Below are positions 1-39,277 of a stretch of DNA of 39,277 bases, piece after piece. The notes below the pieces were generated by a model. That model searched no databases and was not told the origin of the DNA. It was given only the letters and a program-made list of their open reading frames with translations. Where the stretch lies: assembly GCA_018000835.1 (NCBI GenBank), contig JAGNJD010000019.1, forward strand, positions 1 through 39,277, given 5' to 3'. The first letter of the stretch is position 1; each line of letters begins with the position of its first letter. The position numbers and the translations under genes were made by a program. The stretch is from Candidatus Goldiibacteriota bacterium. Lineage in GTDB: Bacteria; Oederibacteriota; PGYV01; DSYL01.

Positions 1-144
1 CCGATTTTTAGATTCCACTCTTTTCCCTATCTTTTGTTTTTAATATTTTATTAAGAGCATCCAGCCTATCTTTATTCATTATTTTCAACCTTGCTATGTG
101 TATACCATGTCTATCCTTATTCCCAAAATAAATAAAAAAACATC

Positions 145-172
145 TTGACAAAAATAAAAAAAAATGTATAAT
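145..172 (+). promoter_or_regulatory. Sigma70-like promoter of the efflux operon
   Basis: TTGACA at 145-150 and TATAAT at 167-172 are separated by 16 bases, both perfect consensus. The predicted transcript starts near 180 and has a leader of about 115 bases before the TetR start codon. The -35 context (TCTTGACAAAAATAA) is shared with the promoter at 34355. Confidence 0.8.
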
Positions 173-230
173 TGAACTAATTTAGTCATTTGGTCATTTA
201 AATTTTATAAGAAGGTGAAAGATAAAACAT

Positions 231-248
231 ACATAAGATTGTTTATGT
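231..248. promoter_or_regulatory. Candidate TetR-type operator (inverted repeat)
   Basis: ACATAA (231-236) and TTATGT (243-248) form a perfect 6-base inverted repeat around a 6-base spacer, between the promoter and the TetR start. TetR-family dimers typically bind short palindromes near their own promoter, so autoregulation here is plausible. Two direct GTCATTT copies near 184-199 are an alternative site. Confidence 0.35.
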
Positions 249-295
249 GTTGATTACCTGGTCATAGTTGTATAAAACAATAAATGGATTATTAA

Positions 296-892
296 ATGAA
301 ACAAAAAAAATCTGAAAAAAGGAATAAAATTCTCGAATCTTCCAAAAATTTGTTTTCAAAGTATGGCTTAAAGAAAACAACAATGGAGGAAATAGCGGCA
401 AATGCAAATATAGCCAAAGGAACGATATATAATTACTACCATACAAAAGAGGAGATATTCTCGGAAGTCATTAAACTTGAAAGTGAAATTCTGCTCAGTG
501 AAATAGAAAAGAACTTAAAAAATTGTAAAACGATAAGAGAAAAAATCAGGACTTTTGTTATGACAAAAATACTGTATTACAGGGAAGCGGTCATTTTTTA
601 TGACGTAAGTCATAAGGTAATAAGTGAAATGCTTCCTGAAATTAAGCAATACAGAAACACTTATTTACATAAAGAAGTCAGGATACTTGAAAACGTTCTT
701 AAAGAAGGAATGTCATGTGACATAATAAAAAAAGGAAATAATGCACACATAATTGCAAAATCCATGGTTATCATTTTAAGAGAGTTTGAAAGCCCGTGGG
801 TTTTTGATAAGAGCAAAAGGCAGTTATGTGGAATATTAAATAACATTATGGATATTTTATTTCATGGAATTGCTGTTAAGGAGAGAAAATGA
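296..892 (+). CDS. TetR/AcrR-family transcriptional regulator
   Basis: Protein of 198 residues, usual length for the family. The N-terminal domain has the TetR helix-turn-helix at about residues 28-50 (TTMEEIAANANIAKGTIYNYY), followed by a variable helical ligand-binding domain. It is first in a five-gene efflux operon and its stop overlaps the next start by four bases (ATGA). By family knowledge it probably represses its own operon and is released by a pump substrate; the ligand cannot be read from sequence. The ATG start has only a weak ribosome site, but the HTH begins at the usual distance from it. Confidence 0.9.
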   Translation: MKQKKSEKRNKILESSKNLFSKYGLKKTTMEEIAANANIAKGTIYNYYHTKEEIFSEVIKLESEILLSEIEKNLKNCKTIREKIRTFVMTKILYYREAVIFYDVSHKVISEMLPEIKQYRNTYLHKEVRILENVLKEGMSCDIIKKGNNAHIIAKSMVIILREFESPWVFDKSKRQLCGILNNIMDILFHGIAVKERK

Positions 893-1473
893 AAAAAAAT
901 TTTTTTATTGTTATAGTAACTGTTTTAACTTTTGCAATTGCAGCCAAGGCTGATGAAACACAGAAAAAACTGACTTTCCTGCAGTTCGGACTTGATTATG
1001 CTACAGTTATTAGTCCGGAAAAGATATCTAATAACGATACGGGTGTATATGATACTCCTGCATTTAACGCAAAAGCAGGAATAGACCTTTTCAAATGGGT
1101 TGATTTATATGCTGCGGTATCTTTCTTGTTTTTTGCCGACAGTAATGATACGTCAAATCATTATACTTTTATTCCAATTCGTGGCGGAATAAGGGTAAAT
1201 GCTTTTCCTGATATAGTAATTTATCCAAGTTTGTTTTTTGAATATGGAAAATCAATTTCAAACAGACATACGGTAACCAAAACGCCGACGTCAATGACAG
1301 AATCCGATGCTCCATGGACTGGTGATTATTATAATTTTGGTTTTGGAATTAATTGGAATTCTACGGATATGACGGTTCTTACTTTAAATGTAGAAAGGCC
1401 TGCCATAAAAGAAAAAGAGAGCGGTGAAATTCATGTTCTTCAGATTGGCATGGAATGGAAAATAGATTTTTAA
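889..1473 (+). CDS. Outer-membrane beta-barrel protein of the efflux operon
   Basis: Protein of 194 residues with a clear signal peptide (Lys-Lys, hydrophobic core, probable cleavage after AKA near residue 21). The mature part has alternating hydrophobic/polar strands and ends in Phe (MEWKIDF), the typical C-terminal signature of barrels inserted by the Bam machinery. The size suggests an eight-stranded barrel. It lies between the TetR gene (4-base overlap) and the TolC-like gene, which is unusual for RND operons. I do not recognise a specific family; it could be a small porin or an accessory part of the efflux system. Confidence 0.7.
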   Translation: MKKNFFIVIVTVLTFAIAAKADETQKKLTFLQFGLDYATVISPEKISNNDTGVYDTPAFNAKAGIDLFKWVDLYAAVSFLFFADSNDTSNHYTFIPIRGGIRVNAFPDIVIYPSLFFEYGKSISNRHTVTKTPTSMTESDAPWTGDYYNFGFGINWNSTDMTVLTLNVERPAIKEKESGEIHVLQIGMEWKIDF

Positions 1474-1501
1474 TGAATAGATCATATATTAGGAGAATAG
1501 C

Positions 1502-2821
1502 ATGAAAAGAAGCATTTTTGTTTTTTTAACGATAATTATTTTTATATTTAATCTTTATGCGGATGAGAAAACAGGAGACGTGCTGGAACTTGATTTTGAT
1601 GCGTGTTATGAACTCGCAGAAAAACAAAATCCGGATTATATCAAGGCAAAATACAAACTTGTCGAAGCAGAGGCAGATTTCCAGAAAGCAGTTGGAAGTT
1701 TTGGACCTACTTTAAGTCTTATGACGGGATATCAGCCGATATATAAAGCAACGATGGTAGAAATACCTGCCGGCGTTCTGGGACCTACTGCATTGTCGTT
1801 CCCAATGGGCTCTCAGACGTATTACTCAATGCGGCTTTCCGTAACCCAGCCGGTTTTTACTTTTGGTAAATTATTTTTTGGATACAGGATGGCAACTTCC
1901 GGTTATAGAATAGCAAAAATACAATTTAAAAAAGCAGAAGAAAAATTAAAACTTGACACAATTTCTTCTTTTTATGGTGCATTAATTGCATCTGAATTGT
2001 ATAAAATAACCGATGAAGCAGCTAAAAGGACTGAGGAAATGCTTGAAATAACAAGAAAAAAATATAAAATCGGAGAGGCATCAAAACTTGACCTTTTAAT
2101 GGCAGAGGTTGAACTTGCAAATACAAAACCAAAAATAATAGATGCAAAAAATAACTTGAATATGGCGATTGATGGCTTAAAGATGACTCTTGGATTAGAC
2201 CTGAAACAGGAAATAACGTTAAAAGGAACACCAAACCTAGAAAAATATGACATTTCCTATGAGGATGCAAAAAAGATGATAGGCAAATATAATGACGATT
2301 ATGAAATGATGAAATCAGTAGCAGACCTTTACAATTCAAATTTTGCGTGGTCAATGCTGCTGCCTGATGTGGCATTAAGCGGAAATTTAAATTATCTTTC
2401 TTATGAAAAAGATTTTTCAACGTCTGCTTCAAATTGGAATAAATCATGGGACGTTACAATAGGTCTGAGATGGTCGTTTTTTAATAGTTACAGGGTAATA
2501 GCAGACGTTAAAAAGGCAATTGCAGAAGACAAAGTCCAGCACATCAATCTCGAACAAACCAGAAACGGACTTGAAGTCAAACTTAAATCTTTATACGCGA
2601 CTCTTGATGCAAATAAACAGATAATAGAAGCGGCGGACAAAACAATCAAGCAGGCAGAGGAAGGTTATAAAATGGCAAAAGAAAGTTATAAGGAAGGCAT
2701 TATAAAAAGGGATGATTTGGTAGGAGCGGAACTCGTCCTGATGCAGGCAAAAATGCAGTATTTGAATGCATTATATAAATATACTACAAATTTACAGGAA
2801 CTTAAAAATTTTATTGAATAA
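1502..2821 (+). CDS. TolC-family outer-membrane efflux protein
   Basis: Protein of 439 residues with a signal peptide (residues 1-20, ending LYA). The mature protein has two repeats of the outer-membrane-efflux fold: long Ala/Lys/Glu-rich helices (for example around residues 165-215 and 345-395) alternating with short beta segments. Length matches TolC relatives. It should form the trimeric channel taking substrates from the pump through the periplasm and outer membrane. A good ribosome site (AGGAG) precedes the ATG. The adaptor gene follows 23 bases downstream, so the tripartite system is encoded together. Confidence 0.9.
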   Translation: MKRSIFVFLTIIIFIFNLYADEKTGDVLELDFDACYELAEKQNPDYIKAKYKLVEAEADFQKAVGSFGPTLSLMTGYQPIYKATMVEIPAGVLGPTALSFPMGSQTYYSMRLSVTQPVFTFGKLFFGYRMATSGYRIAKIQFKKAEEKLKLDTISSFYGALIASELYKITDEAAKRTEEMLEITRKKYKIGEASKLDLLMAEVELANTKPKIIDAKNNLNMAIDGLKMTLGLDLKQEITLKGTPNLEKYDISYEDAKKMIGKYNDDYEMMKSVADLYNSNFAWSMLLPDVALSGNLNYLSYEKDFSTSASNWNKSWDVTIGLRWSFFNSYRVIADVKKAIAEDKVQHINLEQTRNGLEVKLKSLYATLDANKQIIEAADKTIKQAEEGYKMAKESYKEGIIKRDDLVGAELVLMQAKMQYLNALYKYTTNLQELKNFIE

Positions 2822-2844
2822 AATAACAGGAAGGAGCTAAAACT

Positions 2845-3810
2845 ATGGAAGGAAAAAATGTAATGTCAGGAACGCAGCATAATCTAAAAACTGCAAAATC
2901 AGCAGGTTCCAGAAGGGATAAGATAATAAGATGGGTTGTTATTATTGTGGCAGCGTTTGTCATTTTCAGGATAACTACCATTATAATAGGTAAAACGGTA
3001 TTAAAAGAAAAAGCAAAAGGCGATCTGCAGCCAATACTGGTTACCTCATCAGTTGCAACCAAAGGAACAATAAAGGAGATATTATATTTAAACGGAAACG
3101 TAAAGGGAAGTTCCGAAGTTCAAATATTTCCAAAGGTTCCGGGAAAATTGTATAAAGTAATAAAACAGGAAGGTGAATTTGTAAACGAAGGTGAAGTCAT
3201 AGCATTGGTTGACAGAGATACTCCTGGAACTTATGAAAAGGCACAGATAGTTGCATCAATATCAGGAACGATAGCAAAAATTTTTGCAGACGTTGGCGGA
3301 AGCGTATCGCCGATGCAACCCCTCGTTTACATTGCAAAAATGGATAAAATACTTGTAAACGTGGAAATAGCAGCGATTGACGTGCACAAAGTAAAGCCGG
3401 GTATGGAAGCAGAAATAATTCTTGACGAATATCCTGACAGAATTTTTATAGGGACAGTAAAAACCGTAAGTCAATGGCTAAATCCTGCTACACGTTCTGC
3501 ATCCGTTAAAATAGAGATTGATAATAAAGACCATCTTCTGATACCAGGTATGTATGCCAGGGTAAAAATTATAACAACAAAACATGAAAACGTAATTTAT
3601 ATTCCCGTTACAGCGGTGCTTGAAAGAGAAGGAGAAAAAGTAGTTTTTACTATAGACCAAAATTCAAGAGCAATCATAAAAAAGGTGAAAACGGGCATTG
3701 CAAACGATGATTACGTTGAAATTGAATCAGGAATTCAGGAAGGTGAAATTGTAGTAGTAAATGGAAACTATGCTCTTGTTGATAAATCCCTTGTAGAGGT
3801 GGAAAAATAA
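2845..3810 (+). CDS. RND periplasmic adaptor (membrane fusion protein), hairpin-less
   Basis: Protein of 321 residues. One N-terminal membrane segment (about 29-52) anchors it in the inner membrane. Next come two lipoyl-like halves (PGKLYKVIKQEGEFVNEGE near 97-115, and SGTIAKIFADVGGSVSPMQP near 139-158), then beta-barrel and membrane-proximal domains. In most adaptors a long alpha-helical hairpin of several dozen residues separates the two lipoyl halves; here only about 20 residues do, so the hairpin is essentially missing. The start is set by GGAAGGAG before the ATG; an internal Met seven codons in is less likely. Its stop overlaps the pump start (TAATG). Confidence 0.88.
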   Translation: MEGKNVMSGTQHNLKTAKSAGSRRDKIIRWVVIIVAAFVIFRITTIIIGKTVLKEKAKGDLQPILVTSSVATKGTIKEILYLNGNVKGSSEVQIFPKVPGKLYKVIKQEGEFVNEGEVIALVDRDTPGTYEKAQIVASISGTIAKIFADVGGSVSPMQPLVYIAKMDKILVNVEIAAIDVHKVKPGMEAEIILDEYPDRIFIGTVKTVSQWLNPATRSASVKIEIDNKDHLLIPGMYARVKIITTKHENVIYIPVTAVLEREGEKVVFTIDQNSRAIIKKVKTGIANDDYVEIESGIQEGEIVVVNGNYALVDKSLVEVEK

Positions 3811-6800
3811 TGAAAATCGTAGATTTTTCAGTAGACCGGCCGGTTGCCATATCAATGCTGTTTGCCGCTTTGTTATTTGGCGGAATAGTGGCATTTTTTG
3901 GACTTGGTCTGGATTTACTTCCTAAATTGGACTTCCCAATGCTTACAATATCAACGACGTATGAAAATGCAGGACCGGAAGACGTGGAAGAGATTGTTAC
4001 AAAGACGCTTGAAAGTGTTGCAAGCACGGCTACGAATTTGAAACACATTTATTCATCGTCACAGGCGGGGACGTCTACAATAAGACTTGAATTTGAATGG
4101 GGAACAAACCTTGATGCCGTAACAGAGGACATTCGCAGCAAAATAAGCAGGATAAAAAAATTTTTGCCGGATACGGTTGATGAACCGATAATAATAAAAT
4201 CCGACATATCAATGATGCCTGTTTTAATATACAGTATATCAGGCATAAGCGACCAGATTTACCTTAAACAATACGTAGAGGATAACATAGTGCCGGCTAT
4301 TGAACGGGTTGAAGGTGTCGGAACCGTTTTTGCTCTTGGAGGACTTACCAGAGAAATACAGGTAAGAATAGATAATAAAAGATTAAAATCATATAATTTA
4401 AGTTCAGACCAGATAACGAACATACTCAGATATCAAAACATAAATGTTTCAGGCGGTTACATTGTAAAGGGTTATACCGAATATCTCGTAAGGGTAGTTG
4501 GTGAATACAAAAACATAAATGAAATAAGAAATACAATTATAGCAAATTACGAAGGCACCCCGATTTACTTAAAAGACGTAGCAGAAGTTGTTGATACATA
4601 TAAAGATAAAAGACATTATACAAGGGTAGATGGTGAACCATCGGTATTACTCGCAGTTTCAAAACAATCAAGCAGCAATACGGTTCAGGTCATTGATCGC
4701 GTTCAAAAAGCCATGAAAGGCATGAAAAATAGATTGCCGGAGAACATAAAAATAAAAAACGTAATGAACCAGGGAGATACTATTAAGAAAACGTTATATA
4801 ATACCCTTATGAACGGGGTAGTTGGAGCAATACTTGCCATTGTTATAGTTTTTCTTTTCTTAAGAAACTGGAGGCCGACTCTGGTAATTGCACTTTCAAT
4901 TCCTATTTCTATAATTATCACATTTATAGGTCTTTATCTGATGGATTATACGTTTAATGTTTTAACCCTTGTCGGATTTGCACTTGTATCAGGTATGCTT
5001 GTGGATAATGCCGTTGTTGTCATTGAAAATACGTTTAGACATCTCGAACTGGGTAAAGGAAGAAAAGATGCTGCAAAAATAGGCGCATCAGAGGTTGGAA
5101 TAGCAATTGCTGCATCAACTCTAACTAATATATGCATATTTTTACCAATGGTTCTGGCAGGAGGCATTGCAAGTGAACTTGCAAAACCTATTGCCTTTAC
5201 AGTAACCGTTGGTCTTCTCACATCCTTATTTGTTGCGTTTACCATTGTGCCTATGGCAGCAGGAATTCTTTTTAAAAAAGAAGTAACGAAAAGTTATGAA
5301 AAAGAAGAAAAGGGTTTAATGGATAAATTTAAACAGTGGTATAAAAAACAACTTGAATGGTGTCTTACTCATAGAAAAAAGGTTTTAATTGCAACAGGAG
5401 CAATGTTTGTTATAAGTTTACTTTTAATACCTTTTCTTGGATTTGAATTTATGCCAAAGATGGATAGTCCTATGATGATTGCTCAGATTACTTTACCGGT
5501 TGGAACTTCACTTGAAGAAACAAACAGGATAGCAGGTAAACTTGAAAAAATGTTTCTGGATGTTAAGGAAAAAGAAATAGTTGCATTAACGATAGGCTCA
5601 GCAGGCGGTATGGCAGGTAGTGGAATGGGTGCATCGGACGTTAATGAAGGAATGGTAATAATGAGAATAGTTGATAAGGAAAAAAGGAAAAGGTCGGTAG
5701 ATGAAATAACGGATTCAATTCGAAAAAACATTCCAGAGATGAAAGGAGTGACGATTAATTTTCTTGACATGAGCGGAATGTCAGGTGGTGGCGGGATGTC
5801 AGGTTCAAGTGCTCCCGTCGTAATAAAAATATTTGGAGATGATCTTGATAAACTTTCAGAAATTGCAAAAAAGGTATCTACAAAAATACAAAACATAAAA
5901 GGAATAAGAGACGTGGACATGACTTATAAGGAAGGAAAACCGGAACTCGTCATAACGCCAAATAAAGAAAAAGCATCTTTGTTTGGACTTACAACCGGGC
6001 AGATTAGTGCTGCTGTTATTGCAGCCAAAGCAGGGGTAACGGCAACACGGTACCGTGAGGCAGGTAAAGACATAGACATAAAAGTCCGTTTTAAAGATGA
6101 AGATGCAGATACTGTTCATGCCCTTGAAAACATAATGATAACCACCCCATATAGAACCCAGGTTATGCTAAAACAACTCGTAAATATTTCATATAAAAAA
6201 GGACCGGTAGTGATATCACGAGAAGATAAGAAAAGGATAATATCGGTTACGACAAATATTATAGGAAGAGACATTGGAAGCATAATGAACGACGTAAAAG
6301 CAGCACTGAAAGACGTTAAACTGGAATCAGGATATTTTATAGAATATGGCGGCAGTTATACGCAGATGCAGGAGTCCATGATTTCGCTTCTTGAAGCATT
6401 TTTTGCATCTCTTGTCCTGATTTATATGATTATGGCGGCACTATACGAATCATTTACAACTCCGTTTGTAATACTGTTTACGATTCCACTTGGATTGATT
6501 GGCGTTGTCCTTGGACTTTTTGTATTTGGAATGACAGTATCTACTCTTTCTTTTATGGGGCTCATTATTCTGGCGGGCGTAGTCGTAAATAACGGCATAA
6601 TTATGCTTGATTACGTAGGACAGTTAAGAAAACGTGGTATGGAAAAACACCAGGCACTTATTCAGGGCGCACTTACAAGAGTAAGGCCGATATTTATAAC
6701 GTCTTTTACGGTAGTTTTAGGCGTTATTCCAATGGCTTTTTCCCATTCACAGGGCTCTGAATTAAGGGCACCTATTGGTGCATCCGTAGGAATAGGATTA

Positions 6801-6920
6801 TTATTTGCTACTTTTTTAACTTTGATTATCATTCCGGTAATTTATAGTGTTCTTGACAGCATTTCTTTTAAGGTTAAAAATAAAACCAAAAAAGTGCTTC
6901 ATGGCGAGGAACAAAAATAA
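3810..6920 (+). CDS. RND-family efflux pump (AcrB-type inner-membrane transporter)
   Basis: Protein of 1036 residues, the normal length of the hydrophobe/amphiphile efflux class. It begins with the first membrane helix and shows the usual two-fold repeat: six membrane helices and a large periplasmic loop in each half. Recognisable segments are the early periplasmic motif (FEWGTNLDAVTEDIRSKI) and the TM4 motif GMLVDNAVVVIENTFRH near residues 396-412, where one of the two proton-relay Asp of AcrB is Asn. The second-half loop has an unusual Gly/Met/Ser-rich stretch near 598-612 and 653-668. It should use the proton gradient to export substrates via the adaptor and TolC-like channel. Confidence 0.93.
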   Translation: MKIVDFSVDRPVAISMLFAALLFGGIVAFFGLGLDLLPKLDFPMLTISTTYENAGPEDVEEIVTKTLESVASTATNLKHIYSSSQAGTSTIRLEFEWGTNLDAVTEDIRSKISRIKKFLPDTVDEPIIIKSDISMMPVLIYSISGISDQIYLKQYVEDNIVPAIERVEGVGTVFALGGLTREIQVRIDNKRLKSYNLSSDQITNILRYQNINVSGGYIVKGYTEYLVRVVGEYKNINEIRNTIIANYEGTPIYLKDVAEVVDTYKDKRHYTRVDGEPSVLLAVSKQSSSNTVQVIDRVQKAMKGMKNRLPENIKIKNVMNQGDTIKKTLYNTLMNGVVGAILAIVIVFLFLRNWRPTLVIALSIPISIIITFIGLYLMDYTFNVLTLVGFALVSGMLVDNAVVVIENTFRHLELGKGRKDAAKIGASEVGIAIAASTLTNICIFLPMVLAGGIASELAKPIAFTVTVGLLTSLFVAFTIVPMAAGILFKKEVTKSYEKEEKGLMDKFKQWYKKQLEWCLTHRKKVLIATGAMFVISLLLIPFLGFEFMPKMDSPMMIAQITLPVGTSLEETNRIAGKLEKMFLDVKEKEIVALTIGSAGGMAGSGMGASDVNEGMVIMRIVDKEKRKRSVDEITDSIRKNIPEMKGVTINFLDMSGMSGGGGMSGSSAPVVIKIFGDDLDKLSEIAKKVSTKIQNIKGIRDVDMTYKEGKPELVITPNKEKASLFGLTTGQISAAVIAAKAGVTATRYREAGKDIDIKVRFKDEDADTVHALENIMITTPYRTQVMLKQLVNISYKKGPVVISREDKKRIISVTTNIIGRDIGSIMNDVKAALKDVKLESGYFIEYGGSYTQMQESMISLLEAFFASLVLIYMIMAALYESFTTPFVILFTIPLGLIGVVLGLFVFGMTVSTLSFMGLIILAGVVVNNGIIMLDYVGQLRKRGMEKHQALIQGALTRVRPIFITSFTVVLGVIPMAFSHSQGSELRAPIGASVGIGLLFATFLTLIIIPVIYSVLDSISFKVKNKTKKVLHGEEQK

Positions 6921-6946
6921 CGAAGATTTTTAAACGTAAACACTTT

Positions 6947-6986
6947 ATAGAGACGGGTTATAAAAACCCGTCTCTATGTCTTTTTA
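6947..6986 (+). terminator. Strong Rho-independent terminator after the efflux operon
   Basis: A perfect 13-bp stem, ATAGAGACGGGTT (6947-6959) with its complement at 6965-6977, has a 5-base loop and is followed by GTCTTTTT. It ends the five-gene efflux operon. Confidence 0.9.
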
Positions 6987-7043
6987 TCCGGAAATAAATC
7001 AATTTTTACTCTGAATTACAGGCCTGGCCGGATTAAAAAGTGT

Positions 7044-7071
7044 TTGACTTTTATGTTCCCTTATGTTTAAA
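7044..7071 (+). promoter_or_regulatory. Possible promoter for the 7105 gene
   Basis: TTGACT (7044-7049) and TTTAAA (7066-7071) are 16 bases apart, directly after the upstream terminator and 33 bases before the predicted start. The -10 is weak. Confidence 0.4.
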
Positions 7072-7104
7072 TTATTATACCTTTTTTATCAGGAGGAAAA
7101 TGAG

Positions 7105-7590
7105 ATGAAAAAGATAATAACAATAATTATTTTTATGTGTTTTTCAGCCATACTTTATGCACAATCTTCCGAAGTTATCATTGATGAAACTATTCTTGAA
7201 CCCAAAGATCCTATTTTATCAACCGTTATTGCAATAGGCCCCGGATTACTGATTCATGGTTTCGGGCAATTTTATACGGAAAATTTCAGAATGGGATTGA
7301 CTTTTTTATCAATTGAAATCGTTTCTCTTATAACTATAGGCGTTGGCTGCATAGAACGTTCAAGCCCGTCAACTTTTACTACGGTAGGCGGCAACATAGA
7401 TGAGGTAAAACATGCAGGCTCAATTGTAATTGCCGCTGGCATAACCGGTTTTATTGCAACGTGGCTTGCTGACATTGCCCTGGCAGGAAGGTCTGCGGAG
7501 CAATACAACATAGAACATAATCTTAAATTTAGACTTCAAGAAGAATCAAACAATTTAGTTCCTGGTTTAATGTATACGTATAATTTTTAA
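7105..7590 (+). CDS. Small secreted membrane-associated protein, unknown function
   Basis: Starting at the ATG at 7105, preceded by AGGAGGA, gives 161 residues; the upstream in-frame ATG at 7063 would spoil the signal peptide. Residues 1-19 are a signal peptide ending LYAQ. The mature part has two hydrophobic, Gly-rich segments (IAIGPGLLIHGFGQFYTENFRMG near 47-69 and SIVIAAGITGFIATWLADIALAG near 107-129) and ends in Phe (YTYNF). I do not recognise a family. The PGxxxxGxGxFY segment resembles short membrane proteins with a P-G-L-G-Q-F-Y-like motif. It resembles the products of 9485 and 10227 in layout. Confidence 0.6.
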   Translation: MKKIITIIIFMCFSAILYAQSSEVIIDETILEPKDPILSTVIAIGPGLLIHGFGQFYTENFRMGLTFLSIEIVSLITIGVGCIERSSPSTFTTVGGNIDEVKHAGSIVIAAGITGFIATWLADIALAGRSAEQYNIEHNLKFRLQEESNNLVPGLMYTYNF

Positions 7591-7634
7591 ATTTCAATTT
7601 TTAAATCCAAATTTTAAACTTTGCGGGGTTTTCA

Positions 7635-9398
7635 ATGCTTAAGAGAACTTTATATTGTGGTGACGTTACTGAAAAATACACGGAATGTGAAGTTGTTATC
7701 AACGGCTGGCTTGCGACAAGAAGGGACCATGGTGGAATAATATTTTATGATGTCCGTGATAAAAGCGGCATTGTGCAGGTCGTATTTGACCCGGAATTAA
7801 ACAGGGATTTACATGAAAAAGCGCATAAATTACGTAGTGAATACGTTCTGGGAGTAAAGGGGAAAGTCAGAAAAAGACCGGCGGGAACCGAAAACACGAA
7901 ATTAAAGACTGGTTTGGTTGAAATAGTCGTTCAGGAAATGGAAATTTTTAACGAGGCAAAAACTACTCCTTTTTTGATTGAAGACGATACCGACGTTTCG
8001 GAAGAAATAAGATTAAAATATCGTTATCTTGATTTAAGAAGGCCGAAAGTATTAAAAAATCTTTTGATACGAAACGCCGTGTGTGATACGGCAAGACGGT
8101 ATTTAAATGAAAATAATTTTATTGAAGTTGAGACGCCGTTTTTAATCAAGTCCACGCCGGAAGGCGCAAGGGATTTTCTGGTCCCATCAAGAATAAATCC
8201 CGGACAATTTTATGCATTGCCGCAATCCCCACAGACCTTAAAACAAATATTGATGGTTGCCGGCATTGACAGATATTATCAGATTGTGAGATGTTTCAGG
8301 GACGAGGATTTAAGGGCGGACAGACAGCCTGAGTTTACCCAGATAGACGTTGAAATGTCTTTTATCGAAGAGGAAGACGTTATGGCCGTATCAGAGGGAC
8401 TTATAAAGGAGATTTTTTCAAAAGCACTTGGCTTAAAGTTTGACAAACCATTTCAAAGAATGACTTATAATCAGGCGATGGAGGAATACGGAACAGATAA
8501 ACCGGATACGCGGTTTGAACTAAAACATAAAAACGTTACTGAAATTTTTAAAAATTCGGAATTCAGGGTTTTTTCACAGGTTATTGAAAGCGGCGGAATA
8601 GTAAAGTCAATTAATTTTAAAGGCGGCGGGGAAAAATTATCCAGAAAAGAAATAGACGACCTTGTGGCATTTGCCATCAAACAGGGCGCATCAGGTATGG
8701 CGTGGATAAGATATACGGATAAACCCGAATCTCCCATAATAAAATTTGTTTCAGAAGACAGATTACAAAAGTTGTCGCAGGTTATGGATGCAAAAAAAGG
8801 CGACATCCTTTTTTTTATTGCAGACAAAGAAAACAATGCAAATGAAATATTAAGCAGAGTCAGATTACACGTTGCAAAAACGTATAATCTTATCCCTGAT
8901 GGATTATTGAATTTTACATGGGTGATTGAATGCGCTCTTTTTGCGTGGAATGAAGAGGAAAAAAGATTTGATTCAAATCATCATCCGTTTACGTCGGTCA
9001 TGGACGAGGATGAAAAATACCTTGAAACGGACCCTTTAAAATGTCGTGCAAAAGCGTATGACCTTGTTTTAAACGGCGTTGAAATAGGCGGCGGTTCAAT
9101 AAGAATACATAAAAAAGAAATGCAGTCAAAAATTTTTGATTTGTTAAAGATAAGCCCGGAAGATGCACAAAAAAAATTTGGATTCCTTCTTGAAGCATTT
9201 GAATACGGAGCACCACCGCACGGCGGACTTGCGTTTGGGCTTGATCGTCTTGTCATGATAATTACCGGAAGTCAGTCCATAAGAGACGTAATTGCTTTTC
9301 CAAAGACACAGCGCGGCCAGTGTTTGCTAACCGATGCACCGTCGGAGGTTGACCCAAAACAACTGAAAGAATTAAGAATAAAACCAGATTTACAATGA
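7635..9398 (+). CDS. aspS: Aspartyl-tRNA synthetase
   Basis: Protein of 587 residues, the bacterial AspRS length. Domains in order: N-terminal OB-fold anticodon-binding domain ([14 protein letters not shown] near 22-35), class II catalytic core with motif 2 ([18 protein letters not shown] near 221-238), the bacterial-type GAD insertion (about 310-420), and motif 3 ([11 protein letters not shown] near 533-543). It charges tRNA-Asp with aspartate in the cytoplasm. Whether it also charges tRNA-Asn cannot be decided here. The upstream gap is only 44 bases and shows no clear promoter or strong ribosome site. Confidence 0.97.
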
Positions 9399-9420
9399 TA
9401 GATTTTACCGCTTAAATTGC

Positions 9421-9449
9421 TTGACAATAAATGTATATAATGTTATTAT
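9421..9449 (+). promoter_or_regulatory. Sigma70-like promoter after aspS
   Basis: TTGACA (9421-9426) and TATTAT (9444-9449) are 17 bases apart and lie 35 bases before the start of the next gene. A nearer TATAAT at 9436 is too close to this -35. Confidence 0.65.
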
Positions 9450-9484
9450 TTATTTAAAAAGAAAAATTCTAAAATGGGTGTAAT

Positions 9485-10216
9485 ATGAAAAAAGTTTTTA
9501 CTTTGGCAATAATAATAAATTTTGTTTTTGTGATGCTTGTTTTTGCGCAGGATAAAACTAACCAGAAAACCATTGACAAAATAAATACCGAAGTAGAGAA
9601 AAAGATGGAACAGATAAGAAATTCCGGGAAAACAGGCACGTTTGTTGAAGAAATAAAAATAAAAAAGGGTGTAAAAAAAGAAGAACCCAAAACCGAAATA
9701 ATCCCTGAAAAAAGCGGGTATATAGGCGTTTTATCCACATTAAACATCATTGGCGGGATATTTGAGGGAGCAATAATCGGAGCCGGCTGCGGACTCATAG
9801 GGTATGCACAACTTGATAATCGCGACATTGACCCTCTTATAAATGGAGCCATTATTGGTGCAGGGACGGGATTTGCATTATCTTCTGTTTTATCGCTTGT
9901 GCAGTTAAATAGTAAAAAATATTACGCATCTGATGATTTTGGACTAAATCTAATAGGCGGTGCAATTCTTGGGGGAATGCTGGGTGCTGCCGGCGGTGCC
10001 ATTTCTTTTGGTAATACGGACAGGATGGAGGACGTAACGCAGGGTATTGGATATGGAGTTGCTATAGGAAGTGCAACGGGATTTATTCTTGCAATCGTTG
10101 AGTTTTTTCTGCCGGAAAACATAAGAGGCGGTGCCGGTTATGGCGGCAGCGGCAGGGCAATGAACGTAATATTAAATGACAAATATTCTTTATTGGAATA
10201 TAATTTTAATTTTTAA
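9485..10216 (+). CDS. Secreted glycine-zipper protein, unknown function
   Basis: Protein of 243 residues with a signal peptide (1-22, ending VFAQ). Residues 23-75 are charged and probably coiled-coil. From about 80 to 215 there are repeated Gly-rich hydrophobic helices of glycine-zipper type (GAIIGAGCGLIGYA, GAIIGAGTGFAL, GGAILGGMLGAAGGA, GYGVAIGSATGFIL). It ends LLEYNFNF with a C-terminal Phe. Glycine zippers often mediate membrane helix packing or oligomerisation. I know no named family. The 10227 gene, also zipper-type, follows 10 bases downstream, so the pair is probably co-transcribed. Confidence 0.6.
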   Translation: MKKVFTLAIIINFVFVMLVFAQDKTNQKTIDKINTEVEKKMEQIRNSGKTGTFVEEIKIKKGVKKEEPKTEIIPEKSGYIGVLSTLNIIGGIFEGAIIGAGCGLIGYAQLDNRDIDPLINGAIIGAGTGFALSSVLSLVQLNSKKYYASDDFGLNLIGGAILGGMLGAAGGAISFGNTDRMEDVTQGIGYGVAIGSATGFILAIVEFFLPENIRGGAGYGGSGRAMNVILNDKYSLLEYNFNF

Positions 10217-10226
10217 GGTGCAAATT

Positions 10227-10598
10227 ATGAAAAGAGTTTTAATTTTAATTTTGTTTTTATTGACTGCAACTGGTTTTGTTTTTGCCGGTAACGTTGCAAA
10301 TATAATTGCTTTTGACACGTTAATAGGCGCGGCAGGCGGTGCTGCTCTTGGAGCGGCATTGTCAACGCCTGCATATTTACAGGGAGGAGCAGAAAATTCA
10401 CAATTATTTTTTGTTGGTGCCGGCTGGGGCGGGATAATAGGCGCAAGCATTGGTTTGTGTTATAGCATTTATCACATTATAACTTACGTTCAGGGAATAA
10501 ACGTTCCAGAGAAAAAGAAAGAAAAAGCTTTTCCTGGAACAAACGACATATATCTGACGTCTAATGGTACGAATTTAATTTTTTTAAAAACATTTTAA
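10227..10598 (+). CDS. Small secreted glycine-zipper protein, unknown function
   Basis: Starting at 10227 (AAGGTG upstream) gives 123 residues. An earlier in-frame ATG at 10176 would overlap the previous gene and precede the signal peptide. Signal peptide 1-21 (ending FVFAG), then two Gly-rich hydrophobic helices (TLIGAAGGAALGAAL and GAGWGGIIGASIGL), a short charged linker (EKKKEK) and a C-terminal stretch ending LKTF. It looks like a shorter relative of its upstream neighbour. Function unknown. Confidence 0.6.
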   Translation: MKRVLILILFLLTATGFVFAGNVANIIAFDTLIGAAGGAALGAALSTPAYLQGGAENSQLFFVGAGWGGIIGASIGLCYSIYHIITYVQGINVPEKKKEKAFPGTNDIYLTSNGTNLIFLKTF

Positions 10599-10612
10599 TA
10601 AGGAGGTAAGGC

Positions 10613-11056
10613 ATGAAGGACTTAAAGGTTTTATTTGTTTTGTTGTTGGCAGTTGGCCTGGTTTTTGGTTCTGGTTGTGCATCAAAACAAACGGTTCAGA
10701 AAACTCCGGAAGGAAACTTTGAATCAACCGGTGAAGTTGAAGAACCAGAGGAATTACCTGCAGAACAAACTGCAAAACAGCCAGCAGGACTAAAGTATGT
10801 AGTTGTAAGGGGAGATACTTTGTGGGACATTTCTGCAAAGAGCAAAATTTATTCTGATAATTTTTTATGGCCTTTGCTTTTTAAGGCAAACAGGGACCAG
10901 ATAGAAGACCCTGATATCATTGAGGTTGGACAGGAACTTTTGGTGCGTAAGGACTGGTCAAAAGCAGAAATGAATGATGCAAGGCAAAAGGCAAAAGATA
11001 CACCGCCATATATTCCGCATACTACTCCAAGAAAAAGCCTTCCTTTAAAATATTAG
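10613..11056 (+). CDS. LysM-domain lipoprotein
   Basis: Protein of 147 residues with a lipoprotein signal peptide; the probable lipidated Cys is residue 22 (VFGSGC). A low-complexity Glu/Pro/Ala linker (32-58) leads to a LysM domain at about 63-113 (YVVVRGDTLWDISAKSKIY and later DPDIIEVGQELLV). LysM binds peptidoglycan, so the protein probably sits in the periplasm attached to a membrane and the wall. A strong ribosome site (AAGGAGG) precedes the ATG. It lies 27 bases upstream of phoH, so it may be transcribed with that cluster. Confidence 0.85.
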   Translation: MKDLKVLFVLLLAVGLVFGSGCASKQTVQKTPEGNFESTGEVEEPEELPAEQTAKQPAGLKYVVVRGDTLWDISAKSKIYSDNFLWPLLFKANRDQIEDPDIIEVGQELLVRKDWSKAEMNDARQKAKDTPPYIPHTTPRKSLPLKY

Positions 11057-11083
11057 TTAAAAAAATAAAAGGATTGCATTTTA

Positions 11084-12076
11084 TTGGGTGACGTTAAAAA
11101 AAGATTATTTATTGATTTAAACAGTGATGACGTTTTGACTTTATTCGGAGTTGCCGATGAAAATCTGCGGCTGATTGAAAGAGAATTTAACGTCCGCATT
11201 TCAGGCAAAGACAACAGGATAATAATAAAAGGAAATAAGCACAACTCCGAGGATGCAGAAAAGGCAATAGAAAAACTAAAATCTGTTATAGTTGAAGGCA
11301 GGAACATATCCAGATTTTATGTTGAAGAAATAATAGAAGAAGTAAGGAATGGAAGTTATCAATTGAAAGAAGACAGAAAAAAAATTGCGGTTGATTTTGA
11401 AAACGGTTTGTTGATATCTTCAAAAAGAAAACCGATAAGACCAAAAACGAAAAATCAGAGAGAATATCTTAAAAAGATATTTAACAATCAGATTATATTT
11501 GCAATAGGACCTGCAGGAACCGGCAAAACTTATCTTGCCATTGCTGCAGGTCTTTATTTTTTACGGGAAAAAAAAGTAGAGCGGATAATACTCGTCAGAC
11601 CGGTCGTTGAAGCAGGAGAAAATCTTGGTTTTTTACCAGGTGATTTAAAAGAAAAAATAGACCCTTATTTACGTCCTTTGTTTGACGCCATTTATGACAT
11701 GATAGAACCAAGGATATTTCACGAACTTATCCAGAGTGAAATCATAGAAATAGCCCCGCTTGCTTACATGAGGGGAAGAACTCTTAACAAGGCATTTGTA
11801 ATTCTTGACGAAGCACAAAATACGACGGTTGACCAGATGAAGATGTTTTTAACGAGAACCGGCAACGATTCAAAACTCGTCATAACCGGTGACATAACCC
11901 AAATAGACCTGCCAGTCGGCAAAAAGTCGGGATTGATTCATGCAAAGGAATTGTTTGAAAGAAGCGGGGATGACATGGGAATGACTTTTATTAATTTTAC
12001 GGCAGAAGATGTTTCGCGTGCGGAAATCGTAAAGAAAATTCTGGAAGCATACGATAGATATGAAAAAAACGGATAA
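11084..12076 (+). CDS. phoH: PhoH-family ATPase (YbeZ)
   Basis: Protein of 330 residues from a TTG start, supported by AAAAGGA about ten bases upstream. The N-terminal part (about 1-120) is a KH-like RNA-binding region. The PhoH P-loop core follows, with Walker A GPAGTGKT at 142-149 and Walker B FVILDEAQ at 238-245. In E. coli ybeZ is next to ybeY and ybeX, and the same order occurs here, with the next gene overlapping by 17 bases. By family knowledge it is an ATP-binding partner of YbeY in RNA metabolism; its exact role is not settled. Confidence 0.93.
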   Translation: MGDVKKRLFIDLNSDDVLTLFGVADENLRLIEREFNVRISGKDNRIIIKGNKHNSEDAEKAIEKLKSVIVEGRNISRFYVEEIIEEVRNGSYQLKEDRKKIAVDFENGLLISSKRKPIRPKTKNQREYLKKIFNNQIIFAIGPAGTGKTYLAIAAGLYFLREKKVERIILVRPVVEAGENLGFLPGDLKEKIDPYLRPLFDAIYDMIEPRIFHELIQSEIIEIAPLAYMRGRTLNKAFVILDEAQNTTVDQMKMFLTRTGNDSKLVITGDITQIDLPVGKKSGLIHAKELFERSGDDMGMTFINFTAEDVSRAEIVKKILEAYDRYEKNG

Positions 12077-12500
12077 TTTACCATTTATAACAATTTTTTT
12101 TCAAAAAAAATTTAAAATCAGATACAATTTAAAAAATTTTGTAGAAAAAATATTAGAAAAAGAAAATAAAACGGACGTTTACATTAATCTGATTTTTGTG
12201 GATGATGAAAAGATAAAGCAGATAAACACGGATTTCAGGATGAAAAAATCCGCAACCGACGTCATTTCTTTTGGTTATAACGAGAAAAAACAGACTGGTG
12301 GAGACGTTTTTATTTCCGTTGAAACCGCAAAAATCAACGCAAAAATTTATGATTTAAGTTTTGAGGAAGAAATGTTACGCCTCGTTGCACATGGAGTTCT
12401 GCACGTTCTGGGGTATGACCATACGGATGTTTTTAACAAAACTGAAGAAATGAAAAAGAAACAGGAAAAATACGTTAGTTTATTTTTAAAGGAGCGATAA
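12060..12500 (+). CDS. ybeY: Endoribonuclease YbeY, 16S rRNA maturation factor
   Basis: Protein of 146 residues, typical length. The zinc motif HGVLHVLGYDH places the metal-binding His at 111, 115 and 121, and the upstream family signature ATDVISF is at 65-71. YbeY is needed for 16S rRNA 3'-end maturation and ribosome quality control. The ATG at 12060 overlaps the end of phoH, suggesting translational coupling, and the stop directly abuts the ATG of the next gene. Confidence 0.95.
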   Translation: MKKTDNLPFITIFFQKKFKIRYNLKNFVEKILEKENKTDVYINLIFVDDEKIKQINTDFRMKKSATDVISFGYNEKKQTGGDVFISVETAKINAKIYDLSFEEEMLRLVAHGVLHVLGYDHTDVFNKTEEMKKKQEKYVSLFLKER

Positions 12501-13772
12501 ATGGATGTCGTATTACTGACGGAATTATTGGTTATATTACTGCTTTTTGTTTTATCTGCATTATGCTCGCTTGCTGAAACATCTTTGATAGGAATGAACA
12601 AGTTAAAAATATTTGCATACATAAAAAATAATCATAAGGCAGCAAATGATTTAAAGTTGTGGTTAAAGGACCCAAACAAATTACTTTCTACGATAGTTAT
12701 ATTGAATAATGCGATTGCAATAGGCGTATCCACAATCGGCGCATTTTTCTCTTTGCGACTTTCCGAAATTTTTAAATTTAACGTCTCGTTAACCGCAACG
12801 ATTAATGCCATGGTCATAACTTTTTTCATAATAATATTCGGGGAAATAACTCCCAAAATTTTTGCACTTCATAACACTGAAAAACTTGGTTTGTTTTTTA
12901 TTACTCCTGTTGTTGTTTTATACAAAATATTAAGACCAATTACCGAGGTGGTGGTAAAAATAAGCAGGTTTATAATAACTTCGTTCGGCGGAAAGCCGGT
13001 TGACAGCATTCCCATCATCACGGCAAAGGAGATTAATACGGCAATTGACATTGGTGCCGAGCAGGGTTTTATCAATGAAATGGAAAAGAAAATGATGTCG
13101 CACATTCTGGAACTCGGCGATTTGAGGGCAAAAGACGTAATGGTGCCGAGAACGTCCATAGTTGCACTGGACGTAGAATGGCCAATTGATAAAATTCTGG
13201 ACGTAGTAATTGAAGAGGGTTATACCAGAATGCCGGTTTATAAAGGTAACATTGATAACATAGTTGGCGTCATTTATACGAAAGACATGCTTGGAATGAT
13301 AAAAAACAGGGGTTTGATAGTTTTTCAGGATTTAATACGCATACCTTATTTTGTTCCTGAAACTAAATACGTTGACGACCTTTTAAAGGAGTTTAAAAAA
13401 GGCAAGATACACATGGCAATCGTCGTTGATGAATTTGGAGGCACAGCCGGAATGATAACTCTTGAAGACATCCTTGAAGAAATAGTGGGCGATATAAAAG
13501 ATGAATACGACATAGAAGAAAAAGAAGTTGAGCAGATTGACAACAAAACTTACATAGTAAAAGGGAAAACCGAAATAGAAAAAATTAACAACTTTCTGGG
13601 AATGGACATTCCGGTTGAAGACGACGTAAACACGATAGGCGGTGCCATTATGGCAATTGCCGGGAGAGTCCCGAAATCCGGCGAGATAATTAAAGTCGGA
13701 AACGTCCAGTTTGTGGTTTTGAAATCCGATGAAAGAAAAATAGAAAGAATAAAAATAGAAAAAACGGATTGA
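12501..13772 (+). CDS. CNNM/HlyC-CorC-type membrane protein with CBS pair
   Basis: Protein of 423 residues. Order: DUF21/CNNM membrane domain with about four helices (about 1-190, including FGEITPKIFAL near 114-124), two CBS domains (about 210-330; DVMVPRTSIVALD begins the first) and a C-terminal CorC_HlyC domain (about 345-420, DVNTIGGAIMAIAGRVPKSGE). CNNM proteins are linked to Mg2+ export or homeostasis. Its place after ybeZ-ybeY matches E. coli ybeX (corC), although YbeX lacks the membrane domain. The start immediately follows the ybeY stop with an AAGGAG site inside ybeY. Confidence 0.92.
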   Translation: MDVVLLTELLVILLLFVLSALCSLAETSLIGMNKLKIFAYIKNNHKAANDLKLWLKDPNKLLSTIVILNNAIAIGVSTIGAFFSLRLSEIFKFNVSLTATINAMVITFFIIIFGEITPKIFALHNTEKLGLFFITPVVVLYKILRPITEVVVKISRFIITSFGGKPVDSIPIITAKEINTAIDIGAEQGFINEMEKKMMSHILELGDLRAKDVMVPRTSIVALDVEWPIDKILDVVIEEGYTRMPVYKGNIDNIVGVIYTKDMLGMIKNRGLIVFQDLIRIPYFVPETKYVDDLLKEFKKGKIHMAIVVDEFGGTAGMITLEDILEEIVGDIKDEYDIEEKEVEQIDNKTYIVKGKTEIEKINNFLGMDIPVEDDVNTIGGAIMAIAGRVPKSGEIIKVGNVQFVVLKSDERKIERIKIEKTD

Positions 13773-14129
13773 TCCGTTTCGTTACCTTTGGTACAGATAC
13801 TCCTTGCTGTCCATATTTACCCTTTTTCAAAAGGGAAAAAAATTTCCCTCTTTCCCCCTTTTTCAAAGGGGGAAAAAAAGCAAAGTAAATTCCCCTCTTT
13901 GGAAAAGAGGGGATAGGGGAGATTTTATTTCTTTCAAATCCCACTTAGTCCCCCTTTTCTAAAGGGGGAAAATAAGAAGACAAATCCCCTTTTAAAAATA
14001 TATAATATTGAATGAATTATTGGAAATTTATATTTTTTAACAAACGTGGGATGATTTTTGAAATATTGCAAAAATTTTGTTATTTGTTAAAATAATGAAC
14101 GTAAAATATTATAAGGAAGGAGAACGAAT
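13773..14129. repeat. Array of C-run/G-run hairpin repeats between the corC-like gene and leuS
   Basis: No gene is present. Four hairpins with C-rich left arms and G-rich right arms follow one another: 13820-13835 (CCCTTTT/AAAAGGG), 13851-13875 (TTTCCCCCTTT/AAAGGGGGAAA), 13891-13913 (TCCCCTCTTT/AAAGAGGGGA) and 13950-13968 (CCCCCTTT/AAAGGGGG). The unit including GATAGGGGAGATTTTATT recurs at 34216-34312, so this is a dispersed repeat. The remaining 140 bases hold the leuS promoter region. No T-box leader motif was seen. Confidence 0.75.
14066..14093 (+). promoter_or_regulatory. Probable leuS promoter
   Basis: TTGCAA (14066-14071) and TAAAAT (14088-14093) are 16 bases apart and lie 36 bases before the leuS start. 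Confidence 0.5.
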
Positions 14130-16619
14130 TTGACCGAACATTATCTTTTTAAAGAGATTGAAAAAAAATGGCAGGATTACTGGGAAAAAAACAAAACATT
14201 TAAAACGACAGGGAAAGGTAAAAAGTATTACGTCCTTGAAATGTTCCCTTATCCATCAGGGTATCTGCATATGGGACACGTGCGCGTATATTGCATAGGT
14301 GACGTAATATCCCATTACATGCGGTTGAGGGGTTTTGACGTTATACATCCAATGGGGTTTGACGCCTTTGGTTTGCCTGCTGAAAATGCTGCAATAAAAA
14401 GCGGCATGCATCCTGCAAAATGGACTTATGCAAATATTGATTATGCCCGTAAGCAATTTAAAAAAATGGGCATTTCCTATGACTGGGACAGGGAAATAAT
14501 AACCTGTGACGAGCGTTATTATAAATGGAATCAGTGGCTTTTTATTAAATTTTATGAAAAAGGCCTTGCGTATAGAAAAGAAACTGCCGTTAACTGGTGC
14601 CCGGGTTGCGGAACGGTGCTTGCAAATGAACAGGTGCATGAAGGCAGGTGCTGGAGATGTGAAACAAAAGTGGAGCAGAAAAATCTGACACAGTGGTTTT
14701 TCAAAATAACGGATTATGCACAGCAATTGCTGGATGGCCATAGCGAGATTAACTGGCCGCAACGCGTCATCCTGATGCAGAAAAACTGGATAGGCAGAAG
14801 CGACGGAGTGAAAATATTTTTCAGGGAAGAAAAAACCGGAGAGACGATGCCTGTTTTTACCACGAGACCTGATACCATTTTTGGAGCAACTTACGTTGTC
14901 CTTGCACCGCAGCATCCTTTTATTGAAAAGATAAAAAAAATGGTGCCGGATAATAAAGTAAAAGAGATAGAACAATTTCAGGAAAAAGTCAAAAAATCCG
15001 ACATAACGGTTGATACTCTTATTAATATGGAAAAGGAGGGAATAGATACGGGCGCATTTGCAATCAATCCGGTTAACAATGCGAGAATACCGATATGGAT
15101 AGGTAATTACGTTTTAATGGAATATGGAACAGGCGCCATTATGGCAGTCCCTTCACATGACAGCAGGGATTTTGCGTTTGCAAAAAAATATGGCTTGCCG
15201 ATAATTGTCGTAATACAACCGGAAGGGGAAAATTTAAATCCTGAAAAAATGAGTGATGCTTATGAAGAGCAGGGGAAACTTATAAATTCCGGGCAGTTTA
15301 ACGGGCTTAATAACGAAGAAGCAAAAAAGAAAATCGGGGAATGGATGGAAAAAACTGGGATAGGCACCATAGAGACGAATTATAAATTAAAGGATTGGCT
15401 GATTTCAAGGCAGAGATACTGGGGCACGCCAATCCCGGCCGTATATTGTGATAAATGCGGTGTTGTGATGGAAAAGGAAAAAAATCTGCCTGTGGTCCTT
15501 CCCCTTGATATAGAGTTTACGGGAAAAGGTAATCCACTTACGACGTCCAGGACTTTTTTAAAAACGAAATGTCCGAAATGCGGGGCTGATGCCACTCGTG
15601 AAACGGATACTATGGATACTTTCGTGGATTCTTCATGGTATTTTATTAGATATTGCGACGCACATAACGACGAACTGTGTATTGACAAAAAAATTGCGGA
15701 CAGGGAACTGCCGGTTGACCAGTACGTCGGCGGGCCTGAACATGCGTGTATGCATCTTATTTATGCAAGATTTTTTACGAAAGTAATGAAAGACCTCGGG
15801 TTGATTTCCTGTAACGAACCTTTTAAAAAACTGCTGACGCAGGGCATGGTGATAAAAGACGGAAATAAAATGTCAAAATCAAAAGGCAATACTGTAAGTC
15901 CGGATGACATGATAGAAAAATATGGTGCAGATACTGCAAGGTTGTTTATGTTGTTTGCTTCCCCGCCGCCGCTTGACCTTGAATGGAGCGACGAAGGCGT
16001 AGAAGGGGCTTCCCGGTTTTTAAACAGGGTCTGGAGAAAAGTTTTAAGTTTACTTGAAAAGACAGGAACGCAGGATAAAATAAAAAACGCCGAACCAGAC
16101 GTAGACAAACTGGATGCAAACGGTAAAAAACTTTTAAGAAAAGTCCATCAGACGATAAAAAAGGTTACGAACGACGTTGAAATTGAACAGCAGTTTAACA
16201 CGGCAATTGCAGCCATAATGGAAATGTTTAACGTTTTAAACGATACGGAAGTTGACATGGAGAGAGAAGAAAATAAAATTCTCATGTTTTTTGCCGTTAA
16301 AAATCTCATAATAATGTTGTCTCCCATGGTCCCGCATTTTTCTGAGGAATTATGGGAAAAAAGCGGTTTTAAGCCAAGTATATTTGGATATGGATGGCCG
16401 GAGTTCAGGGAAGAATTAACGGTTGAAGATGAAATTGAATTCGTGATACAGATATCAGGGAAAATAAGGGACAGGATTAAGGCGCCGTTAAACGTAACTC
16501 AACAGGAAATTGAAAAAATTGCGTTTGAGAGCAATAAAATAAAAGAGTGGCTGGACGGCAGGGAAATAATCAAAAAAATATTTGTCCCTAACAAATTGTT
16601 GAATATTGTGGTAAAATAA
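14130..16619 (+). CDS. leuS: Leucyl-tRNA synthetase
   Basis: Protein of 829 residues from a TTG start with a strong AAGGAAGGAG site. Class I signatures are HMGH at 47-50 (HIGH) and KMSKS at 580-584. A zinc module with two Cys pairs (WCPGCG and CWRCE) near 160-180 and the CP1 editing domain (TTRPDTIFGATYVV near 247-260) lie between them. A further Cys-rich zinc insertion is near 430-490. It charges tRNA-Leu and edits mischarged products. It heads the operon leuS-lptE-unknown-holA. Confidence 0.97.
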   Translation: MTEHYLFKEIEKKWQDYWEKNKTFKTTGKGKKYYVLEMFPYPSGYLHMGHVRVYCIGDVISHYMRLRGFDVIHPMGFDAFGLPAENAAIKSGMHPAKWTYANIDYARKQFKKMGISYDWDREIITCDERYYKWNQWLFIKFYEKGLAYRKETAVNWCPGCGTVLANEQVHEGRCWRCETKVEQKNLTQWFFKITDYAQQLLDGHSEINWPQRVILMQKNWIGRSDGVKIFFREEKTGETMPVFTTRPDTIFGATYVVLAPQHPFIEKIKKMVPDNKVKEIEQFQEKVKKSDITVDTLINMEKEGIDTGAFAINPVNNARIPIWIGNYVLMEYGTGAIMAVPSHDSRDFAFAKKYGLPIIVVIQPEGENLNPEKMSDAYEEQGKLINSGQFNGLNNEEAKKKIGEWMEKTGIGTIETNYKLKDWLISRQRYWGTPIPAVYCDKCGVVMEKEKNLPVVLPLDIEFTGKGNPLTTSRTFLKTKCPKCGADATRETDTMDTFVDSSWYFIRYCDAHNDELCIDKKIADRELPVDQYVGGPEHACMHLIYARFFTKVMKDLGLISCNEPFKKLLTQGMVIKDGNKMSKSKGNTVSPDDMIEKYGADTARLFMLFASPPPLDLEWSDEGVEGASRFLNRVWRKVLSLLEKTGTQDKIKNAEPDVDKLDANGKKLLRKVHQTIKKVTNDVEIEQQFNTAIAAIMEMFNVLNDTEVDMEREENKILMFFAVKNLIIMLSPMVPHFSEELWEKSGFKPSIFGYGWPEFREELTVEDEIEFVIQISGKIRDRIKAPLNVTQQEIEKIAFESNKIKEWLDGREIIKKIFVPNKLLNIVVK

Positions 16620-16708
16620 AGAAAAGCCCGGATGAAATTTTTGGGAAACGAAAAACCGCTTTTACAAAATGCAGAGATAATGAAACCTAAAAATAAGGAG
16701 GACTTTTT

Positions 16709-17224
16709 GTGAATAAAATTTTAAAAATTATTTTTGCTTTTTTATTACCTGCTGCCTTTTTCTCCTGTGCAACGTATTCGCCGCAGGTTACTTTACCGGC
16801 AAACATAAAGAGCATAGCAATCCCCGTATTTGTAAACAAAACCGACAGGTATAACATAGAACAATATATAACACAGAAAACCATAGACAATTTTCTTGCC
16901 GACGGCAGGGTTGCAATAAAGGACGAAAAAAATGCCGATGCCATACTTAAATGCAGAATTTCAAAATACATCCATACTCCCATAAGGTTTAACGCAAATC
17001 AGATAGCCCAGGAATACAGGTTAAGAATATATCTGGAAATTTATTTTTTTGACAACGTAAAACAGCATTTGTTATGGAAGGACGAAACTACAATATGGGA
17101 AGAGACAACTTATTTCGTGGCAAATGACATGGGAATGCCGGTGGAAGACGAAGTTATAGCAAGAAACAGAGTCCTTGACAAACTGGCTGAACGCGTTTTC
17201 AGAAGGGTCGTAAACGGATGGTAA
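16709..17224 (+). CDS. lptE: LptE-like LPS-assembly lipoprotein
   Basis: Protein of 171 residues from a GTG start preceded by AAGGAGG. The signal peptide ends in a Cys at residue 20 (AAFFSC), as in lipoproteins. The mature part has the features of short LptE-type proteins: YSPQVTLPANIKSIAIPVFVNKT near 23-45, then an alternating beta/helix domain. LptE partners LptD in inserting lipopolysaccharide in the outer membrane. The gene sits between leuS and holA, exactly where enterobacteria keep lptE, which supports the call although sequence identity in this family is low. Confidence 0.8.
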   Translation: MNKILKIIFAFLLPAAFFSCATYSPQVTLPANIKSIAIPVFVNKTDRYNIEQYITQKTIDNFLADGRVAIKDEKNADAILKCRISKYIHTPIRFNANQIAQEYRLRIYLEIYFFDNVKQHLLWKDETTIWEETTYFVANDMGMPVEDEVIARNRVLDKLAERVFRRVVNGW

Positions 17225-17231
17225 AAACGTC

Positions 17232-17795
17232 GTGAAAAAGTTAATTTTAATTGCCGTTATGTTTTTTTACAGCGTTGCAGCGTATGCTGAAAAACAGCCG
17301 GCATACGTAATAGGGCACCTAACCACGTGTAGTGGGCTAATAAATAATTATCCGGCTGACAGCATAAACTGGTTTTACAGGTCCAAACACACGGTAGTCC
17401 AGTTTTTTGCATATTTTTTATTCTGGACGCAGGCTTCTTTTGACTATAATTTAAAAAATAAGCGGCATCTTTTTATAAATCCTTATGAATATTATTCAGG
17501 GTTAAAAAGAATAGACGAAGATACCAGTTTTACCATTGAAAATATCTGGATGTCTCCTTCAAAAAAAATAATATGTGAAAAGATAGTAACATTTGACAAA
17601 TTATCAACTGATAAAAGAGTAGGAGTGGGAGATAAACAATACGTCCCTTATGCTTTTGGCAATTTCATCGGAATAAACGAAGCGTTCCCTGAAAACGGAC
17701 AGGCAGGCCTGCCTGTCGAAAAGGGATTGTATAACATCCAGATTTACGTTAACGGCAATCTTGCTTCAATCACTTTTTTTGAAATGAAGGACTGA
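17232..17795 (+). CDS. Secreted protein of unknown function in the leuS-lptE-holA operon
   Basis: Protein of 187 residues from a GTG start 7 bases after lptE. Residues 1-19 form a signal peptide (ending YAE). The mature domain has a Trp/Tyr/Phe-rich segment (SINWFYRSKHTVVQFFAYFLF near 43-63) and ends in a beta-rich part (EKGLYNIQIYVNGNLASITFFEM) resembling an Ig-like sandwich edge. holA starts 1 base after its stop, so it is co-transcribed. I do not recognise a family. Its place beside lptE suggests an envelope role, by inference only. Confidence 0.6.
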   Translation: MKKLILIAVMFFYSVAAYAEKQPAYVIGHLTTCSGLINNYPADSINWFYRSKHTVVQFFAYFLFWTQASFDYNLKNKRHLFINPYEYYSGLKRIDEDTSFTIENIWMSPSKKIICEKIVTFDKLSTDKRVGVGDKQYVPYAFGNFIGINEAFPENGQAGLPVEKGLYNIQIYVNGNLASITFFEMKD

Positions 17796-17796
17796 A

Positions 17797-18810
17797 GTGA
17801 GATTTATCAAACAGGGTAAATTAAATCCATATTACATTTTATTCGGGGATAACGACGTTTTTAAAGCAGAATTTATTGTCGAAGTAAAAAACTTGTTAAA
17901 AAACGAAATTAACGATACGACTACTTTTAATTTTGACGTAACGGACAGGGAAAATCCTGTCACCGTTGACGACGTAATTGAAAAAGCCGGCACCCCTTCC
18001 TTTTTTTCCCCGAGAAACCTTATCATAGTAAAAGAATTTCATAAATTTCTAAAAGATGAGACCGAGAAACTTTTTTTATTTTTAAAGAACATTCCGGAAT
18101 TTACGAACATCATTCTGATTTCATCAATTGACAGAAGCGAATTCAGGAAAAACGTAATGGACGGGGTAAAAAGTGAATGCGTTTTTAATTTTTCAAATAA
18201 AAACTCATCTGAGATAAAATTATGGATAAAAGAATACCTGAATTCCAATAAAAAAACGATTGACGAAGAAGTCCTTCAGTATGTAATTGACGAATCAAAT
18301 TCCGATACTTCACTAATAAAAAACGAAATTGACAAGATATTGTTATGGATAGGGGACAGGGACAGCATAAACAGGGAGGATTATAACACGTTAAGGGGAG
18401 GAGACAGAGAATACAACATATGGGCATTAACCGACGCCATCGGATTTAAAAACGAGAAAAAAACGTTTGCAATAATGGAGAAAATATTTGATGATTTTGA
18501 ACCGGAAGTTATTCTGGGGGCAGTTTTCCAGACGATAAAAAGAATATATATGGTAAGATATTACGTTTCAAAAAACAACGAAAAAAAAGCACTGGAAGCA
18601 GTAAATTACAATCCCAAGGCTCTTGCGGTCGTTAAAAAACAGGTAACAAATTTCATAAAGGTACCTTTTGTTGAAATGTTAAACGTCATTGTGGAAGCAG
18701 ACAGGAAAATAAAAAAATCCAGCCCTGCAGATGCAAAAATAGCATTGACCATCATGTTTGAAAAAATGTTTCTGCTCTTAAACGGCGAAGCCAATAAAAA
18801 CATTTTGTAA
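17797..18810 (+). CDS. holA: DNA polymerase III delta subunit
   Basis: Protein of 337 residues from a GTG start, close to the usual length of about 340. It opens with the delta-type PYYILFGDNDVFKAEFI segment and shows the family features KAGTPSFFSPRNLIIVKEF near 62-81 and, toward the C-terminus, AKIALTIMFEKMFLLL. HolA is the wrench of the clamp loader that opens the sliding clamp. Position after leuS-lptE matches the enterobacterial cluster. The P-loop is not intact, as is normal for delta. Confidence 0.88.
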   Translation: MRFIKQGKLNPYYILFGDNDVFKAEFIVEVKNLLKNEINDTTTFNFDVTDRENPVTVDDVIEKAGTPSFFSPRNLIIVKEFHKFLKDETEKLFLFLKNIPEFTNIILISSIDRSEFRKNVMDGVKSECVFNFSNKNSSEIKLWIKEYLNSNKKTIDEEVLQYVIDESNSDTSLIKNEIDKILLWIGDRDSINREDYNTLRGGDREYNIWALTDAIGFKNEKKTFAIMEKIFDDFEPEVILGAVFQTIKRIYMVRYYVSKNNEKKALEAVNYNPKALAVVKKQVTNFIKVPFVEMLNVIVEADRKIKKSSPADAKIALTIMFEKMFLLLNGEANKNIL

Positions 18811-18827
18811 TTTGTTTAAGGCGTTTT

Positions 18828-19024
18828 TATTGGAACAGCATTCATAAAATTTCTCAGTGAGATATTTTATGAATGCACACATTAAAAATGTTTTATCTAC
18901 TTTGCCAGGAGGGTTCCAAGGGAGCTGCGGAATATCACTGGTATTCCTCGTCCCCTGGTCAATCAACGAAGTTGATTGAATTTTTTGTGGGAGCATCGGG
19001 CTTTAGCCCGAGGGGTCCCACTCT
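18828..19024 (+). repeat. Modular structured repeat, copy A
   Basis: About 197 bases shared with 33956-34210 and 39153-39277. Pairing elements: outer helix TTGGAAC (18830-18836) with GTTCCAA (18913-18919); a long hairpin GCATTCATAAAAT (18838-18850) with its complement 18864-18876, extended by TCTC/GAGA; GGAATA/TATTCC around 18929-18947; TCAATCAAC/GTTGATTGA (18959-18979, loop GAA); and the terminal GTGGGA/TCCCAC helix enclosing TCGGGCT/AGCCCGA (18987-19021). Copy A lacks the CCCCAAACT hairpin found in B and C. It could be a structured RNA or a MITE/REP-like element. Confidence 0.85.
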
Positions 19025-19136
19025 GTCCATTGCTGTAGGGTAAATATAATGGAAGGATTGCTATGTTTTTTTGTAATGCGTGTCCTTTTCCTGCTTCCTA
19101 AAACTTATTGCAATGAATTTTAAAAAAATGCAATCA

Positions 19137-19163
19137 ATTCATTCATTCATTCATTCATTCATT
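19137..19163. repeat. ATTC tetranucleotide microsatellite
   Basis: Nearly seven uninterrupted copies of ATTC (27 bases) lie about 120 bases upstream of the radical SAM promoter. Such tracts can change length by slippage. It is intergenic, so any effect would be on expression. Confidence 0.9.
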
Positions 19164-19260
19164 GTAATTAATACCACCTGATTAAAAATTTTACAAAGTT
19201 CATAATTTAAAAGAACTTACATGAAATCCGTTTTTTTATAAGGCAGGATATTTTGGAATA

Positions 19261-19288
19261 TTGTAAAATTACGTTCATTTGATATAAT
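19261..19288 (+). promoter_or_regulatory. Promoter of the radical SAM gene
   Basis: TTGTAA (19261-19266) and a perfect TATAAT (19283-19288) are 16 bases apart and lie 46 bases before the start codon. Confidence 0.65.
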
Positions 19289-19334
19289 GTTTAACGGAAA
19301 CAATTTAAAAATCTGTGTGCGAGGATAAAAGTAA

Positions 19335-20696
19335 ATGAAAATTGTTTTTGTAATACCGGCTGCAGACATCAGACGAACGTTGCTTTACAGAATGGGTAAT
19401 AATTTTTATGGGCGTAAAAATCCCATAGTCGGACCATTAATATTGGCAAGCATTTTAAAAAAAGCAGGTCATACGGTTGAAGTTTATGAAGAATTATACG
19501 AAGATGTAAATTATTCAAAAATTTCCGATTGCGACGTGCTGGGAATATATACCATGACTTCCAACGTCCGCAGAGCATACGAAATGGCCGATTATTTCAG
19601 GAAAGAAAAAGAAAAAAGAGTCGTTATCGGTGGAATGCATGCATCTGTTATGCCGGAAGAAGCATCGCAACATGCAGACCAGGTTGTAGTAGGAGAGGCA
19701 GAAAATGTCATAGTAGACGTTATGGAAGGAAGAATCAAAGAAAAGATAGTATATGCCCGTCCGGTTAAGGACCTGGATACCATTCCGTTTCCGGATTATT
19801 CTTTATTAAAGACGCCGTGTAACGAAGCAAATGTTTTGACTACGAGGGGATGTTTGTTTAAATGTAACTTTTGCAGCACGTCAAGGATGTTTGACCCATT
19901 TAGGGCAAGAAGTCCAGAAAACGTCATTGAGGAGTTAAAAACGTATAAAAAGATGGGATTTAAATACATGAATTTTCAGGATGATAATTTTACGGCGGAT
20001 AAAGATAGAGCCAAAGCAATTCTTAGAAAAATGATAGAGAATAATCTTGCGTTTAGGGACACTTTTTTCTTTGGCAGGACTGACATTGCAAATGACCCCG
20101 AACTGCTGCAATTGTTGAGAGATGCAAATTTACGATGCGTTCTTGTCGGCATAGAATCACTGAATCAGGAATCCCTGAATTATATTAATAAAAAACAGGT
20201 AGTGGACGACATAAAAAGAGCAGGTGAAATGTTATATAAATATAAAATCAAACTTCTTGCAAGCCTTGTACTTGGACTTGATTATGACGGAAAAGAGGAA
20301 ATAAGGAAATCCGTTGAATTTTGTAAAAGCATAAATGCATATCAGTTACAGCCGGCAATTTTAACTCCTTATCCAAAAACGCCGATATACAAACAGTTTG
20401 AAGAAGAAAATAGAATCATAGTAAAGGATTGGCAATATTACGACATGATGACCGTCGTTTTTAAACCAAAAAAACTTACCCCATGGGAATTGCAGAAAGA
20501 ATTTTTCAATGCAGTAAAAAAGTTTTATTCTTTCCCGTCAATATTCAAAATATTCAGGATATTCGGTTTTAAGGCAGGCCTGAACAGAATCGGACTATGG
20601 TTCGTTACCAAATTTGGGATATTGTATAACGAAATAAAGGCAAACATTAATGATGGCAATGTATATAATTTTTTAAAAAATTACAAAGATTCATAA
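19335..20696 (+). CDS. B12-binding-domain radical SAM protein
   Basis: Protein of 453 residues. The N-terminal half (about 1-150) is a Rossmann-like cobalamin-binding-type domain (GPLILASILKKAGHTVEVYEE, VVIGGMHASVMPEE). The radical SAM domain follows, with the cluster motif CxxxCxxC at Cys173, Cys177 and Cys180 (GCLFKCNFC). The C-terminal 80 residues are helical. This is the architecture of the BchE/Mg-protoporphyrin cyclase and methyltransferase-like class; the substrate cannot be inferred. It has its own promoter and no co-directional biosynthetic neighbour, so it seems a stand-alone gene. A GAGGA ribosome site precedes the ATG. Confidence 0.9.
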   Translation: MKIVFVIPAADIRRTLLYRMGNNFYGRKNPIVGPLILASILKKAGHTVEVYEELYEDVNYSKISDCDVLGIYTMTSNVRRAYEMADYFRKEKEKRVVIGGMHASVMPEEASQHADQVVVGEAENVIVDVMEGRIKEKIVYARPVKDLDTIPFPDYSLLKTPCNEANVLTTRGCLFKCNFCSTSRMFDPFRARSPENVIEELKTYKKMGFKYMNFQDDNFTADKDRAKAILRKMIENNLAFRDTFFFGRTDIANDPELLQLLRDANLRCVLVGIESLNQESLNYINKKQVVDDIKRAGEMLYKYKIKLLASLVLGLDYDGKEEIRKSVEFCKSINAYQLQPAILTPYPKTPIYKQFEEENRIIVKDWQYYDMMTVVFKPKKLTPWELQKEFFNAVKKFYSFPSIFKIFRIFGFKAGLNRIGLWFVTKFGILYNEIKANINDGNVYNFLKNYKDS

Positions 20697-20765
20697 CATC
20701 ATAACCACAGAGTGCCTATAACAATATTTTACGAAATCTGACTTATGAAAGGGAGGTATTCTTTT

Positions 20766-20954
20766 ATGGAAAAAGAAGAGATAACGGAAAAAGAAAAACA
20801 AATGGCAGAAAAATGCGTTTCGTGTTCAATTTGTTCACAGGCAAGGAAAAATCAGAAGGGGTTTTCTTACGGTGCCGTAAAAATACTCAGAACGGTTTGT
20901 CCATACTGCAAGGCATATGAGAAGGTATATGGGAAAAAAGCATACGAACCATGA
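20766..20954 (+). CDS. Small cysteine-rich protein, unknown
   Basis: A 62-residue protein starting at 20766, chosen because GGGAGG lies about nine bases upstream; the in-frame ATG at 20745 precedes this site. The N-terminus is a Lys/Glu-rich helix. Five Cys at 17, 20, 23, 45 and 48 (CVSCSIC and CPYC) suggest binding of a metal, perhaps zinc. I know no family. It could be a small zinc-ribbon regulator or partner of the upstream radical SAM protein. Confidence 0.55.
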   Translation: MEKEEITEKEKQMAEKCVSCSICSQARKNQKGFSYGAVKILRTVCPYCKAYEKVYGKKAYEP

Positions 20955-21128
20955 TGTCGGGTTCTGAATCAGACGGATAATGTAATTTACGGTCAAAATG
21001 GCCGTACTGGATAACTTTTGAATTGCAGTGAAAAATGCCAAATTTTGATTTGCCTAAAATTAATTTTATGAAAATATAAATTAATTTTTTTAATTCATGA
21101 GAAAAAGGGAAATCCTGTTTTTAATTTA

Positions 21129-21157
21129 TTGCACCCGATATGATATTATTATATAAT
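21129..21157 (+). promoter_or_regulatory. Promoter of the ECF sigma operon
   Basis: TTGCAC (21129-21134) and TATAAT (21152-21157) are 17 bases apart, 55 bases before the sigma-factor start. It looks like a housekeeping promoter rather than an ECF autoregulated one. Confidence 0.65.
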
Positions 21158-21212
21158 TTTTAAGTGAGGAACAAAAATCATAAAATGGTGTCATAAAAAA
21201 GGAGAAACATAA

Positions 21213-21803
21213 TTGGACGATGAAAAGCAGTTAATACACCTGTCAAAAAATGGCGACAGGAAATCTTTTGACATGCTCGTTAAAAAATATGCGTCCCAGA
21301 TTTTTAATCTTGCGTATCGCTTATCTGGTAACAGAGACACGGCTCAGGACATAGCACAGGAATCTTTTATAAATGCTTATATCGGAATCAAAAATTTTGA
21401 GGAAAGAAGTTCTTTCCTGAGCTGGTTATACAGGATAACGATTAATTGCTGGAAAAACAAAGTGAGATATGAAAAAAGAAGATTTTTTTCCAGGCACGTT
21501 TCAATAGATGAAATGATAGAAACGGAAGATACGCCAATAAAACGGGACGTTATTTCAAAGGAAGAAGACGTCGTAAATAAGGTTGAAACAAAAATCCGTT
21601 CAGAAGAAGTACAAAAAATACTTGATACGCTGGATTACGAATCAAAAACCATAATAATTTTAAGAGATATTTTTGAAAAGGAATACGAAGAAATTTCTGA
21701 CATTATGAAAATACCGCTTGGAACCGTAAAGTCGAGATTGTCAAGGGCAAGACAGGAATTAAGGCAAAAAATTTCTTTTTTAATTGATGGTGAAAAAAAA
21801 TGA
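21213..21803 (+). CDS. ECF (RpoE-type) RNA polymerase sigma factor
   Basis: Protein of 196 residues from a TTG start with AAAGGAG upstream. Sigma region 2 spans about 20-92 (RDTAQDIAQESFINAY at 41-56 and FLSWLYRITIN at 68-78) and region 4 about 134-190 (EEISDIMKIPLGTVKSRLSRAR). Regions 1 and 3 are absent, as in ECF factors. The stop overlaps the start of a zinc-type anti-sigma gene by four bases (ATGA), so the pair is translationally coupled. It should respond to an envelope or redox signal sensed by that partner. Confidence 0.93.
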   Translation: MDDEKQLIHLSKNGDRKSFDMLVKKYASQIFNLAYRLSGNRDTAQDIAQESFINAYIGIKNFEERSSFLSWLYRITINCWKNKVRYEKRRFFSRHVSIDEMIETEDTPIKRDVISKEEDVVNKVETKIRSEEVQKILDTLDYESKTIIILRDIFEKEYEEISDIMKIPLGTVKSRLSRARQELRQKISFLIDGEKK

Positions 21804-22777
21804 AAAAGGAATGCAAAAAAGCAAGGGAATTTATAACTCTATTAATAGACAATAAAATAAGCGAAAATGATATGTTATGGCTTGATAAACACTTTTCTTC
21901 ATGCGTTGACTGTGAAAAAGAATTTAAAGAAGTTAAAAAAACGGTAAATTCTTTAAAAATTTTGAAAAATCAAAATGTCCCGTCAGATTTTTATTTCAAA
22001 TTAAATAAAGCAATTGATGAAATTGAAGCAGAAAGAAAAAATAAAGTTTTTTTTCCTAATGTTCAGGTTGCTTTCAGGACGGGTCTGATTTTTGCCGTAG
22101 TTATTCTGGGCGTAGTTGTTACCATGAGCGTTGTAAAAAACAATCAAAAATTCGTTTCTTATGGCACAGAAAAGGAAAAAACAACGGAATTCGCCGAAGT
22201 TCACCAGGTGGATAATGTATCAATGAATAAAGATAAAATTCAGATTGATGATGAACCCTTGAATTCCGCCGTTGTTAAAAAAACATTGACGATACCTTCT
22301 TCCGAATATGCAAAAATTAAATATGAAACAGCATCGATGCCTTTTAATCTCATATCAAGCGGCGGTTCGTATCATAAAGATATGACGACAAATAACCGGA
22401 TTTATATGCAACCCATACCTGCAAAAAATTATTACGATTTAAATCAGAAACAAATACAGGACGAATTTGATTATAGAGTATATGGCTTTGTAGTTGATAA
22501 CAAGGGGATGTGGGAAAAAATCAGGGGGGAATACAATATAGAAGAATTCCCTGAAATTGATTTCCAGTCAGAAATGATGATTCTGGTAATCGCCAGGGAT
22601 AATTTTTCTCTGAAAATAGTTAAAGCATTTAAAGAAGTCAACGAAATAATCGTATTATACAGGATTGACAAATTAAACGATGAAAAATTTGTAAATGTTT
22701 CCGGGAATTCAAAAAATTATGACTTTAAAGTAATTAATAAGACGCAATTACCCGTTGTTTTTAAAAGAGCTGAATAA
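21800..22777 (+). CDS. Zinc-type (ZAS) transmembrane anti-sigma factor
   Basis: Protein of 325 residues. The cytoplasmic N-terminus carries the zinc-binding anti-sigma motif H31-x3-C35-x2-C38 (HFSSCVDC). One membrane helix (about 93-112) follows, then a periplasmic region of more than 200 residues. Its last 90 residues (WEKIRGEYNIEEFPEIDFQ and LPVVFKRAE) resemble the PrcB C-terminal fold, though I hold this loosely. It should bind and inhibit the upstream sigma factor and release it on signal. The large extracytoplasmic part is longer than in simple ZAS proteins and may be the sensor. Confidence 0.82.
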   Translation: MKKECKKAREFITLLIDNKISENDMLWLDKHFSSCVDCEKEFKEVKKTVNSLKILKNQNVPSDFYFKLNKAIDEIEAERKNKVFFPNVQVAFRTGLIFAVVILGVVVTMSVVKNNQKFVSYGTEKEKTTEFAEVHQVDNVSMNKDKIQIDDEPLNSAVVKKTLTIPSSEYAKIKYETASMPFNLISSGGSYHKDMTTNNRIYMQPIPAKNYYDLNQKQIQDEFDYRVYGFVVDNKGMWEKIRGEYNIEEFPEIDFQSEMMILVIARDNFSLKIVKAFKEVNEIIVLYRIDKLNDEKFVNVSGNSKNYDFKVINKTQLPVVFKRAE

Positions 22778-22781
22778 ACTG

Positions 22782-23423
22782 ATGAATGATATTTTTAGTA
22801 ACATAAAAAATGAAGCAAAAAAATATTTATCATCGTCAAAAAATTCGCATAATTGGGACCATACGGAAAGAGTTTTAAAACTTGCTTTGCATATTGCTAA
22901 AAAAGAAAAAGCGGACGTTTTTATCGTTAAAATGGCTACGCTTTTGCATGACATTGGACGTCTCGCGGAAGATGATTCAAACGGAGAAATAAATCATGCC
23001 ATATATGGCGCTGAATTAGCGGAAAAAATTCTAAAAAAACATAAAATTGAAAAGAATGAAATTAAAAAAATAGTGCATTGCATTAAAGCACATCGTTTCC
23101 GTGGCAAAACAAAACCAGAAACAAAAGAAGCAAAATGTTTGTTTGATGCAGACAAACTTGATTCAATTGGCGCCGTTGGAATAGGAAGAGCATTTTTATT
23201 TGCGGGGGAAATCGGCGCCATATTGCATAATAAAAACTTAAACGTAAAAAAGACAAAGCCGTATACAAGCGAAGATACCGCATACAGAGAATACATGGTT
23301 AAATTAAGATACGTAAAATCCGGAATGTTAACAAAAGAAGGAAAGCGGATTGCAAGCGGCAGGGATGCCTTTATGAAAAAATTTTTTTTAAGATTTTGTA
23401 AAGAAGTTAAAGGTAAAGCTTAA
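22782..23423 (+). CDS. HD-domain hydrolase (YedJ-like)
   Basis: Starting at the ATG 22782 gives 213 residues; a TTG at 22755 inside the previous gene is an alternative. Metal-binding HD residues are visible: NWDHTERV near 20-27, LLHDIGRL near 50-57, CIKAHRF near 89-95 and the family signature DADKLDSIGAVGIGRAF near 112-128. This matches the YedJ subgroup of metal-dependent phosphohydrolases, probably acting on nucleotides; the substrate is unknown. It starts 4 bases after the anti-sigma stop, so it belongs to the sigma operon. Confidence 0.88.
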   Translation: MNDIFSNIKNEAKKYLSSSKNSHNWDHTERVLKLALHIAKKEKADVFIVKMATLLHDIGRLAEDDSNGEINHAIYGAELAEKILKKHKIEKNEIKKIVHCIKAHRFRGKTKPETKEAKCLFDADKLDSIGAVGIGRAFLFAGEIGAILHNKNLNVKKTKPYTSEDTAYREYMVKLRYVKSGMLTKEGKRIASGRDAFMKKFFLRFCKEVKGKA

Positions 23424-23450
23424 CAGGTTGCCAAAAAATTAAAAAACATA

Positions 23451-23479
23451 TTTACAATACGACTTTTTTAATATATAAT
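23451..23479 (+). promoter_or_regulatory. Promoter of the response-regulator pair
   Basis: TTTACA (23451-23456) and a perfect TATAAT (23474-23479) are 17 bases apart, 100 bases before the response-regulator start. Confidence 0.65.
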
Positions 23480-23578
23480 ATGCCGTAATAAAATATTGAT
23501 AAAGGGAAAATTTCTAATAATAAAGAAAAATTTTATGTTATGAACGAATGATAAAATCGCATTAAAGGAAGGTAAATT

Positions 23579-24025
23579 ATGGAAAACGAAAAATCAAAAA
23601 ATGTGTTGCTGATTGAGGATAACAAAGCAGACGTCCGGCTAATAACTGAAGCTCTTACAAGTTTTAATACCAGAAAAAACGTATATAATGTAAGTAACGG
23701 CATTGAAGCTATGCATTTTCTCAGGCAACAAGAGGAATATAAAAATTTTCCCAGACCCGACATTATTATTCTGGATTTGAATTTGCCTGGTAAGAATGGT
23801 TTCGAAATATTGAAAGAAATAAAGGAAGATGAAAGAACGAAAAAGATACCCGTCGTCGTTTTATCCGTATCCAACTCATCCGATGACATTGATAAATCGT
23901 ATCTGTTGCAGGCAAATTGTTACATAACAAAATCCATGAATCTGGATGATTTTATAAAAGACGTAAAAAAGATAGACGATTTCTGGCTTAATTCTGTGCG
24001 ACTGCCAGGAGAATTTTTTAACTAA
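23579..24025 (+). CDS. Stand-alone response regulator (Rcp1-like receiver)
   Basis: Protein of 148 residues made of one receiver domain. The acidic pair is E13-D14 (LLIEDN), the phosphoacceptor Asp66 (ILDLNLPGKNG) and the conserved Lys118 (ITKS). The insertion after helix 2 (QQEEYKNFPRP) and the spacing match Rcp1-type regulators, which are partners of phytochrome-like or hybrid kinases. No output domain is present, so it acts through protein contacts or phosphotransfer. The REC-kinase gene follows 31 bases downstream. AAGGAAGG precedes the ATG. Confidence 0.92.
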   Translation: MENEKSKNVLLIEDNKADVRLITEALTSFNTRKNVYNVSNGIEAMHFLRQQEEYKNFPRPDIIILDLNLPGKNGFEILKEIKEDERTKKIPVVVLSVSNSSDDIDKSYLLQANCYITKSMNLDDFIKDVKKIDDFWLNSVRLPGEFFN

Positions 24026-24056
24026 TTATTGTAAAAATTTTTTGGGGCGGGGCAAA

Positions 24057-25148
24057 ATGGAAAAAAAACATATTAAGGTTTTGTTGATAGAAGATAATCC
24101 AGGCGACGTTAGATTGATATGGGAGATTTTATCCGAAGTAAGAGATTCGCCTTTTTATCTAAACGTTGCAGATACCTTGTTAAAAGGTTTGCAAGAAATA
24201 GAAAAATCCAAACCGGACGTTATTTTGCTTGATTTAACATTGCCGGATTCAAACGGAATATATACGTTAAACAGGGTTCGTGATAAAGTAAAAGACATCC
24301 CCATAGTCGTTATTACCGGCTATGATGATGAAATAATTGCCATTCAGTCCTTAAAGGAGGGTGCACAGGATTATCTTGTAAAAGGTAGAACCGATGCCGA
24401 TTTACTGAAACGTGCATTATTATATGCCATGGAAAGGAATAGATTATTGCTTGAAATAGACAAAAAGGATAAAATAAGGAAAGATTTTATTACTATGGTT
24501 TTGCATGAAATTATAATACCAACAAGCATAATAAAAACGGCTATGTGGATGTGTGATAAAAAGGAGATAATTGCCAAAGAAGATGCAAAAAAAATCATGG
24601 ACATTGTTTTAGGCAACACTTCAAAGATATTTAATTTTTTGGACGACTTGATAAACGTGGCAGAACTTGAATCAGGTACATTTTTGATAGCAAAAAAACA
24701 AACGGATTTAAATGATTTGTTAAAAAAAACCATAAAAGACATTTATCCGTTTGCACAGGAAAAATCAATACAAATAATCAACGAAACTGAAGAACAAAAA
24801 ATTGAGGCAGAAATAGATCCGGTTAGAATTTCGCAGGTAATTACGGCATTATTATTAAATGCAATAAAATATTCGGAAGAAAAAAAAGAAATAAAGGCCG
24901 GAATAAAAAACGAAAAAAACAATTTTGTTTTATATATAAAAGATGAAGGCACTGGAATTTCCAGGAAAGACGTTGACGAGGTTTTTAATAAATTTTTTTC
25001 TTCTTCAGAAGAAAATGAAAGAAGCCCCAAAATAGGACTTGGCCTCCTTATTGCAAAAAAAATTGTTTCTGCTCATAATGGAAAAATATCCGTCGAATCT
25101 GACGGCATAAAAAAAGGTTCTATATTCAAAATATTCCTTCCTAAATAA
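24057..25148 (+). CDS. Histidine kinase with N-terminal receiver domain
   Basis: Protein of 363 residues from the ATG at 24057; a TTG at 24042 would add five residues. Receiver domain 1-125 has E12-D13, phosphoacceptor Asp59 (LLDLTLPDSNG) and Lys109. The HisKA dimerisation helix carries His150 in VLHEIIIPTSII, a diverged H-box (usual form HELRTPL). The HATPase domain has N-box LLLNAIKYSEE, G1 DEGTGIS and G2 GLGLLIAKKIV. There is no membrane or other sensor domain, so the receiver is the only visible input. It probably works in a phosphorelay with the upstream regulator. Confidence 0.9.
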   Translation: MEKKHIKVLLIEDNPGDVRLIWEILSEVRDSPFYLNVADTLLKGLQEIEKSKPDVILLDLTLPDSNGIYTLNRVRDKVKDIPIVVITGYDDEIIAIQSLKEGAQDYLVKGRTDADLLKRALLYAMERNRLLLEIDKKDKIRKDFITMVLHEIIIPTSIIKTAMWMCDKKEIIAKEDAKKIMDIVLGNTSKIFNFLDDLINVAELESGTFLIAKKQTDLNDLLKKTIKDIYPFAQEKSIQIINETEEQKIEAEIDPVRISQVITALLLNAIKYSEEKKEIKAGIKNEKNNFVLYIKDEGTGISRKDVDEVFNKFFSSSEENERSPKIGLGLLIAKKIVSAHNGKISVESDGIKKGSIFKIFLPK

Positions 25149-25220
25149 TGCGGTAATAATGCGACGTTCCTGAAGCGAGAGATCAATAAAGATAAAAGTA
25201 TTTTGGAAGGAATATGTTAT

Positions 25221-25250
25221 GCTGTTTTTTATCCCCGGGTAACAGCCGCA
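25221..25250 (+). terminator. Possible weak terminator after the kinase gene
   Basis: GCTGTT (25221-25226) and AACAGC (25241-25246) form a 6-bp stem with a 14-base loop, followed by CGCATTTTATTT. The stem is short, so this is tentative. Confidence 0.3.
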
Positions 25251-25319
25251 TTTTATTTATAATTGTATTTTTTTTATTTTGGTTAAAATAAACAATATGT
25301 CATTCTGAAAGGAGGTATA

Positions 25320-26144
25320 ATGGAATTAACCAAAAATGATTTTATAAAGGCAATAAAAACGTCCGGACTTTCAGGAAAATGCGTGTGCGTTCATTCTTCC
25401 ATACAATCTTTTATGACAGACATAAAAGGAGGAATTAATACGATTATTCAGTCGTTTATTGAGAGTGGATGCACATTACTGGTGCCTACGTTTTCTTTTC
25501 ATGCTTTTACCGTAAAACCGCCTGAAAATATGAGGCCCGAACGTAACGGCATTGACTATAAAAAGATTGAATTTTTAAATTTTGAAAATAAAAATTTTTT
25601 TACGAAAGCATGCAATGAAATTGACAGGGATAAAATGGGTTTATTACCCTGTGAGGTTTTAAAAAACAACAAAAGGGAAAGAGGCGAACATCCTCTTTGT
25701 TCTTTTTCTGCATTGGGTCCTTTTGCAAAAGATCTGATAAAAGGGCAGAAATACATGGACGTTTTTGCCCCCTTACGTGAACTTGCCCTTTTTGAAGGAT
25801 ACGTCGTTTTAATGGGCGTTGACCTTAACAGAATGACACTTTTACATCTTGCAGAACAAATGGCAGGCAGAAGAATGTTTTTGCGATGGGCAAATGACAG
25901 CAGCGGAAATCCTGTTTATGCGGAAGCAGGAGGCTGTTCGGAAGGATTTGTTAACATGACACCATATCTTTCTGTTTTTGAAAAACAGATTTTTGTAGGA
26001 AAAAGTAAATGGAGAATATACAGCGTTCCAAAGGTTCTAAAACAGGCGGCAAAAGTCATAACGTCAATGCCGGAGATAACAAGATGTGCAGATAATGAAT
26101 GCGTAAGATGTGAAGATGCAATAAAAGGCGGACCAAAGATATAG
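25320..26144 (+). CDS. AAC(3)-family N-acetyltransferase-like protein
   Basis: Protein of 274 residues, usual for the antibiotic N-acetyltransferase (AAC(3)) fold. Recognisable: VHSSIQSF near 22-29, GGINTIIQSFIESGCTLLVPTFSF near 39-62, the HPLCSFSALGPFAKDL segment near 123-138 and VVLMGVDLNRMTLLHLAEQ near 162-180. AAC(3) enzymes acetylate aminoglycosides with acetyl-CoA, but many chromosomal members act on other amines. Four Cys near the C-terminus (CADNECVRC and upstream) are unusual. A consensus AAAGGAGG site precedes the ATG. With no resistance or biosynthesis neighbours the substrate is open. Confidence 0.82.
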   Translation: MELTKNDFIKAIKTSGLSGKCVCVHSSIQSFMTDIKGGINTIIQSFIESGCTLLVPTFSFHAFTVKPPENMRPERNGIDYKKIEFLNFENKNFFTKACNEIDRDKMGLLPCEVLKNNKRERGEHPLCSFSALGPFAKDLIKGQKYMDVFAPLRELALFEGYVVLMGVDLNRMTLLHLAEQMAGRRMFLRWANDSSGNPVYAEAGGCSEGFVNMTPYLSVFEKQIFVGKSKWRIYSVPKVLKQAAKVITSMPEITRCADNECVRCEDAIKGGPKI

Positions 26145-26221
26145 GATAATTATAAGAGAAAAGACGTTGTTTAACGTTAAATTCAGATTGCGAGAAAAAA
26201 TAAAATAATTACAAAAGGGAT

Positions 26222-26674
26222 ATGATGGATAATCCAGAAGATATTGTTAATGAGAAAGAAAAAAAACTGATTACAGAAGCAATTAATTTGATAGAATCAA
26301 AAACGACGTGTAAAATAAAAATTTACGTAGGGAAGAAGTCCGGCAGTAATCCTCTGATGGATGCACGAAAAATATTTGAAAACTTTGGAATGAAGGGACT
26401 GAAAGATAAAAATGGAGTAATTTTTTTCATTACTGTAAAGGACAAAAAACTGGCAATTTTTGGAGATGACGGCATAAATTCAAAAGTAGGCGAAATTTTC
26501 TGGAAAAACATGAGAGATGCAATTATAGAAAAATTTAAAAATAACCAGTTTGCACCTGGACTTTTAGGCGGCATCAATTTACTCGGAGAAAAAATGATGG
26601 AATTTTATTTTAAGGAAGCCGAAAATACGCATGGAAAAACAGATGATGAAAATTCCGTATTTATTGAAGAATAA
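26222..26674 (+). CDS. TPM-domain protein without signal peptide
   Basis: Protein of 150 residues; two adjacent ATG codons (26222, 26225) follow AAAAGGG. The whole protein is one TPM-type domain: EKKLITEAINLIESKTTCKIKIYV at the start, then FENFGMKGLKDKNGVIFFI, a helix with FWKNMRDAI and GLLGGINLLGEKMMEFY near the end. TPM proteins have been linked to photosystem repair and phosphatase activity in plants; bacterial roles are poorly known. It lacks a membrane anchor and is encoded just before a membrane TPM protein, with which it overlaps by 44 bases. Confidence 0.75.
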   Translation: MMDNPEDIVNEKEKKLITEAINLIESKTTCKIKIYVGKKSGSNPLMDARKIFENFGMKGLKDKNGVIFFITVKDKKLAIFGDDGINSKVGEIFWKNMRDAIIEKFKNNQFAPGLLGGINLLGEKMMEFYFKEAENTHGKTDDENSVFIEE

Positions 26675-27320
26675 GAAAAATAAAATAGTTTTTTTTATTT
26701 TTTTAATCTGTTTTTTTTATAAATTTGCATTTACGGATGAGATGAATGATGCGGATATGCAGGACAAATACATAAATGATTTTGCCCGGATATTAACGAA
26801 TACGGATAAAAATACGTTATCCGACAGATTAAAATATCTTGAAGAAAAAAAGAACGTAACGTTTAAGGTCGTCATATTTGATTCGATAAAGGAAAACGTT
26901 ACGAATATTGCGGATTTTGATGCGTTTGCTGAAAATTATTTCTTATCGTCCGGGTTGAACGACAAAAGTAAAGATTTAATGTTTATAATATTCTTAAAAG
27001 ACAGGAAGATGAAAGTAATATTGGGAAATTATTATAACGACTTTTACCAGATGGCGGTTGATAAGGTTTTAAAAAAAGAAGTTATTCCTGAGTTTAAGAG
27101 AAATAATTATGGCAGAGGGATATATAACGGAACGAATAAGATTATAAACGTTATTTTAAAGGACATGAATTTTTTTGAATATTATAAAATGCCGGTTATT
27201 TTTTCTTCGTTGTTGATTATATTATTCATATTTTTTATAATAATGAAGAATTTTGTTAAAAAAAACAAATATGCCGGAGACGACCGGTTTGGCGGTGGTG
27301 CTTATGGCAGTTGGGCTTAA
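26631..27320 (+). CDS. Membrane TPM-domain protein (YgcG-like)
   Basis: Protein of 229 residues; the ATG at 26631 lies inside the previous gene, and an ATG five codons later is an alternative. Residues about 16-36 are a hydrophobic signal or anchor. The TPM domain begins YINDFARILT (near 47-56), the standard opening of YgcG-type proteins, and ends near 175. A membrane helix follows (about 186-206), then a Gly-rich tail ending GGGAYGSWA, a short form of the Gly/Ser tail common in this family. Function unknown; probably an envelope protein. Confidence 0.8.
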   Translation: MEKQMMKIPYLLKNKKNKIVFFIFLICFFYKFAFTDEMNDADMQDKYINDFARILTNTDKNTLSDRLKYLEEKKNVTFKVVIFDSIKENVTNIADFDAFAENYFLSSGLNDKSKDLMFIIFLKDRKMKVILGNYYNDFYQMAVDKVLKKEVIPEFKRNNYGRGIYNGTNKIINVILKDMNFFEYYKMPVIFSSLLIILFIFFIIMKNFVKKNKYAGDDRFGGGAYGSWA

Positions 27321-27338
27321 AATTAAAGGAAAGTAAAA

Positions 27339-28211
27339 ATGAAAATATCGGAAATATTAAAAAATAAAAATTTAATTTTTTCCATAGAGATTTTTCCGCC
27401 CAAACCTGATACAGATATACAGGTGATATACGATACGGTTGAGGCGTTAAAAGAATTACATCCGGATTTTATAAGCGTCACCTATGGAGCCGGTGGTTCC
27501 ACGCGAACAAGAACCGTTGAAATAGCGGATAAAATACAAAACAAATACAAAATAACGGCGCTTGCCCATTTAACCTGCATCGACACAACAAAAGATGAAA
27601 TTGCAAACATACTTGACGATTTAAAAAAAAGAGGAATAGAGAACGTAATGGCACTGCGCGGGGACATACCTCAAAAAGGGGAAACTTCATTCAGGGATTT
27701 CAGACATGCATCGGATCTCGTCAGATTTATAAAAAAGAACTGGGATTTTTGTGTGGGTGTTGCAGGTTATCCTGAAAAACATCCGGAAGCCGAATCAATG
27801 GACCGCGATTTAGATTATTTAAAAGAAAAAGTTGATGCCGGCGCGGATTTTATAACAACGCAGTTGTTCCTGGAAAATAACCATTTCTACAAATACGTGG
27901 AACTGGTTAAAAAAAATGAAATAAAAGTCCCCGTAATACCGGGAATAATGACGGCTACAAAACTGGCAAACATTGAAAGGATGGCTAATTTATGCAGGGT
28001 TGAAATCCCTGAAAGATTTAAAATTGCAGTATCCAAGTGTGATGCAAATAATCCGGTTTGCGATGAGACGGTTCGTTATACCGTGGGGCAGATAAATCAT
28101 CTTATAAAAAATAACGTAAAAGCAATACATCTTTATACTATGAATAAGGTAGAGCAAAACAAAAGAATATATTTTGAATCAAAATTAGCAGAAATCAGAA
28201 ATAGCAAATGA
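27339..28211 (+). CDS. metF: 5,10-Methylenetetrahydrofolate reductase
   Basis: Protein of 290 residues, the bacterial MetF length. It shows the family opening FSIEIFPPKPD (near 14-24), SVTYGAGGSTRTRTVE near 46-61, TALAHLTCIDTTKDE near 73-87, NVMALRGDIP near 101-110 and DFITTQLFLEN near 170-180. It is an FAD-dependent TIM barrel that reduces methylene-THF to methyl-THF, supplying methyl groups for methionine. AAAGGAAAG precedes the ATG. It overlaps the DUF763 gene by four bases (ATGA). No SAM riboswitch was seen upstream, and it may be co-transcribed with the TPM genes. Confidence 0.96.
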   Translation: MKISEILKNKNLIFSIEIFPPKPDTDIQVIYDTVEALKELHPDFISVTYGAGGSTRTRTVEIADKIQNKYKITALAHLTCIDTTKDEIANILDDLKKRGIENVMALRGDIPQKGETSFRDFRHASDLVRFIKKNWDFCVGVAGYPEKHPEAESMDRDLDYLKEKVDAGADFITTQLFLENNHFYKYVELVKKNEIKVPVIPGIMTATKLANIERMANLCRVEIPERFKIAVSKCDANNPVCDETVRYTVGQINHLIKNNVKAIHLYTMNKVEQNKRIYFESKLAEIRNSK

Positions 28212-29308
28212 TAAAAAAATCCATTGCAAATCTTCCTTTGCACGGTGGAAAAGCACCTTTATGGTTGTTTAACAGAATGAAAAAAATGGCGAGGCAGATA
28301 TTATTGATTATCATAAAAGAATATGGAAATAAGGAGGTCTTAAAAAGGATTTCTGACCCATTCTGGTTTCAGGCTTTGGGTTGTGTCCTTGGTTTTGACT
28401 GGCATTCGAGCGGACTTACTACGACCGTAAATGGAGCAATAAAGGAAGCGTTAAATGGGCTTGAAAAAGATACGGGAATATTCGTTGCAGGTGGCAAGGG
28501 CGGCAAATCAAGGCAAACGCCGATGGAAATTATCCGGTTTGCAGACAGAAACGGTTTTGACGGGCAAAATTACGTCAAAATAAGCAGATTGACGGCTAAA
28601 GTTGATTCCGTTGCCATACAGGATGGTTATCAACTATATCTGCATCATATTTTTTTTACAAAAGACGGGAACTGGGTTGTTATACAGCAGGGAATGAATG
28701 AAAAAAACAAATATGCGAGACGTTATCACTGGTTTTCTGATGAAGTGGAGAGTTTTGTGGAAACCCCGCACAAAGCAATATGCGGGGATAAGGAAGAAAA
28801 TGAAGTTTTAAACATGACGGCAGTAGACAGCAGGGAGGCGAGAGAAACAACCCTTGATTTATCACGCCACGACCCGGTAAAGGTTTTGAACGAAATTAAA
28901 ATTATTTCAACGTGTAATTTACCTGCGCGGCACCAGATTTTTTATAACGACATGAATTCCAGTCATATTGAAAAAGTATTATTAAGCACTTACGAAAATC
29001 AGCCGGATAATTTTGAGAATTTACTGCTTACCAGAGGTTTTGGACCAAAGGCAATGAGGTCGCTCGTATTGTTATCTGAAATTATTTATGGGAAGGAACC
29101 ATCATATAAGGATCCGATAACTTACAGCTTTGCACATGGCGGAAAAGACGGCATACCATATCCGGTTGACAGAAAATTATATGACGCCAACGTAGAATTT
29201 TTAAAGGAAATTCTGAATTCGTCAAAAATTGAAGAAACGGAGAAATCCAGGGCATTTAAAAGGTTAAGTAATTTTGAAGTTAAAGGAGAAACTCACGATA
29301 TATGTTGA
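28208..29308 (+). CDS. DUF763-family protein
   Basis: Protein of 366 residues. The opening SIANLPLHGGKAPLWLFNRMKKMAR (split near 5-29) and the following domain match the DUF763 family found in archaea and scattered bacteria. Other conserved-looking segments are GCVLGFDWHSSGLTT near 57-71, GGKGGKSRQTP near 95-105 and, near the end, FAHGGKDGIPYPVDR near 310-324. The biochemical role is not established. It overlaps both metF (4 bases) and the amidohydrolase gene (7 bases), so it is translationally coupled in this operon. Confidence 0.88.
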   Translation: MIKKSIANLPLHGGKAPLWLFNRMKKMARQILLIIIKEYGNKEVLKRISDPFWFQALGCVLGFDWHSSGLTTTVNGAIKEALNGLEKDTGIFVAGGKGGKSRQTPMEIIRFADRNGFDGQNYVKISRLTAKVDSVAIQDGYQLYLHHIFFTKDGNWVVIQQGMNEKNKYARRYHWFSDEVESFVETPHKAICGDKEENEVLNMTAVDSREARETTLDLSRHDPVKVLNEIKIISTCNLPARHQIFYNDMNSSHIEKVLLSTYENQPDNFENLLLTRGFGPKAMRSLVLLSEIIYGKEPSYKDPITYSFAHGGKDGIPYPVDRKLYDANVEFLKEILNSSKIEETEKSRAFKRLSNFEVKGETHDIC

Positions 29309-30108
29309 TAGACGTTCACACTCATTTTTATCCGGACAACGTTGCAAAAGATAAAATAAAAAAACCTGGTTTGCAGGCAGGGTTTAATTTTTACGGGGAC
29401 GGCACACTGGATTCGTTAAAACAATTTATGGCAAACGACAGTGTAGACGTATCAATCAATGCCCCTGTTGCTACAAAACCTGAGCAGGTTAAATCAATAA
29501 ATAAAAAAATGGTTGAATGCAACGATAAAGAAAAAAACGTTATATGTCTGGGGGCCATGCATCCTTTATTTTATAAAACCGGGAACGTGCAGGAAGAGAT
29601 ACAATCTCTTGCAAGGCATAACGTAAGAGGAATTAAAATGCATCCCGAACACCAGAATTTTTATCCAGACGACGGAAGTTTAAAAAAGATTTATGAAGAA
29701 TGCATCAGAAATAATATGTTTATTTTGTTTCATTCCGGTGCCGATGCTGCTTTTGATTTTGATGATACGAAAGGGACTCCAAAAAGGTTCAGACAGGTTA
29801 TTAAATCATATCCCGGATTAAAAATTATACTTGCACATATGGGAGGTTATCGGATGTGGGATTCGGTTTATAAAGAACTTGTCGGATTAAATGTTTATTT
29901 TGATACTGCTTTATGTAATGAAATGGAAGATAACGTCATAAGCGGTTTAATAAAAGAGCATGGTTACGATAAAATCCTTTTTGGAACGGATTTCCCGTGG
30001 GAACGGGCATCCATATTAAGAAAAAAAATTCATAAAGCAGTTAATGACGAGGAAAATGAAAAAATGATTTTCTATAAGAACGCAAAAAAATTACTTAATT
30101 TATCATAA
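29302..30108 (+). CDS. Amidohydrolase-2 family metal-dependent hydrolase
   Basis: Protein of 268 residues forming a compact TIM barrel. Metal-ligand motifs are visible: HxH at residues 5-7 (DVHTHFYP), GIKMHPEHQNF, LFHSGAD, ILAHMGG and the catalytic Asp in FGTDFPW. This fits the ACMSD-like/amidohydrolase-2 group, which contains decarboxylases and hydrolases acting on small carboxylated or lactone substrates. The substrate cannot be told. AAAGGAG lies in the end of the DUF763 gene, supporting the start. Confidence 0.88.
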   Translation: MLIDVHTHFYPDNVAKDKIKKPGLQAGFNFYGDGTLDSLKQFMANDSVDVSINAPVATKPEQVKSINKKMVECNDKEKNVICLGAMHPLFYKTGNVQEEIQSLARHNVRGIKMHPEHQNFYPDDGSLKKIYEECIRNNMFILFHSGADAAFDFDDTKGTPKRFRQVIKSYPGLKIILAHMGGYRMWDSVYKELVGLNVYFDTALCNEMEDNVISGLIKEHGYDKILFGTDFPWERASILRKKIHKAVNDEENEKMIFYKNAKKLLNLS

Positions 30109-30118
30109 GGTATAAAAG

Positions 30119-30775
30119 ATGCAGATAAGATACATAGATGAAAACAGCAATGTATGTCCCTATTGTAAAAAAGATCTAAAATACATACCGGCAAAAGACG
30201 TCGTATGCCCTTTTTGTGGTAATATGATTTACGTAAGGCAATCAAAAAATAAAAAAGAGCAACTGGATTATTATGATAAATTATTGTCGGAAAACGGGGA
30301 ATCGTCTGTTTTTATAAAAAAAATTTTTGATTCGCTGAGAGGCAGCCCTTTATCCGAAGCCGATTTTAATAACAAAAAAAATTTTATTATTTTAAAGACG
30401 GGAAAAGTTCCTAAAGATACGGATGTATTACGCTCCCTGCTTCTGGAATTACAATCCAGGGGCATGATAGTTTCCAGCCAGATAGCCATGATTTTAAACC
30501 GGGAAGGCAAAGATACATACCGGTTTTTATACAATGCAAGGAAAGCCGAACTTTTAAATCTGAAAAAGTCGAAAATCGTTCAAAAGGTAAAGATTATCAG
30601 TGGAGCAAAATCAGGAGAAATTGAATCGTGCCCTGAATGCAGGGAAATGCAGGGAAAAATTTTAACTATTGATGAGGCATTAAATCAAATGCCGGTTCCA
30701 AACAAAAAATGTAACTGCAGAATATACGATAAAAATAACGGCATTTGCAGATGCACGTATACTGCGGCGTTTTAA
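30119..30775 (+). CDS. Double zinc-ribbon protein, C-terminus like phage gp7-type proteins
   Basis: Protein of 218 residues. The N-terminus has a four-Cys zinc ribbon (Cys13, 16, 30, 33). The middle (about 40-160) is helical and charged. The C-terminus carries Cys171-x2-Cys174, then Cys198, 200, 210 and 212, in a layout (CPECREMQGKILTIDEA and NCR) that resembles the C-terminal Cys motif of SPP1 gp7-type phage head proteins. No phage gene is nearby, so it may be a domesticated or independent zinc domain. Its stop shares bases with the convergent RuBisCO-like gene (TTAA at 30772-30775). Confidence 0.6.
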   Translation: MQIRYIDENSNVCPYCKKDLKYIPAKDVVCPFCGNMIYVRQSKNKKEQLDYYDKLLSENGESSVFIKKIFDSLRGSPLSEADFNNKKNFIILKTGKVPKDTDVLRSLLLELQSRGMIVSSQIAMILNREGKDTYRFLYNARKAELLNLKKSKIVQKVKIISGAKSGEIESCPECREMQGKILTIDEALNQMPVPNKKCNCRIYDKNNGICRCTYTAAF

Positions 30776-31869
30776 TTTTTTACTAATTCCATGAATTTTA
30801 TGCAATTTTTAATTACGTCGGGTCCTTCGTCAATCAATGCTCCTCCGATAAGAAAAATGCAATCGTTTCCATAAAAATTTTTTAGTTCTCTTACTCTATT
30901 TAACGTCATGCCACCGGCGGGCGCAGGAAATATCTTTTTTATCGTTCCCATTTTTTCTTTGCAGCCCTTATCTATCTTACGGCAGTCCGCACGGGTAAAT
31001 GAAAATCTTCCGCCATAATTCGGAAAAATTGAAACGTCGGCACCGGATAAACGGGCAATCTGACCATATAAGGCATAATGAGAAATGCCGCAACGTTTAT
31101 TCGCAGTAAAATTTCCAAGAAACGCAGGGTGAAAAAGTATGGGAATATTAATTTTGACTTTATGAGCAAGTTCGTTTATGGCAGAAAAACCACACAGCCC
31201 CGGTGATATGACGAGGGCACCGGCACCGCATTTTTTTGCATAAATTGCCCTTTTTATGATTTCGTCAGTCGTGTCTGCAGTAACGTTTGGGGCATATAAA
31301 CATTTTTTCCTGTTTTTTTTAACTGCGTTGCATATTTTTTTAACCCTTTGCATAAAAGGGGAAAAATCCTGGTTTGCCAGCCCATGGTCGTCCTTGATTA
31401 TGTCAATTCCACCGGACGCAAATTTCCCGGCAAGATTTGAAAGTTCGTCACACGTAAGTCCCATTGGCTTTAATGCACTGCATAAAACAGGGCTGTTATA
31501 TGAATTTAAAATTTTTCGTATTCCATCTATTCCAAATACAGGACCTGGAAATTTTTTCGTGATGTTTTTGGAGGGATGAATTTTTTCAACCTTTATGTAA
31601 GGCTTTATGCTTACGTTTCCAAACATTACGTTTAAAAATTGAGTAAAATCATCACCAACCGTTATTTCATTATAAGAAATTTTTACTTTATAAACGTTTT
31701 TTGACGTTTTTTTAATTGATTTGATTTTACCAACGATTTTGTTTTTAATGCGATTGTTTCTTATAAGATGATATGGAAATTCTATCGTTTGTTCCGTACA
31801 GATATCAAAAGATTTTTTCCGGATTTCGCTTTCATTACTTCTGACCAGATAAGAAATTTCAAACCACAT
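30772..31869 (-). CDS. RuBisCO-like protein (form IV)
   Basis: Protein of 365 residues, shorter than form I-III large subunits. RuBisCO-fold markers: FGNVS near 83-87, FPGPVFGIDGIR near 107-118, LKPMGLT at 133-139, GGIDIIKDDHGLANQ at 153-167, FHPAF at 246-250, FPNYGGRFSF at 282-291, PAPAGGM and IGGALID. Compared with true RuBisCO, K175, K201 and D203 are kept (K134, K159, D161). The second loop Lys (K177) is not Lys, E204 is His162 and R295 is Pro248. Carboxylation is therefore unlikely; a related enolisation, isomerisation or decarboxylation of a sugar phosphate is expected. It is the last gene of the minus-strand operon with a split transketolase. Confidence 0.88.
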   Translation of the reverse strand: MWFEISYLVRSNESEIRKKSFDICTEQTIEFPYHLIRNNRIKNKIVGKIKSIKKTSKNVYKVKISYNEITVGDDFTQFLNVMFGNVSIKPYIKVEKIHPSKNITKKFPGPVFGIDGIRKILNSYNSPVLCSALKPMGLTCDELSNLAGKFASGGIDIIKDDHGLANQDFSPFMQRVKKICNAVKKNRKKCLYAPNVTADTTDEIIKRAIYAKKCGAGALVISPGLCGFSAINELAHKVKINIPILFHPAFLGNFTANKRCGISHYALYGQIARLSGADVSIFPNYGGRFSFTRADCRKIDKGCKEKMGTIKKIFPAPAGGMTLNRVRELKNFYGNDCIFLIGGALIDEGPDVIKNCIKFMELVKN

Positions 31870-31881
31870 TTTAAATCCTTT

Positions 31882-32889
31882 TTATAACGCATCTGCATTT
31901 GAGGATGCATTTATGGATTCTATTTTTATATTTTGTAAATCATTTTCCATAACGTTAAAATTAACGTTTAGTAATTTTTCAGCGGCTTCAACCAGGGATA
32001 AAGCGTCAATTTTATGTTCTTTCATAAGATACTGTTTTGATGCCCCGTGGGAAAACGTATCTTTTATTCCAAGTTTTATTATTTTTTTATTTATTCCGCA
32101 TTCAACCATTTTTTCGCATATTATAGTTCCAAGGCCGCCTGTCGTTGAATGATTTTCCATGGTTATTATTCCATATTTCGGTTTTGCTAAAATGTCAGGC
32201 ATTAATTTATTATTAAAAGGTTTTAATGTTGAAATGTGAACGTGGGTAATGCTTAATCCTTTGTTTGTCAGAGCATGGATGGCTTTTATTGCCTCCTCCG
32301 TGCATATACCGCTCGAAAAAACTGCGATATCACTGCCGTTGGATAAAATCTTTGGAACGTCTAATTTAAATCCGGATTCTTTTGCAAATAACCTTGGTAT
32401 TTTTCCGCGTAACATCCTTACATAAACGGGACCGTTTATGTCATAAATCAGGTCAAGCACGTTTTCAACTTCTGTTGCATCCCCGCATTCCAATATGGTC
32501 ATATTCGGCAGGGAACGCATTACGGATATGTCTTCTATTGCCTGATGAGTTGCCCCGCCAGGTGATGTAATGCCCGGTAAAAACCCCAACATTTTTACGG
32601 GTAAACATGGATATGCAACGGACATTGCAATCTGGTCGTAGGCCCGCCTGTAAATGAATACTGCAAAGGTATGCACAAGAGGGATGAACCCTTCACGGGC
32701 CAGTCCGCCTGCAACGCTTAACATGTTTTGTTCAGCAATTCCGCAGGATATGAATCTGTCGGGATATGCACCTGAAAAACCGTCTGCCTCACAGGAACCG
32801 GTTAAATCAGCCGATAATACGAGTATTTCTTTTTTGTTTTTCGACCATCCGACAAGATTTTTATGATGAACCTTTTCCAGTATTTCCAT
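31882..32889 (-). CDS. Transketolase, C-terminal subunit
   Basis: Protein of 335 residues covering the pyrimidine-binding and C-terminal domains of transketolase. The family signature GIAEQNMLSVAGGLAREGF lies near 47-65, including the catalytic Glu. TSPGGATHQAIEDISVMRSLPNM and the regulatory domain opening (SNGSDIAVFSSG near 185-196) follow. It pairs with the N-terminal subunit encoded 1 base upstream. Such split transketolases are common in archaea and some bacteria; some act on unusual sugar phosphates. AAAGGAACG precedes the ATG. Confidence 0.92.
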   Translation of the reverse strand: MEILEKVHHKNLVGWSKNKKEILVLSADLTGSCEADGFSGAYPDRFISCGIAEQNMLSVAGGLAREGFIPLVHTFAVFIYRRAYDQIAMSVAYPCLPVKMLGFLPGITSPGGATHQAIEDISVMRSLPNMTILECGDATEVENVLDLIYDINGPVYVRMLRGKIPRLFAKESGFKLDVPKILSNGSDIAVFSSGICTEEAIKAIHALTNKGLSITHVHISTLKPFNNKLMPDILAKPKYGIITMENHSTTGGLGTIICEKMVECGINKKIIKLGIKDTFSHGASKQYLMKEHKIDALSLVEAAEKLLNVNFNVMENDLQNIKIESINASSNADAL

Positions 32890-32890
32890 A

Positions 32891-33808
32891 TTACGTTCCT
32901 TTATCCATTTTTTTCAGCAATTCTTCATATTCAATTTTCTCTTCCTCGCTTTTAAATCCTACGTAATGTAATTTTAGATAGTGTTTTTTTAAGATTTCAA
33001 TTCCCTGGCATGGATTGGTTTCGGCAATTATGAAAAGAGGCTTGTCTTTTACGATTATGTCGGCTCTGTTTGCGAGTTCATTTACGTTATGTCCGTATAC
33101 TTTAAAAACTGCAGTGCCAAAAGCCTCCAGTCGTTTTTCAAGAGGCTCAATTCGCATTACGTCGTTTACGTTACCATCACATTGCTGCTTGTTTGAATCA
33201 ACGATGACTTTTACGTTATCAAGTTTATGGAAAGAGATGAATTGTATTGCTTCCCAGACCTGGCCTATCTGAAATTCACCGTCAGACATTAAAATCCATA
33301 CAATCCCTTTTTCTTTTTTTAATTTTTTTCCCAGCGCAATGCCTGCTGCCTGGCTAATACCCTGGCCTAAAGAACCGGTCATAACTTCCATGCCCGGCGA
33401 ATGTTCTGCGCCTATCATTTCAACGGATGATCCGTCTTTGTTAAAAAGTTCGAGGCAGTTTTCATCAAGCCGTTGTGTTTCTATCAGGCAGGCATAAAGA
33501 GCAAGTGAATAATGAGCAGGGGATAAAATAAAGCGGTCGTAATTTTTGTTTATTCCGCCGTTATAAAACGTTCCCCTGAAATAATTTTTATTGTCAGGGG
33601 AGGGAACGCCGGGAAAAGGAGGCGGAGATATTGGTTTTTCAGGTTTATTTAAGTTCATGAGTTTTACGTATAAAGTCGCAAGTATTTCGGCAGATGAACA
33701 TGCCTGGCTTAAATAACCGCCGTTGTTTTTTATGGTGTATTCAAGAACCCGTTTTCTGATTCCATTTGCAACTTTTTTAACTTTATCCTGCCAGTTATCA
33801 GGCGTCAA
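32891..33808 (-). CDS. Transketolase, N-terminal (TPP-binding) subunit
   Basis: Protein of 305 residues from a TTG start with AAAGGAG upstream. It has the thiamine diphosphate motif, S175-D-G177 to N206 (MSDGEFQIGQVWEA and IVDSNKQQ), MTGSLGQGISQAAGIALG near 143-160, and LSPAHYSLALYA near 95-106, where the usual GH is AH. A Pro-rich insertion (PISPPPFPGVPSPDN near 59-73) is unusual. With the downstream C-terminal subunit it forms a complete two-carbon ketol transferase. First gene of the minus-strand operon. Confidence 0.92.
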   Translation of the reverse strand: MTPDNWQDKVKKVANGIRKRVLEYTIKNNGGYLSQACSSAEILATLYVKLMNLNKPEKPISPPPFPGVPSPDNKNYFRGTFYNGGINKNYDRFILSPAHYSLALYACLIETQRLDENCLELFNKDGSSVEMIGAEHSPGMEVMTGSLGQGISQAAGIALGKKLKKEKGIVWILMSDGEFQIGQVWEAIQFISFHKLDNVKVIVDSNKQQCDGNVNDVMRIEPLEKRLEAFGTAVFKVYGHNVNELANRADIIVKDKPLFIIAETNPCQGIEILKKHYLKLHYVGFKSEEEKIEYEELLKKMDKGT

Positions 33809-33840
33809 AAATTTCTCCTTTAAAAAATGACATAGTAAAG

Positions 33841-33869
33841 AGTTTACAAATTTAATTACGTTATTTCAA
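33841..33869 (-). promoter_or_regulatory. Promoter of the transketolase/RuBisCO-like operon
   Basis: On the minus strand TTGAAA (complement of 33864-33869) and TAAACT (complement of 33841-33846) are 17 bases apart, 32 bases before the TTG start. Confidence 0.55.
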
Positions 33870-33955
33870 GTGTTTTTTCTTTATGATGCAGAAGCAGCAC
33901 CATAAGTTATCTGCTGTATGATTCGCACTAATAAACGTTAAGAATTTGTTTGTCG

Positions 33956-34210
33956 TTATTGGAACAGCATTCAGAAAACCCCAAACTTCAGTTTAGGGAA
34001 TAAAATATATCAGTGAGATATTTTATGAATGCACACATTAAAAATGTTTTATCTATTTTGCCAGGAGGGTTCCAGGGTCGCTGCGGAATATCACTGGTAT
34101 TCCTCGTCCCCTGGTCAATCAACGAAGTCCCGTAAAGAGAATTTCTACGGGACAAATTGATTAAATTTTTTGTGGGAGCCTCGGGCTTTAGCCCGAGGGG
34201 GTCCTACTCT
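33956..34210 (+). repeat. Modular structured repeat, copy B
   Basis: About 255 bases, the longest copy. Compared with copy A it has two extra helices: CCCCAAACT/AGTTTAGGG near 33979-33998 (one mismatch) and GTCCCGTA/TACGGGAC (34127-34134 and 34146-34153) inserted inside the TCAAT/ATTGA helix. The outer TTGGAAC (33959-33965) faces GTTCCAG (34069-34075), keeping a U-G pair at RNA level. The TCGGGCT/AGCCCGA terminal hairpin is intact. Confidence 0.85.
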
Positions 34211-34215
34211 ATCAA

Positions 34216-34312
34216 ATCCCCCTTCATCTCCCTTTTCCAAAGGGGGAAAAGAAGCAGAGTAATTTCCCCTCTTTGAAAAAGAGGGGACAGGGGAGATTTT
34301 ATTCAATCAAAT
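34216..34312. repeat. C-run/G-run hairpin repeat, second locus
   Basis: Contains CCTTTTCCAAAGG- and CCCCTCTTT/AAAGAGGGG-type hairpins followed by GACAGGGGAGATTTTATT, closely matching 13855-13928. The same AAGCAGAGTAA / AAGCAAAGTAA spacer lies between the hairpins. It directly follows structured repeat copy B. Confidence 0.8.
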
Positions 34313-34354
34313 CGCCCAACGACGAAAGAGAAGCAGAAAGCATAATATCGTTTC

Positions 34355-34382
34355 TTGACAAAAATAATAAATATGTTAATAT
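34355..34382 (+). promoter_or_regulatory. Sigma70-like promoter of the TPR-rsmI-spoVS operon
   Basis: TTGACA (34355-34360) and TAATAT (34377-34382) are 16 bases apart, 33 bases before the start codon. Confidence 0.75.
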
Positions 34383-34414
34383 TTAACAGTAAAAATAAAT
34401 ATCCGGAGGTTAAT

Positions 34415-35260
34415 ATGCATTATAAATATTTACTGGTTTTTTTGGGTTTGATAACATTGTTTTATGGCTGTGCAACAACCGGCTCGCATTATGAATACGG
34501 AATGCAGTATTATGAAGCAGGTAAACTTGATGAGGCAATTGAAGAATTTCAGGCATCAATTGCCATTAATCCTTCCGACCCTGTCGTGCATAAGGCACTT
34601 GCCGACGTCTTTGCGGATAAAGGTCTGATTTTTGAAGCAATAACGGAATGGGAAGTGGCTTTAAGATTAAAACCTAACTATGAAGAAGTAGCGGGAAAAC
34701 TTGAGGCTGCATATATGGCGCTTGCCAAAGACGAATATGACAGAGGTAAAATTAAAGACGCAATAGATTTGTGGTTAAGGACCATACAATTAAATCCAAA
34801 TAATTTAGAAGCACATAAAAGTTTGGGTCTTGCTTACATTGCAATCGGTGATAATTCTTCTGCCATACCAGAACTTGAATTCGTGGCAGGAAAAAATCCT
34901 ACCGACGACCTTGTTTATACAAAACTTGGCAAGGCCTATTTTACAATAGGCAACCTTGAAGCATCAGCAAGAGCTTATGAGGCACTGGTCAGGATAAAAC
35001 CAACGGATGCTCTTGCATATAACAATTTAGGCAGTATTTACATTAAAATGAAAAAATATCATGAAGCAGTGAGCGTATTGGAACAGGCAAAAAAACTCTC
35101 TCCGGACGAAGTGGTAATTTTAAACAATCTTGGCAGTGCATATTTTCACCTTAACGATTTTAAAAAAGCAAGAGAAGCATGGGCAAAAGTTATTGAAATC
35201 AAACCACTTGATAAAACGGCTCGGGAAAATTTAAAGACGCTTAACAATATGGGAGAATAA
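34415..35260 (+). CDS. TPR-repeat lipoprotein
   Basis: Starting at 34415 (CCGGAGG site) gives 281 residues with a lipoprotein signal ending at Cys19 (LFYGC). An in-frame ATG at 34355 would lie within the promoter. About seven tetratricopeptide repeats fill the mature protein (for example YEAGKLDEAIEEFQASIAINP and YHEAVSVLEQAKKLSPDEV), forming a protein-binding superhelix in the periplasm. First gene of a run of seven closely spaced genes ending at 38941. The partner is not known. Confidence 0.88.
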   Translation: MHYKYLLVFLGLITLFYGCATTGSHYEYGMQYYEAGKLDEAIEEFQASIAINPSDPVVHKALADVFADKGLIFEAITEWEVALRLKPNYEEVAGKLEAAYMALAKDEYDRGKIKDAIDLWLRTIQLNPNNLEAHKSLGLAYIAIGDNSSAIPELEFVAGKNPTDDLVYTKLGKAYFTIGNLEASARAYEALVRIKPTDALAYNNLGSIYIKMKKYHEAVSVLEQAKKLSPDEVVILNNLGSAYFHLNDFKKAREAWAKVIEIKPLDKTARENLKTLNNMGE

Positions 35261-35305
35261 AATTACATTTTTTTAAAATAATTTAATGCTTCTGGTGAAA
35301 AACAA

Positions 35306-36223
35306 GTGAATAAAAAAATTTTAACATTCTTTTTAAAATCTTTTGTTATCGTATGGATTTTCCTTGCGGGTTATTTAATATTTATTTCCCCCAAAGAATG
35401 GTGGCTTACAATACTCTTTTCATGCAATTTTTCATTGATGAGCGGATATGTCCTGTTTGGACCAACTGTTGCTTTAATAATAATGGCGGGAAATTTAATT
35501 ATAAATTTATTTGCAATATTCAGGGTAATGGCTCTTGGTTCAAGTTTACTGCCGTTTTTAATATCTATTGCTATTTTTGTTACCGTTTATTTACTTATGA
35601 AACAAAGTGATTCTGCAAGGCAATATAATTTATTTTCCTCACAGGATGAAATTAAAATGTTAGAGGGGGATACTACGATATTAATAAAGGAAGAAGAAAA
35701 TTTGTCAACGTCAATAAAAGCAAATAAAGAAAGACTGGAAAAATACAGAAAATTAAATGAAATTCAGGACGGCTTAAAGGACCATCAGGTTTTCAGCGGA
35801 AGAATAAGATACATATTACGGAACATTATTTCCATTTTTCATCAGGAAAAGTCAATAGTTTTATTCCTGTTGAAAGACGGCAGATTTTTAAGAGTAGAAG
35901 CTGATAAAAACGAAGATATGTTAATAGGAGAAAAGGACCAGGAAAGTTTATACCTTCAAAATTTTGACGAGTGGGTTAAAGTAAACAAAAAAGCATTAAT
36001 AATTTCCGACATGTATAAAGATATCAGATTTAAAACGGAAGATAAGGAAAATATCCGCTCTTTGATAAGCGTTCCCGTATTTATTAGAGACGAATTAGCC
36101 GGGGTTCTGAGAATTTCTTCTTATGAAGCAGAATGCTTTAATCAGGAGGATTTAAGATTTTTGGACCTTGTTGCTGAAATGATTGGGAAAATATTATCAA
36201 AGGAGATGGATTATGCCCGGTAA
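35306..36223 (+). CDS. Membrane protein with coiled coil and GAF domain
   Basis: Protein of 305 residues from a GTG start with a weak ribosome site. Residues about 8-100 hold three to four membrane helices. A coiled coil (about 105-152) then leads to a GAF domain (about 158-300; IRYILRNIISIFHQEKSIVLFLL, then ISVPVFIRDELAGVLRISS). There is no GGDEF, kinase or other output domain after the GAF, so it is not a standard PelD or sensor enzyme. The next gene, also membrane plus coiled coil, overlaps by 11 bases. Probably the two products interact; function unknown. Confidence 0.75.
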   Translation: MNKKILTFFLKSFVIVWIFLAGYLIFISPKEWWLTILFSCNFSLMSGYVLFGPTVALIIMAGNLIINLFAIFRVMALGSSLLPFLISIAIFVTVYLLMKQSDSARQYNLFSSQDEIKMLEGDTTILIKEEENLSTSIKANKERLEKYRKLNEIQDGLKDHQVFSGRIRYILRNIISIFHQEKSIVLFLLKDGRFLRVEADKNEDMLIGEKDQESLYLQNFDEWVKVNKKALIISDMYKDIRFKTEDKENIRSLISVPVFIRDELAGVLRISSYEAECFNQEDLRFLDLVAEMIGKILSKEMDYAR

Positions 36224-36671
36224 TAGAAATAAAAATACAATTATTATAATTTCTTTTATTTTAATAATCGTTAGCGTTTTTTTGACTTTTGTGACAAACG
36301 AAAGTAAATATTTTCATATCTGGTATCAGATTTTAATAATTCCTGTTATTTTGCTTTCCTTTTTCCTGTCAATAAAAGACGTCATAATTATCATTATGGT
36401 CGTATCCGGAGTTGTGTGGACGATGGGGTTCATGGGAAAAATAAATAACATTTATCAACTTTTATTTGAAACATTAATAATTATCATTTCTGCAATATCT
36501 TTAGGGTGGAATGAATTGTTATATAAAAAAGAAAGGGAAAAAATTGATACAGTAATAGATTATAAGAAAAAGCAAATAGAAGAAATGAAAAACAGAATAG
36601 ATGGTCTAAATAAAGAAAGCAATTTATTACTGGATGAAATAAAAAGCATAAAAAAACAACTGACGGATTAA
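36213..36671 (+). CDS. Small membrane protein with C-terminal coiled coil
   Basis: The ATG at 36213 follows AAAGGAG and gives 152 residues; the earlier in-frame ATG at 36183 lies in the preceding gene. It has two to four membrane helices within about 8-95, with almost no periplasmic loops, and a charged coiled coil at about 100-150 (KKKQIEEMKNRIDGLNKESN). Its layout mirrors the first half of the upstream GAF protein. No family is recognised. Confidence 0.65.
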   Translation: MPGNRNKNTIIIISFILIIVSVFLTFVTNESKYFHIWYQILIIPVILLSFFLSIKDVIIIIMVVSGVVWTMGFMGKINNIYQLLFETLIIIISAISLGWNELLYKKEREKIDTVIDYKKKQIEEMKNRIDGLNKESNLLLDEIKSIKKQLTD

Positions 36672-36673
36672 TA

Positions 36674-37516
36674 ATGAATAGCGGTAAGTTTTATATAATT
36701 CCAACCCCAATCGGAAATATGTCCGACATAACAATCAGGGCAATTGACGTTTTGAAAAAAAGTAATTTAATAATTGCCGAAGATACGCGTGTTACTCAAA
36801 AATTACTGAATCATTACCGGATAAAAACGAAATTAATTTCTTATCATAAATTTAACGAAGAAAAGAGAGTTCGTTTCATACTGGAATTGTTAAGCAATGG
36901 TAATGTTATTTCTCTCGTTTCCGATGCAGGAACGCCTCTCCTGTCTGACCCTGGTTTTATAATCACCAAAGAAGTAATAGAGAAAGGAATAAGTATGGAA
37001 GTTCTGCCCGGACCATCTTCGATATTACCTTCAATCCTGCTTTCAGGATTTAACCCGCAAAAATTTGTTTTTTATGGCTTTTTGGATAAGAAAGATTCAA
37101 AAAGGAAGCAGGAACTAATTGAAATAAGTAAAATTCCATACCCTGTCGTTATATTTGAATCACCGTTTAGAATTTTGAAATTGATGGAAGAAATTTTGGA
37201 ATTAATGGGAAACAGGGAGATTGCAGTTATAAAAGAATTAACAAAAATACACGAAAATGTTTTCCGTGGAAAAATAAACGAAGTTGTTCCTTTTTTAAAT
37301 AAGGAAAATTTAAAAGGTGAATTTGTCGTTGTAATAGGGCATTGTAATGAAGTGTATAAAAAACCGGACATAAGCATAGACGAATTAAGCAAAAAAATAA
37401 ATTACTACGTAAAAACAGGCAGAACAAGAAAAGAAATTGTCGGTATAATTTCAGATGAATTTGGATTAACGAGAAACGAAGCATATAAAGTTATACATAA
37501 TAAAACGGAGGTGTAA
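36674..37516 (+). CDS. rsmI: 16S rRNA 2'-O-ribose methyltransferase (C1402)
   Basis: Protein of 280 residues, the RsmI length. It has the tetrapyrrole-methylase-like fold signatures: YIIPTPIGNMSDITIRAIDVL near 6-26, IIAEDTRVTQKLL near 33-45, LVSDAGTPLLSDPG near 82-95 and EVLPGPSSILPS near 109-120. It uses SAM to methylate C1402 of 16S rRNA in the decoding centre. It starts 2 bases after the preceding stop. spoVS follows 1 base after its own stop. Confidence 0.96.
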   Translation: MNSGKFYIIPTPIGNMSDITIRAIDVLKKSNLIIAEDTRVTQKLLNHYRIKTKLISYHKFNEEKRVRFILELLSNGNVISLVSDAGTPLLSDPGFIITKEVIEKGISMEVLPGPSSILPSILLSGFNPQKFVFYGFLDKKDSKRKQELIEISKIPYPVVIFESPFRILKLMEEILELMGNREIAVIKELTKIHENVFRGKINEVVPFLNKENLKGEFVVVIGHCNEVYKKPDISIDELSKKINYYVKTGRTRKEIVGIISDEFGLTRNEAYKVIHNKTEV

Positions 37517-37517
37517 G

Positions 37518-37793
37518 ATGGAAACGGTAAAACTAAAAGTTGCATCAGGAAGCGACCCTAAATCAGTTGCTGGTGCAATTTCAAATAACATAAGAGAAAA
37601 AAAACAGATAGAAATTATTGCAATGGGACCGGCAGCCGTAAATCAGACCATGAAATCAATCGCAATAGCAAGGGAATATTTATCAGATGAAAAAGTAGAT
37701 GTCCTGTGCAGGCCTGAATTTATGCACATAGAACTTGATGGAGAACAAAAAAGTGCAATCAAGTTTACGATATTAACGATGCCGCTGAGATAA
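37518..37793 (+). CDS. spoVS: Stage V sporulation protein S homologue
   Basis: Protein of 91 residues, the exact family size. SpoVS signatures are visible: LKVASGSDPKSVAGAISNNI near 5-24, IEIIAMGPAAVNQTMKSIAIARE near 30-52 and HIELDGEQKSAIKFTI near 72-87. The fold is Alba-like and may bind nucleic acid. In Bacillus it affects sporulation, but it is also found in non-sporulating bacteria such as Deinococcus and spirochaetes. A CGGAGGTG ribosome site precedes the ATG. Confidence 0.95.
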   Translation: METVKLKVASGSDPKSVAGAISNNIREKKQIEIIAMGPAAVNQTMKSIAIAREYLSDEKVDVLCRPEFMHIELDGEQKSAIKFTILTMPLR

Positions 37794-37826
37794 AACGTTT
37801 TATTGTTTCAAAGGAGAATTGCAACC

Positions 37827-38213
37827 ATGATTTTAAATAAAAAAAATTGTTTAATAATTTTAATTTGCATTATTTTTTTTTGTAGTTGTGCTTCAGTGCC
37901 CCCCATGAAAAAATTAACTTATGAGGAAATAAAAAAGCAGGAGATTGAAAAGCAGGCATTATTAATTAAAATAATAGGAACTTTTGCAGGAACGGCATTG
38001 GGTGGGACCATCGGCATTATTTCTGCACCGGAAAATGGAGCATTAAACGGAGCATTCGCAGGATGTCTTATTGGTGGATTGGCAGGTTTTGGTTTAAGTT
38101 ATTTAATATCCGAAAATTTAAAACCGGGAGAAAATACTCCGAAACCGGATACTCCCAATGCGGAAGAATATTTTAATGATTACAGGAACATTCAACTAAA
38201 AGATAAAAAATGA
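37827..38213 (+). CDS. Small glycine-zipper lipoprotein
   Basis: The ATG at 37827 (AAAGGAG upstream) gives 128 residues. The signal peptide ends at Cys21 (FFCSC) and is probably lipidated. A charged segment (KKQEIEKQ) is followed by a Gly-rich hydrophobic zipper (GTFAGTALGGTIGIISAP and GAFAGCLIGGLAGFGLSY, about 57-97). It overlaps the next gene by four bases (ATGA). Similar in style to the 9485 and 10227 proteins, but lipidated. Function unknown. Confidence 0.65.
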   Translation: MILNKKNCLIILICIIFFCSCASVPPMKKLTYEEIKKQEIEKQALLIKIIGTFAGTALGGTIGIISAPENGALNGAFAGCLIGGLAGFGLSYLISENLKPGENTPKPDTPNAEEYFNDYRNIQLKDKK

Positions 38214-38941
38214 AAAAAAATAAGGTTCCTAAAAAATTAAAATTTGTTTTTTTGTTTATTTTATTAATAATGTTTTTTACGTCCATGTTTTTTTATAAAC
38301 AAATGACGGCGAAACCGCCGGATGTATTTATTCAAAAACCCATAAATAAAGTCCGTCTGCCGTCCGGCAGCAGGATGAAAATACCATCCGGCTTTACTGC
38401 GTTTGAATCAAAAATAAGCAATGCAATGAATTATAGTTTTGTGCAATACGTACCGGAGTGGAAAAATAATAATTTTGTAAAAATAGATTTAACGGTAATC
38501 AACAGAAAATACTTAAACGTTGACGCTAAAAAGTTCGGACAATCCGGCTTTGATTTTGACGAAAAAATAATACAACCAAAGGTAAATTTATCAGATGAAC
38601 TAAAAAAATTACGGGGACAATCCAATGAAGATGGACAAATTTATGATGTTGATTATTCCGGTTTTAAGCCGCAATATGCAATTAATGGAACAATTAATAA
38701 TAGAACATGGCGGAGGTATACTCTTCAATCTTACGAAATTCAGGAAGATGGCAAAACAACGCTGATAAAATTATGGAATAATTTATATACGATATATAAG
38801 GATTATGTTTATATTTTTGATTACGTCTGCTATGCCGGAACAAAAGTTAAAAATAATAAATATGGCGACGAATATTCGGAAAGTGCAAATGGAATTGACA
38901 AATTTGCACAGGAACTTATTTTGAGTATTGAATTTAAATAA
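38210..38941 (+). CDS. Membrane-anchored protein of unknown function
   Basis: Protein of 243 residues with a basic N-terminus and one membrane helix (about 11-30). The rest is extracytoplasmic with beta-strand patterns; VRLPSGSRMKIPSGF near 48-62 opens the domain. It ends with an aromatic residue-lysine (LSIEFK). Its start overlaps the lipoprotein gene, so it is the last member of the operon. I do not recognise a family. Confidence 0.6.
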   Translation: MKKNKVPKKLKFVFLFILLIMFFTSMFFYKQMTAKPPDVFIQKPINKVRLPSGSRMKIPSGFTAFESKISNAMNYSFVQYVPEWKNNNFVKIDLTVINRKYLNVDAKKFGQSGFDFDEKIIQPKVNLSDELKKLRGQSNEDGQIYDVDYSGFKPQYAINGTINNRTWRRYTLQSYEIQEDGKTTLIKLWNNLYTIYKDYVYIFDYVCYAGTKVKNNKYGDEYSESANGIDKFAQELILSIEFK

Positions 38942-39115
38942 AATGTCCTTTTAAGGTCATATTTTGTCCGATTTGGCACATCTGATTTTTTATGAATTCA
39001 AAAAATCATTGAAAAATAAGAGTAATATTAACTGGCATGAACATTGCTATTTAAAAGTAAGGAAAGTGCCTGTAAAAGGTAAAAATGTTCTTTTTAGGAA
39101 TATCACATCGCCACC

Positions 39116-39149
39116 ACAAAAAGCATACCAATTATGGTATGCTTTTTGT
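39116..39149. terminator. Strong bidirectional terminator hairpin
   Basis: A perfect 15-bp stem (ACAAAAAGCATACCA, loop ATTA, complement) has A-rich and T-rich flanks, so it can end transcription in both directions. Structured repeat copy C begins about four bases later. Confidence 0.88.
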
Positions 39150-39152
39150 ATT

Positions 39153-39277
39153 TTATTGGAACAGCATTCAGAAAACCCCAAACTTCAGTTTGGGGAATAA
39201 AATATCTCAGTGAGATATTTTATGAATGCACACATTAAAAATGTTTTATCTACTTTGCCAAGAGGGTTCCAAGGTCG
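39153..39277 (+). repeat. Modular structured repeat, copy C (cut by window end)
   Basis: Contains the outer helix TTGGAAC (39156-39162) with GTTCCAA (39266-39272), a perfect CCCCAAACT/AGTTTGGGG hairpin, the AAAATATCTCA/TGAGATATTTT hairpin and GCATTCA/TGAATGC. The right part (GGAATA, TCAAT and TCGGGCT helices of copies A and B) lies beyond the window. Confidence 0.85.

Follow-up and report, generated by a model that had tools for sequence, protein, structure and literature searches.

The window, 39,277 nucleotides long, was the whole of contig C12 (G000:C12:1-39277), one of the contigs of a 2.32-Mb draft genome (G000) of Candidatus Goldiibacteriota bacterium that is 94.5% complete. Three copies of a repeat (A, B, and C) were present, all intergenic and in a single shared orientation on the forward strand, as the preliminary description had stated. 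Counted from the preceding TTATT, their limits were 18827-19022 (A), 33956-34208 (B), and 39153-39277 (C). The TTATT before copy A (18827..18831) was read as a target sequence from the empty site of another copy, L007, and those before copies B (33956..33960) and C (39153..39157) were read likewise. Copy A (18832..19022) had the form H2-H4-H5long without H3 and H7, according to its alignment row and the module table. Its left hairpin (GCATTC...GAATGC; sequence and DNA fold) occupied 18838..18876, its invariant centre (TTTTATCTACTTTGCCAGGAG; pattern search) 18891..18911, and its right GTGG-tagged REP-like hairpin, ending in CACT (pattern search and DNA fold), 18987..19022. Copy B (33961..34208; alignment row L001:1517-1769 and module table) had the full form H2-H3-H4-H5long-H7, with a left branched hairpin in which H2 encloses H3 and H4 (33967..34032; sequence and DNA fold), a centre with one mismatch found by pattern search (34047..34067), and a right GTGG-tagged REP-like hairpin ending in TACT (34172..34208; pattern search and DNA fold). 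Copy C (39158..39277), with its centre at 39244-39264 by sequence and pattern search, is no shorter type of the element; it only seems short because the contig stops within it.

The pairing of TTGGAAC with GTTCCAA, described earlier for every copy, held for copies A and C, whereas in copy B the partner was GTTCCAG, with one T-G pair. The CCCCAAAC/GTTTGGGG-type hairpin (H3) was found in copies B and C and was absent from copy A, which also lacked the extra CCCGTA/TACGGG hairpin (H7) of copy B. Folded as single-stranded DNA, copies A and B gave z-scores of -9.0 and -5.2, respectively, and none of 200 shuffles was as low for either. Furthermore, the centre motif had 55 matches in G000 at up to three mismatches, compared with 0 for the reversed control. 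Therefore, the repeat structure was not due to chance.

The three repeats of the window are members of a hairpin-rich family with constant ends that has at least 55 copies in G000; the case of three copies only and no compensatory changes, named in the preliminary description as decisive against it, did not occur. Complete copies in G000 measured 181-255 nt including TTATT. The element starts with TTATTGGAAC and ends with the REP-like hairpin, which closes with CACT. GTGG is a variant of GTAG, and its position 5' of the palindrome is that of the GTAG-like tag of REPs. TTATT was kept, position by position, in 45, 45, 45, 46, and 46 of 46 copies, the extraction pattern itself containing TTATT. 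Ten combinations of optional hairpins were counted in 40 aligned copies; these hairpins vary inside other hairpins and leave the ends undisturbed, which is expected if the fold, the ends, and the centre are selected. As previously noted, no protein gene lies inside: the longest start-to-stop frame in the 40 aligned copies was 27-58 codons per copy, too short for coding a transposase, and its strand and reading frame varied from copy to copy. Palindromes were found near both ends (H2/H3/H4 on the left and H8 on the right). At L053, the element lay within the final codons of a gene, which we take to be lipoyl-synthase-like.

For the insertion site, joined flanks were tested for 38 copies. Copy L007 is inserted in a second repeat: its joined flanks, the left one with its TTATT, aligned across the junction without a gap or an added base to this repeat at four separate places (L022, L055, L067, and window 19095-19138). 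Thus insertion was exactly 3' of TTATT, which was retained in the empty site, and nothing was duplicated beyond a one-base T ambiguity. This was the single clean empty site among the 38 copies; four frames crossed the junction in the 38 joins, with no second clean site among them. The target-site duplication expected in the preliminary description was not found at L007. An ordinary MITE with terminal inverted repeats, moved by a DDE transposase, would leave such a duplication, and this reading is very improbable. The two ends are weakly alike, with at least 7 matches in 15 for 27 of 40 copies against 244 of 2000 shuffles, and the odd copies L069 and L076 end in CCAATAA, the inverse of TTATTGG; yet this slight excess over chance is no strong terminal inverted repeat, and none was found across the 40 copies.

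The orientation of the copies was biased towards one strand. The top strand of the element lay on the G-rich strand in 46 of 55 copies (p = 4e-7), compared with 9 of 20 for the control repeat F2 in the same stretches (Fisher p = 0.002). F2 is MITE-like, so the bias is another point against an ordinary MITE. Between genes of the G-rich strand, the counts were 27 vs 3, but between convergent or divergent genes only 8 vs 5; the strand bias of the element is confounded with gene direction and cannot be separated from it. A gene of the same direction preceded 38 of the 43 G-rich-strand copies that had an upstream frame, compared with 4 of 8 such copies of the opposite strand. This last count would suit a structured RNA or 3'-UTR element (a terminator, RNA-stability, or regulatory element), spread by copying and kept for an RNA function, as would the invariant 20-nt centre and the two-sided changes in the helices.

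These changes were studied with copies from one genome of a different bacterial family (G009), in which divergent copies keep the folds via some two-sided changes, the hairpins being common to the two families. The helix cells were paired in 92.0% of cases, compared with 33-49% when slid. Two-sided-change cells numbered 19, which 0 of 500 shuffles reached, but two other measures of covariation were weak: 8 pairs with a two-sided change (reached by 40 of 500 shuffles) and 35 further pair types (reached by 445 of 500). Helix G-T and A-C cells were equal (93 vs 93), so the strand test was neutral and gave no G-T excess in favour of RNA. No Rfam model reached its gathering score in the window, and four copies searched at E up to 5 gave, apart from a tRNA nearby, only matches that stayed far under that threshold. 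In addition, the 10 module combinations and the truncated copies suggest tolerance, the element was absent from both same-genus genomes examined, and exact insertion after TTATT requires a mobile-DNA step anyway. Accordingly, the structured RNA that had been offered as an alternative gained no positive support and is distinctly unlikely.

The 20-nt centre was identical at 20 of 20 positions between the G000 and G009 copies. The search of GTDB contigs gave seven stretches, four of them without the element by eye, and the exact centre had no match in viral contigs. In the DNA search of 40 relatives, at most 18 candidates were scored per genome. Relatives of the same order had GGTAG-tagged hairpins sharing the core CGGGCTTTAGCCCG. 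No paper describing this repeat family was met in literature searches, including those for snowflake-like repeats.

Neither of the carriers, G000 and G009, yielded an intact Y1 transposase. G000 held two broken Y1 remnants, one of which was nearest to the REP-associated model with a score far below the cut-off; the REP-associated tyrosine transposase (RAYT) sought on the earlier suggestion was therefore represented in this 94.5% complete draft by a broken fragment only. No gene was found between the ends of the element. Neither a pair of element ends around the Y1 loci examined, which covered part of those of the relatives, nor an IS605-type transposon with matching end palindromes around these loci or at stray ends in the incomplete G000 assembly was found. 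Of the TnpB that a TnpB omega-RNA element would have in its carrier, none was found in G000, and G009 had a zinc-ribbon fragment. The Y2 transposase family gave 0 matches, as in the control genomes, and was hence uninformative. In the L031 stretch, a single REP-like hairpin lay some 0.5 kb away from the Y1 remnant, and L121, L126, and L128 each had one TTATTGGAAC-like word at one mismatch.

The broken remnant, the GTGG tag and CACT end of the right hairpin, and the shared core in the order relatives would also agree with a RAYT-generated element resembling a REPIN or BIME, in which the right hairpin is a REP and the remainder is carried along. Compensatory changes are likewise described for REPINs (PMC3116915). 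However, each element has a single REP-like hairpin and a different left end, without a GTRG-tagged inverse copy of the right one, rather than two inverted REPs; stand-alone right hairpins in G000 were a few at most (e.g., C51:51159), and a fixed 5' TTATT together with an exact empty site is what IS200/IS605 elements show. A RAYT product was thus considered unlikely.

The data fit single-strand transposition of the IS200/IS605 type (Y1 HUH) best, with a PATE-like element bearing a REP-like right end. A non-autonomous mobile element fits because the copies are dispersed, the empty site is exact, the right palindrome is GTGG-tagged, and the orientation is strand-biased. We consider it fairly probable that a Y1 (HUH) enzyme supplied in trans moves this transposase-free element of about 175-255 bases in the form of folded single-stranded DNA. 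The preliminary description, which proposed a transposase-mobilised non-autonomous element with a REP-like last hairpin, agrees with this, but the duplication and the intact REP-associated transposase that it expected were not found. The enzyme, presumably of the Y1 (HUH) class and of the IS200/IS605 or REP-associated kind, would cut on the left after TTATT and on the right beside the GTGG-tagged hairpin, and insertion would be into the lagging-strand template. The most likely role of the invariant centre is to bind the transposase or a factor of the host. Its 20/20 conservation is not predicted by this model, and the weak end likeness, not needed by a plain PATE, counts against it. Since the only Y1 genes found in G000 are broken, the family may now be stranded there.

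Similar elements have been described. The palindrome-associated transposable elements (PATEs) of Haloquadratum are reported to be too short for a transposase, to carry palindromes close to their ends, to leave the target unduplicated, and to have a 5' targeting oligonucleotide that is part of the target (PMC3119063); the latter two features were observed here at one site with four comparators. Unlike PATEs, the present element has conserved and modular interior folds, an invariant centre, and a REP-like right hairpin, and the search for an IS605-type parent sharing its ends gave none. For IS200/IS605 elements, insertion is described as taking place on the 3' side of a tetra- or pentanucleotide and as duplicating nothing (PMC7290912). 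IS608 and ISDra2 are described as inserting 3' of a short, fixed sequence and as having end hairpins (PMC7290912, PMC5371812), and the reported orientation of IS200/IS605 elements along host replication (PMC5371812) was counted as a likeness. In contrast to them, the present element has no tnpA/tnpB inside, its target is TTATT, and its Y1 binding and cutting are predicted. REP-cutting Y1 enzymes are reported to act on a GTAG/GTGG tag, a palindrome, and CT/CA sites (PMC8266576), and the present element shares with REPs, REPINs, and RAYTs, as described (PMC3116915, PMC3733652, PMC8266576), a palindrome that carries a GTRG tag and has CT/CA on the 3' side. The present element differs from REPs and REPINs in its one REP-like hairpin, different left end, several further hairpins, and fixed 5' target, and in that no intact RAYT was found.

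It is conceivable, if improbable, that the family is a new type of single-strand parasite, with exchangeable hairpins around an invariant 20-nt recognition centre, an IS200/IS605-like left (TTATT) end, and a REP-like right end, bridging two Y1 transposase worlds. If true, selection acts on the folded single-stranded form of the element. The spread of REP-like hairpins is described as still poorly understood (PMC8266576). In the present element, whose empty site is exact, whose target is fixed, and whose orientation is strand-biased, such a hairpin makes up one end, and therefore a link between REPs and IS200/IS605 transposition can be tested directly. Furthermore, the copies offer naturally occurring variants of a large single-stranded fold whose hairpin modules were gained or lost, and these could help to establish the requirements of a single-strand transposase.

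The genome search proposed in the preliminary description showed that the hairpin-rich repeat formed a family far larger than the three copies in the window. These copies, counted from the preceding TTATT, were located at 18827-19022 (A), 33956-34208 (B), and 39153-39277 (C), and copy C was cut by the contig end. The genome (G000) was a draft of 2,318,936 bases in 74 contigs and 94.5% complete, in which the window makes up the whole of contig C12. With copy B as the query, at least 61 matching pieces were obtained from G000, with the best 40 of 101 first-look candidates being scored. In pattern searches allowing up to three mismatches, the 20-nt centre TTTTATCTACTTTGCCARGAG, the left end, and the right hairpin were found at 55, 58, and 48 sites of G000, with 0, 9, and 0 in the controls, respectively. 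Eight contigs (C7, C10, C11, C12, C42, C56, C62, and C65) started or stopped within a copy, so the true copy number is likely above 55.

A total of 52 distinct centre sites were extracted from the loci, which, together with L009 (its core equal to that of L008) and copies A and C, gave 55. Both ends were recognized by pattern in 37 of the 52; two of these, L028 and a copy on the minus strand of L025, were omitted from the alignment, and L009 and copy A were added. The resulting alignment comprised 40 copies, of which G000 supplied 37 and G009, a genome of the same order and a different family, the other 3. The aligned copies, including TTATT, measured 181-255 nt in G000 and 175-214 nt in G009. 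From the left, TTATT was followed by GGAAC, which pairs with GTTCCA to form helix H1. H2 (GCATTC/GAATGC) encloses H3 (CCCCAAAC/GTTTGGGG), the AT-rich H4, or both. The centre lies 3' of the H2 arm, followed by H5 in a long or a short form, H6 (TCAATCAAC/GTTGATTGA) with an optional H7 in its loop, and finally the GTGG-tagged hairpin H8 and a T at the right end. Ten combinations of H2, H3, H4, H5 form, and H7 occurred among the 40 aligned copies, and a minimal copy (C15:33845-33910) consisted of the left arm and H8 only. The single-strand DNA folds were far more stable than those of 200 shuffles (z of -5.2 for copy B and -9.0 for copy A). Pairwise identity among the G000 copies was 81.2-99.6% (median 91.5%), and the median between G000 and G009 copies was 75.2%.

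The centre was present in 2 of the 45 phylum genomes searched, G000 and G009, and absent from both same-genus genomes among them. In G009, H2 was GTGTTC/GAACAC and H3 was CACCAAAC/GTTTGGTG; H5 read CCAGAGAG/CTCTCTGG in L034 (G009) versus CCAAGGGAG/CTCCCTTGG in L061 (G000), and the outer H5 pairs were lost in L038 and L039. In addition, L039 (G009) carried several tandem GAGCCTCGGGCTCCAT-like units in its right hairpin. Over the 40 rows, 92.0% of the helix cells were paired, against 33-49% in slid controls. The compensatory changes sought for the proposed fold were borne out at the level of cells, 19 of which showed two-sided change compared with a shuffle mean of 6.3 (19 was reached in 0 of 500 shuffles), but the counts by pair were weak measures: 8 pairs had a two-sided change (reached by 40 of 500 shuffles), and further pair types numbered 35 (reached by 445 of 500). 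The covariation score over the same rows exceeded all 500 shuffles. Conservation of the fold is moderately supported by the alignment, mainly through the split between the two genomes. G-T and A-C cells in the helices were equal in number (93 each), and accordingly the data did not indicate the folding strand. Consensus-to-consensus identity was 10/10 in the first 10 columns, 32/44 in the left arm, 7/15 in the linker, 20/20 in the centre, 10/22 in H5, 19/21 in H6, and 37/41 in H8.

F2, a second dispersed and MITE-like repeat family, was common in G000, and its outer ends appeared by eye to be alike in the inverse sense. It was observed at window 19023-19138 and near 37110, and in L007, L015, L022, L055, L056, and L067; its outer ends read ...TTAATGGAAGGATTG..., and several element copies sat inside it. 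One of these was the copy in L007. Once its flanks had been joined, the left one including TTATT, they aligned with F2 at four separate places (L022; L055, the same locus as L108; L067; and window 19095-19138, also contained in L088) with neither a gap nor an extra base at the junction. One gap occurred further right in three of the four alignments. TTATT was therefore part of the target, and the target-site duplication that had been sought was lacking at this empty site, apart from a one-base T ambiguity. A comparable empty comparator was found for none of the other 37 flank joins tested. By position, TTATT was kept in 45, 45, 45, 46, and 46 of 46 copies, having itself been in the extraction pattern. 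Another F2 site, CAATTTATTACGAAAA, was occupied by forms sharing the left end and finishing ...TTTTATAATT without H8 (L010, L056, L067, and in part L063 and L065), a finding left unexplained by the simple model. Within a copy in L036 (G009), a different insert was seen at about 1380-1790, with ends GTAATAGTTCAGCCAC...GGCCAAACTATTAC, seemingly flanked, by eye, by the 8-base duplication ACTTTACC.

Orientation was scored in 41 stretches (750 kb) picked around copies. The top strand lay on the positive-GC-skew strand in 46 of 55 copies (p = 4e-7), copies in one contig not being independent. F2 showed no strand bias in the same stretches, with 9/20, 8/17, and 3/7 along the G-rich strand for three motifs (Fisher test of the element versus the first motif, p = 0.002). 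Of the nine dissenting copies, three were within F2: those in L056 and L067 and the one on the minus strand of L025. For a third short repeat, with CCCCTTTTCCAAAGGGG-type palindromes, 28/43 lay along the G-rich strand (p = 0.07); it was present at window 13834-13985 and 34208-34303, abutting copy B. The G-rich strand also carried 530 of 625 called frames. Among the 44 of 55 copies with frames on both sides, those along versus against this strand numbered 27 to 3 where both neighbouring genes lay on it, 8 to 5 where the neighbours were convergent or divergent, and 1 to 0 where both lay on the opposite strand. The strand bias is thus confounded with gene direction, and the two are inseparable here.

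The preliminary description had suggested mobilization by a transposase encoded elsewhere, possibly REP-associated. With the family model of Y1, the HUH class of IS200/IS605 and REP-associated enzymes, genes were found in 12 of 16 genomes searched; G000 held two broken ones and G009 (84% complete) none. No intact gene was thus found in either genome. Pieces of the two G000 remnants matched the IS200 model (16.6 of 55 bits) and the REP-associated transposase model (19.6 of 80 bits). At the 10 places with stray ends examined, no gene lay between both element ends. The broken IS200-like remnant in L079 (G000:C11:35500-40317, at 2100-2540) had its own CCCACATCTTCAGATGGGG hairpin downstream and ends unlike those of the element. 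In G005, a Y1 gene near the REP-associated model (L129, 1100-2130; 74.1 of 80 bits) was flanked by seven GC-rich hairpins, three of which had the core ACTTCAGT, also in H3. This arrangement was typically REPtron-like. Y1 genes with an open frame were present in G003 and G008, and each of these two genomes had three GGTAG-tagged hairpins with the core CGGGCTTTAGCCCG, as in H8. All these resemblances are short and no more than suggestive.

Broadly similar elements are already known, and the literature search gave no match for the combination of these ends, exchangeable hairpins, and invariant centre. The element lacks the paired REPs of a REPIN, which argues against that class. Of the features tested for PATEs, the transposase-free palindrome-associated elements derived from IS200/IS605, none spoke against membership and two were neutral. 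The conservation of the centre and the weak similarity between the left and right ends have no explanation except as putative binding sites, and mainly because of them rival readings were kept alive. A fixed 5' target, no duplication, hairpins near the ends, and one-strand orientation are IS200/IS605-type traits according to PMC3119063, PMC7290912, and PMC5371812, and the H8 right end has features that, according to PMC8266576, are used by REP-cutting Y1 enzymes. Because of these traits and the REP-type right end, the element was named PATE-like with a REP-like right end.
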